Source of the DNA: Nostoc commune NIES-4072
GTDB lineage: Bacteria; Cyanobacteriota; Cyanobacteriia; Cyanobacteriales; Nostocaceae
Direction: 5' to 3'
Assembly (NCBI RefSeq): GCF_003113895.1
Contig: NZ_BDUD01000001.1
Location: forward strand, 4,800,456 to 4,864,455
Length of the DNA: 64,000 nucleotides
In this document: in pieces, positions 1 through 64,000 of the stretch
Layout: each line of letters begins with the position of its first letter
How positions within the stretch are numbered: the first letter of the stretch is position 1
Position numbers and translations under genes: made by a program
The notes under the pieces: generated by a model
What the model was told of the DNA's origin: nothing
Seen by the model: only the letters and a program-made list of their open reading frames with translations
Databases searched by the model: none

Positions 1-203
1 TTTGTTATTTTGGCGTGTCTATAACGCACCTTACGAAACTACTAGAATTGAAACATAGTGCTAGTCATACTTGTGTGTACACCGTAGGCTTGAACGCACC
101 CCAACTAATTGCTTGCAATATAGTTGGGGTGCGTTCAAAAGATCCAAGTTTTGACACTCTCAGGTCTAAAGACGCGCTCGTTTCCCACATCCCGCGAGGT
201 TCT

Positions 204-704
204 ATGAAAAATTTAGTAAAATTAACAAGTTTTGGTACTATTTTATGCCCCTTATTTGTGGTAGGAACCTTAGCTGCTACAGCGCAAGTACAGCCGCCAC
301 AGCAACAGCCAGGGCCGATTTCTGCACCTAATGTAACACTGAATATACAACGTAGCAGTGGTACATGTCCTCAAACAATTGGACTGTGGTGGTTTGTTTT
401 ACCTTATGAAGGCGGTGCTGAACATACGGTAGTGGCAGATACTAGAGAATTTGCAGATGAAACTAAGTTAGTTTCATCTAAGAATAAGCGATTTGTCGAA
501 TTTGTTTCACCTTTACGCAGTAATTATGCTTCTTGCGTAGGTCAAACTCAAGGGCAAGAATATACTTTCTACAATGTAGAATTTAAGAATAAAAAAGCTT
601 ATTTCCGTGTGGATTTACGGAAATCTAATGTACCTAGTCGCCTAATTACTTACAAAAGTATAGTGGCTTCTCGTCCTTATGTCAGATGGGCGATCGCTGA
701 CTAA
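204..704 (+). CDS. Hypothetical secreted protein
   Basis: The product is about 166 aa. I start it at the ATG at 204 because this gives a clean signal peptide (MKNLVKLTSFGTILCPLFVV, ending near ATAQ). The open frame extends upstream to about position 15, but that stretch has no signal-peptide character. After a Pro/Gln-rich linker (about residues 31-40) comes a compact domain with two Cys (in GTCPQT and ASCVGQ) that could form a disulfide. The protein is probably periplasmic or exported. I do not recognise the family firmly. It stands alone ahead of ddl. Confidence 0.6.
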   Translation: MKNLVKLTSFGTILCPLFVVGTLAATAQVQPPQQQPGPISAPNVTLNIQRSSGTCPQTIGLWWFVLPYEGGAEHTVVADTREFADETKLVSSKNKRFVEFVSPLRSNYASCVGQTQGQEYTFYNVEFKNKKAYFRVDLRKSNVPSRLITYKSIVASRPYVRWAIAD

Positions 705-827
705 CGCCTCAAATAGGAGAGTTGTTCTAGACAGGGTTTCAACAGCCAATAAAATAATATAGAAAAATATGGCAATTTTTGTAGGTTGTGATACGCTATC
801 TGCTTGAGGAGTGTGGAGGAACCGAAA

Positions 828-1928
828 ATGGCAAAGCTGCGCGTGGGGTTACTGTTTGGCGGTCGTTCGGGAGAACATGAAGTTTCGATCAATTCAGCAC
901 GGGCGATCGCTAAAGCCTTAAGTGCAGAGCAAAATGCTAATAAGTACGAAATACTGCCTTTTTACATCCAAAAAGATGGACGCACTCTTGCCGGAGAAGC
1001 ACCCGAAAAGGTTTTAGCAACCGGCACTCCGCTACTGGAATCTGAAGAATCAACATCTGTTGGAAATCTCACATCCAACCCTCAAGCCCAAACCCTCAGC
1101 AAGTGGCAATCTCCCTCTCAAGTTGCCCAAGTAGATGTTTGGTTTCCCATTCTCCACGGCCCCAACGGTGAAGACGGGACAATTCAAGGGTTATTAACTT
1201 TGATGCAAGTCCCATTTGTGGGTTCTGGGGTGTTAGGTTCGGCACTGGGGATGGATAAAATTGCCATGAAAATGGCTTTTGAGCAAGCGGGACTACCACA
1301 GGTAAAATACAAGGCAATAACTAGAACGCAAGTTTGGTCTAATCCTTGCGTGTTTCCGAAACTGTGTGATGAAATTGAGGCAGCATTAGGTTATCCTGCT
1401 TTTGTCAAGCCGGCTAATTTGGGTTCATCAGTGGGTATTGCCAAAGTGCGATCGCGCCAAGAATTAGAAGCCGCTTTAGATAATGCTGCAAGTTATGACC
1501 GCCGATTAGTTGTAGAGGCTGGTGTCGTAGCGAGAGAAGTCGAGTGTGCCGTTTTAGGTAATGATCAACCCCAAGCCTCTGTCGTTGGAGAGATTACTTA
1601 TGACAGCGATTTTTATGACTATGAAACAAAATATACAGAGGGTCGGGCAGATTTCCTGATACCTGCATCGATTCCAGATGCGATCGCTCGTCAAATTCAG
1701 GATATGGCTTTGCAAGCTTTTGCAGCTGTTGATGCTGCGGGGTTAGCAAGGGTAGATTTCTTCTACGTGGAAGCGACACAAGAAGTTTTTATTAACGAAA
1801 TAAATACGTTGCCAGGCTTTACTGCGACTAGCATGTATCCCCAACTCTGGGCCCATAGTGGAGTGTCCTTTCCAGAATTAGTTGATCGGTTAATTGAACT
1901 TGCGATCGAAAGGCATTCTCCTAGCTGA
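828..1928 (+). CDS. ddl: D-alanine--D-alanine ligase
   Basis: This cytoplasmic ATP-grasp ligase joins two D-Ala residues for the peptidoglycan pentapeptide. The N-terminal domain opens with [18 protein letters not shown], the family signature. [14 protein letters not shown], the ATP-grasp core ([16 protein letters not shown]) and the metal-binding end ([18 protein letters not shown]) all follow in order. The length of 366 aa is normal for the family. The frame opens at a TTG at 804, but a GGAGGA ribosome site at 815-820 points to the ATG at 828. The peptidoglycan gene murG lies about 7 kb downstream, not in the same operon. Confidence 0.96.
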
Positions 1929-2130
1929 CAGACGAAATAACCGAACTGATTTCAGATTATTACGACGATAAGTCACAAGAAATACAGAACTTTGACAAAA
2001 GTTAGCCAGATTTAGTAGCATGTATTTTACAAAAAAAGCTACTTAAATCTGAAACTTTGTTACGGATACCTGATGCTTGACTCCTCCAGTACAATTTATG
2101 GACTAGAGGGGTACAAATCTGAAAGTAATC

Positions 2131-2781
2131 ATGGAAAAAAGTCAGAGTGTACAGCGCGAGCCAACCCAACGAAGAAGGGCCACTCCAGAGCTGACAAACA
2201 GAAAATCGAGATTAAAACGAAGCTCGAACGTTCTGATATATCTGGTTGCACATCATCCTTGGCTATTGTTAACCGGGTGTTTAGCCATGTTTATAGGTGG
2301 TGGTGCTTTTGCCCTGTACAGCTTAGGTAATGCTGGACAGGTAACACAAGAAGAACCAGAAAAAATCCCGGTTATAGTTGAAGAACCAATCAATACGCCC
2401 TCTGAGAATAGTAATCCTACACCTTTATGGATGGTAGCTGCGATCGTCCTCAGCTGTGGTAGTGGTTGCTTGCTCATTTTCCGAATGCTCAACCGGACAA
2501 AGCAACCGCAAAAAGTCCAAAAACTGGTTAACCGTCATCAGGCACGCTTGGCACAGAACCATTCCCCAAGATTGGAACCTCGCCTTCCCAAGAGCCAACC
2601 AATCTATTTGCCACAGTCACAACTGATGCCCGTTATGCAGACGCGACCTAAAACAAAACATTTGGTAACGGTTCTGCCAGCAGAACACAAGCACCACTTG
2701 GATACGCGCACAGAATCTTTAGCAGATTTGATGGATCTTCGTAAAGATAGTTCATTGTCTGCAATTTTACGCCAGTCTTAA
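2131..2781 (+). CDS. Hypothetical protein with two membrane segments
   Basis: The product is 216 aa. A basic N-terminal tail (about 1-35, rich in Arg/Lys) leads into a hydrophobic segment (LIYLVAHHPWLLLTGCLAMF, about 38-60). An acidic Pro-rich loop follows, then a second hydrophobic segment (LWMVAAIVLSCGSGCLLIF, about 90-110) and a basic, Gln-rich cytoplasmic-looking tail. No catalytic motif is visible. A second open frame overlaps its 5' part but has no protein character. The family is not recognised. Confidence 0.6.
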   Translation: MEKSQSVQREPTQRRRATPELTNRKSRLKRSSNVLIYLVAHHPWLLLTGCLAMFIGGGAFALYSLGNAGQVTQEEPEKIPVIVEEPINTPSENSNPTPLWMVAAIVLSCGSGCLLIFRMLNRTKQPQKVQKLVNRHQARLAQNHSPRLEPRLPKSQPIYLPQSQLMPVMQTRPKTKHLVTVLPAEHKHHLDTRTESLADLMDLRKDSSLSAILRQS

Positions 2782-2919
2782 ATTTCCTGTAAAGCAAAAA
2801 CCTGTCAAAATAATATTTTTTGCGAATTAAGGCGCGGTTATACCGTGCCTTTACTAATATCTAGAGGCTAATTAACAGTTAAGCGATCGCAGCTTTGAAG
2901 TGCGGAAAACACCAAAATG

Positions 2920-3129
2920 AATAAGCAATTGCAGCTTTTGAATAAGCGATCGCAGCTTTTGAATAAGCGATCGCAGCTTTTGAATAAGCGATCGCAGCTT
3001 TTGAATAAGCAATTGCAGCTTTTGAATAAGCGATCGCAGCTTTTGAATAAGCAATCGCAGCTTTTGAATAAGCAATCGCAGCTTTTGAATAAGCAATCGC
3101 AGCTTTTGAATAAGCAATTGCAGCTTTTG
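2920..3129 (+). repeat. Tandem array A: 10 x 21 bp
   Basis: Ten consecutive units have the form AATAAGCRATYGC followed by AGCTTTTG. Four copies carry GCGATCGC (HIP1), three GCAATTGC and three GCAATCGC, so copies differ only by G/A and C/T transitions. Because 21 is a multiple of three, the array has no stops in one + frame, where it encodes the heptad NKxxQLL, and in two - frames. The + frame runs unbroken into the lipoprotein gene downstream. A related half-unit sits just upstream at 2881-2896. The 3' flank is a dispersed Nostoc-type repeat (GCTACGCGAACGGG...). Confidence 0.95.
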
Positions 3130-3294
3130 AGAAAGCTACGCGAACGGGCATCCTACGGCGAACGTCTCCCCTTCTGCCAAGGCTATCCATCAGCCGGATC
3201 TTTCTCAACGTGGAAAGCAAAGGAATTTCTTGATGCTGAAAAAGCAGCAGTCTGTCCGGTTAAACTGATAAGGATAAAAATAGCAGATCGGGCA

Positions 3295-3711
3295 GTGAAT
3301 AACATAGTGCGGTTAGTTTTAACAGCAATATTGCTGGTGCTAGTGACAGCTTGTGGCAGTATTGGACTGCTACCGACTAGCGAGTTAGTGCAAAAAGCGA
3401 TCGCACTTGGGCTAGAGCAAACTCAACAAAAACTTAGCCAGCAGTTGGATCTAGATTTTCAAGGATTTGAAATCAAGCGCCTAGCAATTACCCAGGAAGA
3501 ACCTCTAACGATTGAAAATTTACCAGCTTTCCACGTTCGGGGAACCTACGACTTAATTGTAAAGCTACCAAAACGGCGCTTAACGCAACCAAAAAAACCT
3601 TTTGATGTTTACCTGCAAATTCAGCAAGAAGGTAAAACTTGGCGATCGCTAATTCCAGAAAAAGGTAGTAAAGATACGCAATCAATTTGGCGTAGCTATC
3701 TCATCCAATAG
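3295..3711 (+). CDS. Putative lipoprotein
   Basis: A GTG at 3295 starts a 138-aa protein with a classical lipoprotein signal: a hydrophobic stretch (VLTAILLVLVTAC) and the lipobox VTAC followed by Gly-Ser. The mature part looks soluble, about 115 aa, with alternating charged strands and the tail SKDTQSIWRSYLIQ. An in-frame reading through array A would add about 125 residues in front of the signal peptide, which would stop export, so the GTG (or the GTG at 3307) is preferred. A decayed copy of the C-terminus is found near 5.95 kb. The family is unknown. Confidence 0.65.
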   Translation: MNNIVRLVLTAILLVLVTACGSIGLLPTSELVQKAIALGLEQTQQKLSQQLDLDFQGFEIKRLAITQEEPLTIENLPAFHVRGTYDLIVKLPKRRLTQPKKPFDVYLQIQQEGKTWRSLIPEKGSKDTQSIWRSYLIQ

Positions 3712-3729
3712 AGACGGGGAACAGTAAAG

Positions 3730-3981
3730 ATGCAACCTTTGTCTATTGTCTGCTGCCTAAAAAAGTGCGATCGCAACTCGCACACGATTAAATACGAGGT
3801 GAAATTGGAGCCAACACCAGAACAATTACGAAGCTTTTACCGGATGTCGGTGAGGATGAGCAATTTACTTCGGCCAATTAACTTAGTGCGGATGGACGAA
3901 AGGACAAAGCGTATAGTTATGCTGGTCGGAGACACAATAGAAATAGAAATTTATCCTAACGGGGAGGTCGTTACCAAATGA
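3730..3981 (+). CDS. Small protein, first gene of an overlapping pair (DUF6888-like)
   Basis: The product is 83 aa or less. The conserved-looking core is LEPTPEQLRSFYRMSVRMSN, followed by LLRPINLVRMDERTKRIVML and IEIEIYPNGEV. The first 23 residues contain a HIP1 site and look unlike protein, so translation may instead start at the GTG at 3799 or the TTG at 3805, just after GAGGTG. Its stop overlaps the next ATG (ATGA), which implies translational coupling. From memory, the pair resembles the cyanobacterial DUF6888/DUF6887 small-gene pairs. This assignment is tentative and no biochemical function is known to me. Confidence 0.6.
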   Translation: MQPLSIVCCLKKCDRNSHTIKYEVKLEPTPEQLRSFYRMSVRMSNLLRPINLVRMDERTKRIVMLVGDTIEIEIYPNGEVVTK

Positions 3982-4169
3982 TACAGCCCAATTTTGCGGA
4001 TATGTCTGATACCGAGTTACGAGCTTACGTGTTGCAAAATCCTAACAACACTGAAGCGTTTCACGCATACGTTGATCGCTTGCACGCAGCGAATCCAAAT
4101 CCACAACTAATGTCAATTGAAGAAGCCGAGGCTGAATTAGAGAGGATGGTTAACCAAGGTCAAAAATAG
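3978..4169 (+). CDS. Small protein, second gene of an overlapping pair (DUF6887-like)
   Basis: The product is 63 aa and acidic. It has the pattern MSDTELRAYVLQNPNNTEAF, then a Tyr/His helix and a C-terminal helix EEAEAELERMVNQ. It overlaps the upstream gene by 4 bp. It resembles the small DUF6887 family, which is common in multicopy two-gene cassettes in Nostoc. A toxin-antitoxin-like role is conceivable from the gene arrangement only. A strong hairpin follows directly. Confidence 0.65.
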   Translation: MIQPNFADMSDTELRAYVLQNPNNTEAFHAYVDRLHAANPNPQLMSIEEAEAELERMVNQGQK

Positions 4170-4176
4170 CAGCAAA

Positions 4177-4206
4177 GGGAGGAAAGAAGATTTTTCTTTC
4201 CTCTCT
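4177..4206 (+). terminator. Rho-independent terminator-like hairpin
   Basis: GGGAGGAAAGAA pairs with TTCTTTCCTCTC across a short A/T loop, 8 bp after the stop of the small gene pair. The T tract lies in the loop rather than after the stem, so it is not a canonical terminator. Confidence 0.5.
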
Positions 4207-4223
4207 CTGCAATTCATCCATAA

Positions 4224-4406
4224 CTACCAGCCACGAGCCTTAATAGCTTGGCAGTAATACTTCAGTGCTGTGCTACCAGGATTATCCTCACGATCAAGAA
4301 TTTCCCGATCTTCCTTTTCCTCGGTTATTTTCTTGCCGCTATTAATGTTGTAGACTCTGTGTCCAACTGCCCGTATCTTGGCATCAGAACACGAAGGACG
4401 AAGCAT
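4224..4406 (-). CDS. Doubtful small ORF in a 600-bp gap
   Basis: This 60-aa reading (MLRPSCSDAKIRAVGHRVYN...) is charged and protein-like, with an AGGAAGG sequence ahead of it, but I recognise no family. It may be the tail of a lost gene. The remaining gap, 4407-4768, is AT-rich and shows no gene. Confidence 0.25.
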   Translation of the reverse strand: MLRPSCSDAKIRAVGHRVYNINSGKKITEEKEDREILDREDNPGSTALKYYCQAIKARGW

Positions 4407-4768
4407 ATACTCATAAATACGTTTTCCTTCCTAAGATTTTACAAGTTGTTTTTGCCGGATGGCAAAAAACTGACCCAATAAAATACTGTATGGTTTGTGT
4501 GGAAGTAATTTTGACTGTAGTATATGTCTGGACTGGAGTTTGACGTTTTGCCTCATAATCAAGCATGGTCTTATGTTGGGCTATTTCGCTTCCTCAACGG
4601 TGCGACTTTGACTCTAAGAATTCACTTAAAAAACCTCCTTTGTTAAAGCAATAAATTTTACTATAAAAACACAAAATGCGCGTATTCACTGATGAAAACG
4701 GCAAATTTGCATAGTTAATATGTAGCAAATAATATAGCATCGGCTAGTGGATCAAGTTTAGAAGTTAA

Positions 4769-5017
4769 ATGACTATCAAAAAACCCTTGGCTATCAACCA
4801 GCCAGAGGTGGGGCAGATCATTCATGATTTGCAGCTTGCCTTCGGGTTTACGCAAGAACAGTTTGCACCAACTCTCGGTGTGACATATACCACGATTAAC
4901 CGTTGGGAAAATGGACGCTCTAAACCCTCGCCTTTGGCGATGGAGAAGATTGAGGGGATGTTGGAAAAGATGGGCGATAAGGGTCAGGATTTATTGACTA
5001 AGTATTTGTCGAATTAG
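4769..5017 (+). CDS. XRE-family helix-turn-helix regulator
   Basis: The product is 82 aa. A single HTH_3 domain covers about residues 12-68: IIHDLQLAFGFTQEQFAPTL (helices 1-2), then the recognition helix around TYTTINRWENGRSKPSPLAM. The WENGRSKPSP string is typical of antitoxin-like or plant-type XRE regulators. No ligand domain is present. It has no partner gene of its own on either side and could be an orphan antitoxin. DNA binding is inferred from the family. Confidence 0.85.
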   Translation: MTIKKPLAINQPEVGQIIHDLQLAFGFTQEQFAPTLGVTYTTINRWENGRSKPSPLAMEKIEGMLEKMGDKGQDLLTKYLSN

Positions 5018-5082
5018 TTTCTAAATCAGTTTTGTCTGGGCAAGTAAAATAAGATTAAATTACCAAATTAGTGAAGGAAAAG

Positions 5083-5739
5083 ATGAAAATACAATCACTC
5101 TTTTTAAAGCTTTTACCAAGTCTCTTGATTCTCAATACATTAGCTTTATCATACTCACCAATATCAGCTAATACAACTCAGAATAAAGCTAAATTTCAAC
5201 CACTTTCTCAAAAACAAGCATTAACCATAAATACTATATCTGCTCAAATATTTATTCATGATATTAAGAATAATCCTATTAATAATGCACAAGTAATATT
5301 AATTGGTAAGAATAATACATATTTAGAAAGTTTGACAGATAATAATGGTATAGCTGAGTTTAATATTAAGTCCCAACAAAATTATACTCTTTTAGTTGCA
5401 CATCCAAATTTTGCAGGCATAATAGTTAGAAATTTTTCTCCAAAAAAGGATTCACAAAAAAAACTAGAACATAGAGGAAATGTTGGTTCTGTTATTTTTC
5501 CTGATAGCACTGGATACATTAAAGGTTTAAAAGGTCGTTTGAATCCCATTTTAGATACATTATATAGAACTTATATTTATGCTGATAATATAGCGGTGAA
5601 TGGTGGTCAACAACAACCAGTAAATTTTGAAATTGGCAAACCACTAAATCTTGAAGATGCTGAAGGTTCTACCATGCAAATTACTATTCGATTTGCACAA
5701 GGTAATACTTTCCTTATTGAATTTTTAAAACCATCTTAG
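5083..5739 (+). CDS. Secreted protein with carboxypeptidase-regulatory-like fold
   Basis: The product is 218 aa. The frame opens at a GTG at 5071, but AAGGAA at 5074-5079 fits the ATG at 5083, which begins a signal peptide (MKIQSLFLKLLPSLLILNTL, cleavage near ISA-NTT). Residues about 50-115 (AQIFIHDIKNNPINNAQVIL, then LTDNNGIAEFNI) have the look of a CarboxypepD_reg or SpaA-type beta-sandwich. The C-terminal half is unknown. The gene is noticeably more AT-rich than its neighbours, which suggests recent acquisition. Confidence 0.6.
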   Translation: MKIQSLFLKLLPSLLILNTLALSYSPISANTTQNKAKFQPLSQKQALTINTISAQIFIHDIKNNPINNAQVILIGKNNTYLESLTDNNGIAEFNIKSQQNYTLLVAHPNFAGIIVRNFSPKKDSQKKLEHRGNVGSVIFPDSTGYIKGLKGRLNPILDTLYRTYIYADNIAVNGGQQQPVNFEIGKPLNLEDAEGSTMQITIRFAQGNTFLIEFLKPS

Positions 5740-5930
5740 TGATTTATTTTAAAGTTAATCAATTGTATAGTTTGTAAAATAATTTTCATACATGGAATCA
5801 GCAACGCCCTTATTTTTTTGGCTAAGGTATTGCTAATACGAAGTATTTTTTATCTCACGCAGAGACGCAGAGGAGTGATCTAGTGCAAGTAGAAAAAGCA
5901 TCACAAGCATTTGTGTTAATATTTTTCGGA

Positions 5931-5989
5931 AAAAGGTGACAAAGATACTCAAATTACCTGGTTTAGCTATCTCATCCCCAAATTAGTTT
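5931..5989 (+). pseudogene. Relic of a lipoprotein C-terminus
   Basis: One frame reads EKGDKDTQITWFSYLIP, which matches EKGSKDTQSIWRSYLIQ at the end of the lipoprotein gene at 3295-3711. An in-frame stop lies just upstream and there is no start, so this is only the tail of a former paralogue. The rest of the gap 5740-6079 holds a short dispersed repeat (ACGCAGAGACGCAGAGG, about 5856) and nothing else. Confidence 0.6.
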
Positions 5990-6079
5990 GTGCAATTAAA
6001 AAAACTATCACAATAATTTACGTATAACTGCTGTGGCATAGTCATGATCGAGGTATAGTTTCACTGGAGACAGGGCAAA

Positions 6080-6853
6080 ATGTATATCAACTTTTTCATC
6101 AGTTCCATTGCTGGAATTGTGGTTGTGGTATTAACAGCTTTTGGCTTACTGCAATGGTTGCATATCCCTGCTGGTAACTTTCTTGATTGGGTAATTGGTG
6201 GTGCAAGCTTTTGGTGGTTGTTGGTAATTGTTACCGTCCCGTGGAATGTGCATTTTCAAGCTAAAGAAGTTTTAGCAGAAGCAGCACAATCTAAAGAGAA
6301 AAAAATTCCAGTCGATGAGAAACAAGTGAAGTATGTCACAGTGTTGGCAAAGCGATCGCTCTGGGTTGCCATTGCTTTACACTTATTCTCAGCCGTTGGT
6401 CTTTATGCTCTTGCTGCCACTGGTATTAGTACAGTTGGATATATAAGTTCTGGTGCAGCTTTGTTATTAACAATTCTCCGTCCAGCGATTCGGGCGTATG
6501 AGTATTTATATGCGCGGTTAGCGATGATTCGCCAAGAATGGAAGTATCCCCGCGAAGATATTGTTGAACTGCGCGATCGCTTCTCTATATTGGAACAAAA
6601 AATCCAGTCATTCGAGGAGCAACTCAACCCAGAACAATCTTATTCATTACCCGCAACTCAACAACGCTTTGCCGAAGAAACTCGTAAAGATTTAGCCAGA
6701 ATTGCGGCTAACTTGGAAGAATTACGGGCGACAAATCAAACTGAACATGAGCGTTTGGCCAGAGAAGGAAGAAATGCGATCGCGCAACTTTCCACCGACG
6801 GGCAATTTCTCGATCATGTCCGCGAAATTATTCGATTTTTTAAAACCGCCTAA
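6080..6853 (+). CDS. Membrane protein with C-terminal coiled coil
   Basis: The product is 257 aa. Hydrophobic segments lie at about 5-27 and 35-55, and a further pair at about 92-135 (LWVAIALHLFSAVGLYALAA and a following Gly/Leu-rich helix). From about residue 150 the protein is a charged, heptad-rich helix (LRDRFSILEQKIQSFEEQL and later LARIAANLEELRATN), probably a cytoplasmic coiled coil. No enzymatic motif is seen. It could be a scaffold or an envelope-associated protein. The family is not recognised. Confidence 0.7.
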   Translation: MYINFFISSIAGIVVVVLTAFGLLQWLHIPAGNFLDWVIGGASFWWLLVIVTVPWNVHFQAKEVLAEAAQSKEKKIPVDEKQVKYVTVLAKRSLWVAIALHLFSAVGLYALAATGISTVGYISSGAALLLTILRPAIRAYEYLYARLAMIRQEWKYPREDIVELRDRFSILEQKIQSFEEQLNPEQSYSLPATQQRFAEETRKDLARIAANLEELRATNQTEHERLAREGRNAIAQLSTDGQFLDHVREIIRFFKTA

Positions 6854-7019
6854 TTTTTATTTATCAAGAAGGGAAAAGGTAAAAACATTGCAAGTGGCGC
6901 GAAATAATCCGTATCATCGCAAGACAAGTCGAAACCCCACTCCTAGTGTTGGGCTTGGTTTAATTGCGAATTGCGTTAGCGGAGCGGGGCGTTAGCCCAT
7001 TGCGAATTGTGAATTGGTT

Positions 7020-7793
7020 TCATGTTCGCCGATTAACTAGAGTAGCGCTAGCTTGGTCAACAGGCATCAGCACAACTTCATTAATATTGACATGGGGCGA
7101 TCGCGTCACACAGAAAAATATCACATCAGCCACATCATCTGCTGTCAGAGATTTAACTCCTTGGTAGACTTTGTTGGCGCGTTCAGTATCTCCGTGAAAG
7201 CGCACATTGCTAAATTCTGTTTCTACCATACCAGGGTCAACGGAAGTTACACGTACCCGCGTTCCCAACAGGTCTTGTTTTAAACCTTCAGAAATCGCCG
7301 TCACAGCAGCTTTGGTAGCACAGTAGACATTACCACCGGGATAGGTTTGATGTCCAGCAATGGAACCTAAATTGACCACATGACCGCGATCACGGCTTAC
7401 CATTCCCGGAACGACATAGCGGGATACGTAAAGTAAACCCTTAACGTTAGTATCAATCATGTCTTCCCAGTCTTGAAAGCTGCCTTCGTGCAACTTGTCT
7501 AAACCACGACTTAGACCAGCATTGTTAATGAGAATGTCGATGTCAGACCAGGCAGAGGGTAGAGTAGAAATGGCTTCTTCTACAGCATTGCGATCGCGCA
7601 CATCTAGTTGTAATAAATGAATTTCAATACCAAATTCTTTAACGAGAGTATCTGCTAGCTGCTGCAAACGTTCCAGTCGTCGTGCCGCTAGGATTAGTTT
7701 TGCACCCGCACCAGCGAAGATCCTCGCGCAAGCAGTACCAATACCACTACTTGCACCAGTGATTAAAATGATTTGATTTTCTAGCGAAGTCAT
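7020..7793 (-). CDS. SDR-family NAD(P)-dependent oxidoreductase (YdfG-like)
   Basis: The product is 257 aa, the usual classical SDR length. It shows the cofactor motif TGASSGIG (about 13-20), NNAG (about 92-95), the catalytic Ser in LGSIAGHQTYPGG, YCATK (Tyr and Lys of the active site) and the PG motif in SVDPGMVETEF. The pattern SNVRFHGDTERANKVYQGV with a C-terminal VLMPVDQA matches the YdfG/serine 3-dehydrogenase-like group that reduces small hydroxyacids or semialdehydes. Substrate assignment is inference. The gene stands alone, with short dispersed repeats on its 3' side (about 6962-7020). Confidence 0.88.
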   Translation of the reverse strand: MTSLENQIILITGASSGIGTACARIFAGAGAKLILAARRLERLQQLADTLVKEFGIEIHLLQLDVRDRNAVEEAISTLPSAWSDIDILINNAGLSRGLDKLHEGSFQDWEDMIDTNVKGLLYVSRYVVPGMVSRDRGHVVNLGSIAGHQTYPGGNVYCATKAAVTAISEGLKQDLLGTRVRVTSVDPGMVETEFSNVRFHGDTERANKVYQGVKSLTADDVADVIFFCVTRSPHVNINEVVLMPVDQASATLVNRRT

Positions 7794-7872
7794 TAGGATA
7801 GTTAGGAGTGAGAAGTTAATAGTTATGAATTATGAAATAGTACAAGTTTCATAGTTCATAATTTATCATCAC

Positions 7873-7931
7873 AGACGCGATTAATCGCGTCTCTACTCCT
7901 AACTCTTGTACAGACGCGATTAATTGCGTCT
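7873..7931. repeat. Two palindromes between convergent and tandem genes
   Basis: AGACGCGATTAATCGCGTCT (7873-7892) is a perfect 20-bp palindrome. A second copy at 7912-7931 differs by one base and abuts the stop codon of the next - strand gene. The same core (GAGACGCGAT...) forms the centre of the MITE at 13.9 kb and its broken copy at 54.4 kb. The second copy may act as a terminator stem. Confidence 0.8.
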
Positions 7932-8771
7932 CTATTTCTTCACCACTCGCAGGCGCTGAGTTACCATCGTCATCCCATTACCGCGCAGGATGACAGCAGA
8001 AACCCACTGATTACCAGGGGTAGATGGTGCTTGTGCGGTTTTAAACAGTCCGCCAGATGTTAGTAATTCCAAATCCACGGATGTAGGTTTGAGAAATTTA
8101 TCTGCTTGTATGGGTTCCTCTAGCGCCGTTCCTAGTAGAAAATCATCACCAAGTGGCTCTTGGACGATCGCATCAAAACTATACTTCTGACCAACCACCA
8201 CCTGCTGTGGTAATTTAATATCAATTTGGGGCGGCTTGTTGCCAGAGGTAACTTGGGTGCGTTCTGACAAAATGTCTTGGCGGACTATTTTTCCGCCTGC
8301 AATGCGCTGACGCGATTTAATTGTGGCATTGAGAGTCGAATTATTATTGTTAGCGGAAGGTAAGCCAGTTATCTTCGTTTCAGTTTCCGCAATAATTCCA
8401 TTGCCTTCAGGTTTTGAAGATAGCAGTTTTGTACTGTATTGCAATTTGGGATATCGTTGCCAAAGTGAAGTCAAAGACTTTTGCAGGGTTTGCAGGTTTA
8501 ATCCATCCCCATGAGTGAAATTGGGGCTGTAGAATTGCAACACCCCTTTGACATCGCCTTGACTAGCGGCTGCATCAACTTGTGTCAACAGGTTTTTCAC
8601 ATCGGCTGGTGCATTTTGGGCTGTACCAGCTTGGACTAACTGTTGTGGTGTCGCCGCTTGAGTACGTTGCCAACCACTTGTTAAACCAAGGGTTAGCAGG
8701 AATGAAACTAGCCAGATACTAGCTGGAAATCTGAGTTGTCGTCTCAATAAGGCGGTAATAATGTTTGTCAT
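7932..8771 (-). CDS. Secreted protein with NTF2/SnoaL-like domain
   Basis: The product is 279 aa. A long signal peptide or membrane anchor (about 15-40, FPASIWLVSFLLTLGLTSG) is followed by a segment typical of NTF2-like folds: LLTQVDAAASQGDVKGVLQF and YSPNFTHGDGLNLQTLQKSL (about 62-105). A beta-rich C-terminal part ends in VSAVILRGNGMTMVTQRLRV. It is probably periplasmic. No catalytic residues are evident. It is divergent from murG with about 85 bp between, so the two may share a regulatory region. Confidence 0.65.
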   Translation of the reverse strand: MTNIITALLRRQLRFPASIWLVSFLLTLGLTSGWQRTQAATPQQLVQAGTAQNAPADVKNLLTQVDAAASQGDVKGVLQFYSPNFTHGDGLNLQTLQKSLTSLWQRYPKLQYSTKLLSSKPEGNGIIAETETKITGLPSANNNNSTLNATIKSRQRIAGGKIVRQDILSERTQVTSGNKPPQIDIKLPQQVVVGQKYSFDAIVQEPLGDDFLLGTALEEPIQADKFLKPTSVDLELLTSGGLFKTAQAPSTPGNQWVSAVILRGNGMTMVTQRLRVVKK

Positions 8772-8856
8772 TGGTTAAGAGTTTACTGATTTGATGAGAG
8801 AAAGTAAGGAAATTGTTTTATCTTAGTTAAGCTAGACGCTAAACGGTAGAGGTTTG

Positions 8857-9930
8857 ATGGCAAACGCACCGATACGATTATTAATAGCTGCCAGTGGGAC
8901 TGGTGGACATTTGTTTCCAGCGATCGCACTGGCACAAAAATTGCCAGATTATCAAATCGAATGGCTGGGAGTACCCAATCGGCTAGAAACTGAACTTGTC
9001 CCTAAAGAGTATCCCTTGAATACTATTGCAGTTGAAGGGTTTCAGCAAGGGTTTGGAATTTCCTCTATTCGCATTTTGGGTAAACTGGCTGGTTCGATTA
9101 TAGAAGTCAGACGAATTTTGAAGCAGAGAAATTTTCAAGGGGTGTTTACCACAGGGGGTTACATTGCCGGGCCAGCCGTCATTGCGGCGCGTTCCCTTGG
9201 TTTACCTGTGGTTTTTCACGAATCTAACGCAATACCTGGTAAAGTAACTCGCTTTTTTGGCCCTTGGTGTAGTGCAGTAGCCTTGGGATTTGAAGTAGCT
9301 GCTAAGTATTTGCCTCGTGCTAAAAATGTCTGTGTTGGTACTCCAGTGCGATCGCAATTCCTCGATGGGGCAATTGATGCACCCTTAGATTTAGCTATTC
9401 CTGATGGTGTCCCTTTAATTGTCGTATTTGGTGGTAGCCAGGGCGCAGTTGCGGTTAATAAGTTGGTGCGTGAATCTGCAAAGGCTTGGTTTGATGCTGG
9501 TGCTTATGTAGTACATTTAACTGGCGATCGCGACGAGGAAGCAGATAGCCTTAAACATCCACAGTACATAGCCTTACCTTTTTACAACAATATGGCAGCA
9601 TTGTTGCAACGAGCTACTCTTGCCATTAGTCGTTCTGGTGCTGGTAGCTTGACAGAATTAGCAGTGTGCGGAACGCCAGCAATTTTGATTCCTTACCCCT
9701 TTGCTGCCGAAGACCATCAATCTTATAATGCAGACGTATTTACTTCATCTGGTGCGGCGTTAACACTAAAGCAGTCAGAGTTGACGCCACAAATATTGCA
9801 AAGTAATGTGTTGAATTTGTTGCAGTCACCAGATGAATTAGCAAAGATGGGAGAAAAAGCTCATGCGATCGCAGTTCCCGATAGTGCCGAAAAATTGGCG
9901 CAGTTAGTGCGTGAGGTGATAGAAACTTAA
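8857..9930 (+). CDS. murG: UDP-GlcNAc:lipid I N-acetylglucosaminyltransferase MurG
   Basis: This membrane-associated GT28 enzyme turns lipid I into lipid II, the last intracellular step of peptidoglycan synthesis. The N-terminal glycine loop ASGTGGHLFPAIALA, the second loop TTGGYIAGPAV with HESNAIPGKVTR, the C-terminal GGSQGA and the UDP-GlcNAc site ISRSGAGSLTELAVCGTPAI followed by IPYPFAAEDHQSYNA are all intact. The length of 357 aa is normal. The frame opens one codon earlier at a TTG, and the ATG at 8857 is preferred. Confidence 0.97.
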   Translation: MANAPIRLLIAASGTGGHLFPAIALAQKLPDYQIEWLGVPNRLETELVPKEYPLNTIAVEGFQQGFGISSIRILGKLAGSIIEVRRILKQRNFQGVFTTGGYIAGPAVIAARSLGLPVVFHESNAIPGKVTRFFGPWCSAVALGFEVAAKYLPRAKNVCVGTPVRSQFLDGAIDAPLDLAIPDGVPLIVVFGGSQGAVAVNKLVRESAKAWFDAGAYVVHLTGDRDEEADSLKHPQYIALPFYNNMAALLQRATLAISRSGAGSLTELAVCGTPAILIPYPFAAEDHQSYNADVFTSSGAALTLKQSELTPQILQSNVLNLLQSPDELAKMGEKAHAIAVPDSAEKLAQLVREVIET

Positions 9931-9982
9931 AAAATTCAAAATGGAAGATACTAAGAGATAATAGGAATTTATTCCTTAAGTT

Positions 9983-11263
9983 ATGAATATCTTATTTAAC
10001 CAAAAATTCCGTATCACAGTAGGTTGTGCTGCCTTGTTGCTTGTCAGTTTAGCCAGTAGCCATTTATATACTCAGTTAAAAACTAAACAGATAGCCCAAC
10101 AAGATAATTTTTTTACTCAGCAAGAAAATTTTACCCCATTTAAATCACAGATTTTTCTCACCTCAAATCGAATTTTCGACAAGCAAAATGATTTTTCATC
10201 TCAACAAAATTTATTAGCCGCATCTGCACCCTATCCAGTTGTCGATGAGTTCAAAAAATATAAATTTAGTATTAATGGCAGCCAAATTGTAACTCCAGTC
10301 AAACTACCTAGTAGTAAGGTTAACTTCAATCAAAAAGATTTGTTAACCGTTCTCGTTAATACTAGAAGATATTTTCAAGATTATAGTTCAGAAGACCCAG
10401 ATATTCTGCGTACAGGGATGCTTGCTACTCAAGGCGTTACTGTTCCAGATGTCATCAATACTTTAAATTTCATGATTGTTGTCTTAAAGGAGGATATTGC
10501 TAATAATCGAGCTACTCGTTTACAAGACCCCAAGTTTATCAATTCCAATTTTCGAGTTATTAAATGGACTGCTTATAACCCAAAAGACAAAAAACAGAAA
10601 CAATTAAGAATTACCAAATATGCTGTGTTTACTCACCCCGGTTCTCGCAAGAAAACCTCTACTTTTAATACACCAATTTATAGTTTAAAAGACAACTCTA
10701 ATAACGATAAGTTTTACACTAGATATACAAAGCAAGATGTTTTATCAGGTATTTATGAACCAGGCGGTAGAGAATTTGGAAAAGTTACAAGTCTCGCTTA
10801 TCTAACCAGAAATGGTTTAGAAGAAGCAATAATGGAAGGAACGATACTGATTAATTTTACAGATGGTTATAAGGCATTTTTTAATGTAGATAGAAATAAT
10901 GCAATGCCTTATATTCGCGGATTAAAAGCAACAGCACAAAAGCGTTATTGGTATTTTAGAGAAGTTGATGCTATTAAAGGGTATGGATACAAAATAGATG
11001 CCAAAATATCTATTAAACCCGGAGTTACTTTTGCTGGGGATGTTTTAAATATCGGTTTAGGCAAAGTGATTGTGATTGAGCATACTAAAGCTGGTCGCAA
11101 ATATCTGCAAATGGGAGTCCTCGCAGATACAGGCGGAGCCTTTTTACCCAATCTTTATCAACTCGATTTTTTAGCAGGTATATTTAAGAATAAAAAAGAA
11201 TTTGGGCAGAATATCAGCCAATTGCCGGAGTATGCTACAGCATATTTTTTAGTAAAGAAGTAA
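9983..11263 (+). CDS. Divergent MltA/3D-domain-like exported protein
   Basis: The product is 426 aa. An N-terminal signal anchor (about 8-25, FRITVGCAALLLVSLASSHL) precedes a Gln/Asn-rich linker. The C-terminal third (about 280-420) follows the order of lytic transglycosylase MltA: a barrel segment (ILINFTDGYKAFFNVDRNN), YWYFREVD, then a 3D-like motif with two Asp, LADTGGAFLPNLYQLDFLAG. The first half is unlike MltA. It may cut or bind glycan strands in the periplasm. The place after murG fits envelope work, but the function is an inference from distant similarity. Confidence 0.6.
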   Translation: MNILFNQKFRITVGCAALLLVSLASSHLYTQLKTKQIAQQDNFFTQQENFTPFKSQIFLTSNRIFDKQNDFSSQQNLLAASAPYPVVDEFKKYKFSINGSQIVTPVKLPSSKVNFNQKDLLTVLVNTRRYFQDYSSEDPDILRTGMLATQGVTVPDVINTLNFMIVVLKEDIANNRATRLQDPKFINSNFRVIKWTAYNPKDKKQKQLRITKYAVFTHPGSRKKTSTFNTPIYSLKDNSNNDKFYTRYTKQDVLSGIYEPGGREFGKVTSLAYLTRNGLEEAIMEGTILINFTDGYKAFFNVDRNNAMPYIRGLKATAQKRYWYFREVDAIKGYGYKIDAKISIKPGVTFAGDVLNIGLGKVIVIEHTKAGRKYLQMGVLADTGGAFLPNLYQLDFLAGIFKNKKEFGQNISQLPEYATAYFLVKK

Positions 11264-11379
11264 TAGAGATATGAGTGAAAAACGGATGTAGAGACGTACT
11301 ACTGCTACACCTCTACAAGGGTTCTGGGTAACGTATATTTAATTTCTGGAGTCTAATGCATTGAGTTGATCTCAAAAAT

Positions 11380-11745
11380 CTATGCACGGGTCAACAATTC
11401 TAAGTTGTGGCCATCAATGTCATAGAAATAGAAGCCACGACCTTTGTTCCAGTGGTTAATTTGTCCTTTATTTTTATGCATGGGGTCGCTACTGTATTCA
11501 ATACCTGCCTCTTTCACACGGGCAAATATTGTATCAAATTCTTCATCACTGACATGGAACGCATAATGATGTTGCTCGAACGCTTCAGCGTCGGCGAAGT
11601 CGAGCGTCAGTGAATCATTTATATGCACAGCAGCGAAGTGACCAACGGGAACCTCTACCTCTAAACCAAAAATCTTTGCAAAAAACCTCGCCGATGCTTC
11701 TTTATCGTATGCAGGCACTATGGTGTGATTTAGAGTAATTGTCAT
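11380..11745 (-). CDS. VOC-family (glyoxalase-like) protein
   Basis: The product is 121 aa, a single vicinal-oxygen-chelate domain of two beta-alpha-beta-beta-beta units. It has LNHTIVPAYDKEASARFFAK at the start, HHYAFHVSDEEFDTIFARV in the middle and GRGFYFYDIDGHNLELLT at the end. The metal ligands expected for the family (His6, a mid-chain His and Glu of NLELLT) are present, so it may be an enzyme. The substrate is unknown. The gene has its own 5' region and a GGAGGT-rich leader. Confidence 0.88.
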   Translation of the reverse strand: MTITLNHTIVPAYDKEASARFFAKIFGLEVEVPVGHFAAVHINDSLTLDFADAEAFEQHHYAFHVSDEEFDTIFARVKEAGIEYSSDPMHKNKGQINHWNKGRGFYFYDIDGHNLELLTRA

Positions 11746-12004
11746 CTCACACCTCCCCTCCTAATTTTGGTAGTAAATTGATCTCAACTTTCTATTCAGA
11801 GTCGATAACAACAATCCTCCTTTCTATTTTATCTTTTGGGCGCTGACATCAGCATAAATCTATTATATAAGTAAAGCTAATAACGTATATCAGGTTTACT
11901 GAAGTAATAAAACTTGATTAAAAATTGTAAAGCATTGTAAAGTAGTTTCACAGGCAAAGACTTTACCGCCTGATTCATAAACAACTAACCGCACTTATAA
12001 AACC

Positions 12005-13087
12005 ATGACAGCAACCTTACAACAGCGCTCAAGCGCCAACGTATGGGATAGATTCTGTGAGTGGATCACCAGCACCAACAACCGTATTTACATCGGTTGG
12101 TTCGGCGTAGTAATGATCCCCACCCTACTAGCCGCCACCGCTTGCTTCGTAATCGCCTTCATCGCAGCACCTCCAGTAGACATCGATGGTATCCGTGAAC
12201 CAGTTGCAGGTTCCTTAATATACGGAAACAACATCATCTCTGGTGCAGTAGTACCTTCCTCCAACGCCATCGGTTTACACTTCTACCCAATTTGGGAAGC
12301 AGCATCTCTAGATGAGTGGTTGTACAACGGTGGCCCTTACCAATTGGTAATCTTCCACTTCTTGATCGGCGTATTCTGCTACCTGGGTCGTGAATGGGAA
12401 CTATCCTACCGCTTGGGTATGCGTCCTTGGATTGCGATCGCATATTCTGCTCCAGTAGCAGCAGCAACAGCAGTATTCCTCGTATACCCAATCGGACAAG
12501 GTTCATTCTCTGACGGTATGCCTTTAGGTATCTCCGGAACCTTCAACTTCATGATCGTGTTCCAAGCAGAACACAACATCTTGATGCACCCCTTCCACCA
12601 ACTAGGTGTAGCAGGTGTATTCGGTGGTTCACTGTTCTCTGCAATGCACGGATCTCTTGTAACTTCTTCACTAGTTCGTGAAACCACCGAAACCGAGTCA
12701 CAAAACTACGGTTACAAATTCGGTCAAGAAGAAGAAACCTACAACATCGTTGCAGCCCACGGCTACTTCGGTCGTCTAATCTTCCAATACGCTTCATTCA
12801 ACAACAGCCGTTCACTGCACTTCTTCTTAGCAGCATGGCCTGTAATCGGCATCTGGTTCACCGCCTTGGGTGTAAGCACAATGGCGTTCAACTTGAACGG
12901 TTTCAACTTCAACCAATCAATCATTGATTCAAGCGGTCGCGTGATCAGCACTTGGGCTGATGTAATCAACCGGGCTAACCTGGGTATGGAAGTAATGCAC
13001 GAGCGTAACGCTCACAACTTCCCCTTAGATTTGGCTGCTGGTGATGTTGCTCCTGTAGCAATGAGCGCCCCTGCTATCAACGGTTAA
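12005..13087 (+). CDS. psbA: Photosystem II D1 protein, D1:2 (Glu130) type
   Basis: D1 binds the primary donor chlorophylls, pheophytin, QB and the Mn4CaO5 cluster in the thylakoid membrane. The length of 360 aa is standard. Tyr161 (TyrZ), Asp170, Glu189-His190, His198, His332-Glu333, Asp342 and the CtpA processing site after Ala344 (the last 16 residues are removed) are all in place. Residue 130 is Glu ([10 protein letters not shown]), which by the usual cyanobacterial rule marks the high-light D1:2 form rather than the Gln130 D1:1 form. Codon use is strongly biased, as in highly expressed genes. A terminator follows closely. Confidence 0.99.
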
Positions 13088-13107
13088 TTCTGAAGTTTAA
13101 CTAAATT

Positions 13108-13141
13108 AAAAAGCGCTCTTCCAAAAGGAGGGCGCTTTTTA
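13108..13141 (+). terminator. psbA Rho-independent terminator
   Basis: AAAAAGCGCTC pairs with GGGCGCTTTTT around the loop TTCCAAAAGGA, about 20 bp after the psbA stop. The stem ends in a T run, which makes it a canonical terminator. Confidence 0.9.
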
Positions 13142-13226
13142 GCGTAAATATAGAAGCAATATTCTTATTACAGAAAAGCGATCGCCTTTGCCTCACTTGA
13201 ATCTCTATTTTTATTCCCTAATACCC

Positions 13227-13586
13227 CTAAACCACAAATCCCAGAACTACATTTAAAGCTGTATGAATAAGTTCCCAGTACTCTGACTCCAGCACACCTA
13301 CCAAACCTAAAATACGACTATTGTCAACAGCACGAATTTGCCCAACATCAATAAAACGGTCTTGATCTAGTCCATTATTTGGTGTTGCTTTTAGATTAAC
13401 AACGTAGGGGGCTTGTTTACTTCCGGGTCGAAATGGCATGACAATTGTGAGCAACCCATACTGATTCATGATGTCATTTTGCACTATCAAACAAGCGCGA
13501 ATTTTTTTTGCTTCAGCCCCCACTGTTGGATCAAGATTCACCCAACGTATTTCTCCTCGCCGATAAGTTAAATTACTCCCTGGCAT
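13227..13586 (-). CDS. PemK/MazF-family toxin (mRNA endonuclease)
   Basis: The product is 119 aa, the usual MazF length. RRGEIRWVNLDPTVGAEAKK is the conserved opening with the RGEI and DPT...E strings. ACLIVQND follows, then a T-rich strand (LLTIVMPF), LDQDRFIDVGQIRAVD and LGLVG. MazF-type toxins cleave RNA at short sequences. It overlaps the upstream antitoxin gene by 14 bp, the usual order for such cassettes. Confidence 0.9.
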   Translation of the reverse strand: MPGSNLTYRRGEIRWVNLDPTVGAEAKKIRACLIVQNDIMNQYGLLTIVMPFRPGSKQAPYVVNLKATPNNGLDQDRFIDVGQIRAVDNSRILGLVGVLESEYWELIHTALNVVLGFVV

Positions 13587-13803
13587 CTATGCCATCTCCA
13601 GCAAGGCTATCCCAAGCAGCAATTTCAACTTGATATTCTGGATCTTCAGCATCCTGCTTGAGGGTTGCAATCATTTCTGCTGCCAAAATTTGGCGGCGGT
13701 GTTCTGCCAGTAGTGTATTAATGTATGCACTACGATTTCCTTGTGCATACTGATCTACAAATTGCAGAATGTCTTCTTCTAAGGTAATTGTGACTTTGAG
13801 CAT
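13573..13803 (-). CDS. MazE/ribbon-helix-helix-like antitoxin
   Basis: The product is 76 aa. The N-terminus (LKVTITLEEDILQFVDQYAQ followed by GNRSAYINTLLAEH) is a ribbon-helix-helix DNA-binding fold. The acidic C-terminal part (LKQDAEDPEYQVEIAAWD) would wrap the toxin. It lies directly upstream of and overlaps the MazF-like gene. Autoregulation at the promoter before 13803 is expected from the family. The TA type is inferred from the partner. Confidence 0.88.
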   Translation of the reverse strand: MLKVTITLEEDILQFVDQYAQGNRSAYINTLLAEHRRQILAAEMIATLKQDAEDPEYQVEIAAWDSLAGDGIDARE

Positions 13804-13878
13804 CTATAATTAATTTTTCGTATTACTATTTAGTATGATTTTATCATCATACTAAAATTTGCTAAACCTATACACCTA

Positions 13879-13998
13879 ACCTATATAGCAATACGGTTCA
13901 GTTAAGGGCTAATTGTACAAAATTGGGTTTTCGAGACGCGATAAATCGCCGTCTCTACAAGTGTTTTGGTCTTATCTGAACTGTATTGACCTATATAG
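13879..13998. mobile_element. 100-bp MITE with 13-bp inverted ends and 10-bp target duplication
   Basis: The element spans 13889-13988. Its ends are CAATACGGTTCAG and, inverted, CAATACAGTTCAG (one mismatch). Both sides carry ACCTATATAG as a direct repeat (13879-13888 and 13989-13998). Note that CTATATAG inside it is itself palindromic. The interior has the stem GAGACGCGATAAATCGCCGTCTC with interruptions. It has no coding capacity. A second, truncated copy lies in opposite orientation at 54354-54414. The element fills the 300-bp gap between the toxin-antitoxin pair and the Tab2 gene. Confidence 0.88.
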
Positions 13999-14106
13999 AC
14001 AAATTACAGTAAAGCGTAGACACGTAGTGCCTTGCAGTCAGACATCACTTTAGTTAATTTTTTTAGCTATAGAAATTAGGCGGACAAATATTTTTGGCAA
14101 TTAATA

Positions 14107-14901
14107 TCAATCTTCTGCCCGCAACAACCAAAAGCCGCTATAAGTCATCCCGGAATCATCGGGTTGAACTAACAAAAAATGCAATCCTCGGCTTTGCTTT
14201 TTTCGTTGTTCAAATGCTTGGGCTGCTGTTGTAACTTCTGGATCTTCAAAAGTGGCAACAATCCATCTGTCTACCAAGCCAGCTTCTAATATTAAGCCGT
14301 CTGGTGCGCCAGATATATAATTCAATCCTACGGGACGGGCTTGCTGCAACCACCGCGCTAGGCGCATCGATTGCCGTCCACCATAAATCACTACACCGGG
14401 GACGGGTACTGTTGATGCCAAACCCAAATTGATGGGTTTGCGATGTTCTGGGATGTGCAAAATGGGAATGGGGCGATCGCTAAATATCGTTTCCACATCA
14501 CTAGCAGCTAAACTCGCAAAACGCCATTGTTCTCCCCAAAGGTTTTCTGGTAATGGTGCTGGGGGTGGTTTATCCAGTGTTGAGGGATATTGCTTTTCTT
14601 GTAACCACTGCTTTAACGCCAAAGTATGGCGAGTAGGTTCAACATTTATACTTAAATTGCGTCCCGCCGCCTCAATTAAGCTTAGTGACTGAGGACGAAA
14701 TACCTGAATCACATCTGGCAATTTTTCACCTGCGGCTAACTCAAGTTGAGCAGCAACCCAACTCGAATTTGCTGCTGACTGGAGACAGCTAGCTTCATAC
14801 TGAAAGCTGCGAGTTGCGTCACAAATCAACAACTCCCATAAAATTTGTCCAGATGCATCTGGTAAGGGACGACGATAAAAATCAACTTGCCAAGTTTTCA
14901 T
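14107..14901 (-). CDS. Tab2/Atab2-family RNA-binding protein (DUF1092)
   Basis: The product is 264 aa. It opens with TWQVDFYRRPLPDASGQILW, the family hallmark, and has the C-terminal signature LHFLLVQPDDSGMTYSGFWL, close to the end of plant and cyanobacterial homologues. In plants and algae Tab2/Atab2 binds A/U-rich RNA and aids translation of photosystem core genes such as psaB. The cyanobacterial role is presumed similar. The frame stays open for 24 codons upstream through a 7-bp repeat, but homologues start at the ATG at 14901. It lies about 1 kb from psbA, on the other strand. Confidence 0.9.
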   Translation of the reverse strand: MKTWQVDFYRRPLPDASGQILWELLICDATRSFQYEASCLQSAANSSWVAAQLELAAGEKLPDVIQVFRPQSLSLIEAAGRNLSINVEPTRHTLALKQWLQEKQYPSTLDKPPPAPLPENLWGEQWRFASLAASDVETIFSDRPIPILHIPEHRKPINLGLASTVPVPGVVIYGGRQSMRLARWLQQARPVGLNYISGAPDGLILEAGLVDRWIVATFEDPEVTTAAQAFEQRKKQSRGLHFLLVQPDDSGMTYSGFWLLRAED

Positions 14902-14936
14902 AAGTGGGGAGTGGGGAGATGGGGGAGAGTTAAACC

Positions 14937-14975
14937 AATTCGCAATTCGCAATTCGCAATTCGCAATTCGCAATT
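14937..14975. repeat. Heptanucleotide repeat (AATTCGC)5
   Basis: Five perfect AATTCGC units followed by AATT form a short tandemly repeated repetitive (STRR) sequence as known from Nostocales. It lies just upstream of the Tab2 start. Confidence 0.9.
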
Positions 14976-15080
14976 ACGTTTTGTGACGGGGATTTAGACC
15001 CCGACACAAAACGTGCTGCCTATCTTGCTGGGGACTTAAACCCCCAAAGTTCGTTAAAACTGAAAGTTTCAAGCTCAGAG

Positions 15081-15408
15081 GCTCAACGTTCGAGTAAAAA
15101 GGTTCAACGTTTGAGTAAAAAGGTTCAACGTTCGAGTAAAAAGGCTCAACGTTCGAGTAAAAAGGCTCAACGTTCGAGTAAAAAGGCTCAACGTTCGAGT
15201 AAAAAGGTTCAACGTTTGAGTAAAAAGGTTCAACGTTCGAGTAAAAAGGTTCAACGTTCGAGTAAAAAGGTTCAACGTTCGAGTAAAAAGGCTCAACGTT
15301 CGAGTAAAAAGGTTCAACGTTCGAGTAAAAAGGTTCAACGTTTGAGTAAAAAGGCTCAACGTTTGAGTAAAAAGGCTCAACGTTCGAGTAAAAAGGCTCA
15401 ACGTTCAA
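15081..15408. repeat. Tandem array B: 16 x 21 bp
   Basis: The units are GYTCAACGTTYGAG followed by TAAAAAG, starting every 21 bp from 15081 to 15396; the last is partial. Only two positions vary, both C/T. The three-copy pattern C-C, T-T, T-C occurs at copies 1-3 and again at 6-8, which suggests block duplication. Two - frames and one + frame are free of stops throughout (heptapeptides such as NVEPFYS and KKVQRSS), but these readings look artificial. The sequence is unrelated to arrays A and C apart from the period. Confidence 0.95.
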
Positions 15409-15435
15409 GCCGATTCCCCCATGCCCCAGACCAAT

Positions 15436-15705
15436 TCAAAAAGCCTGAATCCATTCTTTAACAGAATACTCAGTCCAAATGCCATTTTTCCAGTAGGGAT
15501 CATTTTCGATTAACTGGCGCACAGTGGCTTCGTCTTCGGCTTCGTAAATCCCAAAAACTTTTGTGACATCTTTGGTGGGGCCGATAGTAATCAGCACACC
15601 GGATTCTTTCTGTTTTGCTAATCCGTCTAAGTGAGCTTGACGGTGGGGGGCGCGTTTTTCAAGAACGTCTTCGCAGTAAGTTCCCCAGAGTACATATTTA
15701 GGCAT
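15436..15705 (-). CDS. YciI-like protein
   Basis: The product is 89 aa with a dimeric alpha-beta ferredoxin-like fold. It shows YVLWGTYCEDVLEKRAPHRQ and AHLDGLAKQKESGVLITIGP, then AEDEATVRQLIENDPYWKNG, which carry the conserved His and Asp of YciI/YCII proteins. The family is thought to include small hydrolases or scaffolds, without a settled role in cyanobacteria. It is complete and sits between array B and pheT. Confidence 0.9.
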   Translation of the reverse strand: MPKYVLWGTYCEDVLEKRAPHRQAHLDGLAKQKESGVLITIGPTKDVTKVFGIYEAEDEATVRQLIENDPYWKNGIWTEYSVKEWIQAF

Positions 15706-15729
15706 AGCTAATTAATTCCAAATAAAAAA

Positions 15730-15897
15730 TGAATGGGGAGTAGGGAGTGGGGAGATAAGGGAGCAGGGGAAGCAGGGGCAGGGGAGACAAGGGGACTTAA
15801 ATCAGAACTTGTAACAAGTGTTTCCCCTTGTCCCCAATTCTCAAAAGTCCCCAAGTCCTCTTTCCAATGCCCCATGCCCCATGCCCCATGCCCAATA
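15730..15897. repeat. G-rich and CCCCATG short tandem repeats
   Basis: The left half is a purine-rich run of GGGGAGnn-type units (GGGAGTGGGGAGATAAGGGA...). The right half has repeats of CCCCATG with one variant unit (about 15868-15895). The same two motif families recur at 27.55-27.73 kb. They are STRR sequences typical of Nostoc. Spurious open frames cross them. Confidence 0.8.
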
Positions 15898-15898
15898 A

Positions 15899-18349
15899 CT
15901 AACTTCTCAAGTTGACGCCGAATTTTTCCACCAAGGCTTCGCGGACTTTATTGTGTACTGGTTCGACTTCTGCCTCAGTAAGAGTACGATCGCTAGCCCG
16001 ATAAACTAGGCGGAATGCTAAACTCCTCTGTCCTTCGGGGACATTTTCGCCACGATATTCATCAAATAATTCCACAGATTCGAGCAAATCTTTGCCCGCT
16101 TTGGTAATTACTTTTTCAATTTCGCTAACTGAGATTTTCACGGGTGCGAAAAAGGCGATGTCACGATCGCTAGCTGGATAGGTAGAATAGGGCTGGAATG
16201 TTGGAACCAGAACTTCATTTTCTCCCAAAGAATCTAAAAGCACCTGTAGATCCAACTGGAAAACATAAACGGAATCTGGTAAACCTTTTTCTCGTCGCAG
16301 TTGGGGATGGAGTTGTCCAAAAATACCCAGCCTGTTACCCCGAATCCACAGGGAAGCGGTGCGTCCTGGATGTAAGCGATCGTCGCGGCGATCGGGTTGA
16401 AATTCTACCTGCAAGGCAAGTTGGCGAAATACACTTTCTAAAATGCCTTTGGCTTCAAACCAGGTGATTGGTTCTTCGCGTCCACTTTTTGACCATTTGC
16501 CAATGGTGCGATCGCCTCCCAAAATTCCAGCTAGGGTTTCTGTTTCTTGCAAACCGTCTTCTTCTTGCCAGAAAATTTGCCCGATTTCAAAGCCGTTCAA
16601 AGCACCATTACCCTGCTCTAAATTGTATTGAAAGGCATCAATCAGCCCAGATATCAAATCGGTTCGCAGCGCTGAATATTCGACAAATAAGGGGTTTGAC
16701 AGTACTATATTTCTGTCTTCTCCTGGTTTGACTAAAGAATAATGAATTAATTCTGTCAATCCTTCAGCCCGGAGGAAAGCTCGTAATTTGCGAATCAATT
16801 CCTCATCTAAAGGCAGATAGCCAGCTTCGGCTTTTTCTGGTAGAGTATCGCAGAATTTGTTGTAACCATAGAGACGGGCTATTTCTTCAATTAAGTCAAT
16901 TTCTCGCTCTAAGTCGCGGTAACGATAGGGGGGAACAGAAACTGACCATGTAGGTTGATGGTTAGTATCTTTTTCTGAAGGAGTCAACTGACATCCCAAG
17001 GCAGTCAGGATACGCTCAACATCTTGTTCTCGCAGTTCACCTGTATCCTCTCCTAAATCTATCGGCCCCAATATTTGATTAACGCGGTCTAAACGCAGGG
17101 CGATAGAACGACTCCAGGTAGACGGGTCGGGGCGGGTGTCGGCAATTTCCTGCTGGACAAGAATTCCACTAGCTAATTCGCTAATTAAGGATAAGGCGCG
17201 GCGATTAGCTATTTCCAACTCAGCCCGGTTAACTCCCCGTTCATATCTGCCAGAAGCCTCACTTCTTAACCCAACACTCCGGGAAGAACGGCGAATTGCT
17301 ACGGAATCAAATAAAGCTGCTTCTAAAACTAGGCTTTGAGTCCCTTGATGGACTTCTGTTTCTTCTCCACCCATAACTCCCGCCAGTGCAACGGGTCTGT
17401 CGTTTGCGGTAATTAACAAATTTTGGGTTGATAGGGTGCGAGTTTGTCCATCCAGGGTTTTGAGGGATTCTCCAGCATTAGCGAAGCGAACACCGATGGT
17501 TAAATTTTCACTACTTGCAACTGATTTTAGGCGATCGCAATCAAAGGCGTGCAGTGGTTGTCCCCATTCCAACAAAACGTAATTAGTAATGTCCACTACA
17601 TTACTGATGGGACGTACCCCAGCAGCCCGCAAACGCTGTTGCAACCATTCGGGAGATGAAGCAATTTTTACCTGTTCAATTACTGTACCAATGTATGCAG
17701 GACAAGCTTGGGTATCGGCAATTTTTAAAGCTAAATTTCCGGCACTTTTGGTAATAGAGACTTCACCGGGTTTAGGAATGCTTAACTTTCCACCAGTTAA
17801 AGCTGCTACTTCCCGTGCTACGCCTACCATACTCAGAGCATCAGCGCGATTGGCAGTTGCAGTTAAGTCTAAAATGACATCATCTAGACCCAACAAAGGA
17901 CGCACATCACTACCCAATGGTAAATTTTCCTGGGTAAAAATATGAATTCCGTCTACATCGGTGGGTAAACCGAGTTCCTTTAAAGAACAAATCATGCCCT
18001 GAGACGGGACACCACGCAACTTTGCAGGTTTAATTTTTAAATCGATGTTGGGTAAGTAAGTACCCGTAGTCGCCACTGGCACATATATATCTGCCTTCAC
18101 ATTAGCAGCGCCACAGACAATATTTAAATTCTCACTTGCACCAATATCGACTTGGCAAACACTTAATTTATCGGCGTTGGGATGGGGTTGACGCTCAAGC
18201 ACTTTCCCGATAACTACGCCATTTGCCCAAGTGCGGCGATCTTCAATCTCTTCAACCTCAAACCCCGCCATTGTCAGGGTTTCGGCTAATTCTTCTGGAC
18301 TAAGTTTTATCTCTACTAGTTCGCGCAGCCAATTTAGAGAAATACGCAT
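15899..18349 (-). CDS. pheT: Phenylalanine--tRNA ligase beta subunit
   Basis: With the alpha subunit this cytoplasmic enzyme charges tRNA-Phe. The 816-aa length fits a cyanobacterial PheT. In order: the opening [20 protein letters not shown], an EMAP-like tRNA-binding domain (about 40-155, with [15 protein letters not shown]), the B3/B4 editing domain ([33 protein letters not shown]), the B5 domain, the synthetase-like core (about 470-690) and the C-terminal anticodon-binding FDX-ACB domain ([20 protein letters not shown] onward). No pheS is in the window. Confidence 0.97.
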
Positions 18350-18562
18350 GGAATGTGCTTGTTTTAGGAATCGTCTTTTGCTCTTATTTTAGGGTGCAAG
18401 AAGCGATCGATGGCTATTCGTCCTGCAAGGCGTACCCTTTCACTTGAACAATCCTACTACGTTAGGCTGGCAATGTAAAAACTAAGTAAATACTGAGAAT
18501 GTATCTACGCAGGGAAGTAAGACATTATTTTATTTGGTTGATTTTGACGTTAAACTACATAC

Positions 18563-18601
18563 GCCCGGATTTTTCGCTTGTGAAAAATCCGGGTGTTTTG
18601 T
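18563..18601 (+). terminator. Orphan terminator hairpin
   Basis: CCCGGATTTTTCG pairs with GAAAAATCCGGG and is followed by TGTTTTGTTTC, so it terminates + strand transcripts. Both flanking genes are on the - strand. The gap 18350-18810 otherwise holds only dispersed repeats (GGAGGCGGAGCATCTCC... near 18721). Confidence 0.65.
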
Positions 18602-18810
18602 TTCAGAAAAAAGTGTGTCAGTAAGAATTTAAGAGTCAGAATAGTTAAACAATCAGAATAGTACCTTATACATGGATTTCCCAATCGTACTTGATTCCTT
18701 TTAAATTCTGACTTCTGACCGGAGGCGGAGCATCTCCGGCTCCGCTCCTGTTAGCGGTAGCGGAGCGTTGAGCCAGTGCTGAATTCTTAAGTGTGTCAGA
18801 GGTTGGTCAT

Positions 18811-19305
18811 CTAAGGTTTGCTAACAACAATTTTAACAATGTAGTCTTTGAGTGCGATCGCCTGTCCGCTTGGGTACGGGGAAACCGCTATCAATGTCAC
18901 TGAATATTTATTTGAAAATTGAATTGGTAAAGGATCACGACCTGGTATAAGGGTTAGCGTTAATGTTGAAACTTGCTTACCATTTTTCATAATGTCTAAT
19001 TCAATAATAACTTGCCCTTGCCAAATACAAGTTACATTAGTTGGACACCGAGAATCTTCGATAACTTTTGAAAATTTGATTTCAAGATTTTCACTGGGTA
19101 GGTAAGCTGTCTTTCCATATTTAAGATAAAACTGACTATTTAAAGTAGTTCCAACTCTAGCCATCAATTGTTGATGGTTATTTTGAGCAATTGATTGGAC
19201 TTCTATGCTTGAAGGCTTGATATTTGATAGTAGTCCATAGCTAGGAAGACAATTTCCTCCACTAAGAAATGTTAATATAACTGCTGTGCTTACTAGACTT
19301 TTCAT
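18811..19305 (-). CDS. Hypothetical secreted protein
   Basis: The product is 164 aa. An N-terminal signal (MKSLVSTAVILTFLSGGNCL) is followed by a beta-rich domain with LEIKFSKVIEDSRCP and VTCIWQGQVIIELDI, a pattern I know from small hypothetical proteins of many bacteria: two Cys around a CIW(x)G core, probably disulfide-linked. The end KDYIVKIVVSKP completes a beta strand. It is probably periplasmic, with function unknown. A possible lipoprotein Cys (GGNC) is present, but the context is weak. Confidence 0.7.
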   Translation of the reverse strand: MKSLVSTAVILTFLSGGNCLPSYGLLSNIKPSSIEVQSIAQNNHQQLMARVGTTLNSQFYLKYGKTAYLPSENLEIKFSKVIEDSRCPTNVTCIWQGQVIIELDIMKNGKQVSTLTLTLIPGRDPLPIQFSNKYSVTLIAVSPYPSGQAIALKDYIVKIVVSKP

Positions 19306-19551
19306 TGTTTATACTCCATAATCAAGAATTCTTATCAGTGCTTTTCAAAGAATTCGTTGCTTAATTTATCTTGAAGATTTACTCTAGTTTTACTTTTTAG
19401 CATTATTACTGTATAGTTTAGTAATTATTACATTATGTAAAAGGGACATTATTTTTTCTCTGTTCTCAACAAGCCGAGGTTTTTGCGATGAGCAATTACC
19501 ACGGTTTTACAAGACTTTGAGCAATTATTATCTGTTAGGTTGTTAAGTGCA

Positions 19552-19577
19552 TAGGCGTAGCCCGTCGTAGACATCGC
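19552..19577 (-). repeat. 26-bp dispersed repeat, copy 1
   Basis: Read on the - strand this begins GCGATGTCTACGACGGGC and is identical over 26 bp to 33212-33237, which lies inside a dioxygenase gene. A diverged relative is at about 63323-63348. The rest of the gap 19306-19754 has a further short repeat (AAAGCGTTCGCGTAGCGTCC at about 19687) and no gene. Confidence 0.8.
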
Positions 19578-19754
19578 ATGATATTAAAATCTCTAGCTTG
19601 AGTGCAGGGTTAGGGAACTCCAAAAAATAATTTATCCCAATTTCTGGACTCAACACGACTAGTTTCTCCCCCTGCTCCCTGCCCTAAAAGCGTTCGCGTA
19701 GCGTCCCGCAGGGATGGGATATTTTTTAGTTGGAAGTTCCTAAGTAACGTAGAC

Positions 19755-20159
19755 CTAGAATTGAAACAATGTTATCGGAATATGCTGACTGAAATTCTCA
19801 AAATCTTTATCTGTGCTTATTATTGTGTAATTTCTCCGAGCAGCTGCGGAACAAATGAGGAAATCTGTGTTTGCACCTTGAATACCATTGCTTCGACAAA
19901 TGTTATAAAACTCAGAAGCAAGTTCATAGTCTTCTATATTTAACTCTAGATTGGAAAATGCACGGAGATAATTTTTGAGCCGATTATATTGGTTAACGTC
20001 ACGAATTCCTGAGAGTATCTCTTGCCGGACAGCACCTAGCAAAGCAACTCGACCATCAGTAATTAATTCTTTAAACACTGCAACATAGGGTGAGTCATCA
20101 ACTTTATAATTACGTCTAAGAGCTAAAGACCAGACTGAAGTATCAACAATGACTTTCAT
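19755..20159 (-). CDS. VapC-type PIN-domain toxin
   Basis: The product is 134 aa. The PIN acid residues are visible: Asp6 in VIVDTSVWSLAL, a mid-chain Glu in VRQEILSGIRD, Asp in GANTDFLICSAAARR and Asp in IISTDKDFENF. VapC toxins are Mg-dependent RNases, often specific for tRNA or rRNA. It overlaps the antitoxin gene by 4 bp (ATGA), so translation is probably coupled. The target is unknown. Confidence 0.92.
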   Translation of the reverse strand: MKVIVDTSVWSLALRRNYKVDDSPYVAVFKELITDGRVALLGAVRQEILSGIRDVNQYNRLKNYLRAFSNLELNIEDYELASEFYNICRSNGIQGANTDFLICSAAARRNYTIISTDKDFENFSQHIPITLFQF

Positions 20160-20356
20160 CGACTTCGGCGCTGTTGCTTGTAGTCATAATCATCCTCGTA
20201 TTCAATCGTTCCAAATAGCTCCATAATTTTCAATTGCTTTCGACGCTGTATATACTCTCGTAATGCCTCTTCTATAACGGCATCCTGAGTTGGATGACCA
20301 CCAAGTTCGAGAGCTTCCTTAATTAAGTTTTCGTCAATTTCTAGATTAGTAGTCAT
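20156..20356 (-). CDS. VapB-type antitoxin
   Basis: The product is 66 aa from the ATG at 20356 (MTTNLEIDENLIKEALELGG). The frame opens 10 codons earlier, but homologous antitoxins begin at MTTN. It has the VapB/DUF2191 pattern HPTQDAVIEEALREYIQRRK and an acidic tail (YEDDYDYKQQRR) that would contact the toxin. It forms a two-gene cassette with the PIN gene and probably represses its own promoter with it. Confidence 0.88.
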   Translation of the reverse strand: MTTNLEIDENLIKEALELGGHPTQDAVIEEALREYIQRRKQLKIMELFGTIEYEDDYDYKQQRRSR

Positions 20357-20410
20357 GTGTAGATTATCCCACAAAGCAATGTGCATAAAAAACTCATTGG
20401 AGTGTTTAAT

Positions 20411-21796
20411 TTAAGTCAAATGCATAAAGATTACTTTCAGTAATTCGGCGCGAGTAAACGGTTTAGTCAGATAGCCAGATGCCCCAACTAATTTGGCTTT
20501 TACTTTGTCTAAAACCCCTTTATTCCCAGTGACAAAGATGATAGGAGTCTTCTGAAATATGGAATTATTTCGTATAATCCGGCACAACTCATAACCATCG
20601 ATTCCTAGCATGTTTAAATCCAACAAAATTAAATCCGGTTTGTGCCTTATAATTGACAAAACGGCTTTTATTGGATCGTTAATAGTTACTACAGAAAAAT
20701 TTTCGTTTTCTAAGAAACGGCTAATTTCTTTGAGAATTGTGGGACTATCATCTACAGAAACGATTTTGTGAGCTTTTAGTGCCGTTACAGTAGCAGCCGC
20801 TACTATTTGGGAAGGAGGAGTTATGCTATTTGATATTGTTGGCTCCTGAAATTTCTCTTTTAGAGAAGGAGAAATGTGAGGTAATCGTTGGATAGGAACT
20901 ATATTCTCTTCAGAAACATCTAGGTAAAAGTTGACGATGGTATTTGGTTCTTTTTTGGTATCAACTAACTTTGGAATGAATTTTGAGATAAAAGATTGCT
21001 CTTCAAATATTTTTGGTAATTTATCATAAGGTGGATCAGCTTCATGCAAGATAATCGCACCCTTAAGTATGTAAGAGTATAAAGTGTGAGCCAGTTGGAT
21101 TTCATCTTGATTCAAAATTACGGCTAGATGACACAGGCTAAAACCTTTCATCCAATTAGTTAAATCTGGCTGGAGTTTTGCTAAATCTTTTTCCTCAATT
21201 TTGCTGTTAATCAACAAATATGGACGTTGATATGGAGAAGAAATTTGAGGAACAAAAGCTTGCCATTTTTTTAATCTTACTTGGCAATGTTCTAGAATTT
21301 TTTCTACATCTAACCTGCAAAATATTGGCATTATATCAAGCGGTTCTGCTAATTCATAAGTACCTTGTTTGATTAGTAAAAATGATTCAATCACCTCTCG
21401 AACTAATTCTTGAATCAGCACTGCTGCTTGTGGAGAATGTAAATATTGTTGACTAACAAGCCAGGATATAGCCTGATATTCAGGAGGATGGCTTGTTGAA
21501 TTACTCTCATCTTCAATTAAGTAAGTGTATGAATCAGGTTCAAACATTAGACGTAATTGAACACGAACCTCACTGGTAAGCAGTGGAATTTGATGGCTGA
21601 GGCGACGCAAATGACGTTCTAGCCGGTCAAAGGGTTCCACTGAATGGGTAGCGTAGGTTATTCTCCCCTGTTCTAGGTAAATCGACCAAGAAACTGAGTT
21701 ACTCAATGCTTGTAAACAAGTACTGTCGGAGCAATTGGATAACTGTCTTAACAAACTGATTGGACGTAGTTTGGCGAATGCACCGGAATTATTCAT
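20411..21796 (-). CDS. PatA-type response regulator
   Basis: The product is 461 aa. The N-terminal part (about 1-330) is a PatA/DUF4388-like domain: FAKLRPISLLRQLSNCSDST, then SVSWSIYLEQGRITYATHSV. The C-terminal receiver (about 342-461) has the acidic pair (SVDDSPT), phospho-Asp in LILLDLNMLGIDGYEL, Thr in FVTGNKG and Lys in LTKPF. In cyanobacteria such proteins act with chemotaxis-like systems (PixG, PilG) or in heterocyst patterning (PatA of Anabaena). No CheA or MCP genes are adjacent, so its partner lies elsewhere. Which subgroup it belongs to is not decided here. Confidence 0.88.
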   Translation of the reverse strand: MNNSGAFAKLRPISLLRQLSNCSDSTCLQALSNSVSWSIYLEQGRITYATHSVEPFDRLERHLRRLSHQIPLLTSEVRVQLRLMFEPDSYTYLIEDESNSTSHPPEYQAISWLVSQQYLHSPQAAVLIQELVREVIESFLLIKQGTYELAEPLDIMPIFCRLDVEKILEHCQVRLKKWQAFVPQISSPYQRPYLLINSKIEEKDLAKLQPDLTNWMKGFSLCHLAVILNQDEIQLAHTLYSYILKGAIILHEADPPYDKLPKIFEEQSFISKFIPKLVDTKKEPNTIVNFYLDVSEENIVPIQRLPHISPSLKEKFQEPTISNSITPPSQIVAAATVTALKAHKIVSVDDSPTILKEISRFLENENFSVVTINDPIKAVLSIIRHKPDLILLDLNMLGIDGYELCRIIRNNSIFQKTPIIFVTGNKGVLDKVKAKLVGASGYLTKPFTRAELLKVIFMHLT

Positions 21797-22551
21797 ATTT
21801 CTTAAGTTTTTTGCGGAATCAACAACCGAACATTTGTAAATTGAAAATATCAGCTATGAAATGTTTTCTTCTTTGTAATATTTCTCTCCGTACAAAATAT
21901 TTTTTATAAAATATGTATATATGTTAAAACTAGTAAATCTTATACATTTTTTGTTACATTTAGCACACTCTACTTATTCTATCTATCTCAAAACAAAGTA
22001 AGTGGGTATGAATAAACGTAAATACCTATCTTAGCTAGACTATCAGTAGATGTTAGTTAATTCTGGATTTTACTAACTACCGACAACTCTTGAATGAAGA
22101 CCTTAATAATGATGTTTATTTATGCCCACTTACTGAAAAAGGTAAATTTGATTCCATGTTTCCGCAGCTACACTGCTATACTTCTAGAGCTAAGAAGCTC
22201 AATTATAGTTAATTACTTTTATGTAAAAGAACGATTTTTCTACATAAAATCTTTAAAAAGTTATCTAGGAAAGTTTACGTATTTATTGTACTGTAGGGTT
22301 AATGGATATAATTTTTGGGTAGATACATTACAACAAGGAATGCTGCGTTTTGATAAACTCTTTTTTGCTAAACTAAGCTGTTCTCAAGTTCTTCTTAAAT
22401 ATGTAGAGAACTTCATGAAAAAAATTTGTTTAATAAAAATTAGAGCATCTACCACTAGCTACTATATTCTGTAAGTCGCTTCGGCGGCTGTAATTATATA
22501 CTCTCAAGAAAGGAAAATAAGGCTTTGAACTTTAACATAACACGAAAAGTT
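21797..22551. other. AT-rich 750-bp intergenic stretch
   Basis: This is the 5' region of both the PatA-like gene (left) and the vWA gene (right). A 126-codon open frame on the + strand (22094-22474) has no recognisable protein features. A promoter for the three-gene module is expected here, but I cannot place it with confidence. Confidence 0.5.
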
Positions 22552-23226
22552 ATGGATGATACATTAAGACTTGATGAAGTAGTAGAATTTGCTGAGAACC
22601 CAGAACCACGTTGTCCTTGTGTACTGTTATTAGACACATCTGGCTCGATGCAAGGAGATCCGATTGAGGCTTTAAATCAGGGTTTACTAAGTTTAAAGGA
22701 TGAATTAGTCAAAAATTCCTTAGCTGCAAGACGGGTGGAAGTAGCGATCGTAACATTTGATAGTAATATCAATGTAGTACAAGACTTTGTGACTGCCGAT
22801 CAATTCAATCCGCCGATTTTGACAGCTCAGGGATTGACTACAATGGGTGCAGGAATTCATAAAGCTTTAGACATAATTCAAGAGCGGAAATCTCAGTATC
22901 GTGCCAATGGGATTGCTTACTATCGTCCTTGGGTGTTCATGATTACCGATGGAGAACCACAAGGCGAGTTAGAAAATGTGGTAGAGCAAGCATCCCAGCG
23001 CCTACAGGGAGATGAGGCTAATAAGCGCGTAGCATTTTTTACAGTAGGTGTAGAAAATGCGAATATGACTCGTTTAAATCAAATAGCTGTGCGTACCCCT
23101 CTGAAGCTGAAAGGATTAAATTTTATCGAGATGTTTGTCTGGCTGTCAACTAGTATGTCAGCTGTTTCCCATTCGCAGGTGGACGAACAGGTTGCACTAC
23201 CGCCGATTGGTTGGGGGACTGTTTAA
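22552..23226 (+). CDS. vWA-domain protein, TerY/YegL-like
   Basis: The product is 224 aa from the ATG at 22552; a TTG at 22525 after AAGGAAAATAAGG is an alternative start. It is nearly all von Willebrand A domain with a complete metal-binding MIDAS: LLLDTSGSMQGDP, Thr in LTTMGAGIHKALDI and Asp in FMITDGEPQGE. It is the first of three + strand genes (vWA, PP2C, kinase). That set matches the TerY-P triad known from tellurite-resistance-like (Ter) stress systems and the yegL-yegK-yegI genes of E. coli. It probably binds and presents a partner in the cytosol. Confidence 0.92.
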   Translation: MDDTLRLDEVVEFAENPEPRCPCVLLLDTSGSMQGDPIEALNQGLLSLKDELVKNSLAARRVEVAIVTFDSNINVVQDFVTADQFNPPILTAQGLTTMGAGIHKALDIIQERKSQYRANGIAYYRPWVFMITDGEPQGELENVVEQASQRLQGDEANKRVAFFTVGVENANMTRLNQIAVRTPLKLKGLNFIEMFVWLSTSMSAVSHSQVDEQVALPPIGWGTV

Positions 23227-23276
23227 TAAAAAATCGCAGCTTGATGTTTACACAGCTAGCTGCTGGAAAAAAATCT

Positions 23277-24059
23277 ATGAACATATCAAAACAGATTGCT
23301 CAATGGCGGATTGTGGCTGCGTCTGTATGTGGTACAAGTCACTTAAAAAACAATCAGTTATGCCAGGATGCTCATCACTGGCAAGTATTATCAGATAACG
23401 TTTTAGTGGCAGCCGCAGCAGATGGCGCGGGTTCTGCTAGCCTTGGAAAAGTGGGAGCGATGATTGCTGTGGAGACAGCAATAGAAAACATTTCAACCAT
23501 TGGACTCACCCGGAAAAGTTTGACTGATGATGCATTAGTGCGATCGCTCTTAAATGATGCCATACTAGCTGCTAAAAAAGCTGTGCATGATGAGGCGGCT
23601 AGTTGTGACAAACAGCCTCATGATTTAGCCACTACCTTAATTGTGATGCTTGCCACACCAGAAGTTGTGGCTGTAATGCAAATAGGTGATGGTTTGGCAG
23701 TGGCAAAAGATAGCATGGGCAACCTTCTGGCACTAACTATACCTGATAGCGGCGAATACATCAACGAAACTACTTTTTTAACTTCTCCTACTGCCTTAGA
23801 TACAGCGCAGATGAGAGTCTGGCGCACAGATATAGAAAATGTTGGCATCATCACTGATGGACTACAAATGCTGGCTTTGAATATGGTTGTTGGCGAACCT
23901 CACAAACCCTTCTTTTTTCCCCTGTTTGAATTTGTAGCTAATGCCGAGGATAAAACAGAAGCGAAGGAGCAGTTGGTAAAGTTTTTACGCTCAGAACGGA
24001 TTACGCAACGCACTGATGATGATTTGACACTCATTATAGCTGCATTCAACAACTCATAA
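23277..24059 (+). CDS. PP2C-family Ser/Thr phosphatase (YegK-like)
   Basis: The product is about 260 aa from the ATG at 23277. Upstream in-frame starts at 23244 (ATG) and 23211 (TTG, overlapping the vWA stop) are possible. Metal-binding motifs of PP2C are present: GTSHLKNNQLCQDAHHW, AAADGAGSASLGKVGA, VVAVMQIGDGLAVA, and DDDLTLII at the end. It lacks a membrane segment, so it is cytosolic. It would dephosphorylate targets of the adjacent kinase. Very short spacing on both sides indicates one operon. Confidence 0.92.
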   Translation: MNISKQIAQWRIVAASVCGTSHLKNNQLCQDAHHWQVLSDNVLVAAAADGAGSASLGKVGAMIAVETAIENISTIGLTRKSLTDDALVRSLLNDAILAAKKAVHDEAASCDKQPHDLATTLIVMLATPEVVAVMQIGDGLAVAKDSMGNLLALTIPDSGEYINETTFLTSPTALDTAQMRVWRTDIENVGIITDGLQMLALNMVVGEPHKPFFFPLFEFVANAEDKTEAKEQLVKFLRSERITQRTDDDLTLIIAAFNNS

Positions 24060-24115
24060 GCAAAAAATTTACAGGTTTCACATCTTACAATAACTCCGTT
24101 AGCGGTAATTTCATT

Positions 24116-26284
24116 ATGCAGGTACTACGTTGTTCCCCTAGAAAAGAAATCCTCAGTCTCAATGTCAGTTTGGGACGTGGCGGCGAAGCTTGTGTTTATG
24201 CAGTGCCATCCGATAACAACTTGGTGGCAAAGATTTACCATAAGCCAACGACTGCTCATGCTGATAAACTCCAAGCGATGCTTGCTAACCCGCCAGAAAA
24301 TCCAACGGCGAGTTTAGGGCATATCTCTATCGCTTGGCCAGAGGATTTATTACGGGCGGCAGATGGCAAAAATATCATCCTCGGCTTTTTGATGCCACGC
24401 ATTCAAGGGATGCGTCCAATCATCGACTTTTACAACCCCAGAACCCGTCGCCAACACTGCCCCCTATTCAACTATCAGTACCTGCTCCGCACGGCTCGTA
24501 ACTTGGCGGCAGCAATTGCTGCTTTACACGCTAGTGGATATTGTATTGGTGATGTAAACGAATCAAATATCCTCGTCAGTGACACAGCACTGGTGACTTT
24601 GATAGACACAGACTCCTTCCAAGTACTTGACCCAAGCAGCAATGTTGTTTATCGCTGCCCAGTAGGGAAACCAGAGTTTACCCCACCAGAACTACAGAAT
24701 AAAACTTTTGCCCAGCACGATCGCGAAATTTCTCACGATTTATTTGGGTTAGCGGTGCTGGTATTTCAACTCTTAATGGAAGGCACGCACCCATTTTCGG
24801 GAATTTTTCAAGGTGCTATTGAGCCACCGCCCTACGAAGCCCGCATTGCATCGGGTCATTTCACTTACAGCCAAAAGCGCTACGTACCCTACCTTCCTAC
24901 ACCCATTGCACCCCCTTGGGAAATTCTTCATCCCAGCTTACAAGAACTATTTGTCCGTTGTTTTGAAGACGGTCACAACAACCCACAGTTGCGCCCCAGT
25001 GCCCAGGCTTGGCTATCGGCTATTGCTGAAGCCGAAGATTCCCTAATTACCTGCACGACAAATCCTCAGCATCGCTACAACAACCATATACGTAGCTGTC
25101 CCTGGTGTGAACGTACCGTGCGATTAGGCGGACGCGACCCCTTCCCATCACATCGGGCTATAGAAGCTAGAGAACATCTCCAACCGCGAATCAAACGGAA
25201 AAAGCACTACACCCAGACACCGCATTTTCCACAACGAACCATGTCACCGCACTCGGCTAATTATTGGCAGCCAGTAATTACCCCAAGCGGTGCATCTTAT
25301 AAACGTTCTAAGAAGTCAAAGTTGTACCCGATTATTTGTTGCTTGCTGGGTTTTGGTTTATTGGGATATGCGGATGTAATGATTAAATTTACTCAGCCGT
25401 TGGTTACCCAAAATGCTTACACTCAACAAACACTAAAGTCTCGCCAGACAAATAACAAACTCAGCTTCGCTGATTACTATCAGCAAGGTTATACCGCTTA
25501 CAAAGACCGAGATTATGAAAAAGCAATTGCCAGCTTTACCGGAGCAATTGAACAAGAACCGACACATGCCAGAGCGATTGTAAATCGTGGCAATGCTCGC
25601 TATAACATGAAAGACTACGAAGGGGCAGTTGCAGATTATAGCCAAGCTCTTACAATCAATCCCAATCAAACCAAAGCTCTTGTGAATCGGGGTAATGCCC
25701 GCTATATGCTTGCCGAATATAGCAACGATCCTGATTTAGAGTATAACCTAGCGATCGCAGACTATAATCGCGCCATTGGTCTGGATAGTAATGAAATTGA
25801 AGCTTATATCAGACGCGGGATTGTCCGCACCCAAATGGCTAAATATAGCGGTGAATCTCAACAAGCTTACAAAAGAGCGATCGCAGATTTTACTCACGTC
25901 ATAAAGCTTAATGTATCCAAAGCAGAAGCTTACTTTCAACGCGGTGTTGTCTATTATCAAATTGCTCAATATAGCAGCAATTATGAGCAAGAATATCATC
26001 AAGCGATCGCTGATTTTAACCAAGCATTAGCTATCAGCCCCAAACTAGCAAAAGTGTATCTCAAACGAGGTATGGTTCGCTATGAGCTAGCACAATATGG
26101 CGGTAATGAATCTAACAAAAATCAGGCGAAAGCTGTTGAGGATATACAGGCATCTGCCAAAATTTTTCTTGAGCAAGATGATATGGATAATTATCAGCAA
26201 GCACTCAGTAACATGTGTGTAGTCATAGAAAACAAATGTGACCCTTTATTCCAAAGCTCAAGTAATCTGCAAAAAACTAACTAA
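24116..26284 (+). CDS. Atypical Ser/Thr kinase with zinc-knuckle motif, membrane segment and TPR repeats
   Basis: The product is 722 aa. The kinase domain (about 12-310) has a glycine loop LGRGGEACVYAVPSDN and the Lys of LVAKIYHKP. The catalytic loop reads GYCIGDVNESNILV instead of HRDLKPxN, and the DFG position is LIDTDSFQV, as in the YegI-type group. A CPWC motif follows (about 329-332). A single membrane helix (about 403-423, YPIICCLLGFGLLGYADVMI) precedes at least five TPR-like repeats (about 447-690). The C-terminal TPRs would then be on the other side of the membrane. It is the third gene of the triad and is followed by a terminator. Confidence 0.92.
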   Translation: MQVLRCSPRKEILSLNVSLGRGGEACVYAVPSDNNLVAKIYHKPTTAHADKLQAMLANPPENPTASLGHISIAWPEDLLRAADGKNIILGFLMPRIQGMRPIIDFYNPRTRRQHCPLFNYQYLLRTARNLAAAIAALHASGYCIGDVNESNILVSDTALVTLIDTDSFQVLDPSSNVVYRCPVGKPEFTPPELQNKTFAQHDREISHDLFGLAVLVFQLLMEGTHPFSGIFQGAIEPPPYEARIASGHFTYSQKRYVPYLPTPIAPPWEILHPSLQELFVRCFEDGHNNPQLRPSAQAWLSAIAEAEDSLITCTTNPQHRYNNHIRSCPWCERTVRLGGRDPFPSHRAIEAREHLQPRIKRKKHYTQTPHFPQRTMSPHSANYWQPVITPSGASYKRSKKSKLYPIICCLLGFGLLGYADVMIKFTQPLVTQNAYTQQTLKSRQTNNKLSFADYYQQGYTAYKDRDYEKAIASFTGAIEQEPTHARAIVNRGNARYNMKDYEGAVADYSQALTINPNQTKALVNRGNARYMLAEYSNDPDLEYNLAIADYNRAIGLDSNEIEAYIRRGIVRTQMAKYSGESQQAYKRAIADFTHVIKLNVSKAEAYFQRGVVYYQIAQYSSNYEQEYHQAIADFNQALAISPKLAKVYLKRGMVRYELAQYGGNESNKNQAKAVEDIQASAKIFLEQDDMDNYQQALSNMCVVIENKCDPLFQSSSNLQKTN

Positions 26285-26342
26285 AAACAAGTAAGTTTTT
26301 TTACTGGTATATTATTAGTTTGAATTTCAGAAATCAAGCCTG

Positions 26343-26370
26343 ACTAGGGTTAGCTAACGCTAACCCTAGT
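26343..26370 (+). terminator. Terminator-like hairpin after the triad
   Basis: ACTAGGGTTAGC and GCTAACCCTAGT form a perfect 12-bp stem with a 4-base loop, followed by TATTTATT. It separates the kinase gene from the HEP island. The remainder of the gap to 26767 is AT-rich, with a local repeat of GATTTTAGATTTTGGG type and no gene. Confidence 0.75.
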
Positions 26371-26767
26371 TATTTATTGGGTAACATTTTTATTTAAAAG
26401 AACAATTGATTTTCATATTTCTAGATATTCATAGAGCTTTTATATAGAAAAGATTTTAATTTATATTTCCTTCATGATTTTACCGAAAATAACAGTTAGA
26501 TTATTGACGGAGAAAAAGAAAAAAGAAATCAATTTTTCTCTATCTAAGTGCATCCTCTTCATGTCGATAAAGTCAAACAATTTTGGATTTTAGATTTTGG
26601 GTTTTCGATTAAAAGAGTTTTTTGGTACATGCCCCGCTATGAAAATGGGCAGAGCAAATCTACTCATAGGCTCGTGAAATTCGAGCATTAATCCCAAATT
26701 GCAAATCTAGAATCTAAAATTGGCACGGTCAAATAATTATATCCCTACAAATCTCCGAGGTAATTGC

Positions 26768-27541
26768 ATGAAAGCGGTGATTTTGGCTGGAGGACTTGGT
26801 ACGCGCCTCAGTGAAGAAACTAGTATCAGACCCAAGCCGATGGTTGAAATTGGTGGTAAGCCAATTCTCTGGCACATAATGAAAACTTACTCTGCTCACG
26901 GCATTAATGACTTCATTATTTGTTGTGGTTACAAAGGTTACATAATTAAGGAGTATTTTGCTAACTACTTCTTACACATGTCAGATGTTACCTTTGACAT
27001 GCGATTTAACCAGATGAACGTACATTCTGGTTATGCTGAACCCTGGCGTGTCACCTTAGTAAATACGGGTGATAATACAATGACAGGCGGACGCTTAAAG
27101 CGAATCAGCGAACATCTTGGTAGTGAGACTTTTTGTTTTACTTATGGTGATGGTGTCAGTAATATTAATATCACCGAGCTAGTTAAATTTCATAAAGAAC
27201 AAAAGACATTAGGAACCCTCACAGCCGTTCAACCAGCCGGACGTTTTGGGGCTATTTCCTTAGGATATGAGCAAACTAAAATTACCAGCTTTCGGGAAAA
27301 ACCTGAAGGTGATGGAGCTTGGATTAATGGCGGTTATTTTGTGTTAGAACCAGAAGTAATTAATTTGATTGCTGATGACTCTACCGTGTGGGAGCAAGAG
27401 CCATTAGAAAAACTAGCTGATATGGAACAACTATCGGCTTTCAAACATGATGGTTTTTGGCAACCTATGGATACTTTACGCGATAAAAACTACCTAGAGG
27501 AGCTATGGAAAAGCACTCAAGCTCCTTGGAAAGTTTGGTAA
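26768..27541 (+). CDS. rfbF: Glucose-1-phosphate cytidylyltransferase
   Basis: The enzyme makes CDP-glucose from glucose-1-phosphate and CTP. The 257-aa length is normal. Family motifs: ILAGGLGTRLSEETSIRPKP, MVEIGGKPILWHIMKTYSAH, FTYGDGVSN, then WINGGYFVLEPEVI and a C-terminal GFWQPMDTLRDKNYLEELW. The open frame extends 16 codons upstream without homology, so the ATG at 26768 is chosen. As first gene of the island it should feed the deoxy- or branched sugar of the envelope polysaccharide. A CDP-glucose 4,6-dehydratase is not seen nearby. Confidence 0.95.
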   Translation: MKAVILAGGLGTRLSEETSIRPKPMVEIGGKPILWHIMKTYSAHGINDFIICCGYKGYIIKEYFANYFLHMSDVTFDMRFNQMNVHSGYAEPWRVTLVNTGDNTMTGGRLKRISEHLGSETFCFTYGDGVSNINITELVKFHKEQKTLGTLTAVQPAGRFGAISLGYEQTKITSFREKPEGDGAWINGGYFVLEPEVINLIADDSTVWEQEPLEKLADMEQLSAFKHDGFWQPMDTLRDKNYLEELWKSTQAPWKVW

Positions 27542-27544
27542 AAA

Positions 27545-27735
27545 GAGTTGGGAGATGAGGGAGATGAGGGAGATGAGGGAGCAGGGGGAGCAGGGGGAGC
27601 AGGGGGAGCAGGGGGAGCAGGGGAAGAATAACTATTAATTATTGATTAATGCCCCATGCCCAATGCCCCATGCCCAATGCCCAATACTTCGACTTCGCTC
27701 AGTACAAGTGCCCCATGCCCAATGCCCAATGACTT
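27545..27735. repeat. Short tandem repeats: 9-bp GGGAGATGA/GGGAGCAGG and 7-bp CCCCATG type
   Basis: The left part has three GAGATGAGG units followed by five GAGCAGGGG units. The right part has alternating ATGCCCCATGCCCAATGCCC units, interrupted by a dispersed repeat (CTTCGACTTCGCTCAGTACA, about 27688). Array B's neighbourhood at 15.8 kb has the same motifs. It fills the gap between rfbF and the oxidase gene. Confidence 0.85.
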
Positions 27736-27771
27736 TATAGATTTACTGTAATTTCAAGTACAATAATCCTA

Positions 27772-28986
27772 ATGTATGATTTTGCAATTATAGGTGGGGG
27801 AATAGTTGGACTCTCTACAGCCCTGGCTTTAGGAAAACGCTATCCCAATGCTCGTATTTTAGTAGTAGAAAAAGAGAGTCAATGGGCATTTCACCAAACC
27901 GGCAATAATAGCGGTGTAATTCATTCTGGTATTTACTACAAGCCAGGGAGTTTCAAAGCTAAATTTTGTCGTGACGGTTCTCGCTCTATGGTAGAGTTTT
28001 GTCAAGAGCATGGAATTGAGCATGAAGTTTGTGGTAAGGTCATTGTTGCAACTGAAGAACAAGAGCTACCACGCTTAGAAAATCTCTACAAACGCGGCTT
28101 AGACAATGGCATAGAAGTTAAGAGAATTAGCCCGGAAGAAGTCAGAGAAATTGAACCTCACGTAAAATGTGTAGGTGGACTTCGGGTATTCTCAACTGGT
28201 ATTGTTAATTACAAGCAAGTCTGTTTGAAATACGCCGAGCTAATTCAACAGCAGGGTGGGGATTTACACCTGAATACAAAAGTTCTGAAAATCTCCCCAA
28301 GTGGTAAAAATCAGGTACTGCAAACAAACAAGGGTAACTTTGAAACCCACTTTGTAATTAATTGTACTGGATTACATAGCGATCGCACCGCCAAATTAGG
28401 TCAAGTTGAACCCCAAGCAAAAATTGTTCCATTCCGGGGAGAATATTACGAACTCACCCCAGAAAAACGTTATCTGGTCAAAACACTAATTTACCCAGTT
28501 CCCAATCCAGATTTTCCCTTTTTGGGTGTTCACTTTACCCGGATGATTGATGGTAGCGTCCATGCAGGGCCAAACGCGGTGCTGTCGCTCAAACGCGAAG
28601 GTTACAAAAAAACCGACTTTGACTTACGGGATTTTCTTGAAGTCATCACCTATCCTGGTTTTTGGAAGTTGGCAGCTAAACATGCTGATGAAGGGATTCA
28701 AGAAATCATTCGTTCCTTTAGTAAAGCAGCCTTCACCAGAAGTTTGCAAAAACTAATTCCCGAAGTTCAAGCAGAAGATTTAGTTCCCACCCATGCAGGA
28801 GTTCGCGCTCAAGCCTTAATGAACGATGGCAAGCTTGTAGACGACTTTTTGATTGTTTCCGGTCAAAACTCCATTCATGTTTGCAATGCTCCTTCTCCTG
28901 CGGCCACATCTTCTCTAGAAATCGGTAAAGCGCTTGTGGCGGAAATTCCCCGACTTTCCCATCTAGATATTGCAGTAACCGCATAG
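27772..28986 (+). CDS. lhgO: L-2-hydroxyglutarate oxidase
   Basis: The product is 404 aa, an FAD-dependent DAO-superfamily enzyme oxidising L-2-hydroxyglutarate to 2-oxoglutarate. The Rossmann start is FAIIGGGIVGLSTALALGKR. The LhgO pattern NNSGVIHSGIYYKPGSFKA, the middle INCTGLHSDRTAKL and the end LVPTHAGVRAQAL...NAPSPAATSSLEIGKALV agree with LhgO/YgaF proteins. It lies inside the polysaccharide island between rfbF and an epimerase, an unexpected place for a housekeeping repair enzyme. A sugar-acid substrate remains possible. Confidence 0.88.
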   Translation: MYDFAIIGGGIVGLSTALALGKRYPNARILVVEKESQWAFHQTGNNSGVIHSGIYYKPGSFKAKFCRDGSRSMVEFCQEHGIEHEVCGKVIVATEEQELPRLENLYKRGLDNGIEVKRISPEEVREIEPHVKCVGGLRVFSTGIVNYKQVCLKYAELIQQQGGDLHLNTKVLKISPSGKNQVLQTNKGNFETHFVINCTGLHSDRTAKLGQVEPQAKIVPFRGEYYELTPEKRYLVKTLIYPVPNPDFPFLGVHFTRMIDGSVHAGPNAVLSLKREGYKKTDFDLRDFLEVITYPGFWKLAAKHADEGIQEIIRSFSKAAFTRSLQKLIPEVQAEDLVPTHAGVRAQALMNDGKLVDDFLIVSGQNSIHVCNAPSPAATSSLEIGKALVAEIPRLSHLDIAVTA

Positions 28987-29194
28987 ATAACATTGTTATT
29001 ACTTCCGGGCTGCTGAATAAAAGGATGAATCTTGTATAGTGGACATCTTTTCTAGCCTGGAAATACAAGAGACGGGTAAGATACCCATCTCCCAAGAAAA
29101 AAGTGTAGTGCATCAATTAAGAACCGCTATAGAGTGCTGCTACCCAATGAGTTAGTCGGCAAACTATGTAATGAATGTTAGCCGAGTTATATAT

Positions 29195-29338
29195 AGCGCT
29201 TCTGGGTTGAGTCGAATACAGACCTAACCCCCAACCCCTTCCCTACTAGCGTTGGGGAGCAAGATTCAAAGCCTCTCTCCTCTTAGGAGAGAGGTTTGGA
29301 GAGAGGTCAAGTTATTGCATACAAACGAAAAAGCGCTT
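29195..29338. repeat. Possible degenerate MITE
   Basis: AGCGCTT at both ends and a weak inverted similarity continuing inward (AGTCGAATACAGACC versus the inverted right end). The interior holds ACCTAACCCCCAACCCC and CTCTCTCCTCTTAGGAGAGAGG, motifs common in Nostoc intergenic repeats. No target duplication was found. It occupies much of the gap 28987-29418, which has no gene. An imperfect stem at about 29073-29095 (GAGACGGGTA/TACCCATCTC) lies just upstream. Confidence 0.4.
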
Positions 29339-29418
29339 CCCTCTCGGATGCAACACATAGTAAGGCGAACATCTGTGCGCCCCTAATTTAACTCATCAAT
29401 ACAAAGGCATTAACCGCG

Positions 29419-30447
29419 ATGAAAATATTAGTAACTGGAACAGAAGGCTATCTTGGTTCATTATTACCTCCTCTATTAATTGAACGGGGACATGAAGTTA
29501 TTGGTCTAGATACCGGTTTCTATAAAGTTGGTTGGTTGTATAACGCTAATGGAGTGACACCCAAAACCCTCAACAAAGATATTCGCAACATCACCCCTGA
29601 TGATTTGGAAGGTATTGAAGCCATAGTTCACATGGCAGAACTATCCAACGACCCAGCCGGACAATTAGCACCTAATATTACCTACGAAATTAATCATGTA
29701 GGTTCAGTTCGTCTAGCTAGCCTAGCTAAAGCTATGGGTGTGCGCCGTTTTGTATACATGTCTTCATGCAGCGTCTACGGTGTTGCTACCGCAGGTGATG
29801 TCACAGAAGAATCGCCTGTTAATCCTCAAACAGCCTACGCAGAATGCAAAACTCTCGTAGAAAGAGATGTCAGACCACTCGCTGATGATGACTTCTCTCC
29901 CACCTTTATGCGGAATGCAACTGCCTTTGGTGCTTCTCCCAGAATGCGCTTTGATATTGTTTTAAACAACCTAGCAGGGTTGGCATGGACTAGCAAACAA
30001 ATCAAAATGACCAGTGATGGTACACCCTGGCGGCCATTAGTCCATGCACTGGATATTTGCAAAGCAATAGTCTGCGCTTTGGAAGCACCACGCGACATTG
30101 TACATAACCAAATCTTTAACGTGGGAGATACAGCAAACAATTATCGCGTCAAAGAAATCGCAGAAATTATTGCTGATATTTTCCCAGATTGTAAATTGTC
30201 CTTTGGTAACAACGGTTCAGATAACCGCAGCTATCGAGTATCCTTCGAGAAAATCAATACAATCCTACCTGGATTTAAGTGTGATTGGAATGCCCGACTT
30301 GGTGCCCAGCAGTTATTTGATTTATTCAGTCAAATACACATGGCTGAAGATACTTTCTTGTTTAGAGGATTTACCCGCTTAAGGCAACTAGAGTATCTGA
30401 TTCGTACTGAGCAAATTGACAAAGATTTTTTCTGGAATAAAAAGTAG
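29419..30447 (+). CDS. NAD-dependent epimerase/dehydratase family protein (nucleotide-sugar SDR)
   Basis: The product is 342 aa. The cofactor loop is KILVTGTEGYLGSLLPPLLI, the active-site Ser is in YMSSCSVYGVA, and YAECK supplies Tyr/Lys (TAYAECKTLVERDV). The sugar-binding region includes RNATAFGASPRMRFDIVLNN. It resembles the SDRs that act as 4-epimerase or 4-ketoreductase on NDP-sugars, not RfbG-type dehydratases, whose GHTGFKGSW loop is absent. It works with rfbF, the methyltransferase and rfbC. The exact reaction is not determined. Confidence 0.9.
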   Translation: MKILVTGTEGYLGSLLPPLLIERGHEVIGLDTGFYKVGWLYNANGVTPKTLNKDIRNITPDDLEGIEAIVHMAELSNDPAGQLAPNITYEINHVGSVRLASLAKAMGVRRFVYMSSCSVYGVATAGDVTEESPVNPQTAYAECKTLVERDVRPLADDDFSPTFMRNATAFGASPRMRFDIVLNNLAGLAWTSKQIKMTSDGTPWRPLVHALDICKAIVCALEAPRDIVHNQIFNVGDTANNYRVKEIAEIIADIFPDCKLSFGNNGSDNRSYRVSFEKINTILPGFKCDWNARLGAQQLFDLFSQIHMAEDTFLFRGFTRLRQLEYLIRTEQIDKDFFWNKK

Positions 30448-30556
30448 TTAGATTAGCCTAGCAGCAGCGAACAAATAAACTAAGTTTCCGAATCAAATAA
30501 GTTGATTCGGACTTATCCCATCTATCAAATTATTTGCAATTAATGAGTTAAAGTTT

Positions 30557-31825
30557 ATGGCGATCGCAAAATGTCGTTTCAGTGGTCAACCCCTGCACCA
30601 AACCTTTATTGATCTAGGAATGTCACCTTTAGCTAATGCTTATTTGACAGCAGAGCAGCTAAATAATGCAGAGAAATTTTATCCTCTCCACGCTTATGTC
30701 TCTGAAGACACTCTTTTAGTTCAATTAGAACAGTTTGAAACACCAGATCACATTTTCAGCGATTATGCTTATTTTTCTTCTTACTCGGTAAGTTGGCTAA
30801 AACATGCCAAGGCTTACACCGAGATGATGGTAGAGAAGTTTGGCTTTAATCATCATAATCAAGTTATTGAAATTGCCAGTAATGACGGCTACCTCCTGCA
30901 ATATTTTCTAGAAAAAGGAATCCCTGTTTTAGGAATAGAACCAGCAGCAAATATAGCTAAAGTTGCCGAAGACAAAGGCATTCCTAGTATCAACAAGTTT
31001 TTTGGAGTTGAAACTGCCAAAGAACTTGTGATACAAGGAAAACTAGCTGACCTTTTGATAGGTAATAATGTTTTAGCTCATGTACCAGATTTAAACGATT
31101 TCATCGCTGGGATGAAACTCATCCTCAAACCCAATGGCATTTTGACGATGGAGTTTCCTCACATTTTGCAACTCATTCAGCAAAATCAATTTGATACTAT
31201 TTATCACGAGCATTTTTCTTATTTTTCATTCCTGACTATCGAAAAAATCTTTGCAGCACACAACTTGCAACTTTTTGACGTAGAAGAATTATCAACTCAT
31301 GGCGGTTCATTAAGAATCTATGCCAAACATGACTACGCTGTTCATCTCAGTATTAGTCAACGAGTTAGAGATTTGAAAGCTAAAGAAATTGCCGCCGGAC
31401 TGCATCGCATAGAGACTTACATTACATTTGGAGAAAAAGTCAAAGAAACAAAACACAAACTATTAAATTTTCTTTTGACAGCTAAAGCAGAAGGTAAATC
31501 AATCGCTGGTTATGGCGCACCTGCTAAAGGCAATACATTGCTCAATTACTGTGGGATTGGAAAAGATTTTATCGATTACACAGTAGATTGCAATCCTTAC
31601 AAGCAGGGCTTATTTTTACCTGGCACTCATATTCCCATCTTTGAACCAGATAAAATCCGTGAAACCAAACCAGATTATCTCCTAATATTGCCTTGGAATC
31701 TCAAGGAAGAAATTATGGAGCAAATGGCATTTATTGGCGAGTGGGGTGGACAGTTTGTAGTGCCAATTCCTGAAGTTAAAATTTACCCATCTCCTATTCA
31801 AGATAGGGTTTTAATAGCGTCGTGA
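30557..31825 (+). CDS. Sugar C-methyltransferase-like protein (TylC3/NovU type)
   Basis: The product is 422 aa. The domain order is that of NDP-sugar C-methyltransferases: an N-terminal segment (IDLGMSPLANAYLTAEQLNN, FSDYAYFSSYSVSWLKHAK), an SAM domain with IEIASNDGYLLQYFLEKGIP (about 110-130), the dyad EFPHILQLI...YHEHFSYFSF and a C-terminal GYGAPAKGNTLLNYCGIG domain. Known family members bind zinc with Cys pairs near the N-terminus. Here only Cys6 remains (CRFSG, and VSEDT where CxxC is expected). Activity may persist, because zinc is structural. Confidence 0.9.
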   Translation: MAIAKCRFSGQPLHQTFIDLGMSPLANAYLTAEQLNNAEKFYPLHAYVSEDTLLVQLEQFETPDHIFSDYAYFSSYSVSWLKHAKAYTEMMVEKFGFNHHNQVIEIASNDGYLLQYFLEKGIPVLGIEPAANIAKVAEDKGIPSINKFFGVETAKELVIQGKLADLLIGNNVLAHVPDLNDFIAGMKLILKPNGILTMEFPHILQLIQQNQFDTIYHEHFSYFSFLTIEKIFAAHNLQLFDVEELSTHGGSLRIYAKHDYAVHLSISQRVRDLKAKEIAAGLHRIETYITFGEKVKETKHKLLNFLLTAKAEGKSIAGYGAPAKGNTLLNYCGIGKDFIDYTVDCNPYKQGLFLPGTHIPIFEPDKIRETKPDYLLILPWNLKEEIMEQMAFIGEWGGQFVVPIPEVKIYPSPIQDRVLIAS

Positions 31826-32051
31826 TTACTTATTACAAACCCAAAAGTTGCCTATTATTACTATATTTATCTGGGTGATTATGGGCAATATTTAAATGAT
31901 TTCCAGAAAACAAACAGCAAAGCATTTGTTTTTTGAGAATTGTTAAAGAGTAATTAAAAGGTGTATCTACTATAAATTTTTGCCGCTAAACCACAAAACA
32001 TTAGACTGGGAAGCAGCTTAATACCTTCTTAACTACAAATTAGACCTTAAT

Positions 32052-33059
32052 ATGAATAAACTGTTGACTATTGCCATTCCTACATTTAATCGTGCCCAAC
32101 TTCTAGATAAGCAACTTACTTGGTTAGCTCAAGCTATTAAAGGTTTTGAAGACGACTGTGAAATTTTAGTTTCTGACAATTGTTCAACAGACAATACTCA
32201 GGAGGTAATTCAGAAATGGCAAATAACACTTAGTAATATTACATTTAAATCGAATAAAAATTTCAAGAATTTAGGCGTAGTCAAGAATATTATGTATTGC
32301 CTAAATTCTACAACAACCAAATATGTTTGGACAATTGGTGATGATGACCCAATTCAAGATAGAGCTATTGCTTATGTGATTAGCAAACTCAAGCAACATG
32401 AAGATTTATCATTATTGTTCCTCAACTTTTCTGGACGAAACCAAATTACTGGTGAACCAGTTCATCCACCAACAATTGTTGGTAATCGCTGGTTTGATAT
32501 AGATAGTGAAGATGGTGATGGTGATGGTAAGGCTGTATTTGAACATTGTTTCTCAAAAAGTGTTGGCGCAGTGATTTTTCTGACTGCTACTGTCTACCGC
32601 ACTGATTTAGTAAAACGCGCTCTGCAAGATTGGCCAGATGCTGAGAATAACTGGATATCTTTAGCATATTTAGCCGGATATTGTGCTGCTAATGGCAGAG
32701 TGATCGTCACTCAAGATACTTATTTGGAATGTGTTGTTGGTGTGAGTTATTGGCAGAAAGAACCAAAATCTGCACTGTTAATGCAATACAAACACATACC
32801 CGAAGTTATTTTGAAATTAGAGAAAAGTGGATATTCCAAGCAGTTTTGTAGACGGATGCTTTTACAGAACAGTAAAGAAGTCAACTTGAAAGTTTTCTTA
32901 GGTGCTTTAAGAAGATGGCCGATGTCCGCTATCAAAATAGTAGTTCCATTTTTGGCTTTAGTCAGCTTGTGTGCTTTTGATGTGATGGTTTCTAAAGAAC
33001 TTGCTTTAGCAGAATCAAGTGAAATACCTACTCAAGAAGTGCGGACTTATAAGCCGTAA
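32052..33059 (+). CDS. GT2-family glycosyltransferase
   Basis: The product is 335 aa. The GT-A nucleotide fold is shown by LLTIAIPTFNRAQLLDKQLT, LVSDNCSTDNTQEVI and a DxD-like site in VWTIGDDDPIQDRAI. A hydrophobic segment near residues 290-310 (IKIVVPFLALVSLCAFDVMV) may dock it to the membrane. It probably adds one sugar to the lipid-linked repeat unit in the cytosol. The donor and acceptor are unknown. An acidic Gly-Asp stretch (DSEDGDGDGKAVF, about 155-167) is unusual for the family. Confidence 0.9.
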   Translation: MNKLLTIAIPTFNRAQLLDKQLTWLAQAIKGFEDDCEILVSDNCSTDNTQEVIQKWQITLSNITFKSNKNFKNLGVVKNIMYCLNSTTTKYVWTIGDDDPIQDRAIAYVISKLKQHEDLSLLFLNFSGRNQITGEPVHPPTIVGNRWFDIDSEDGDGDGKAVFEHCFSKSVGAVIFLTATVYRTDLVKRALQDWPDAENNWISLAYLAGYCAANGRVIVTQDTYLECVVGVSYWQKEPKSALLMQYKHIPEVILKLEKSGYSKQFCRRMLLQNSKEVNLKVFLGALRRWPMSAIKIVVPFLALVSLCAFDVMVSKELALAESSEIPTQEVRTYKP

Positions 33060-33108
33060 GCTATTAAATTCCTAACAAATATGTATCACAACAAGGAGGA
33101 TTTAGGAC

Positions 33109-33981
33109 ATGTTTAGTGCAATTAAACGCAAAATAGCTACACTATCTTCTGACTTTGAATATTACCTAGCCCTTTGGAAGCATAGCAAGAATTTGCCAGT
33201 TTTGGAAGGAAGCGATGTCTACGACGGGCTACGCCTACGCAACATTCTTAAGACTCTTAAAAAAGATGGCGTTTACGTCACAACACTGGCAGATTTAGGG
33301 TTAAACTCTAGCTCAGAACTGCTCCAAGCTGCTTATCATCAATTGTCTCAGATGGAAAATCCTAACAACGATCATCTAGACGAAAAATTACCACAAATTA
33401 CCACAGTAACAGGTTTACCAGAATTTTATGCCTGGGGAACCGAGAAAAGACTTCTTAACATCATCGAAAATTATATTGGTCTTCCTATTGCTTTTCATGG
33501 TGTACATTTACGCAAAGATTTCCCTAGCAAACACCAGTTTGGCACACTGCTATGGCATAGCGATGCTGAAGACCGTCGCATTATCAAAATATTCATTTAC
33601 TTGAATGATGTAGAACAAAAAACCGGGCCTTTTGAATACATCCCTCGCTCTTTAACTTCCTTATTTAGTTGGAGTTATTTTCAACTTTATTACAAACTTT
33701 GGAAGTCAGGCTATATGGGTATTGATGATGAAGAAGTAAAACCAGTCATCCCCAAATCAGCTTGGAAATCCTGCCCAGGCCCAGCAGGTACTGTAATTAT
33801 TGTAGATACGAAAAATGCTTTGCATCACGGCACAGTCCGCACAGAAGAACGGTCAGCGCTATTCTTTTGTTACACTGCCAATCCTCCTGAAAGACCAGAC
33901 CTCTGCACCCAATACTGGGATGATACTTATCCGAGAGCAGAGTTACGTTCTGCATCTGATGCAGTTAAAGTATCAAATTAA
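33109..33981 (+). CDS. PhyH-like Fe(II)/2-oxoglutarate dioxygenase family protein
   Basis: The product is 290 aa. The iron facial triad can be read as His and Asp in LLWHSDAEDRRIIKIFIYLN and the distal His in ALHHGTVRTEERSALFF, with Arg for 2-oxoglutarate in the last string. PFEYIPRSL is typical of PhyH folds. It would hydroxylate a sugar or lipid intermediate of the polysaccharide. A GGAGGA site sits upstream. Residues about 35-43 (SDVYDGLRLR) are encoded by a 26-bp dispersed repeat that looks inserted in frame. Confidence 0.85.
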   Translation: MFSAIKRKIATLSSDFEYYLALWKHSKNLPVLEGSDVYDGLRLRNILKTLKKDGVYVTTLADLGLNSSSELLQAAYHQLSQMENPNNDHLDEKLPQITTVTGLPEFYAWGTEKRLLNIIENYIGLPIAFHGVHLRKDFPSKHQFGTLLWHSDAEDRRIIKIFIYLNDVEQKTGPFEYIPRSLTSLFSWSYFQLYYKLWKSGYMGIDDEEVKPVIPKSAWKSCPGPAGTVIIVDTKNALHHGTVRTEERSALFFCYTANPPERPDLCTQYWDDTYPRAELRSASDAVKVSN

Positions 33982-34011
33982 AAACGCGCCGGAAGAATAT
34001 CTAATTTAATT

Positions 34012-34119
34012 AACCGCAGAGGCACAGAGAACACAGAGGAAGACAAAGAAGTTGCACCCAATTTGTAGGTTTATAACTAATACAAAATATCTCTCTGTGC
34101 CCTCTGCGTCTCTGCGGTT
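34012..34119. repeat. Dispersed inverted repeat (AACCGCAGAG... type)
   Basis: AACCGCAGAGGCACAGAG at the left is mirrored by CTCTGCGTCTCTGCGGTT at the right, with a 60-70 bp interior. The related half-site AACCGCAGAGACGCAGAGGG occurs at about 47664, and another piece at about 5856. It is a known type of cyanobacterial intergenic palindrome. Confidence 0.75.
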
Positions 34120-34160
34120 CGTTTATTTTATTTACTCAACATTCATCTCAAAGCAATCAA

Positions 34161-34718
34161 ATGATTTTCACTGAAACTGCACTCAAAGACGCATTTATTA
34201 TTGATTTAGAAGAAAAGCCAGACCACCGTGGTTTTTTTGCTCGGTCTTTCTGCGCTCAAGAATTTGAAGCACACGGATTAAAGCCAACAGTTGCCCAATG
34301 TAACCTGTCTTTTAACTATAAAAAAGGCACTATCCGGGGAATGCACTATCAAATTCTGCCAGCAGCAGAAACGAAATTAATTCGCTGTACTAAAGGTGCT
34401 ATCTATGACGTAATTATTGATATGCGTCCAGAATCTCCTAGCTTTTTATCACACATTGGTGTAGAGCTAACTCCAGAAAACCGCCGCGCTTTGTATGTTC
34501 CAGAAATGTTTGCTCATGGCTATCAAGCACTCACAGATGAGACTGAAGTTATATATCAAGTGGGCGAATTTTATACGCCAGGGTATGAAAGAGGTTTACG
34601 CTATGACGACCCATTCTTTGCCATTGATTGGCCTCTAGATGTAACTGAAATATCTGAGAAAGATTTAAATTGGCCTTTGTTGAGAATGATGACTGTTGGC
34701 GGTACAGCTTCCAGATAA
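34161..34718 (+). CDS. rfbC: dTDP-4-dehydrorhamnose 3,5-epimerase family protein
   Basis: The product is 185 aa, a cupin fold. The order is PDHRGFFARSFCAQEF, QCNLSFNYKKGTIRGMHYQ (catalytic His in GMHYQ), then DVIIDMRPESPSF, the Tyr-containing FAHGYQALTDETEVIYQVGE and the end GLRYDDPFFAIDWPLD. It epimerises C3/C5 of a 4-keto-6-deoxy NDP-sugar. In this setting the substrate may be the CDP- or C-methylated sugar rather than dTDP-rhamnose precursor, since no rfbA/B are adjacent. Confidence 0.92.
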   Translation: MIFTETALKDAFIIDLEEKPDHRGFFARSFCAQEFEAHGLKPTVAQCNLSFNYKKGTIRGMHYQILPAAETKLIRCTKGAIYDVIIDMRPESPSFLSHIGVELTPENRRALYVPEMFAHGYQALTDETEVIYQVGEFYTPGYERGLRYDDPFFAIDWPLDVTEISEKDLNWPLLRMMTVGGTASR

Positions 34719-34809
34719 CTATAGATTCTTTCTTTACGCCAGGTGTTTCTTGTAGAATATACTGGCTGCTTTTCTGAGGTAATACAATAATTAATTAAGG
34801 TAGAAATAA

Positions 34810-36054
34810 ATGCCAAATAATCTTCTATCTCGTGTCGGTAATACTATCTCTTTTGTCTCCAAAAAAGTCCAAGCTCGCATTAATTACGCTAAGAGCTTAC
34901 AGGTTGTCTCTCTAAAGCCTAAGCAGCCTTCCAAAGGAAATGTACTTCTTTCTTATCGAATTGAACCATTCCTCTTAAAACCTGGTCAGCCAATGCCTAA
35001 TGACCATACTTGGTACTGGGAAGTTTGGCAAATTGCCCAAACTTTTTTAACTTTAGGCTATAACGTTGATGTTATCCAATTTCACAATGATAAATTCGTT
35101 CCTCAAAAAGATTACGCATTTTTCATTGATATCCGTCATCGAATGGAAGTGCTTGCACCAAAACTGAATAAGGATTGCATCAAGATTTTCCACGTTGATA
35201 TTGCGAATATGGTGTTTCGCAATGCAGCAGAATGCAACAGACTTCTAGAACTACAACGGCGCAAAGGTATCACCTTAAAACCACAGCGATTTGAAGTTCC
35301 TAACTTGGGAATTGAATATGCCGATTGCGCGATTGTGTTGGGTAACGATTTCACAACTGATACATTCAAGTATGCCAATAAACCGATGTATCGCATTCCA
35401 ATTTCTTCGCCTGTCGTTTATCCTTATCCCGACAAGAAAGATTTTGAAGCGGTAAGAAAGCGTTTTCTCTGGTTTGGTGGTAGTGCTTTAGTCCTCAAAG
35501 GATTAGATTTAGTTTTAGATGCCTTTGCCCAAATGCCGGAATACCATTTAACAGTTTGTGGCCCGGTAAGTAATGACAAAGAATTTGAAAAAGCTTTCTA
35601 TAAAGAACTGTACGAAATGCCTAACATCCATACTTATGGGTGGATTGATGTTAGTAGCCCTGACTTTATAGAGGTGACAAATAACTGTCTAGGGCTTGTT
35701 TATCCTTCCGTTTCTGAAGGGCAGTCAGGAGCAGTAATTAGTTGCTTGCAAGCCGGGTTAATTCCGATTTTGAGCTACGAATCTGGTGTAGATGTTCACG
35801 ATTTTGGTGTGATTTTTGATAATCTTTCGGTTGACGAAATTAAGGCGAAAGTTAAAAGTATTTCCAATTTACCTGTAAAAGATTTAAAGGTGATGTCTCG
35901 TCAGGCTTGGGAATATGCAAGAGCAAATCATACAAAAGAAAAGTTTGCCCAAGTTTACAGAAATGTTGTGGAGCAAATTATCGAAAATCACAGCCAGAAA
36001 AAACAGACTGCTTCTATAGCGTCTAGCAAAGAACCAGTTATTAGCCATAGCTAA
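34810..36054 (+). CDS. GT4-type glycosyltransferase
   Basis: The product is 414 aa with a GT-B fold. The N-terminal domain lacks the usual Gly-rich GGxE motif and instead has NVLLSYRIEPFLLKPGQPMP. The C-terminal domain is clear: RFLWFGGSALVLKGLDLVLD, EYHLTVCGPVSNDKEFEKAF and the nucleotide-binding loop VYPSVSEGQSGAVISCLQAG. It adds one residue of the repeat unit. A Ser-rich tail (SIASSKEPVISHS) may be disordered. Confidence 0.88.
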   Translation: MPNNLLSRVGNTISFVSKKVQARINYAKSLQVVSLKPKQPSKGNVLLSYRIEPFLLKPGQPMPNDHTWYWEVWQIAQTFLTLGYNVDVIQFHNDKFVPQKDYAFFIDIRHRMEVLAPKLNKDCIKIFHVDIANMVFRNAAECNRLLELQRRKGITLKPQRFEVPNLGIEYADCAIVLGNDFTTDTFKYANKPMYRIPISSPVVYPYPDKKDFEAVRKRFLWFGGSALVLKGLDLVLDAFAQMPEYHLTVCGPVSNDKEFEKAFYKELYEMPNIHTYGWIDVSSPDFIEVTNNCLGLVYPSVSEGQSGAVISCLQAGLIPILSYESGVDVHDFGVIFDNLSVDEIKAKVKSISNLPVKDLKVMSRQAWEYARANHTKEKFAQVYRNVVEQIIENHSQKKQTASIASSKEPVISHS

Positions 36055-36164
36055 TCTTAATTCCCATGAAAATGTACTTAATATTTAGCTAGTAAAAGAT
36101 TATTAAGTGCAAGTTTATAGAGAATTTGTATCACAACCAACAGTTCCAAAAAGGAGTTTAGTTC

Positions 36165-37478
36165 ATGATTATTATCGATCGCGCCTTACAAACCCGTGCA
36201 GCAGCAGGAAATCCTATTAAGGTGGGAATGATTGGTGCTGGTTTTATGGGTCGAGGAATTGCCAACCAAATTGTCAATTCAGTGCCAGGAATGGAGTTAG
36301 TTGCTATCTCCAATCGTCAGATTGATGCAGCTAAACAAGCTTATTCGGAAGCAGGAATTGAAGATATTCAAGTTGTTGCAACTGTCAGCGAATTAGAAGA
36401 TGCGATCGCTAATGGTAAGTATGCAGTCACAGAAGACGCTAAGTTACTGTGTCGGGCTGAGGGCATCGATGCATTAATCGAAGTCACAGGTGCAGTGGAA
36501 TTTGGCGCTCACATCGTTATGGAAGCGATCGCTCATTGCAAGCATGTGATTATGATGAATGCTGAACTCGACGGCACCATTGGCCCCATCCTCAAAGTCT
36601 ATGCTGACAAAGCAGGTGTGATTCTCAGCGCCTGTGATGGCGATCAGCCAGGGGTGCAAATGAACCTCTACCGCTTTGTAAAAAGCATTGGTCTAACTCC
36701 GTTATTGTGCGGTAACATTAAAGGACTCCAAGACCCCTATCGCAATCCCACCACCCAGGAAGGATTTGCTAAACGTTGGGGTCAAAAGCCCCACATGGTG
36801 GCTAGCTTTGCCGACGGAACCAAAATTTCCTTTGAGCAAGCGATCGTTGCCAATGCCACAGGCATGAAAGTCGCCAAACGGGGAATGCTAGGATATGACT
36901 TCAACGGTTATGTCGATGAAATGGCCCATATATATGATGTTGAACAACTCAAAGAACTGGGCGGCATTGTCGATTATGTAGTTGGAGCAAAACCTGGCCC
37001 AGGCGTATATGTATTTGCCACTCATGACGACCCCAAGCAACAGCACTATCTCAACTTATACAAATTAGGCGAAGGCCCACTTTACAGCTTCTATACTCCT
37101 TATCACCTCTGTCATTTTGAAGTTCCCTTGTCCGTAGCGCGGGCTGTCCTATTTGGTGATGCGGTTATGTCTCCATTAGCAGGCTCGCTAGTAGATGTTG
37201 TCACCACTGCCAAAATCGACCTGAAAGCAGGAGAAACCTTAGATGGCATCGGCTACTACATGACCTACGGACAATGTGAAAATTCCCCCATCGTCCAACA
37301 GCAAAATCTTCTACCAATTGGTTTAGCTGAAGGATGTCGCCTCAAACGAGATATTTCTAAGGATCAAGTCCTCACTTATGAGGATGTAGAATTACCTGAA
37401 GGCAGACTCTGCGACCAACTAAGAACTGAGCAAAATACTTATTTCGCCTCAGAAAAAATCTTAGTAGCAGTTGGGTAA
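36165..37478 (+). CDS. NAD(P)-dependent oxidoreductase with SAF domain (homoserine-dehydrogenase-like)
   Basis: The product is 437 aa. The Rossmann fold begins VGMIGAGFMGRGIANQIVNS. The middle has IEVTGAVEFGAHIVMEAI and MNAELDGTIGPILKVYADKA, like homoserine dehydrogenase. The C-terminal part (about 350-437) is an SAF-like domain: CRLKRDISKDQVLTYEDVEL. Such genes are frequent in cyanobacterial and other exopolysaccharide loci, where they are thought to make a sugar or amino-sugar precursor; the reaction is not settled. RBS AAGGAG lies at about 36151. Confidence 0.85.
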   Translation: MIIIDRALQTRAAAGNPIKVGMIGAGFMGRGIANQIVNSVPGMELVAISNRQIDAAKQAYSEAGIEDIQVVATVSELEDAIANGKYAVTEDAKLLCRAEGIDALIEVTGAVEFGAHIVMEAIAHCKHVIMMNAELDGTIGPILKVYADKAGVILSACDGDQPGVQMNLYRFVKSIGLTPLLCGNIKGLQDPYRNPTTQEGFAKRWGQKPHMVASFADGTKISFEQAIVANATGMKVAKRGMLGYDFNGYVDEMAHIYDVEQLKELGGIVDYVVGAKPGPGVYVFATHDDPKQQHYLNLYKLGEGPLYSFYTPYHLCHFEVPLSVARAVLFGDAVMSPLAGSLVDVVTTAKIDLKAGETLDGIGYYMTYGQCENSPIVQQQNLLPIGLAEGCRLKRDISKDQVLTYEDVELPEGRLCDQLRTEQNTYFASEKILVAVG

Positions 37479-37499
37479 TAGCTACAAATGAATCGGCTG

Positions 37500-37529
37500 T
37501 AGGGGCGTACAGCTAGTTGTACGCCCCTA
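37500..37529 (+). terminator. Inverted repeat after the SAF gene
   Basis: TAGGGGCGTACA pairs with TGTACGCCCCTA, with a 6-base loop. A short AT-rich tail (TATATATTTG) follows. It may be a terminator or a dispersed palindrome. Confidence 0.6.
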
Positions 37530-37650
37530 TATATTTGTCGCCAGAATTTCGTGAAGAGGATAGGAGTGATACTGCGGGACACTAAAGTTGTTGATAATAA
37601 CTTGCTGGGGAGCGTTGAAATAAACCTGATCGAAACTTTAGGTCAAATTC

Positions 37651-38751
37651 ATGAAAATTGCTCTAGTCCACGATTATTTAACCCAGCGAGGTGGGGCAGA
37701 GCGTGTGTTTGAACTGCTTTGTAAGCGCTATCCCGAAGCAGATATTTTCACATCTCTGTACGATCCAGAAAAAACTATTGATCTAGGCGATCGCATAGTA
37801 AACACAACCTTTTTGCAAAAGATTCCTGGTGCAGTAAAATATTTTAGGTCAATGGCTCCTCTATATTTTCCTGCCTTTCGTGCCTTGGATCTGCAAGACT
37901 ACGATTTAATTATTAGCAGTAGCACCAGCTTCGCCAAAGCAGTACGAAAAAATCCCAATGCCCGCCACATTTGCTTCTGTCATAACGTCACCCGTTTCTT
38001 ATGGGATACAGCAACCTATTTAAGAGAATACGGAGACTATAGATATTTTGCTCCTTTAATCGAACAAATATTTCAAGTAATGAGAAAGGTAGACCTGAAA
38101 TATGCACAGGAACCTGACCTTTACATTGCTAATTCTAGTGTTGTTGCCCGCCGTATTGAAAGTATTTATGGCAAAAAGGCAATGATGGTAAACTATCCAA
38201 TTGATACTAGTAAATTTCTTTTTTCTGATATAAAAGAAGAATATTATCTGGCCTCAGCCCGGATGATCAGCTATAAGCGCCTTGATATAATAGTTGAAGC
38301 TTTTAACTGGTTAGGATGGCGGTTATTAATCTCAGGTGATGGGCCTGAACTTGCTCGGTTAAAATCCAAAGCATTAAAAAATATTGAGTTCTTGGGACAC
38401 GTAAGTGATAAAACCCGCAAAGACTTGTTTTCTAAAGCCAAGTCTATTATTGTCGCAGCCTTAGAAGATTACGGATTAGTTCCAGTAGAGGCTAATGCTA
38501 GTGGTACACCAGTCATCGCTTATGGTGCAGGTGGAGTATTAGATACTCAAATACCAGGTGAAACCGGAGTCTTTTTCAAAAGGCAAACACCCGAATCTCT
38601 ACAAATTGCATTACTAGAAGCCAATGGCATTTCTTGGGATTACGATCGCATCCGTAACCATGCAGTAACAAACTTTTCAGAAAATGCCTTCTTTAGTAAA
38701 GTTGAGCAAATCATTAACCAAGCTTGTGGTGTGCATCAAATATTCATTTGA
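37651..38751 (+). CDS. GT4-type glycosyltransferase (WbaZ/mannosyltransferase-like)
   Basis: The product is 366 aa. It opens with KIALVHDYLTQRGGAERVFE, a classic GT4 start. HICFCHNVTRFLWD is the acceptor-domain pattern of the WbaZ group. It also has ISYKRLDIIVEAFN, ISGDGPELARLKSKA and the donor motif VAALEDYGLVPVEANASGTP with a GAGGVLDT loop. Members often transfer mannose from GDP-mannose; the sugar here is not established. It lies just ahead of the tyrosine kinase. Confidence 0.92.
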   Translation: MKIALVHDYLTQRGGAERVFELLCKRYPEADIFTSLYDPEKTIDLGDRIVNTTFLQKIPGAVKYFRSMAPLYFPAFRALDLQDYDLIISSSTSFAKAVRKNPNARHICFCHNVTRFLWDTATYLREYGDYRYFAPLIEQIFQVMRKVDLKYAQEPDLYIANSSVVARRIESIYGKKAMMVNYPIDTSKFLFSDIKEEYYLASARMISYKRLDIIVEAFNWLGWRLLISGDGPELARLKSKALKNIEFLGHVSDKTRKDLFSKAKSIIVAALEDYGLVPVEANASGTPVIAYGAGGVLDTQIPGETGVFFKRQTPESLQIALLEANGISWDYDRIRNHAVTNFSENAFFSKVEQIINQACGVHQIFI

Positions 38752-38922
38752 TTCCCTAATCTTTTCCCCCTATAAGATTACCTATTTATTTTTCTCTGTC
38801 CTTCTTGGCGTCCTTGGCGTCCTTCTCTAACGAGACGCTAAGGCGAAGGCGGTTTGTAAAAAGAAGAATAGGTATTTTTGGAGAATCTCTTAGCGTAAGT
38901 CTTGAAGACAAGGATAATAAAA

Positions 38923-41151
38923 GTGGTTCAAACTAGTCTAAATCCTCAGATAACTCCAGCTTCGGAAACTGAACCAAGCTACGGACAATTGTTTGCCGTA
39001 TTTGTGCGAAGGTTTCCTTGGTTTCTAACAGTATTAATTACTTCTATTGCTATTGCAGGGATGGTAACTTTTAAAACCAAGCCAACTTATAAAAGTTCCA
39101 TGCAACTGCTAGTAGAACCTAACTATCAAGGAAAAACAGAAGGAGGGGGTGTAGACAACCAATTTACTGACTCTAATGTGGTCATAGATACTGCAACTCA
39201 GCTTAACTTGATGCAGAGTTCAGGACTCATCCAAAAAGCAGTTGATAAACTTCAGTCAGATTATCCAGATATAAGTGTAGCTGAAATTAAAGCTTCCTTA
39301 GTGTTAACTCAATTAAGGAGCAAAGAAGATAATGTTGCTACTAAAATATTCCAAGTTGAATACACTGCTGGAGATCCAGAAAAAACACAAAAAGTTCTGA
39401 GCGCAATTCGACAAGTTTATGTGGAATATAACAAAGAACAACAGAATTCGCGTTTACAAAAAGGTCTGCAAATTATTAGGGAACAGTTAAGTAAAGCCAG
39501 TGAAGAAGTAAACGCGGCTGAGACAAATTTACAAAGGTTCCGCAGAAATCAGAATTTAATTGATCCAGAGTCACAGGCCAAAGCGATTGAGACAGCTTTA
39601 AATAATATTGCCCAAGAAAGACAAACAACTCGTGCTCAATATGGCGAAGCATTAGCACGCCAAAAATCTTTAGAAGAACAACTTAACCGTTCCCCTCAAA
39701 ATGCTCTAGTTGCTTCTCGTCTGAGTCAATCTACTCGCTATCAAGGCTTACTGAACGAAATTCAAAAAAGCGAGCTGGCATTAGCACAAGAACGCTTACG
39801 TTTTACAGATGCAACTCCGAGTGTACAGAAGCTCAAAGAACAGCTTCAAAGCCAGAAGGAATTATTGCAACAAGAGGTAGGAAGAACTTTAGGCGAAAAG
39901 TCTGCTGGCGCGTTCACCAATGGAGACTCTCTTCTCGAAAAAGGACAGCTTGGCCAAATTGATCTCAGCCTAGCTGGTCAATTGGTAGAAACGCAGACAA
40001 CTATAGTTGCTTTAACCGCTCGCGATCAAACTTTGGCCCAAAAAGAAAACGAGTTGCGTTTTGAAATCAAACGCTTCCCGCCTCTTTTAGCTTATTACAA
40101 TCGGATGCTACCGCAGTTACAATTTAGCCGTGAAAGGTTAGAGCAGCTTTTAAGAGCAGAACAGCAATTGCGGCAAGAACTTTCCAAGGGTGGATTTAAT
40201 TGGGAAGTTGTGGAAGAACCTCAAAAAGGTGGACAATTAGGCCCCAATCTTCAACAGAACTTGCTGTTAGGTGCTGTGGTTGGGTTTATGTTAGGAGGCA
40301 TTGCTGCCTTTATTCGAGAATCGGCTGATGATGCAGTTCACACTACTGCTGAGTTGGAAAAGCAAATGGCCATGCCGTTGTTAGGGACAACTCCCAAATT
40401 ACCGCCAGCCAAACCCAGAGAATCAATGATCAAGCTGCCCTTTGGTAAGCCAGAAGTTCTCGCCCCTTGGACAATTCAGGTACTGCAATCTCCACCGCGT
40501 TGGGAATCGCTGGATCTGATTTACAAAAACATTGAACTTTTAAATACTGTTGCTAACTTGAAATCTTTGATGATTACCTCAGCTTTACCCGATGAGGGTA
40601 AGTCAGCTTTGGCGTTGGGTTTGGCGATGAGTGCTGCCCGTTTACACAAAAGGGTACTGCTGATTGATGCCAATTTACGCGATCCCAATCTGCACGAACA
40701 ATTGAATCTTCCTAATGAACAGGGGCTTTCAACTCTATTGGCTAGTGATGCAACTTTACCCAACCAGATTAGTCTTCAATACTCAGGTTCCGCCTACATC
40801 GATATTTTGACCGCCGGCCCCAGACCTGCTGACCCAGCTAATCTGTTGAGTTCTCCTCGGATGATGGAATTAATGGCAGCATTTGAGGAAAACTATGATT
40901 TGGTACTCATAGATGCTCCCCCAGTTCTCGGTTTGGTGGATGCTATGCTCACCGCATCATCTTGTCGTAGCGTGGTTATGGTGGCAAGCATTGGTATTGT
41001 GACGCGAAGTCAGCTTAATCAAGCTACAGCCATGTTAAGTAAGTTAAATCTGATTGGAGTTGTAGCTAATGGTGTATCCAACTCTAGTAGTAATTACGTA
41101 CCTTATGTAAAACAACAGCAATTAGCTCTACGGCAAGCTGTAGAAAAGTAA
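38923..41151 (+). CDS. Polysaccharide co-polymerase and BY-kinase (Wzc-like)
   Basis: The product is 742 aa from the GTG at 38923, which follows AAGGA; the open frame begins with a TTG at 38902. An N-terminal Wzz domain with a membrane segment (about 35-55) and a long periplasmic coiled coil (about 170-330) lead to a second helix (about 445-465, LLLGAVVGFMLGGIAAFI). The cytoplasmic tyrosine kinase has Walker A SALPDEGKSALALG (Lys near 560), A' LIDANLRDPNL and B LVLIDAPPVLG. The Tyr cluster at the C-terminus is short (NYVPYVKQ). It controls chain length and export. Confidence 0.94.
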   Translation: MVQTSLNPQITPASETEPSYGQLFAVFVRRFPWFLTVLITSIAIAGMVTFKTKPTYKSSMQLLVEPNYQGKTEGGGVDNQFTDSNVVIDTATQLNLMQSSGLIQKAVDKLQSDYPDISVAEIKASLVLTQLRSKEDNVATKIFQVEYTAGDPEKTQKVLSAIRQVYVEYNKEQQNSRLQKGLQIIREQLSKASEEVNAAETNLQRFRRNQNLIDPESQAKAIETALNNIAQERQTTRAQYGEALARQKSLEEQLNRSPQNALVASRLSQSTRYQGLLNEIQKSELALAQERLRFTDATPSVQKLKEQLQSQKELLQQEVGRTLGEKSAGAFTNGDSLLEKGQLGQIDLSLAGQLVETQTTIVALTARDQTLAQKENELRFEIKRFPPLLAYYNRMLPQLQFSRERLEQLLRAEQQLRQELSKGGFNWEVVEEPQKGGQLGPNLQQNLLLGAVVGFMLGGIAAFIRESADDAVHTTAELEKQMAMPLLGTTPKLPPAKPRESMIKLPFGKPEVLAPWTIQVLQSPPRWESLDLIYKNIELLNTVANLKSLMITSALPDEGKSALALGLAMSAARLHKRVLLIDANLRDPNLHEQLNLPNEQGLSTLLASDATLPNQISLQYSGSAYIDILTAGPRPADPANLLSSPRMMELMAAFEENYDLVLIDAPPVLGLVDAMLTASSCRSVVMVASIGIVTRSQLNQATAMLSKLNLIGVVANGVSNSSSNYVPYVKQQQLALRQAVEK

Positions 41152-41168
41152 GTAGTTAGTACAGCGAC

Positions 41169-41207
41169 GAAAGATCCTCGACTTTTTAGAAAAGTCGGGG
41201 ATCTTTC
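41169..41207 (+). terminator. Rho-independent terminator after the kinase gene
   Basis: GAAAGATCCTCGACTTTTT and AAAGTCGGGGATCTTTC form a 17-bp stem with a G:U or mismatch, about 15 bp after the stop. It splits the island into two transcription parts. Confidence 0.85.
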
Positions 41208-41734
41208 TCGTTTCTAGCCTCTTTTATAAACAAAATTTAATTTTATTGCTATCAGGAAAATTTCAGTATATTTATGCTATCTTTATGGGTTATCAGAGAA
41301 ATCACTGGCTCTTTAAAGAGTAAATAAAGAATTTATTTGAGCGATCGCTATTTCTACATACTCTTATATTCTAGAGATTAAAGCACTTTCATAAAGGCTA
41401 AAAGACAACAGGGGACTGGTTTTATTAAATATATCGATACAATAAACACCTCAGTGCAATTAAACGTCGATATAGATTCATGGGTAATTTACCTCTACAT
41501 TTTTCTACTGTCAGTAGTTACCGGAAAATACTGATTGCTCATGAATATTGATAGTAACGTTGATTTGTACATCTCTACACCAGCAGAATTCTGAGTGGCA
41601 AATAGCAATAACATATTTTGCCCTCAATTATCTCCAAATTTTTGGACTTACAACAAGATTCGGATTTGGGTCTTTGGCATTGATAGCCTTTGATAAACCT
41701 CAGTAATTCACTCCTGTATAAACCCAAAGACATT
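41208..41734 (+). promoter_or_regulatory. 5' region of hepC-hepA
   Basis: A 530-bp non-coding stretch between a strong terminator and hepC probably holds the developmental promoter. I looked for an NtcA site (GTA-N8-TAC) and found none here. The region contains one HIP1 site (41341-41348). It is AT-rich overall. Confidence 0.45.
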
Positions 41735-42445
41735 ATGACAACTTCAATAATTCCAACTTTAGAGAATTTATATGATGTAACCCAGGAACACCAAGATAAT
41801 CGTGGGTACTGCACACTCCAGTGGCGACGGGGTAAGCTGTTGGTGAAGCCGCTTGGACAAGTTAAACAACCATATTTGCCTTCATTAAATAGTAAGCGAT
41901 CGCTAGTAGAATGCTTACAACATTCTCCAGTAAGTTTAGTAAGTATAGATCCCAAACTGGGCGAGGCTTTGCTCAGGTTTTGGGCAGATGCATGTGAAGA
42001 AGCTCAAAAGCCAATATTCCTAAGCATATCCGCTAGCAATAAACTGTCTAACCAACCCTTCTGGCGACTAATCGATTGGATTGCTGCTTTGGTGTTGCTG
42101 CTATTAGTAAGTCCAGTCATGTTGGGATTGGTTGTGTTAATGCAGGTTTACTCGCCAGGATCGCTTTTTTGCCGTGAGTGGCGTGTTGGAGAACGGGGTA
42201 AACTGTTTCGAGTAATCAGGTTTCGCACGCAAAACACTACAGCGCTAGGGCGTTGGATGGGTAAATACAGCCTCGATAATCTGCCCCAGTTATTTAACGT
42301 GCTGCGAGGTGACATGAGTTTAACCAGATCTCGTTGTTGGACTTTAGAAGATGCAGTACAGCTAAATAAATTACCAGAAATTAAAGCTTCGTGGGAAGTA
42401 GAAGCACAGTCTCACCTGTTACATCTAGATAGCCAAACACTGTAA
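41735..42445 (+). CDS. hepC: Heterocyst envelope polysaccharide sugar transferase HepC
   Basis: The product is 236 aa from the ATG at 41735; the frame opens earlier at a TTG. The first 115 residues are specific to HepC (TSIIPTLENLYDVTQEHQDN, YCTLQWRRGKLLVKPLG). The rest is a reduced bacterial sugar transferase (WbaP-like) domain: membrane hairpin LIDWIAALVLLLLVSPVMLG, then RVGERGKLFRVIRFRTQ, LDNLPQLFNVLRGDMSL. The usual GPRP is replaced by RSRC. HepC is thought to prime or modify the lipid-linked saccharide. The order hepC-hepA matches Anabaena PCC 7120. Confidence 0.93.
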   Translation: MTTSIIPTLENLYDVTQEHQDNRGYCTLQWRRGKLLVKPLGQVKQPYLPSLNSKRSLVECLQHSPVSLVSIDPKLGEALLRFWADACEEAQKPIFLSISASNKLSNQPFWRLIDWIAALVLLLLVSPVMLGLVVLMQVYSPGSLFCREWRVGERGKLFRVIRFRTQNTTALGRWMGKYSLDNLPQLFNVLRGDMSLTRSRCWTLEDAVQLNKLPEIKASWEVEAQSHLLHLDSQTL

Positions 42446-42541
42446 TTTATCTGTGCGGTAGGTAATTGATTGTTTCATCTACCGCACTGAGGCTAAAGCA
42501 CTATAGCGGTCTATCTACCTTGCCAAACTATTATAAAATCC

Positions 42542-44383
42542 ATGCATTTCCAATTTACTCAACAACTTCGTAGTCTGCTTAAAGCTTCTAGCTTCTGGCA
42601 GGACAACTATTTGCTATTGCGAGAATTTAAGCACTTTCGCAAGATTGTAATTTTAGCTTTGATATTCTCAATTCTGGCGGCAACTTTTGAAGGTGTCAGT
42701 ATTGGTTTTTTACTTTCATTTTTGCAAAGCTTAACTAGTCCCAATGCTCAACCTGTCCAAACAGGAATAGAATGGTTTGACAATTTAGTATTGGGGGCGA
42801 ATACATCAGCAATTAATCGTTTATATCGAGTATCTTCGCTGATTTTATTAAGTACTTGGTTACGTGTTGCCTTCAATTACTTTGGACAAGTTTATACTGA
42901 ATTATCTCAACTGCATTTTGGCGATCGCTTACGTAAGCAAATTTTTGAACAGTTACAATCTTTATCCTTAAGTTACTTTGCCAAAACTCGTTCTGGTGAA
43001 CTAATTAACACAATAACCACAGAAATTGAAAGGATAAGACAGGGTTTCAGTGGCGCAGCCTTTTTAATAACTAGAGGAATCACAACTCTTGTCTACTTGA
43101 TTTCCATGTTTTTGATATCATGGCAACTAACTGTAATTTCAGCACTACTATTTACACTTTTAGGTGTAGGTTTATCTAATCTGAATGCCAGAGTCAGAGA
43201 ATCAAGTTTTGGCATGACAACTGCTAATGCTAATTTTACATCAACAGCCATAGAATTTATTAATGGCATTCGCACAGTTCATTCCTGTGGTACTCAAGAA
43301 TTTGAGCGCCAGCGTTATTATAAAGCCAGTGACAAGGTAGTAAGTACTACAACTAAAGTTGTATTCACTTGGACACTTGTCAAACCAATTGCCGAAGGGG
43401 TAGCTACTACGGTGTTGGTGGGAATGATTATTTTGGCATTCACTAGCCTGGTTAGTAATGGAACGCTACAAGTTGCTTCTTTGCTAACATTTTTCTTTGT
43501 CTTATTTCGCTTTATCCCGTTTGTTCAAGATATTAATGGCACGAGAGCATTTCTCAATACTCTACATGGCTCGGCAGACAACATTAAAAATCTGCTAAAA
43601 AGTGATGATAAAAATTATTTTCAGAATGGAACACTTCAGTTTAAAGCTTTAGAAAGAGCAATAAATTTAGTATCTGTTGATTTTGGTTACGATGACAAAA
43701 ATTTAGTGTTGCATAATATTACCCTAACCATTGAAAAGGGGAAAATGACAGCATTAGTCGGAGCATCTGGTGCTGGTAAAACAACTCTTGCTGATTTGAT
43801 TCCCCGATTTTATAATGCCACAGAGGGAAATGTTTATATCGATGAACTTGATATCAGGTTGTTTGAAATTAATTCTCTTCGTCGTCAAATAGCTGTTGTC
43901 AGTCAAGATACTTTTATCTTCAATACTGATGTTTGGCAAAATATTGCTTATGGTACTCCACAAGCTACTAATGAGCAAATTCAAGAAGCTGCTAAATTAG
44001 CCAATGCGTTGGAATTTATTTTAGAAATGCCTGAAGGTTTTAATACCCAATTGGGAGATCGGGGTGTTAGATTATCTGGAGGACAAAGACAGCGAATTGC
44101 TATCGCACGGGCGTTACTAAGAAACCCAGAAATCTTGATTTTGGATGAAGCGACTAGTGCTTTAGATTCTGTATCAGAGCGCTTGATTCAAGATTCATTA
44201 GAAAAGCTATCTGTGGGTAGAACAGTAATTGCGATCGCTCACCGTCTTTCTACTATTGCTAAAGCCGATAAAGTCGTAGTGTTAGAAGCAGGACGAATAG
44301 TAGAACAGGGCAAATATCAAGAATTACTCGGACGTAAAGGTAAGCTTTGGGAATATCACCAGATGCAATACTATAATTCGTAA
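42542..44383 (+). CDS. hepA: Heterocyst envelope polysaccharide ABC transporter HepA
   Basis: The product is 613 aa, a fused exporter half-transporter. The N-terminal membrane domain has about six helices (about 30-330). The ATPase has Walker A GASGAGKTT (407-415), Q-loop VVSQDTFIFN, signature LSGGQRQRIAIARALL, Walker B LILDEATSALDS and the H-loop AIAHRLST. It acts as a homodimer in the inner membrane and should flip or export the envelope polysaccharide unit. In Anabaena, hepA mutants lack the polysaccharide layer and cannot fix N2 in air. It is complete. Confidence 0.95.
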   Translation: MHFQFTQQLRSLLKASSFWQDNYLLLREFKHFRKIVILALIFSILAATFEGVSIGFLLSFLQSLTSPNAQPVQTGIEWFDNLVLGANTSAINRLYRVSSLILLSTWLRVAFNYFGQVYTELSQLHFGDRLRKQIFEQLQSLSLSYFAKTRSGELINTITTEIERIRQGFSGAAFLITRGITTLVYLISMFLISWQLTVISALLFTLLGVGLSNLNARVRESSFGMTTANANFTSTAIEFINGIRTVHSCGTQEFERQRYYKASDKVVSTTTKVVFTWTLVKPIAEGVATTVLVGMIILAFTSLVSNGTLQVASLLTFFFVLFRFIPFVQDINGTRAFLNTLHGSADNIKNLLKSDDKNYFQNGTLQFKALERAINLVSVDFGYDDKNLVLHNITLTIEKGKMTALVGASGAGKTTLADLIPRFYNATEGNVYIDELDIRLFEINSLRRQIAVVSQDTFIFNTDVWQNIAYGTPQATNEQIQEAAKLANALEFILEMPEGFNTQLGDRGVRLSGGQRQRIAIARALLRNPEILILDEATSALDSVSERLIQDSLEKLSVGRTVIAIAHRLSTIAKADKVVVLEAGRIVEQGKYQELLGRKGKLWEYHQMQYYNS

Positions 44384-44468
44384 TTCGTAGTTAGTAATTC
44401 GTAATTTTTAATTGGCAAATTACGAATTAGTTTCACTACTAAATTATTTATATAACTAGGAAAAATAA

Positions 44469-45308
44469 ATGGTAAACATAGGCTATCATACTGCTAAACT
44501 TCAAGGTAGATTTAATCGTTCCCTATATAAAGCAGCCCTTTCTCAGATTGTCAGCATCCCCATCAAACAAACTCGGCAAGTTCCGATAAGTGTCTATGCT
44601 TTATCATGTGAACGCGATTTGCCAGAACAAGTGGCAAGTATTCGCTCATTTATTCGTCATGTTGGTATTCCAGATACATTCACTATAGTTTCTGATGGCA
44701 GTTACACTGAGTCTAGTTGTAATTTACTCCGCCGCGTCCATCCCTGCGTTCAGGTAATACTTTTACAAAACTTTCTAAGAACGGATTTACCTCAATGTGT
44801 TCTTGATTATGCCCAACTGCATCCAATGGGCAGAAAATTGTCGGCATTAATGTCAATTCCGGTTAATGGAGCTACGATTTACACTGATTCAGATATTTTA
44901 TTTTTCCCCGGCGGGATTGACTTAATTGATTTGAGTAAGTCGGACAATAAATATTCTCTTTATCTACCTGATTGTTCCATGTCACTAGACGATCGCATTA
45001 TTTATGATGATTCTGAAAAATTAAATCCAGTAAATGGTGGATTTATATTCTTTAGGCATGAATTTGACTGGACTTTTGCTATCGAACGTTTAGCAAACCT
45101 TCAAGAAGCTCCTACTTATTTTACTGAGCAAACAATTGTCCATTTGACAATGCATCACAATCATGGTGAGCCTTTATGCACAAATAAATATGTTCTCAAT
45201 GTAGAAGATCAGTTCATTTATCCAGATAAATCTGCAAGTAAAAACATTGCTCTTAGACATTATGTGAGTGATGTTAGACATAAGCTCTGGTTTAATGTTG
45301 GCATATAA
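44469..45308 (+). CDS. Putative glycosyltransferase (GT-A type)
   Basis: The product is 279 aa. It shows VPISVYALSCERDLPEQVAS, a metal site ATIYTDSDILFFPGG (DSD) and an acceptor motif NPVNGGFIFFRHEFDW, then FTEQTIVHLTMHHNHGEP, like GT8- or GT2-related proteins. It lacks the usual N-terminal GT2 opening. It is conserved in place after hepA. A 7-bp repeat (AATTCGT) occupies the spacer at about 44384-44432. Donor unknown. Confidence 0.72.
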   Translation: MVNIGYHTAKLQGRFNRSLYKAALSQIVSIPIKQTRQVPISVYALSCERDLPEQVASIRSFIRHVGIPDTFTIVSDGSYTESSCNLLRRVHPCVQVILLQNFLRTDLPQCVLDYAQLHPMGRKLSALMSIPVNGATIYTDSDILFFPGGIDLIDLSKSDNKYSLYLPDCSMSLDDRIIYDDSEKLNPVNGGFIFFRHEFDWTFAIERLANLQEAPTYFTEQTIVHLTMHHNHGEPLCTNKYVLNVEDQFIYPDKSASKNIALRHYVSDVRHKLWFNVGI

Positions 45309-45376
45309 TTTTGATGAACTTAAACCTCTATTTAGATGAGGAATACAGTTAGTAATAACGTAAAACATGGTGGTTA

Positions 45377-46576
45377 ATGATTAACTCAATCAATGATGCC
45401 AAGCGAAATGATGAACAATTGGACAAAGGTATTTTTGAAGAAGACCTGATTTATCAATGCTCCAATTTCGATGTAGGCGAGGGCGGAGGTGTTGAAACTT
45501 ATTTAGCTTCTCTGTTTGAACATCGACCACCTGAAGTTAGCGATCGCGTGATAAAATCGCTTAAGAATGTTGACCAAAGCCAGTTTAAGCTGCTGCACCT
45601 CCACAGCCCAGATTTACTTTTGCAGCTTACAGGCGAGTGTCCTACGGTTTTCAGCGTTCATAATCACTCATTGTACTGTCCTAGTGGCACAAAGTATTTA
45701 GCTGGACAGCAAACAATCTGCGATCGCAACTTCTCTTACTTAGGTTGTACTTGGGGTAAATTAGCAGATAAATGTGGTAGTCGTAGACCGTTAAGAACTC
45801 TTAAAGAACTTCAAAATACTCATCAGTTATTAGATGCTTTAAAAAAAGTAAAAATTACTTTTGTTGCTAATAGCGAATACGTGCGTCAAGAGTTGATTAA
45901 AAACGGTGTAAACTCTGAGAGAATTGTAACCTTACACTGTGGTATTTCTATACCAAAAATAACTACTGCACCCTTGAATTTAGATATCCATCAAAATCAT
46001 AGAATTTTGTTTGTTGGACGGATTGTTTCTGATAAAGGTCTGGAATGGTTACTCAAAACTTTAATACATACAAATCCGCAAATTCAACTTGATATTGCAG
46101 GTGAAGGCTGGGAACGACCACGCTTAGAAAGGTTAGCAAATACACTCGGATTAAGTAACCGAATTACTTGGCATGGTTGGTGCGATCGCAACACATTAAA
46201 TAACCTTTACGAACAGTGTTTTGCAGTTATCTTCCCTAGCGTTTGGCCTGAACCTGCTGGTCTTGTAACTCTAGAGGCATACTCTCGTTATCGACCTGTA
46301 ATTGGTAGTGCAGTCGGAGGTATTCCAGAACATTTGCGAGATGGAGAAACAGGTATTCTTGTTCCAGGTAATGATATCAAAAAGCTGGCTGATGCGATTC
46401 ATGATTTGTATGGGGATTATGAAAAAAGCCGATACATGGGCGAACAAGGTCATGCTTTATTAATGAAAGAATTTACCATGAATGCTCATGTGAATAATCT
46501 CCGAACAATTTATGCAAAAACAATAGCTGAATTTCCTTCTACGAAAAAAATATATAGCATTTCTCAAGTGAAATAA
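45377..46576 (+). CDS. GT4-type glycosyltransferase
   Basis: The product is 399 aa with a GT-B fold. The N-terminal part has GEGGGVETYLASLF (the Gly-rich loop), HLHSPDLLLQL, VFSVHNHSLYCPSG and a Cys-rich patch (CDRNFSYLGCTWGKLADKCG). The C-terminal domain has ILFVGRIVSDKGLEWLLKTL, LDIAGEGWERPRLERLA and VIFPSVWPEPAGLVTLEAYS followed by GSAVGGIPEHLRDGETG, a complete donor-binding set. It contributes one sugar to the envelope repeat unit. Confidence 0.92.
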   Translation: MINSINDAKRNDEQLDKGIFEEDLIYQCSNFDVGEGGGVETYLASLFEHRPPEVSDRVIKSLKNVDQSQFKLLHLHSPDLLLQLTGECPTVFSVHNHSLYCPSGTKYLAGQQTICDRNFSYLGCTWGKLADKCGSRRPLRTLKELQNTHQLLDALKKVKITFVANSEYVRQELIKNGVNSERIVTLHCGISIPKITTAPLNLDIHQNHRILFVGRIVSDKGLEWLLKTLIHTNPQIQLDIAGEGWERPRLERLANTLGLSNRITWHGWCDRNTLNNLYEQCFAVIFPSVWPEPAGLVTLEAYSRYRPVIGSAVGGIPEHLRDGETGILVPGNDIKKLADAIHDLYGDYEKSRYMGEQGHALLMKEFTMNAHVNNLRTIYAKTIAEFPSTKKIYSISQVK

Positions 46577-46635
46577 GCTTACTTTGGTATAGCAAATTGT
46601 CCATTTTTTACCTATAAAATATAAAGGAAAAAACT

Positions 46636-47628
46636 ATGTCATCGTCTCAAGAATCTCAACAGTCTTTAGTTAGCGTTATTATCCCTACCTATAATAGACC
46701 AGAGTATCTCAAGCAAGCGATCGCTAGCGCTGTTAAACAAAGTTATCAAAATATCGAAATTATTGTTTCTGATAATTGTAGCCCAGAAAATCCTCAAGAA
46801 CTTGTGGCATCTTTTGGTGATTCACGCATCAGATTTTGGCGACATCAGCAAAATGTTGGGATGATTGCTAATCAGCAGCATGGCTTCAAGATGGCGCGAG
46901 GTAAATATGTTGCTAGTCTTCATGATGATGATATCTGGAATGAAGATTTTTTAGCAAAGCTAGTACCACCTTTAGAAGCAAATTCTGAGTTAATTCTTGC
47001 TTTTTGCGACCAATATATCATAGATGCAGATAGCATAATTAATCATGCTGGAACTGAAGAAAATACACGCGGTTATAAGCGAGACAAACTAGCAAAAGGA
47101 ATTCATCAACCTTTTTACAAAATTGGATTGGTAGATAAAAGCATACCTACTGCTGCCTCTTGTGTGATTCGTAATAATATTATCGATTGGGATAGTATGC
47201 CCTCAGAAGTTGGCGGAATGTGGGATTTATATTTAACTTATCTCTGTTGTATATCTGGTTACGGTGCTTACTATTATCCAGAGAGATTGACACGATATCG
47301 TGCCCATGAGCAAACTGATACTATGCTCAGTGGTAGTCGAGATATGCAGGCAAAAATCCGCAAAGCTAAAAGCGAAATGTTTTGTTATCAAGTCTTTATG
47401 GAAGACGTTCGGTTACAGCAATTTAAAAGTTACTTTCAACAGAAATGGTTAGAAGCTAATACAACTTTAGGAATTGGTTTACTACGAAGTGAACAGATAG
47501 CCGCAGCACGCCCTTATTTTTGGCAGGCATTGAATCAACAAAGATTTGATGTGCGAACTATAGCGGCGCTAAGTCTTAGTTTTACTCCGCGTTTTTTCGC
47601 AGACAAATTAATAGAAATCTCTAAATGA
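46636..47628 (+). CDS. GT2-family glycosyltransferase
   Basis: The product is 330 aa. Motifs: VSVIIPTYNRPEYLKQAIAS, EIIVSDNCSPENPQELV, ASLHDDDIWNEDFLAKL (metal-binding DDD). YRAHEQTDTMLSG is the common end of the catalytic domain. The C-terminal 90 residues are helical. RBS AAAGGAAA lies 5 bases before the ATG. It follows the GT4 gene by 59 bp, in the same direction. Confidence 0.92.
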   Translation: MSSSQESQQSLVSVIIPTYNRPEYLKQAIASAVKQSYQNIEIIVSDNCSPENPQELVASFGDSRIRFWRHQQNVGMIANQQHGFKMARGKYVASLHDDDIWNEDFLAKLVPPLEANSELILAFCDQYIIDADSIINHAGTEENTRGYKRDKLAKGIHQPFYKIGLVDKSIPTAASCVIRNNIIDWDSMPSEVGGMWDLYLTYLCCISGYGAYYYPERLTRYRAHEQTDTMLSGSRDMQAKIRKAKSEMFCYQVFMEDVRLQQFKSYFQQKWLEANTTLGIGLLRSEQIAAARPYFWQALNQQRFDVRTIAALSLSFTPRFFADKLIEISK

Positions 47629-47756
47629 TAGAATAATCTTGCCTTAATTGTAGATTTTTTAACGAACCGCAGAGACGCAGAGGGCACAAAGGTAATAAAA
47701 GTAAGAGTTTTACTTTGCGTCTTTGTTTCAGCTTATTTTACCAAGCAAGGTAGTAT

Positions 47757-48959
47757 ATGAAACTTTGTATTGTTACTCATAAAATCAAAAAAGGTGATGG
47801 TCAAGGGCGGGTAAATTACGAAGTAGCTCAAGAAGCAATTCGTCGTGGTCATGAATTGACATTATTGGCTAGTGAAGTCGCATCAGAACTAGAAGATAAT
47901 AGTCAAGTTAATTGGATTTCAATTCCAGTCAAAGGCTATCCGACAGAATTTGTGCGGAATTTCATATTTGCCCAAAAGAGTGCAGATTGGTTACGGCAAC
48001 ATCGCTCTAAGATTGATTTAGTTAAAGTCAATGGCGCAATTAACCTGGCTGCGGCTGATGTAAATGCTGTACATTTTGTCCACAGTTCATGGTTGCGATC
48101 GCCTGTTCATATTTCCCGCAACCGCCGAGATTTGTATGGTTTATATCAATGGCTATTTACGGCTTTTAATGCCCGTTGGGAAAAACAGGCTTTCCAAAAA
48201 GCGCAGGTTGTCGTAGCGGTATCGGAAAAGGTAGCGCAGGAATTAGTTAACATTGGTGTGCCGCGTTCTCGGATTCGTGTAATTGTCAATGGCGTTGATT
48301 TAGAAGAGTTTGCCCCTGGTGCAAGCGACCGCCAAAAATTAGGTTTACCGGAGAATGTCACCTTAGCATTGTTCGCCGGAGATATCCGCACACCTAGAAA
48401 GAACTTAGATACGGTGCTGCACGCCTTAGCGAAAGTTCCAGATTTACATTTAGTAGTGGTGGGACACACCCAAGGTAGTCCTTTCCCAGAATTAGCAGCA
48501 TCTTTAGGGTTAAGCGATCGCGTGCATTTTGTGGGATTTCGCCGTGATATCCCCCAAATTATGCAAGCAGTAGATTTATTTGTTTTTCCTTCCCGATACG
48601 AAGCTTGCAGCCTCGTATTGTTAGAAGCACTTTCTTCAGGATTGCCTGTAATTACTGCCACAGCTACCGGAGGCGGAGAGTTGGTGACACCAGAATGTGG
48701 CATCGTCTTATCCGACTCAGATGATATTGATGCTTTGGCTGTGGCGTTGATGTCCTTGGTGAGCGATCGCGCCCTCATACAGCAAATGGGCAAAGCAGCT
48801 CGCTCTGTGGCAGAAAAACATAGCTGGACTACTATGGCACAAACTTATGTGGATCTATTCGAGGAGTTAAGCAATAATGCGGAACACCGTTCTGATACCG
48901 ACTTATCGCCGTCCACAAGACCTATCACGCTGCCTTTTGGCGCTACAGGAGCAAACTAA
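47757..48959 (+). CDS. GT4-type glycosyltransferase
   Basis: The product is 400 aa. It opens LCIVTHKIKKGDGQGRVNYE and has FVHSSWLRSP, SRIRVIVNGVDLEEFAPG, LFAGDIRTPRKNLDTVLHAL, LVVVGHTQGSPFPEL and the donor loop FVFPSRYEACSLVLLEALSS. The expected fold ends near residue 373 (YVDLFEELSN). The last 27 residues (NAEHRSDTDLSPSTRPITLP and on) overlap the next gene in another frame and look unrelated to the family, so the original stop may have been lost. Confidence 0.9.
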   Translation: MKLCIVTHKIKKGDGQGRVNYEVAQEAIRRGHELTLLASEVASELEDNSQVNWISIPVKGYPTEFVRNFIFAQKSADWLRQHRSKIDLVKVNGAINLAAADVNAVHFVHSSWLRSPVHISRNRRDLYGLYQWLFTAFNARWEKQAFQKAQVVVAVSEKVAQELVNIGVPRSRIRVIVNGVDLEEFAPGASDRQKLGLPENVTLALFAGDIRTPRKNLDTVLHALAKVPDLHLVVVGHTQGSPFPELAASLGLSDRVHFVGFRRDIPQIMQAVDLFVFPSRYEACSLVLLEALSSGLPVITATATGGGELVTPECGIVLSDSDDIDALAVALMSLVSDRALIQQMGKAARSVAEKHSWTTMAQTYVDLFEELSNNAEHRSDTDLSPSTRPITLPFGATGAN

Positions 48960-49803
48960 ACCCGTTGATCAGGTGATAGTAGTTGTCCGTGACACGGATG
49001 CAGAAACTTGGGAATTCTTGGCGCAATTAAACGCGCCCAATTTGCCATTGCATACTGTGAAAGTCACACAACCGGGAGTAGTAGCTGCCCTCAACGCCGG
49101 ACTAGCAGCAGTGGAGGGTGATATCGTTTCCATTACTGATGATGATGCTGCACCTCACCCAGATTGGTTAGAGCGCATCGCCGCTTACTTTACCTGTGAT
49201 AGCCATCTCGGCGGACTGGGAGGGCGTGATTGGATATACCACGGCAGCAAATTAGAAGACGAATCCCGCCCAGTAGTGGGACAGTTGCAGTGGTTTGGCC
49301 GAGTGATTGGCAACCATCACCTGGGAGTAGGAGAACCCCGCGAAGTCGATATTCTCAAGGGCGTAAACATGAGTTTTCGTACCCAAGCAATTGGACAACT
49401 GCGCTTTGACGAGCGGATGCGCGGTACTGGAGCGCAGGTACATTTTGAAATGGCATTCACTCTGACATTAAAACGGGCTGGTTGGAAGATAATTTACGAT
49501 CCTAATGTTGCTGTAGATCACTATCCGGCACAACGTTTTGATGAAGATCAGCGAAATAATTTTAACGAAATTGCCTTTATTAATTTAGTCCATAATGAAA
49601 CCTTAGTTTTATTAGAGCATTTGCCATTTATCCGCCGAATTATATTTTTATTATGGGCAGTATTTGTGGGTACATGCGATAGCTTGGGTTTCGTCCAATG
49701 GCTGAGATTTTTACCTAGCCAAGGGCAGTTGGCAGGGAAAAAATTACTGGCATCTTGGCGGGGACGTTGGCAAGGATATAAACAATTTGTCATTGGTCAT
49801 TAG
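48877..49803 (+). CDS. GT2-family glycosyltransferase
   Basis: The product is 308 aa. GAGGAG at 48861-48866 places the start at the ATG at 48877. That start is required, since the first motif (NTVLIPTYRRPQDLSRCLLA) follows at once. It overlaps the preceding gene by 83 bp. VSITDDDAAPHPDWLERIAA gives the metal site, and VDILKGVNMSFRTQAIGQLR with RGTGAQVHFEMAFTLTLKRA the acceptor region. A C-terminal helix (FIRRIIFLLWAVFVGTCDSL) may lie in the membrane. The last codons are part of a heptanucleotide repeat. Confidence 0.92.
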   Translation: MRNTVLIPTYRRPQDLSRCLLALQEQTKPVDQVIVVVRDTDAETWEFLAQLNAPNLPLHTVKVTQPGVVAALNAGLAAVEGDIVSITDDDAAPHPDWLERIAAYFTCDSHLGGLGGRDWIYHGSKLEDESRPVVGQLQWFGRVIGNHHLGVGEPREVDILKGVNMSFRTQAIGQLRFDERMRGTGAQVHFEMAFTLTLKRAGWKIIYDPNVAVDHYPAQRFDEDQRNNFNEIAFINLVHNETLVLLEHLPFIRRIIFLLWAVFVGTCDSLGFVQWLRFLPSQGQLAGKKLLASWRGRWQGYKQFVIGH

Positions 49804-49823
49804 TCATTTGTCATTGGTCATTG
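49789..49823 (+). repeat. Heptanucleotide repeat GTCATTN x 5
   Basis: Five units (GTCATTG, GTCATTA, GTCATTT, GTCATTG, GTCATTG) cross the stop codon of the GT2 gene, encoding its final VIGH. The repeat can thus alter the C-terminus if units are gained or lost. Confidence 0.85.
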
Positions 49824-49879
49824 CAGACTGATTATTCCATTTGGGATTTTTTATGTGTAAATCTAAAATCTAAAATTGA

Positions 49880-51313
49880 ATGAATTCTAGACAGATACTT
49901 TTCAATAGTTTTTTACAAGAAAGCTATTCTCCCGAAGAGCGATCGCAACAGGGTTGGATGGCGATCGCAGGCTTTATATTACTAACTGTAGTTTGCTATT
50001 TTGCTGGTGCGACTGCTGCATTGCGCCTAATTTATCCGGTGATGGCTTTAGTAGTAGCCATATTTTTATACTTGCGGCATCCCATTCTCTACATCAGCTT
50101 TACTTGGTGGATCTGGTTTCTCACGCCCTTAGCTACCCGCTTGGTTGACTATCGCGTGGGCTGGGACGCTACCCGTCAGATGCTTATAGCACCATACTTG
50201 GTAGTATTTGTAACTATTGCAACATTCTTGCGACACTTTCCCCGCGCCTCACGTCAAGGGGGCTTGCCGTTTGTTTTGGCTTTTATCGGAGTCTTCTATG
50301 GCTTTCTAATCGGTCTGATTTATAACCCACCAATCCCTGTAGCACGTGGGCTGATGGATTGGCTTAGTCCGATTATTTTCGCTTTTCACTTATTTATCAA
50401 CTGGCGAGATTATCCCAGCTATCGCCAGAATATTCAGCGAACATTTCTCTGGTCTGTGTTAATTTTAGGAGCTTATGGCGTATATCAATTTGTGGTAGCT
50501 CCTGAGTGGGATAGGTACTGGCTCATCCAATCAAAACTATTCATGAGTTCTGGAAACCCTGTACCTTTCGGAATGCGCGTCTGGAGTACATTGCACTCAG
50601 TCGGCCCCTTTGGTTCCGTCATGCAAGCTGGGTTGCTCTTGTTATTTACTAGTTCAGGAAACTTAATTTTTCCTGCTTCAGTTGTTGGTTACTTGTCCTT
50701 CCTGTTGACACAAGCACGTACTAATTGGGGAGGCTGGTTATTAGGAATAATTATGATCGTGGGTTCAGTCAAAACCCGCATTCAAATGCGCTTAATCATC
50801 ATAATTGTGGTGATGGCAATTTGTGTTGTGCCATTGACAACCATTGAACCAATTGCTGGTGTTGTAGCAGCCCGTTTGGAAACATTTTCTAACCTTGAAG
50901 AAGATAACAGTTTTAAAGATAGATCGGGAAGTTACGATAAAAACCTTGGTTTAGCCCTTTCTAATGGTCTAGGTAATGGCTTAGGAAATATTTGGAAAGT
51001 TAACGAAAAAACTGGACAAATCGAAGTAGTGGTTATTGATAGTGGCATTTTAGATATGTTTTTTACCCTTGGTTGGTTTGGAGCCATCTTTTATATGGGT
51101 GGATTAATTTTTTTAATTATCAGTGTCAGCAGTTATGGTGAAGGTCGTTTTGATAGTTTTATTAGTGCTGCCCGCGCTATTGGTATCAGTTCTTCCACAC
51201 AGCTAATTATCGGTAGCGGCATGTTAAGTGTGGCAGGGATGATTCTTTGGGGATTTTTAGCTATGGCTATGGCAGGACACAAGTATTATCAACATCAAAA
51301 GAATTATGAATAA
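49880..51313 (+). CDS. O-antigen ligase/polymerase-like membrane protein (Wzy/WaaL family)
   Basis: The product is 477 aa with about ten or eleven membrane helices, from MAIAGFILLTVVCYFAGATA (about 27-46) to LIIGSGMLSVAGMILWGFLA near the end. A large periplasmic loop (about 300-385) contains LETFSNLEEDNSFKDRSGSY, with the Arg-rich site typical of Wzy/WaaL proteins. In the pathway it should polymerise or ligate repeat units after HepA moves them. It is placed between two glycosyltransferase genes. Confidence 0.9.
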   Translation: MNSRQILFNSFLQESYSPEERSQQGWMAIAGFILLTVVCYFAGATAALRLIYPVMALVVAIFLYLRHPILYISFTWWIWFLTPLATRLVDYRVGWDATRQMLIAPYLVVFVTIATFLRHFPRASRQGGLPFVLAFIGVFYGFLIGLIYNPPIPVARGLMDWLSPIIFAFHLFINWRDYPSYRQNIQRTFLWSVLILGAYGVYQFVVAPEWDRYWLIQSKLFMSSGNPVPFGMRVWSTLHSVGPFGSVMQAGLLLLFTSSGNLIFPASVVGYLSFLLTQARTNWGGWLLGIIMIVGSVKTRIQMRLIIIIVVMAICVVPLTTIEPIAGVVAARLETFSNLEEDNSFKDRSGSYDKNLGLALSNGLGNGLGNIWKVNEKTGQIEVVVIDSGILDMFFTLGWFGAIFYMGGLIFLIISVSSYGEGRFDSFISAARAIGISSSTQLIIGSGMLSVAGMILWGFLAMAMAGHKYYQHQKNYE

Positions 51314-51398
51314 ACACGAAAATATTTGACTGGATGCAAATTATTTTTTGTAGTTAGTTAAAAACAAAATCTTACAACTTAAATAGGGCTAATATATT

Positions 51399-52511
51399 AT
51401 GAAAGCAATTATTGTAATGCCACTGGCCGAGCAACGAGGTGGCGGTGAAATGATGCTTTGGGATTTGGTACAGCAAGGGCGTAATGCTGGTGTTGAGTGG
51501 CTGGTGATATTTTTAGAAGACGGCCCGATGGTTGAGCAAGTAAAGTCCCTTGGTATTGATGCGCGAGTTGTGGAAAGTGGACGTTTACGCCAAATCTACC
51601 GTTTTATTGCTGCCGTTTTTCGGATAGCTGCGATCGCCCGCCGCGAACGTGCAGATATAATTGTCAATTGGATGTGGATTACGCATATATCTGGAGGTTT
51701 GGCGGCGATGCTGGCGGGCTTACCTGCTGTATGGTATCAGCTAGAAGTGCCTAGCGATAAAACTTGGTTGGTACGAATCGCTACTTTAATCCCAGCGCGT
51801 GCAATTATCACCCTCTCCCAAGATGGCAAGCAAGCACAGGCAGAGATTTGGCCCCACAGACCAACACCTTTAGTTTATCCTGGTGTTGCATTAGACCGAT
51901 TTGAGCCTAATGCTTTGCCGTCTCCAGAAGAAGCACGGCGAAAACTAGGCTTACCTTTACACGGGCCGTTAATTGGAATTGTTGGGCGATTGCAACGATG
52001 GAAGGGAATGCACGTATTGGTGCAAGCGATGCCAAAAATTTTACAGAAGTATCCTGATGCTCATTGTGTAGTGGTTGGCGGTAAGCACGATTTAGAACCA
52101 GATTATGAGGATTTTTTAAAAGCTGAAATCGCCTCCTTGGGCTTGAAAGAGCAAGTAATTATGGCTGGTTTACAGCGTAATATTCCAGAGTGGGTGCAGG
52201 CGATGGATGTATTCGTTCATGCCTCGGATAAAGAACCCTTTGGAATTGTGATTATTGAAGCGATGGCGCTGGGTAAACCTGTGATTGCTGGTGATGCAGG
52301 CGGCCCGACAGAGATTATTACCGATGGCATGAATGGATTATTAACACCTTACGGTGATGCAGAGAAGTTAGCGATCGCAATTCTCCGCTATCTTGACGAG
52401 CAAGAGTTTGCCCAAAGTGCCGGAGTAGCCGCCAGGCAACGCGCTCTCGATTTCTCAACGCAGAATTATGCTCAAAACTTTATTAGTGTACTTCGTTCTG
52501 CTAAAGCTTGA
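51399..52511 (+). CDS. GT4-type glycosyltransferase
   Basis: The product is 370 aa. It has KAIIVMPLAEQRGGGEMMLW, IVNWMWITHISGGLAAML, LVYPGVALDRFEPNALPSPE, IGIVGRLQRWKGMHVLVQAM, HCVVVGGKHDLEPDYEDFL and VFVHASDKEPFGIVIIEAMA followed by GDAGGPTEIITDGMNG. All donor-binding parts are complete. It is the last gene of the island on this strand. After it the gene content changes to decayed genes on the other strand. Confidence 0.94.
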   Translation: MKAIIVMPLAEQRGGGEMMLWDLVQQGRNAGVEWLVIFLEDGPMVEQVKSLGIDARVVESGRLRQIYRFIAAVFRIAAIARRERADIIVNWMWITHISGGLAAMLAGLPAVWYQLEVPSDKTWLVRIATLIPARAIITLSQDGKQAQAEIWPHRPTPLVYPGVALDRFEPNALPSPEEARRKLGLPLHGPLIGIVGRLQRWKGMHVLVQAMPKILQKYPDAHCVVVGGKHDLEPDYEDFLKAEIASLGLKEQVIMAGLQRNIPEWVQAMDVFVHASDKEPFGIVIIEAMALGKPVIAGDAGGPTEIITDGMNGLLTPYGDAEKLAIAILRYLDEQEFAQSAGVAARQRALDFSTQNYAQNFISVLRSAKA

Positions 52512-52629
52512 TCCTCCCTCACTCTCCTTAAAAAGGAGAGAATTTAAAACCTCGTTTTCAGCCTCTGGATAGATGATTCTTAAACAGTGCAGCAATGTTT
52601 TGTTAGCCCTCATAGAACTAAACGTACCT

Positions 52630-53264
52630 CTAATTCACTCTAGTTGCCATACGCTCTCCTCCACCCCGATCTAGTCCACCTTGATGTAGTATTACACCTG
52701 ATGCCTTGCCTGTCTCATCTACTAAGAATGTGCGTTGAGCGTTCACCTGACGTAAACTCTAGTGGTTCACCACTAAACCGGGCAATCAAATTATCTAAGG
52801 TTACTTTGATTTTCGTTATCTGCTCGAAGTTATCAAGTTCATTAAAGTTAGGAATCCCTGAAGTGTGATTGAGGAGTTGATGGATGCTAATTTGCTCGCC
52901 GTTAGGGTAGTCGGGCAAATAAGTTGAAATCTTTTGATGCACCGATAGCAAACCTTGCTCCTGAAGTTGCAGAATTGCTGTCGCGGTGAACTGCTTGGTA
53001 ATGGAACCGATGCGAAACTTTGTCTTTTGTGTATTGGGAACATCATGTTCCAGGTTAGCCATGCCGTAGCCTGCACTCAACAGTATTTCACCTGCACGGG
53101 CAACCAATACCGATCCCATGAAGTAGCGATTTGCCAGACATGCTTGAAGATAAGCTGTCATCTTTTGCCCCGCGTCTAGCAAACTCAACAGCTGTGATCC
53201 GTCCGATACCACTGGAGGCTCCAACGACGGAAACGACTTGTTGATTGATTGGCTTTAATTTCAT
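52630..53264 (-). pseudogene. Chimeric pseudogene: SDR start joined to an internally deleted serine hydrolase
   Basis: From the ATG at 53264, preceded by TAAGGAG, the first 34 codons read KPINQQVVSVVGASSGIGR and VEFARRGAK, the head of a short-chain dehydrogenase. Near 53170 this runs, out of frame, into a class C beta-lactamase-like hydrolase (YLQACLANRYFMGSVLVARA, SITK with catalytic Ser/Lys, LLNHTSGIPN). After EPLEFTSGERS the middle (with the Tyr motif) is missing, and a third frame gives the native tail FLVDETGKASGVILHQGG ending at 52630. So two deletions and two frame changes are visible. Confidence 0.85.
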
Positions 53265-53326
53265 AAGTGATACTCCTTAAAAAAAATGGGGATTCGGGAT
53301 TAAAACAATTGTTTCCCAGCCCCTAA

Positions 53327-53465
53327 TCAAAGGTGATAAGCAAGAAACTGGTTCAATGCGTCAGTAAATAATTCAGGACGCTCGACTTGGGGTAAGTGCC
53401 CACAATTGGGTATCAAAGCTAAGTGACTGCATCTTGCGCTTGGTAATTCGGCAAAACTAGGTCAT
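53327..53465 (-). pseudogene. C-terminal remnant of an alpha/beta hydrolase
   Basis: One frame ends LALIPNCGHLPQVERPELFT followed by DALNQFLAYHL and a stop. This is the usual tail with the catalytic His (CGHLPQVERP) of alpha/beta-hydrolase enzymes. In-frame stops precede it and there is no body of the gene. Confidence 0.8.
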
Positions 53466-53720
53466 TTTGCCGCTTTTCAAACCCCATGTTCACAGTTACT
53501 CCTTTCGATTATTTCGATAGACTCGTGCATCGTTTTTTGATAACATCTTGGATGAGAAAAATGAAAGTTCAAGCCTTAGAAAAATATGGCAGTGCTTTTA
53601 CCCAAATAAGGGTTTTTCAGAAACTAAAAGCACTACCATATATTTTGCTGAGGCTCATATTATATCTGAAATTATTCAATGTCATCAAAAAACAAGAATA
53701 TCCTGCTTCAATTAATCCGA

Positions 53721-53897
53721 TTAAAACCGAATAAGCCCATAATAAGCACTTACAGCAGCTAGGATAATTGTTATAACTCCCAAAGTTGTGCTAAGTAGAA
53801 ATTGCACAGAGGTTTTTTTATTGAGAGCTTCTTTACTTCCACCTTCAAGTATCGTGCGTTCGGTGTTGTTAGAATTGGTTACGTTGTCAGTTGTCAT
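53721..53897 (-). CDS. Small single-pass membrane protein (58 aa)
   Basis: ATG at 53897. A polar, Asn/Thr-rich N-terminus (TTDNVTNSNNTERTILEGG) is followed by a hydrophobic helix (VQFLLSTTLGVITIILAAVS, about 31-50) and the end AYYGLIRF. It has protein-like composition and stands near a truncated Hlip gene, but I know no family. Small thylakoid proteins often look like this; that is only a guess. Confidence 0.5.
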   Translation of the reverse strand: MTTDNVTNSNNTERTILEGGSKEALNKKTSVQFLLSTTLGVITIILAAVSAYYGLIRF

Positions 53898-54138
53898 GGT
53901 TCTTATCTTGTTTGATTATTTATTACAATTTCGCCTTTAGTCCTAAAAATTACATCTAGCTTTAGGATTAACAAAAAAGGTAGAAATAAGTAGATGTAAT
54001 TAAATCTGACTTTCATTCCCTTGATTACAAATCGGCAGATCAAGCTTCTTGTGAACTCTTTCTAGAAACTGTTGTTGTTCGGGCTACTAAGTTTTTCTTT
54101 ATTGATTTCCCCAAGGAGGGATAAATATAAGCGAAGAT

Positions 54139-54315
54139 TTAGCGAACCAAGTGGAGTACATCACGTACTAAACTATAGCCAGCCAAATCCCAAAGTACGT
54201 AAGAAACAAAGCCAATCATCGCTAAACGCCCATTCCACAACTCTTGTTGGGGATTCCACCCAATAATCCAAGCATTGCGATCGACACCGTTATAGGCTTT
54301 AACTTCAGTAGATAA
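54139..54315 (-). pseudogene. High-light-inducible protein (Hlip), N-terminally truncated
   Basis: The frame carries STEVKAYNGVDRNAWIIGWN, then PQQELWNGRLAMIGFVSYVL and WDLAGYSLVRDVLHLVR, which are the chlorophyll-binding ExxNGRxAMIGF signature and the normal C-terminus of Hlip/Scp proteins. It is stopped by TAA directly upstream, with no ATG, GTG or TTG at a usable place, so the N-terminus is missing. The broken MITE copy lies 40 bp upstream, so element insertion may have caused the loss. Confidence 0.8.
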
Positions 54316-54353
54316 TTAGACTTGTCGCTTTATAAAAAATTCCTGTCCTATGG

Positions 54354-54414
54354 CAATACAATTCAGACAAGACCAAAACACTTGTAGAGACGGCGATTTA
54401 TCGCGTCTCGAAAA
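54354..54414 (-). mobile_element. Truncated second copy of the 100-bp MITE
   Basis: It starts with the terminal CAATACAATTCAG and agrees with the reverse complement of the 13.9 kb element over about 61 bp with two or three mismatches, through the palindromic core to GTCTCGAAAAC. There the match stops and array C begins, so the second terminal repeat is gone. Confidence 0.85.
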
Positions 54415-54415
54415 C

Positions 54416-54562
54416 CTCGTTATGCCATTGCATCGACTCGTTATGCCATTGCATCGACCCGTTATGCCATTGCATCGACTCGTTATGCCATTGCATCGAC
54501 CCGTTATGCCATTGCATCGACTCGTTATGCCATTGCATCGACTCGTTATGCCATTGCATTGA
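54416..54562. repeat. Tandem array C: 7 x 21 bp
   Basis: The units are CYCGTTATGCC followed by ATTGCATCGA, seven in a row, with CTC or CCC at the start and one T in the last copy: again only C/T transitions. One side abuts the truncated MITE, the other a cut-off CrtO-like gene, whose open frame runs into the array as SMQWHNE heptapeptides. It has no sequence similarity to arrays A or B except the 21-bp period. Confidence 0.95.
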
Positions 54563-54579
54563 CCTGCAATGCCAATAAA

Positions 54580-54847
54580 CTTGTAAAAAAAGATATTCCA
54601 AGCCGTACTTATGCAGTTCCAACTCTTGGATGACTGGCCCTAAGAAAATAAACAGATGGTTAATCGCGCAAGGACTAAATTTAAAACCAGGTGCTTCATC
54701 AGGCATAAGTTCTTCAGTTGTAGAACCGCCGCCGGGGAGCGATCGCCCTTCCAATAACAGAACGCTGTAACCAGGTTTTAGCAGGTAGCCAGCACAAACT
54801 AAGCCATTATGACCAGCGCCAATAATTACAACGTCATACGATTCCAT
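54580..54847 (-). pseudogene. N-terminal fragment of a CrtO-like FAD enzyme
   Basis: From the ATG at 54847: YDVVIIGAGHNGLVCAGYLL (dinucleotide-binding GxGxxG), LLLEGRSLPGGGSTTEELMP, EAPGFKFSPCAINHLFIFLG and ELELHKYGLEYL. This is the first 85 or so residues of CrtO-type beta-carotene ketolase or a related phytoene-desaturase-family protein, normally more than 500 aa. The rest is absent, replaced by array C. Not functional. Confidence 0.85.
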
Positions 54848-55034
54848 GAGTACATTGTGAGGATTAAAGTATATTCCCCGATATTAGAAAGTGCTGAAGA
54901 TATCTAAATCTTTCGTGGGTTATAGAATATTTATATATCTAGTAGTAGTGTTTTTATCACCAAGAAGTAAATTTATTTTTAACCAACTTTATTGTATGAA
55001 CCAAGAAACACTATAAATAAATCCAAATTTTATA

Positions 55035-56807
55035 TTATTCATAGTTAGTATCAGTTTTTACCTCTATGCTGTCAGTCATTTCTTCTAGTTTTTTGAGGTG
55101 CTGTGCATTCACAAGCCATTTCTCATCATAGTTAGATTTATCTGTACCATATTGACTTTGTTGCTCTTTTAATATTGCAATTTCATGATTAATTATTGGT
55201 AACGCTTTCCCTTGGGTAATTACTTTTTTTAGCAACTCAAACCGTGATGTTTCATTAATTTGACACAAGAGTTGCGAGATACAACGACTAATGATAACTT
55301 CATTGCTAAAAGCAAGAATGCTATGAGATTCATCATCTTGAGATAATAATTGCTCGCTGACATCAAACAAAGCTTCTACAACTGAAGGGATATAATTCAC
55401 AGGAATTTCTTCAGTAGAATTTTCTAACTGTTCTATAAACACCCTGGCTTGCGTTGTGCCGTTTGGAAGTTTTTGTTTAGTAAGTTCTATCAAATAATTT
55501 CTAAACTTATCTATATTTTCAACTAAACCAAGGATGATTTTTATCTGAATATTAGACAATTCACCTGCTGATAATGACAGACGAAAGTAAATAGGAAATA
55601 TTTCTAAACTACATACACGTAGCTGTTCGCGCCATTCCAATTGCTTTTCATCTAGAGAAGTATTACCCAAAATGAATTTTAACTTAGGGAAAAGGTGTAT
55701 TAGTAGGTTTTTAACGGGCTGCTTGTCTTCATCTCGCAGTTGAGCAATCCAGGTATTCAGAAGATTTTTGAGTTCGTCTATTGAAAGGTTTACCTCTCCT
55801 ACAAAAATATGAGGATTTTGATGGATTATACTATAAATTTTTGGGCAAAAGACTCGCAAAGACTCAATGGCAAGGAAATCAACAGGGTTTATTTCATCTT
55901 TTACTGCTGGATACGTCACCGTTAAAGTGTTAATAAAACGAGTAATATCGCGGATGTTAGTAATAAAGTGTTCTATTCCTTGAAAGTAAATATCACCCCA
56001 GCGAGTTTGGTTGATTTGTTGTTTTGAGGTTTGAGAAAATATATAATCCAGCTTTTCAAAAAGCAACCTGCGAAGTGAAGTTTTATCAGGATTAGGTAAC
56101 TCAAAACTAACTTGAATAATCTGTTCTAAGTATGCTTCTTCAGATATTTCTTTAGTATCTGCAATTGTTTTCATTACAACTTCTTTATTAAAAACCAGAA
56201 GATAGACAATATTAGTAAAATTTCGCATTGCTTTAAAAATACGAAATAACTGCTTGATATCTTCCGCAGCCAACCGATCAATATCGTCAATTGTTATGAC
56301 TATTCGCCGTTGCTGCTGTGCTAACGTGTCTTCTACTTCTTCTTTTAATTCGCCAGCTTCCTTGTCTTTATCGTCCAATAATGCTACTAATGCCTTGCCA
56401 GTTTGAGCATAGGGTAGAGGAATGTCTGAAATAACGGCGGCAAAATCAGCTACTCTCTCCTTCAAACCTTTTGGCACAGATGACTCTTGGCTTAAAACAT
56501 TTTTTAGTTGGTCAAAAAATCGCCTTGTAATATTTTGGTGTCCAGAAAATAACCAAGGATTAAAAGGAACGATGATTGGTTTCTCCTCCTCTGGCTTTTG
56601 CTGAAGATAGTGAACTACAAAGTTTAATAATGTAGATTTGCCAGAGTTCCAAGAACCGTAAACTGCAATAACGAAACCTTCAGGATAAGACATTCTGCAA
56701 ATACTTTCCGCTAGATACTTGGCAAAGTTCGCATGTCCTAGTAAGTCTTTTTCTGGATCAACTAAGGAGCTATCTGCCGATATATCGTTAATTTCCGTCT
56801 GTGCCAT
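55035..56807 (-). CDS. KAP-family P-loop NTPase
   Basis: The product is 590 aa. Walker A GSWNSGKST lies at 51-59, with the KAP feature IIVPFNPWLFSGHQNITRRF after it and Walker B IVITIDDIDRLAAEDIKQLF (about 168-187). FRIFKAMRNFTNIVYLLVFN and ITRFINTLTVTYPAV are typical sensor regions. The two membrane helices often inserted in KAP proteins are not evident here, so it may be cytosolic. The C-terminal half is helical with no known domain. Animal and bacterial members scaffold membrane complexes, and bacterial ones appear in defence islands. It stands alone beside an insertion sequence. Confidence 0.9.
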   Translation of the reverse strand: MAQTEINDISADSSLVDPEKDLLGHANFAKYLAESICRMSYPEGFVIAVYGSWNSGKSTLLNFVVHYLQQKPEEEKPIIVPFNPWLFSGHQNITRRFFDQLKNVLSQESSVPKGLKERVADFAAVISDIPLPYAQTGKALVALLDDKDKEAGELKEEVEDTLAQQQRRIVITIDDIDRLAAEDIKQLFRIFKAMRNFTNIVYLLVFNKEVVMKTIADTKEISEEAYLEQIIQVSFELPNPDKTSLRRLLFEKLDYIFSQTSKQQINQTRWGDIYFQGIEHFITNIRDITRFINTLTVTYPAVKDEINPVDFLAIESLRVFCPKIYSIIHQNPHIFVGEVNLSIDELKNLLNTWIAQLRDEDKQPVKNLLIHLFPKLKFILGNTSLDEKQLEWREQLRVCSLEIFPIYFRLSLSAGELSNIQIKIILGLVENIDKFRNYLIELTKQKLPNGTTQARVFIEQLENSTEEIPVNYIPSVVEALFDVSEQLLSQDDESHSILAFSNEVIISRCISQLLCQINETSRFELLKKVITQGKALPIINHEIAILKEQQSQYGTDKSNYDEKWLVNAQHLKKLEEMTDSIEVKTDTNYE

Positions 56808-57102
56808 AAAAAATTTTGATTACTCGTACTGCGATCGCCTCTGGCGGGGCCATAGCCCATCGTTGCACATTCAGTTGAATGAGCAATGATACCTCACGAT
56901 AGAAATTTCTAGTAAATAATTTCCTCAAGGCTTATGCAATTGGTTCCATATTAACCCAAGTTGCTGGTTATCGACTGATATGCACTTGTTATCACTCAAT
57001 TCATGCGATCGCGTACAACAAAGTTGGTGCCTAGCGCCAACGTGCCGATGCCATTGTTGCCAGCATTCAGCTACTTAAATGCCTATTAGTTGTATAAATT
57101 AC

Positions 57103-57930
57103 TTATTCAATAAAAGCTTGTTGAAGAGTAAAAGAAAAAATGAATGCTTGTAGCTTAAGTAAAAACCCTTGATAAGTGACTGCATGTATTGATTTTGGAA
57201 AAACACAAGTGATACTACTAAACACAGTTTCGATATAATGCCGAGTATGTTGTTTAATATATTGATTCCAAGGCTGGTCTTGACGCTTGGAGTTCTTTTT
57301 CCTCATGACTTTTAAAGAAATGTGACTTGTTTGTTCCAAGTCATCCTCAATCGTGTAGTCGGTGTAAGCTGAATCACCATAAATTTCACTACCAGGTGGT
57401 AGATTCAAGGGTAAGGCATTTAAAGCACGTACATCGTTGGCACTACCAGGCATAAACACAAATTCGACAGGAATACCATTTTTGGTTGTTAATAACTGAA
57501 CTCGAACCCCGTAAAAATATCGTTTTTTCGATGCGATGTAACCTCTATACTGCGCCGACTGTATTATTTTTACATTAAAGATACGGATGTTATCGCAGAT
57601 GGGCACTGGGAACGAGTCTAAAAGATATTCAGTGGAATCACTAATTTCCTTCAGTGCCATTCCCACTTGATGAAACAAGTCGTTGATTAACATTGAGACA
57701 CTGTGTAATCTCCGGTTAAATCGTGACTTTTCTAACATATTAGATATCAACTTATGTTCTTTCATATAGGTACAAGCCTTACTATGATTACCATTAAAGA
57801 ACATCGCCGATGTTATTGCCGTTGTAATAATTTCTGCGTCATTCATCTCTCGACGACAATCTTCATTATGCCCAATCGCCTTTAACAGGTCGTCTATGAT
57901 AGCATATATGGAAATTATTTCGTTTAGCAT
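57103..57930 (-). mobile_element. IS982-family transposase
   Basis: The product is 275 aa and intact. The DDE-type core shows LLDSFPVPICDNIRI (first Asp), GDSAYTDYTIEDDL (second Asp) and IETVFSSITCVFPKSIHA (Glu), the typical IS982 spacing. The order IYAIIDDLLKAI and LEKSRFNRRLH near the start also fits. I could not define terminal repeats or a target duplication, so the element ends are open. Confidence 0.88.
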
Positions 57931-57933
57931 TTA

Positions 57934-57962
57934 GCCCTCCTAATTTTCTCTTCTTGGAGGGC
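57934..57962 (+). repeat. GCCCTCC/GGAGGGC inverted repeat ahead of the transposase
   Basis: A 7-bp stem with a 15-base loop followed by ATTTTATT lies just upstream of the transposase start. It could block read-in transcription from outside the element or be part of its end. Confidence 0.5.
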
Positions 57963-58442
57963 ATTTTATTGCTTTACTGTCCCAAAGCGATCGCCCATAA
58001 GAGTAACTAGCAACTTGGGTTATTAGTTATTTAGCATCGCTGTATACTAGCAGGTTAAATAAACAAACAGCGTCGGAGTGGAAATTCTATCTCCATCTCA
58101 TCTAGTAAAAGTACTCAAAGAAGTTCAACTTCAACCCCAATCCTGATTATTGGTTATAATTCAGCATCATTTATGTCTATGTGTACTAGTGCCAGCTAAA
58201 TTTTAAGATTCCTTTGCAAAGGTATTAATTCTTAAGAGTGAATTTGGGAAATATCAATTATTTTCTCTCCACAAAATATTCATTAGCTGCTAAAAATATT
58301 TATATAAACAAGTTTCTAGCGCAATCTCTATACATAGAATTAAATTTATGTCAATTAATTGGCTTTTTTGATTAGAAGCTCAAGCGTAGCTATATGCCTG
58401 TCTTCTCTGCGAAAGCAATCTATAGTCAATACTTACTATGAA

Positions 58443-58746
58443 CTAAGGCGTGTTTTTAAAGTCTTAGATCCCCCAACCCCCCGATAAATTGGGGGGCTTT
58501 AAGAGACTCTGAATCAAGTCTTTTTAAGGGAATGCGGTCTTGCGGTCTTCTCCTTACAGCCCTTCTCCTAAAGATAAATTCGCGTTCGGGTATCCTATGG
58601 CAGGCGCTAGCCTCTCCCTTTGGGAGAAGAGGAGACGCCAAGGGCGAACGAGCGTCTGGTATCTCTCCAAGTAGAGCAAGTGGCTTGGATTTAGAGGCAT
58701 CTAAAAATTTAGGAGGCTAAACGAGTAGTTTGAGAACACGCCTTAG
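58443..58746. mobile_element. 304-bp non-autonomous element (MITE candidate)
   Basis: CTAAGGCGTGTT occurs at both ends in inverted orientation, with weaker pairing for about 7 more bases. The interior carries GATCCCCCAACCCCCCG with an inverted partner (AATTGGGGGGCTTTAAG) and mosaic pieces of dispersed repeats. No gene is coded. No target duplication was seen. The rest of the gap 57963-58868 is AT-rich and empty. Confidence 0.65.
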
Positions 58747-58868
58747 CCTTTCGACAATAAAGGAATTGCAATGCGTTAAAGCTTATTGATGAAATATTAT
58801 ATAAGTTTTACTAATTGTGGCTAATAGTAGCTATAACAATTTAACTCTTTAAATATTGATTAGATAAT

Positions 58869-60335
58869 ATGGTTCAGTCCCAAGAAGATGACATTTCAGT
58901 AGAAGCTAGTTCTCTTCCCCCTGTCCCGATTCAAGAAATTTTAGAGGATAGGGCATTAACAGAGACGGTACTTTTTCCAACTCCGAAACTGTTTTTGAAA
59001 ATTTCTAAGCCAGAAATTCGCACAAGCCTTACAGCGTTAACTTATGAGAGTCTGTTTGCTACGATTTTTTATGGTGTCATCGGCGGCGCGTTGCTCAGTA
59101 ATTTCTTGCTAGAGTTGGGTGCTGGGCCAGTAGAAATTGGTTTGCTCGCCGCTATTCCTCAGATGGTGAATCTGCTTCAACCACTGGGAGCATATTTGGT
59201 AAACAGAACTACCAGCTTTCGATGGTATTTCATATCTATCTTTATCCCATCGCGGTTGGTGTGGTTGATTCTTCTGCCAGCGATTGTGCTGGTTAGTTCA
59301 TCTCATCTGGCTGGATACCAAGTAGTACAGTTGACATTGGCAATTTTATTGCTAAGTAATATTATTGAAGCTTTCGGTCGTGCGCCTTGGCTTGGGTGGT
59401 CTGCTGTGTTAGTACCTCAACGGTTGCGGGGGCGATATTTTGGCTTTCGCAATAGCATTGTCGGCTTGACTAACCTTATTGGTGTGCCGTTGCTAGGTTT
59501 AGCAGTATCGGTTTGGCCTGGTGGAACACTTCAAGGCTATGGTGCAATGTTGGTTCTAGGAATTTTGCTAGGGCTAATCAGTCAAATCTGTCAGTTCTGG
59601 ATGACTGATGTAAACCCGCAGCTTTTAACAGCCACAGGTTCAGACACATTCCAACCCCAGTCTCATGGTATAGATTTTAGCTTTCTCAAAGATGCTAATT
59701 TTTGCAAGTTTGTACTTTACCTGAGTATTTGGTGCTTTGCTGTTAACATCAGCGCTCCCTTCTTTAACCTCTATATGCTAGATAACCTGGATATAGATAT
59801 TAGTGTGGTAACGATTTATCACGGTTTAGGAACTGGTGCGAACATGTTAATGCTGCTTTTGTGGGGGAAACTAGCCGACCGAATTGGGAATCGTCCGTTA
59901 CTGCTATTGGTGGGAGTCTTGGTGGCGGTGACACCTCTGCTGTGGCTGGGAGTTGGAAGCGATCAAATTTCTTTTTGGATCTGGTTACCTTTGTTGCATA
60001 TACTAGCTGGCGGGACGTGGGCGGCAATTGATTTGTGTACCAACAATCTGATGATGGGAATATCGCCGGTGCGTTATCAATCTACTTACTTTGCGATCGC
60101 AGGTGCAGTTGCTGGTATAACTGGAGCAATGGGTATCAGTGTTGGTAGCTTTCTAACGACTCTACCTTTTATCGAAGGTTTGTTAGGGCTGTTTGTTCTC
60201 TCAGGCTTATTAAGAATGGCTGCACTTGTGTTTTTGGCTTTTGTTCAAGAGCAGCGCTCAGTACCAGTCAGTCAGCTAATGCGAGTCTTGTTTCCTATTA
60301 GGCAGTCACCCAATCTAATTGAAGTAAAGGAATAG
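58869..60335 (+). CDS. MFS transporter
   Basis: The product is 488 aa with about 12 hydrophobic helices in two bundles. The loop between helices 2 and 3 is LVNRTTSFRWYF; the fourth-fifth loop has RLRGRYFGFRNSIVGLTN, and the second-half equivalent is WGKLADRIGNRPLLLLVGVL, the usual Gly-x-x-x-Asp-Arg-x-Gly-x-Arg signature. An 80-residue polar N-terminus precedes helix 1. The substrate is unknown. The neighbouring ATP-grasp gene is on the other strand, so a natural-product export role would be speculation. Confidence 0.9.
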   Translation: MVQSQEDDISVEASSLPPVPIQEILEDRALTETVLFPTPKLFLKISKPEIRTSLTALTYESLFATIFYGVIGGALLSNFLLELGAGPVEIGLLAAIPQMVNLLQPLGAYLVNRTTSFRWYFISIFIPSRLVWLILLPAIVLVSSSHLAGYQVVQLTLAILLLSNIIEAFGRAPWLGWSAVLVPQRLRGRYFGFRNSIVGLTNLIGVPLLGLAVSVWPGGTLQGYGAMLVLGILLGLISQICQFWMTDVNPQLLTATGSDTFQPQSHGIDFSFLKDANFCKFVLYLSIWCFAVNISAPFFNLYMLDNLDIDISVVTIYHGLGTGANMLMLLLWGKLADRIGNRPLLLLVGVLVAVTPLLWLGVGSDQISFWIWLPLLHILAGGTWAAIDLCTNNLMMGISPVRYQSTYFAIAGAVAGITGAMGISVGSFLTTLPFIEGLLGLFVLSGLLRMAALVFLAFVQEQRSVPVSQLMRVLFPIRQSPNLIEVKE

Positions 60336-60418
60336 GTTTTTAACTATTAATAGGGGCAGGATTTGCCTTTTCTTAACTGCCTCTAATATTAAGTATTAAG
60401 TTCAGATTAATACTTATT

Positions 60419-61158
60419 TCAACAACATCCCAACAAAATATACAATTTATGAGCATCACGAATAGCATGTCCATTGGGGTCATTATTGAAGTAAACGTAA
60501 ACGTTAATCCCCTGCGTCAGAAATGAACGGATACGCTCGGCCCATGTAGATAGCTCTTCATCGCTGTAGCCAATATCCCATAATATCCCATTGCCCACTG
60601 TGCATACGGATATATGTCCAAGGAGTAGTCAAACACACATCAAGAGGAACCGTTGGGCTTACAGGTAAGCAAAGGGCTACACCTGCACTTTCTAGTAGTT
60701 TGTAAACTTGGGGAACCAACCAGCTTGGGTGACGAAATTCAACCGTAAATTTTTGTTTTGGGTAAGTTTGCAGTAATTCCAAAAATGGCTGAAGACGCTC
60801 AAGATTAATGTGCCAGGTATGAGGAAATTGAAATAAAATCGGGCCGAGCTTTTCTTGCAATCCAGATGCACGTTCCATCAGACGAGATAGCGGTTCTATC
60901 GGGTCTTTTAACTTCTTCATGTGGGTGAGATAGCGGCTACCTTTGACGGTAAAAACAAAATTAGGTGGTGTTTGTTCGCGCCAATTTTCAAACACAGACC
61001 GTTCTGGCAAACGATAAAAGGAAAAATTAATTTCAACAGTGGCAAAATGTTGGGCATAAAATGAAAGTTGCTAGTCACTAGGCAAATGTGGCGGATAGAA
61101 AATATCCATCCAATGCTTATAAACCCAACCAATAGTACCGATTTGCAACTCACTCATT
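60419..61158 (-). pseudogene. DUF72 family gene, disrupted twice
   Basis: The original frame begins SELQIGTIGWVYKHWMDIFY and runs to codon 29, where TAG follows LPSD. It then continues in the same frame (QLSFYAQHFATVEINFSFYR, LPERSVFENWREQTPPNFVF, FTVEFRHPSWLVP) until YIRMHSGQWDI. There a perfect tandem duplication of 10 bp (AATATCCCAT at 60572-60591) shifts the frame. The native tail YSDEELSTWAERIRSFLTQG, VYVYFNNDPNGHAI follows in the new frame to a stop at 60419. DUF72 proteins have an unknown role with a TIM-barrel fold. Confidence 0.9.
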
Positions 61159-61189
61159 CAGTACCTCAGTTACACTATAGTGGTGCTGT

Positions 61190-62458
61190 TTAAGGAAGCC
61201 ATTGTAATCCCTTGCTCTGTAATTTACGCTCGATATGCTGCATTTTCTGCATAGTTTCTCCAGTAACGATCGCATAAATGTCAGTGTTTATTTTTCCGTA
61301 TTTTATCTTCTCTAAAGCCGACAGAATAATTAAATCCTTGCGATCTAGTTCTGGTTTTAACGTGGTTAAAATTGAATCCAGCGTACCTTCCATGCGGTAA
61401 TCGCTGGAATATTTAGCTACTCCCTTTCCTAGTCCCAGTAAGGTATTACGCTGCAAGCACAACGGAGTCGAGCCATTGACTCGGAAATTGGCATCGATCG
61501 CATAAAATTCTCCGTCTTTGTCTTCCAGCACATCAAAACCAATCATGCCGAAATAACCCTGTTTGTGAGCATACTGACCAACGTTAGCAATCATTTCAAA
61601 GAACTTGCTCATGTCAGTGTTGCGGTAGTCAATCAGTCCGCCTAAGTAGTTGCCTTCTGGAGTGACGAGTTGGCTGGTAGTACCAATAAGGGTTATCTCT
61701 CCTAGTTTGTTGACATAGAACTGTACGCAGTAATTCTGCACCTCGTTCTTGACAAACTCCGAGACAATAATTGTATCGAGCAACTTAATATTGAGATATT
61801 TCCTAATTTCTTCAAAGCAATAGTTCAAATCGCTGGCGCTTTTAATGATATAAGTGCCTTCTCCTGAGAGTCCGTGGGAGGTTTTAATTAAGTAGGGGTA
61901 TTGTGGTAACTGAATGTCTTCGATATTTACTTGGTGCAGATTGTAGCTTTCGTATTTTGGACATTGCACTCCCAATTCGGCTAGGGTTACTTTACTGAGT
62001 AAGCGGTAATGCGTGTCTGGATCAACAGCGTGTTTTTCAGGTTTGAGATGATCAAAGGGAAATAGACTAATGAGTTTGTCAAAGCGTTCGCTGTGGCTAA
62101 GATCATCGAGATAAGTCGAGCAATCCATCATTTCAATATTGGACTGGCTGAAGCCGAAATGCTCTTGCCAGTATTCAAGCAGCGACTTTGGCGGTTGTAT
62201 AATCACAATTCCAGGAATGCGATCGCCTAACACAGCCAGATTTTTCCAAGGTTCCTTCTGACAAATCTTGTCGAAGGAGGTTTTGGTGGCTTCACTACTG
62301 CCATCTTGAATAAAATATTTTTTCCGGTTGGGGTAAGCAGCCCAACTTGCAGTTGCAGGGTAATTTAAAATAAACCCGTAAGATGCATCTGTGCTATCTT
62401 GAGCAAACAGATCAGAAAGAGTACTCCCTTGAAAATAATGAAAGTCGTATTTTGACAT
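61190..62458 (-). CDS. ATP-grasp ligase of unknown substrate
   Basis: The product is 422 aa. An N-terminal domain (about 1-150) precedes the ATP-grasp fold: LAELGVQCPKYESYNL, YPYLIKTSHGLSGEGTYIIK (the Lys and flexible Gly loop), TIIVSEFVKNEVQNYCVQFY, then GYFGMIGFDVLEDKDGEFYA and IDANFRVNGSTPLCLQ (metal-binding Asp/Asn). The arrangement resembles enzymes that ligate amino acids in small-molecule pathways. It is not Ddl, PurK or a biotin carboxylase. No peptide-precursor gene or other biosynthetic gene is adjacent. Confidence 0.82.
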   Translation of the reverse strand: MSKYDFHYFQGSTLSDLFAQDSTDASYGFILNYPATASWAAYPNRKKYFIQDGSSEATKTSFDKICQKEPWKNLAVLGDRIPGIVIIQPPKSLLEYWQEHFGFSQSNIEMMDCSTYLDDLSHSERFDKLISLFPFDHLKPEKHAVDPDTHYRLLSKVTLAELGVQCPKYESYNLHQVNIEDIQLPQYPYLIKTSHGLSGEGTYIIKSASDLNYCFEEIRKYLNIKLLDTIIVSEFVKNEVQNYCVQFYVNKLGEITLIGTTSQLVTPEGNYLGGLIDYRNTDMSKFFEMIANVGQYAHKQGYFGMIGFDVLEDKDGEFYAIDANFRVNGSTPLCLQRNTLLGLGKGVAKYSSDYRMEGTLDSILTTLKPELDRKDLIILSALEKIKYGKINTDIYAIVTGETMQKMQHIERKLQSKGLQWLP

Positions 62459-62643
62459 CTACTCCTCCGAGAAACCGCATCCCTTTGTGGATGAGGTTGT
62501 TTATATTAAACAAGTTTCCTGAATTTCCAAGTAATACCAACTTGAAAAAACAAAGCTGTATATTCAAACTTGAAAACTCAGATGTAGTTTCGCTTCATTA
62601 ACTACGCATTACTTTAGCGTAGTCCATTACGAATTGGTATGAG

Positions 62644-62982
62644 TTATTTCTTGGTAAAGACAGCCACCTTGTCTTGTCCTTCGGTCATATAAGCGCAAGC
62701 CATGTGTGATGAGTTATACGCCCAGCCAACCCGTCCTTGACGGTCTATAAGGATGCATCCAGCTTCACCTTTAACTTGAGAAACCAAAGTATCAATCGCC
62801 ATCTGTGCGGCTTCTTCTGGGTGTCTGTCTTCACTCAAAAAATCGATCGCAGTTTTAGCCAAAACCACGGGGATAATTGACTCGCCATCACCTGTTGTTG
62901 AGCAACCGCCGATTTTATTATCAGCGTATAAACCACAGCCAACAAGCGCAGTGTCACCAACGCGACCTTGTTGCTGCTTCGT
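62644..62982 (-). pseudogene. Isoaspartyl peptidase/asparaginase, C-terminal fragment
   Basis: One frame reads TKQQQGRVGDTALVGCGLYA, then NKIGGCSTTGDGESIIPVVL and SHMACAYMTEGQDKVAVF, the beta subunit of plant-type L-asparaginase (IaaA). The alpha subunit and the catalytic Thr, which sits just before this stretch in the family, are missing. The 5' end is joined to a DUF1902 gene in another frame. Not functional. Confidence 0.88.
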
Positions 62983-63203
62983 AATACATGGCTAGTTAAT
63001 TCAAAGCTGATAGAACCCACATAATCATAAGGCACAATTTGATTCAGAATAAGGAGTTCTGGAATCATTTCTCTAAGGTTTTGCGTAAGAGACTCAATCG
63101 TAGAAGCTTCTGTTACCAATCCTGGCACGTTTTCACTAGTTGCCACCCAAACTTCTGCATCTTTATCCCAAAATGCATGAACCTTCAATGTGTTTTGTGT
63201 CAT
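62835..63203 (-). CDS. DUF1902 (HicB-like) protein with an altered C-terminus
   Basis: The first 70 or so residues are a normal DUF1902 domain: LKVHAFWDKDAEVWVATSEN, VPGLVTEASTIESLTQNLRE, MIPELLILNQIV, ISFELTSH. After SH (about 62990) the frame crosses into the asparaginase fragment and adds about 48 foreign residues (SSNKVALVTLRLLAVVYTLI...). Full members end soon after this SH. It may still fold. Such domains often pair with HicA-like partners, but none is seen here. Confidence 0.75.
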   Translation of the reverse strand: MTQNTLKVHAFWDKDAEVWVATSENVPGLVTEASTIESLTQNLREMIPELLILNQIVPYDYVGSISFELTSHVLRSSNKVALVTLRLLAVVYTLIIKSAVAQQQVMASQLSPWFWLKLRSIF

Positions 63204-63438
63204 GATCGAGCGCTACACACAAATTTACGACGGTAATTCAAGTTTAAAACAATTGAACTAAAAATGTTGAGGCAGTTAATAGCCAGTACGGGTTAGAATT
63301 TTCACAACTTAGATAGGATTGCGTAGCTTGCCGCCGTAGGCATCGCTCTTGCTCAACAGTTAAAAAACATAATTCAATTTCAAATAGTGATACGTAATCT
63401 TCTTACTTAATAGAATATAACCAAAAAACCTAATCTAA

Positions 63439-63467
63439 AACCCCCATACCTTAAAGGTATAGGGGTT
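63439..63467 (-). terminator. Terminator between DUF1902 and the DOMON-like gene
   Basis: AACCCCCATACC and GGTATAGGGGTT form a 12-bp stem with one mismatch or wobble; read leftward it ends in TTTTAGATT. It fits termination of the - strand DOMON gene. The gap 63204-63619 also has a dispersed repeat (GCGTAGCTTGCCGCCGTAGG, about 63323). Confidence 0.75.
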
Positions 63468-63619
63468 ATTTTAGCTTGCGTAGAATACTAATAGGATTGC
63501 CTTATTTATAAAAACTAACTTCATACAATTGACTCATTCAAATGGTTGAATTGTTTATCATCCAAGTGGGTGACTTGTTTACCGCCTTCTTCTGATATAG
63601 TGGTAGCAGTAGCCATATC

Positions 63620-64000
63620 TCAAAACTCAAGGATGAAACTGTCTCGTAAATGAAAGTCAGCCTTTACACCTTGATGAGTTAACGCCCAGTAAGTCACCTC
63701 ACCATTTCTGTTTTTAATAACGGTAGTAATGCCAAGTTCAACAGCTTGTTCTGCCGAGATGATTTTATCCAAATCTACATCCAACACAAGTATTAAACCA
63801 TCAGCTTGATTTTGAACATTAAACGGTAGTTTTTCAAACGCTGTTTCTTCTTGCATTCCTTGACGATATCCATCAAAGCGATAGACATTCCAGTGTCCGG
63901 CGGGGGAAAGGTTAAATTCCCAATACTGTGCAGAATCTTTGATGCCAAGAAAGAACTCAAAGCAGGTGTCTTCCCAAAGTTCATGCTTGCGTGATGGAGT
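63620..64000 (-). CDS. DOMON-like domain protein, 5' end outside the window
   Basis: At least 126 residues are visible. The frame reads HELWEDTCFEFFLGIKDSAQ, YWEFNLSPAGHWNVYRFDGY, then the start-like MQEETAFEKLPFNVQNQADG and the end YWALTHQGVKADFHLRDSFI. The WEDTCFEFF...YWEFNLSPAGHWNVY pattern is that of the DOMON_like (type 2) beta-sandwich proteins of cyanobacteria. These bind heme or sugar in other lineages; the role here is unknown. An internal ATG at 63856 is not the true start, since homology runs upstream of it to the edge. Confidence 0.88.
   Translation of the reverse strand, partial: TPSRKHELWEDTCFEFFLGIKDSAQYWEFNLSPAGHWNVYRFDGYRQGMQEETAFEKLPFNVQNQADGLILVLDVDLDKIISAEQAVELGITTVIKNRNGEVTYWALTHQGVKADFHLRDSFILEF

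What the first reader, a model, noticed from the sequence alone, without database searches (positions are those of the whole stretch)
2920..54562. Three unrelated tandem arrays that share an exact 21-bp period
Arrays at 2920-3129 (10 copies), 15081-15408 (16 copies) and 54416-54562 (7 copies) have different unit sequences but the same 21-bp unit. Classical Nostoc repeats are 7 bp (STRR) or 37 bp (LTRR). 21 is three turns of a 7-bp module or two turns of B-DNA, and keeps one phase of both the helix and the reading frame. All three lie between genes. This points to one mechanism producing arrays of fixed length from arbitrary local sequence.
Basis: seen in the sequence. Interest (0 to 1): 0.8.

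Follow-up and report, generated by a model that had tools for sequence, protein, structure and literature searches.

The report
Noncoding repeats locked at 21 bases
The three arrays are real and belong to a set of noncoding tandem repeats scattered through genomes of Nostoc and some relatives, in which the repeat unit changes its letters over evolution but very rarely its length of 21 bases.

Summary
Confirmed: three arrays of 10.1, 15.6 and 7.0 copies, all with period 21. "Arbitrary local sequence" is not supported: units fall into dispersed families. The array-2 family matches 34 of 35 same-genus genomes and the array-3 family 12 of 56 family genera. Clusters without detectable similarity still share the period. 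At one conserved spacer 15 of 20 genomes carry arrays with diverged units; there and at the array-2 site 284 of 296 core-to-core distances are 21, with one true exception inside an array. Reading frame, RNA fold, palindromes, A/T phasing and a 3x7 origin found no general support. One family sits inside a miniature transposon in all four copies examined. Best reading: a dispersed bacterial minisatellite system, homogenised in place, its unit length constrained, possibly because 21 bp is two helical turns. The constraint has simulation support; its cause is speculation, and a neutral minisatellite with inherited period is a strong rival.

The parts
2918..3130 (.). Array 1, 10.1 copies of TGAATAAGCAATCGCAGCTTT (21 bp)
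   Evidence: TRF; relatives at the same spacer
2880..2917 (.). Left edge of array 1: a partial unit (AAGCGATCGCAGCTTTGAA) and the start of a second 21-bp-type module (GTGCGGAAAACACCAAAATGAAT, to 2922) that recurs in 42/63-bp arrays
   Evidence: Read; recurrences at C1:44667-44817, 89295 and 4225067-4225322; L093 unit
15079..15406 (.). Array 2, 15.6 copies of AGGCTCAACGTTCGAGTAAAA (21 bp), Y/F1 family
   Evidence: TRF; family; orthologous spacer
15060..15078 (.). Edge of array 2 (CTGAGCTTGAAACTTTCAG on the other strand), retained at the same spacer in relatives with arrays of this family
   Evidence: Read
14936..14975 (.). 7-bp STRR (CAATTCG) x5.7 in the same spacer, a separate kind of repeat
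   Evidence: TRF
14107..14973 (-). Tab2/Atab2-like RNA-binding protein ORF, neighbour of array 2
   Evidence: ORF, Pfam
54416..54563 (.). Array 3, 7.0 copies of CTCGTTATGCCATTGCATCGA (21 bp), E family
   Evidence: TRF; family
54387..54409 (.). Hairpin GAGACGGCGATTTATCGCGTCTC next to array 3; similar hairpins occur in inserts at other spacers
   Evidence: Read
54590..54847 (-). Truncated 5' part of a gene with FAD/NAD(P)-binding domains; about 480 further residues are present in relatives L274, L275 and L281

Best explanation
The arrays are noncoding minisatellites of a dispersed system found in Nostoc and some other Nostocaceae. (1) Shown: a limited set of 21-bp unit families recurs, about 20 noncoding arrays per Mb of this genome. 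(2) Shown for the E family by comparing four copies: the array is carried inside a miniature inverted-repeat element (MITE); how the other families spread is not known. (3) Inferred from conserved edges, 42/63-bp higher-order repeats and orthologous spacers: in place, an array is enlarged, shrunk and homogenised by unequal exchange or slippage in whole units, so the unit sequence turns over. (4) Inferred: unit length is constrained, because sequence change accumulates with almost no change of length and because units without detectable similarity share the length. (5) Speculative: the constraint is helical phase. At 10.5 bp per turn 21 is the smallest whole number of bases that makes a whole number of turns, so every copy faces the same side of the helix, as would suit cooperative binding or wrapping by a protein that tolerates sequence change, as with iterons.
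For: Sharp peak at 21 in the own genome by two methods. Families by unit comparison. Same-genus and family-wide occurrence. At two conserved spacers 13 of 28 and 15 of 20 genomes carry arrays whose units differ while the period is 21. 284 of 296 core-to-core distances at these spacers are 21; 185 of 188 steps in 22 own-genome arrays. A neutral simulation with the intergenic indel:substitution ratio (216:1516) keeps modal period 21 in only 29-34% of runs at comparable divergence. Four of four strong copies of one MITE carry the E array.
Against: No binding protein and no function was found. A/T steps show no 10.5-bp harmonic. TRF indel scarcity is not special to 21 bp: 7-bp arrays have 0.072 indel columns per mismatch against 0.054, and with mild gap penalties 0.184 against 0.127. 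In the simulation a low ratio of 0.02 keeps period 21 in 79-85% of runs. True length exceptions exist (a 17-bp unit in L031, a 22-bp unit in L309). Families may share an ancestor too distant to detect, which would make the shared period mere inheritance. 15 of 28 and 5 of 20 genomes lack an array at the two spacers, so no array is indispensable.
Confidence: 0.42

Rival explanations
1. Neutral or selfish minisatellites with an inherited period. One or a few ancestral 21-bp repeats spread; arrays gain and lose whole units only, and units with an indel fall out of register and are purged by the exchange process itself. No function and no helical reason.
For: Presence, copy number and unit sequence vary freely between strains; edges conserved and interiors homogenised; 7-bp arrays show similar indel scarcity; carriage by a MITE gives a spreading mechanism.
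Against: A simple neutral simulation with the local indel ratio loses the period in about two thirds of runs, though it has no register-dependent exchange; clusters without detectable similarity share 21.
Confidence: 0.38
2. The arrays act as RNA: transcribed spacers with one hairpin or protein site per 21 nt that tune operon mRNA.
For: 21 of 42 arrays lie between co-directional ORFs against 6 convergent and 2 divergent; one conserved site is a spacer between genes with NIR_SIR and MFS_1 domains.
Against: Folding of 21 family units is on average no better than shuffled ones (mean z -0.39 and -0.11; single units reach about -2 to -3) and dyads are not enriched (p = 0.76). No background rate of co-directional pairs was computed. 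No transcript data were available.
Confidence: 0.06
3. Templated synthesis: a reverse transcriptase copies a 21-nt RNA template repeatedly, telomerase-like, and the product is integrated.
For: DRT10 reverse transcriptases make tandem-repeat cDNA of fixed unit length, 9 nt in one system (PMC12632851, passages), so such a machine exists in bacteria.
Against: No candidate enzyme or template RNA was sought; orthologous arrays look evolved in place with conserved edges; E arrays move as part of a MITE.
Confidence: 0.04
4. The unit is a trimer of the 7-bp STRRs of the same genomes.
For: 7 bp is the commonest period (196 of 430 rows); lag-7 self-identity exceeds shuffles (0.300 against 0.238); A/T steps have a 7-bp harmonic in a set dominated by one superfamily.
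Against: Lags 6 and 8 are raised equally (0.310 and 0.303); STRRs are not significantly nearer to arrays than to random spacer blocks (8 of 33 against 75 of 487, p = 0.22).
Confidence: 0.05
5. Translated heptapeptide repeats: 21 bp kept because it is seven codons.
For: In window arrays 1 and 2 the variable sites (two in each) fall in one codon position, and both variants are synonymous in one reverse frame.
Against: No frame is open in all arrays at either conserved spacer; the best frame has stops in 4 of 15 and 1 of 12 arrays. Frame keeping would also allow 18 and 24. The other arrays do not repeat the codon pattern.
Confidence: 0.03

Closest known systems
BrickBuilt, a 23-nt minisatellite inside a MITE of Porphyromonas gingivalis (PMC4596501; abstract, section 5 and passages seen)
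   Same: Imperfect tandem units near two helical turns, dispersed and intergenic, with leader and tail bearing inverted ends; copy number varies (1 to 22.8 there). The E family has this architecture in four of four copies examined.
   Different: One family with one unit sequence and 0-6% indels there; here several unrelated unit families with one strict period, at about 20 arrays per Mb, and no MITE frame found for the Y family or for window array 3.
Short tandemly repeated repetitive sequences (STRR, 7 bp) of cyanobacteria (PMC2670836 and PMC4692102, passages)
   Same: Intergenic tandem repeats of fixed period and varied sequence in the same genomes.
   Different: 7 bp against 21 bp; no specific 7-bp substructure.
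Long tandemly repeated repetitive sequences (LTRR, 37 bp; name and length from the finding and recall, not read)
   Same: Cyanobacterial tandem repeat.
   Different: 37 is not 21; none of the arrays with >=3.5 copies has period 37.
Small dispersed repeats (SDR, 21-27 nt) of Nostoc punctiforme (recalled; only a citation seen in PMC3116915)
   Same: Similar element size, same clade, small mobile repeats.
   Different: SDRs are single dispersed elements with a predicted fold, as recalled; these are tandem arrays without a fold signal. SDR sequences were not compared.
Tandem repeats of archaeal Borgs (PMC9879509, passages)
   Same: Fast-evolving tandem repeats in spacers and genes.
   Different: Borg units vary in length, are mostly perfect, and only 14-38% of the intergenic unit lengths are divisible by three.
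Plasmid iterons (recalled)
   Same: Direct, non-palindromic repeats of about two helical turns.
   Different: Iterons bind a Rep protein at an origin; these are scattered over a chromosome, their sequence drifts, and binding was not tested.

Membership tests
BrickBuilt-type MITE-borne minisatellite | Tandem direct repeats of 20-odd nt without spacers, dispersed and multi-copy | tested here: met
   (21 nt instead of 23)
BrickBuilt-type MITE-borne minisatellite | Leader and tail with inverted ends around the repeats | tested here: inconclusive
   Met for the E family in four of four strong copies. Not seen for window array 3 or for the Y family. So it holds for part of the system only.
BrickBuilt-type MITE-borne minisatellite | Promoter activity in segments | not testable with these tools
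   No expression data
STRR | 7-bp unit | tested here: not met
   TRF assigns 21; lag 7 no higher than lags 6 and 8
LTRR | 37-bp unit | tested here: not met
   Period 21
SDR | Predicted hairpin fold with compensatory changes (recalled) | tested here: not met
   No fold excess in 21 units against shuffles; compensatory changes were not counted and SDR sequences were not compared
Protein-coding tandem repeat | Open reading frame kept across orthologous arrays | tested here: not met
Iteron array | Bound by a replication initiator at an origin | not tested
   No binding data; arrays are scattered over the chromosome
DRT10-type templated repeat | RT with ncRNA template matching the unit | not tested
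   No RT or ncRNA search was made

The most novel reading that the evidence does not exclude
What is conserved is the period and not the sequence: several unrelated satellite families of Nostocaceae are held at exactly two helical turns by selection, so that the arrays are chromosomal elements read through spacing, by a protein or by DNA topology, rather than through their letters.
Probability: 0.28. Interest if true: 0.85.

Novelty: new variant of a known kind. Interest (0 to 1): 0.58.

Why it matters
Dispersed bacterial minisatellites are known. Here one strict period is shared by units without detectable similarity and survives deep turnover of the unit sequence at orthologous spacers, which separates constraint on spacing from constraint on letters. 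That makes the old question whether such arrays do anything directly testable: a 20- or 22-bp version of the same array is a clean control. Copy number and unit sequence also differ between strains, so the arrays could serve as strain markers, and they sit next to ordinary genes whose expression they might affect.

Tried and rejected
Reading frame, RNA hairpins and palindromic operators, 10.5-bp A/T phasing, trimer of an STRR, insertion next to STRRs, Rfam families in the window (none at gathering scores), plasmids (arrays 2 and 3) and phages (array 2 only): no match. A hope that indel scarcity in TRF rows would be special to 21 bp failed: 7-bp arrays are similar. The 7- and 3.5-bp A/T harmonics come from a set dominated by one superfamily and were not resolved family by family. 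I first noted 14 arrays and 'all steps 21' in my notebook; the recount is 13 of 28, and one true exception (L309).

Rows dropped before counts: L074, fetched because of a known hit, was left out (histograms), but is. The first 400 kb of contig 1 was taken after one search had shown three array-1-like matches near 44.7 kb and one at 89.3 kb. Arrays in protein genes were dropped by hand (seven: L083 two, L088 two, L057, L055, L044); drop similar but not identical sets. L053 was kept although one search places it in a long ORF. At the Tab2 site 30 of 51 matching genomes gave loci and 28 of those had the YciI-like ORF in place; at the second site 30 of 53 gave loci and 20 had the left gene in place. 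Loci (L333-L362) were fetched and not analysed; one search gave no loci.
Full report
OBSERVATION. TRF finds the three arrays at the stated places, all with period 21 and no indels. Their units are unlike each other (12, 12 and 10 of 21 at best; shuffled pairs reach 12 or more in 7-8% of trials). The window lies at C1:4800456-4864455 of an 8.2-Mb genome in 11 contigs.

PERIOD DISTRIBUTION. I read 80 stretches of this genome (the window and 79 stretches of 20 kb; 1.637 Mb without N). Of 54 arrays with period >=10 and >=3.5 copies 25 have period 21 (3 of them in protein genes), 4 period 42, 4 period 63, one each 18 and 24, none 19, 20, 22 or 23. Without a copy threshold (430 rows) there are 47 at 21, 3 at 20, 0 at 22, 9 at 18, 10 at 24 and 196 at 7. 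A lag scan without TRF gives 38 segments at 21, 5 at 18, 1 at 20, 2 at 24 and none at 19, 22 and 23. In 20 stretches of eight other same-genus genomes (0.40 Mb) 4 of 12 such arrays are 21 bp; in 80 named loci around one gene (1.39 Mb) 7 of 22; in 20 genomes of other families of the order (0.32 Mb) 0 of 5. The last sample is small: about 5 would be expected at the own-genome density and about 3 at the same-genus density.

UNITS ARE FAMILIES. Over 67 arrays from all sources, unit consensi cluster at >=15 of 21 as 41, 7, 5, 3, 3, 2, 2 and four singletons; many of the 41 come from two orthologous spacers, and at this threshold about two chance links are expected over all pairs. In the own genome alone array 2 groups with four other arrays and array 3 with four others. 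Array 1 is in a cluster of three (at >=14 of 21) with L093 from N. mirabile, at the same spacer, and L024. Array 2 has matches (E <= 0.001) in 34 of 35 same-genus genomes, own included, and in 0 of 24 genomes of other families. Within the family it has matches (E <= 1e-8) in 58 of 192 genomes, 11 of 56 genera, and array 3 in 44 of 192, 12 of 56.

SITES IN RELATIVES. Array 1: in seven of 80 loci both flanks align. L094 has a 1-bp gap where the window has 410 bp, L096 and L103 have 22 bp, L102, L095 and L127 hold other inserts, L093 a 63-bp-period array made of three 21-mers. Array 2: of 28 genomes with both neighbours in place 13 carry a 21-bp array (3.6-15.6 copies); four more (L246, L254, L262, L270) keep what reads as one or two units; the remaining 11 have none or other inserts. 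A second spacer, between genes with NIR_SIR and MFS_1 domains (nirA and nrtP is my reading), has arrays in 15 of 20 genomes (7.9-15.2 copies); of the other five, two keep two units, one keeps one, two have none. Units at that spacer range from GAGCCTTTGAACTCGGAGGTT to AAGTCTTAAAGGTCGAAGGTT while the outermost units stay similar by eye. This is the pattern of arrays homogenised from within by whole-unit exchange. Array 3: relatives L274, L275 and L281 keep a gene with 482-483 stop-free residues beyond position 54590, where the window's gene breaks off; none of 29 relatives' loci (L274-L302) shows a 21-bp array, but several of these are paralogues or partial matches and not clean empty sites.

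LENGTH LOCK. Core-to-core distances under 64 bp at both spacers number 296, of which 284 are 21. By reading, the other 12 are: a 20/22 pair in L265 from a shift of my pattern, 14+8 in L309, a true 22-bp unit at an array edge, one skipped copy (42) in L324, and seven outside arrays. Where TRF reports indels (L271, L253, L318, L311), the units printed still measure 21 within the array. A second walk over 22 own-genome arrays gives 185 of 188 steps of 21, one 17 (L031) and two 20s at the last step of an array (two arrays are in both counts). Of 75 TRF rows with period 19-23, 74 have 21 and one 19. Intergenic DNA around the window has 216 indel events per 1516 substitutions. A neutral simulation with this ratio, whole-unit exchange and 120 mutations (median consensus divergence 8, adjacent identity 0.81-0.95) keeps modal period 21 in 29-34% of runs; with ratios of 0.05 and 0.02 in 57-68% and 79-85%. 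It treats indel-bearing units as equally exchangeable, which the neutral rival denies. Against uniqueness: by TRF 7-bp arrays have 0.072 indel columns per mismatch and 21-bp arrays 0.054; with mild gap penalties 0.184 and 0.127.

WHAT IT IS NOT. No frame is open in all arrays at either spacer (best frame: stops in 4 of 15 and 1 of 12). In arrays 1 and 2 the two variable sites fall in one codon position and are synonymous in one reverse frame, which I take as chance because other arrays do not show it. RNA folding of 21 family units averages z -0.39 and -0.11, with a few single units at -2 to -3; dyads are not enriched. A/T steps have no 10.5-bp harmonic (p = 0.84) but an excess at 7 and 3.5 bp in a set dominated by one superfamily. 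Lag-7 self-identity is above shuffles but equal to lags 6 and 8. STRRs lie within 75 bp of 8 of 33 arrays and of 75 of 487 random blocks (p = 0.22). No Rfam family reaches its gathering score in the window.

SPREAD. E arrays at L037 and L040 lie in one element of about 300 bp with imperfect inverted ends (TTAGTACAGC and GCTGTACTTAA). Of nine own-genome matches to its left end four are strong, and all four carry the array, with 6.6-9.5 copies; the five weak matches were not read. This is the architecture of BrickBuilt (PMC4596501; abstract, section 5 and passages). D-family copies also share flanks by eye. I saw no such frame for the Y family.

MECHANISM. Shown: dispersed families, near-invariant unit length, sequence turnover at fixed sites, carriage of one family by a MITE. 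Inferred: whole-unit exchange and constraint on length. Speculative: helical phase, since 21 is the smallest integer period that returns each copy to the same face of B-DNA at 10.5 bp per turn. The neutral rival is nearly as likely on this evidence. Odds were lowered slightly after the recount (best reading from 0.45 to 0.42, neutral rival from 0.35 to 0.38, interest from 0.60 to 0.58, most novel reading from 0.30 to 0.28) because of the true exceptions and the 7-bp control.

LITERATURE. Ten searches of the CC-licensed PMC library, nine on repeats and one on templated repeat synthesis, listed no paper whose title or shown abstract describes 21-bp arrays in Nostocaceae; passages or sections were read in nine papers. 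Subscription papers are mostly not held, and the original STRR, LTRR and SDR papers were not read. [quoted passage not shown]

SCALE. 33 noncoding arrays (periods 21, 42, 63, 84; score >=100) in 1.644 Mb extrapolate to about 165 in the genome; 26 of 33 have 6.8-15.6 units.

Noticed in passing
window 54318-54847: A gene with FAD/NAD(P)-binding domains is cut off after about 85 residues; array 3 and a hairpin fill the place where relatives have the rest of the gene.
   Followed up: partly
window 14976-15014: Hairpin element ACGTTTTGTGACGGGGATTTAGACCCCGACACAAAACGT beside array 2; its core has 7 copies in the sampled 80 stretches, and a copy cut short abuts the 21-bp array in L082.
   Followed up: partly
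L037:6650-6960, L040:7660-7900, L363, L364: MITE of about 300 bp with an internal 21-bp minisatellite.
   Followed up: yes
L243-L272, spacer between the YciI-like ORF and Tab2: Insertion hot spot: different strains carry 21-bp arrays of two kinds, other small inserts or, in L259, what reads as an IS1-type transposase gene.
   Followed up: partly
L082:14101-15629: A 21-bp array lies 50 bp from a gene with OrfB_IS605 and Cas12f1-like TNB domains; the relatives fetched were not examined.
   Followed up: no
L018:15702-16029, L021:1108-1299: 72-81-bp periodic arrays with GTTTCAATCCCTAATAGGGATTTT, which look like CRISPR arrays.
   Followed up: no
L019:17508-17740, L034:5040-5262, L055:7390-7662, L093:2419-2625: 63-bp arrays made of three 21-mers, one of which resembles by eye the module beside window array 1.
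   Followed up: partly
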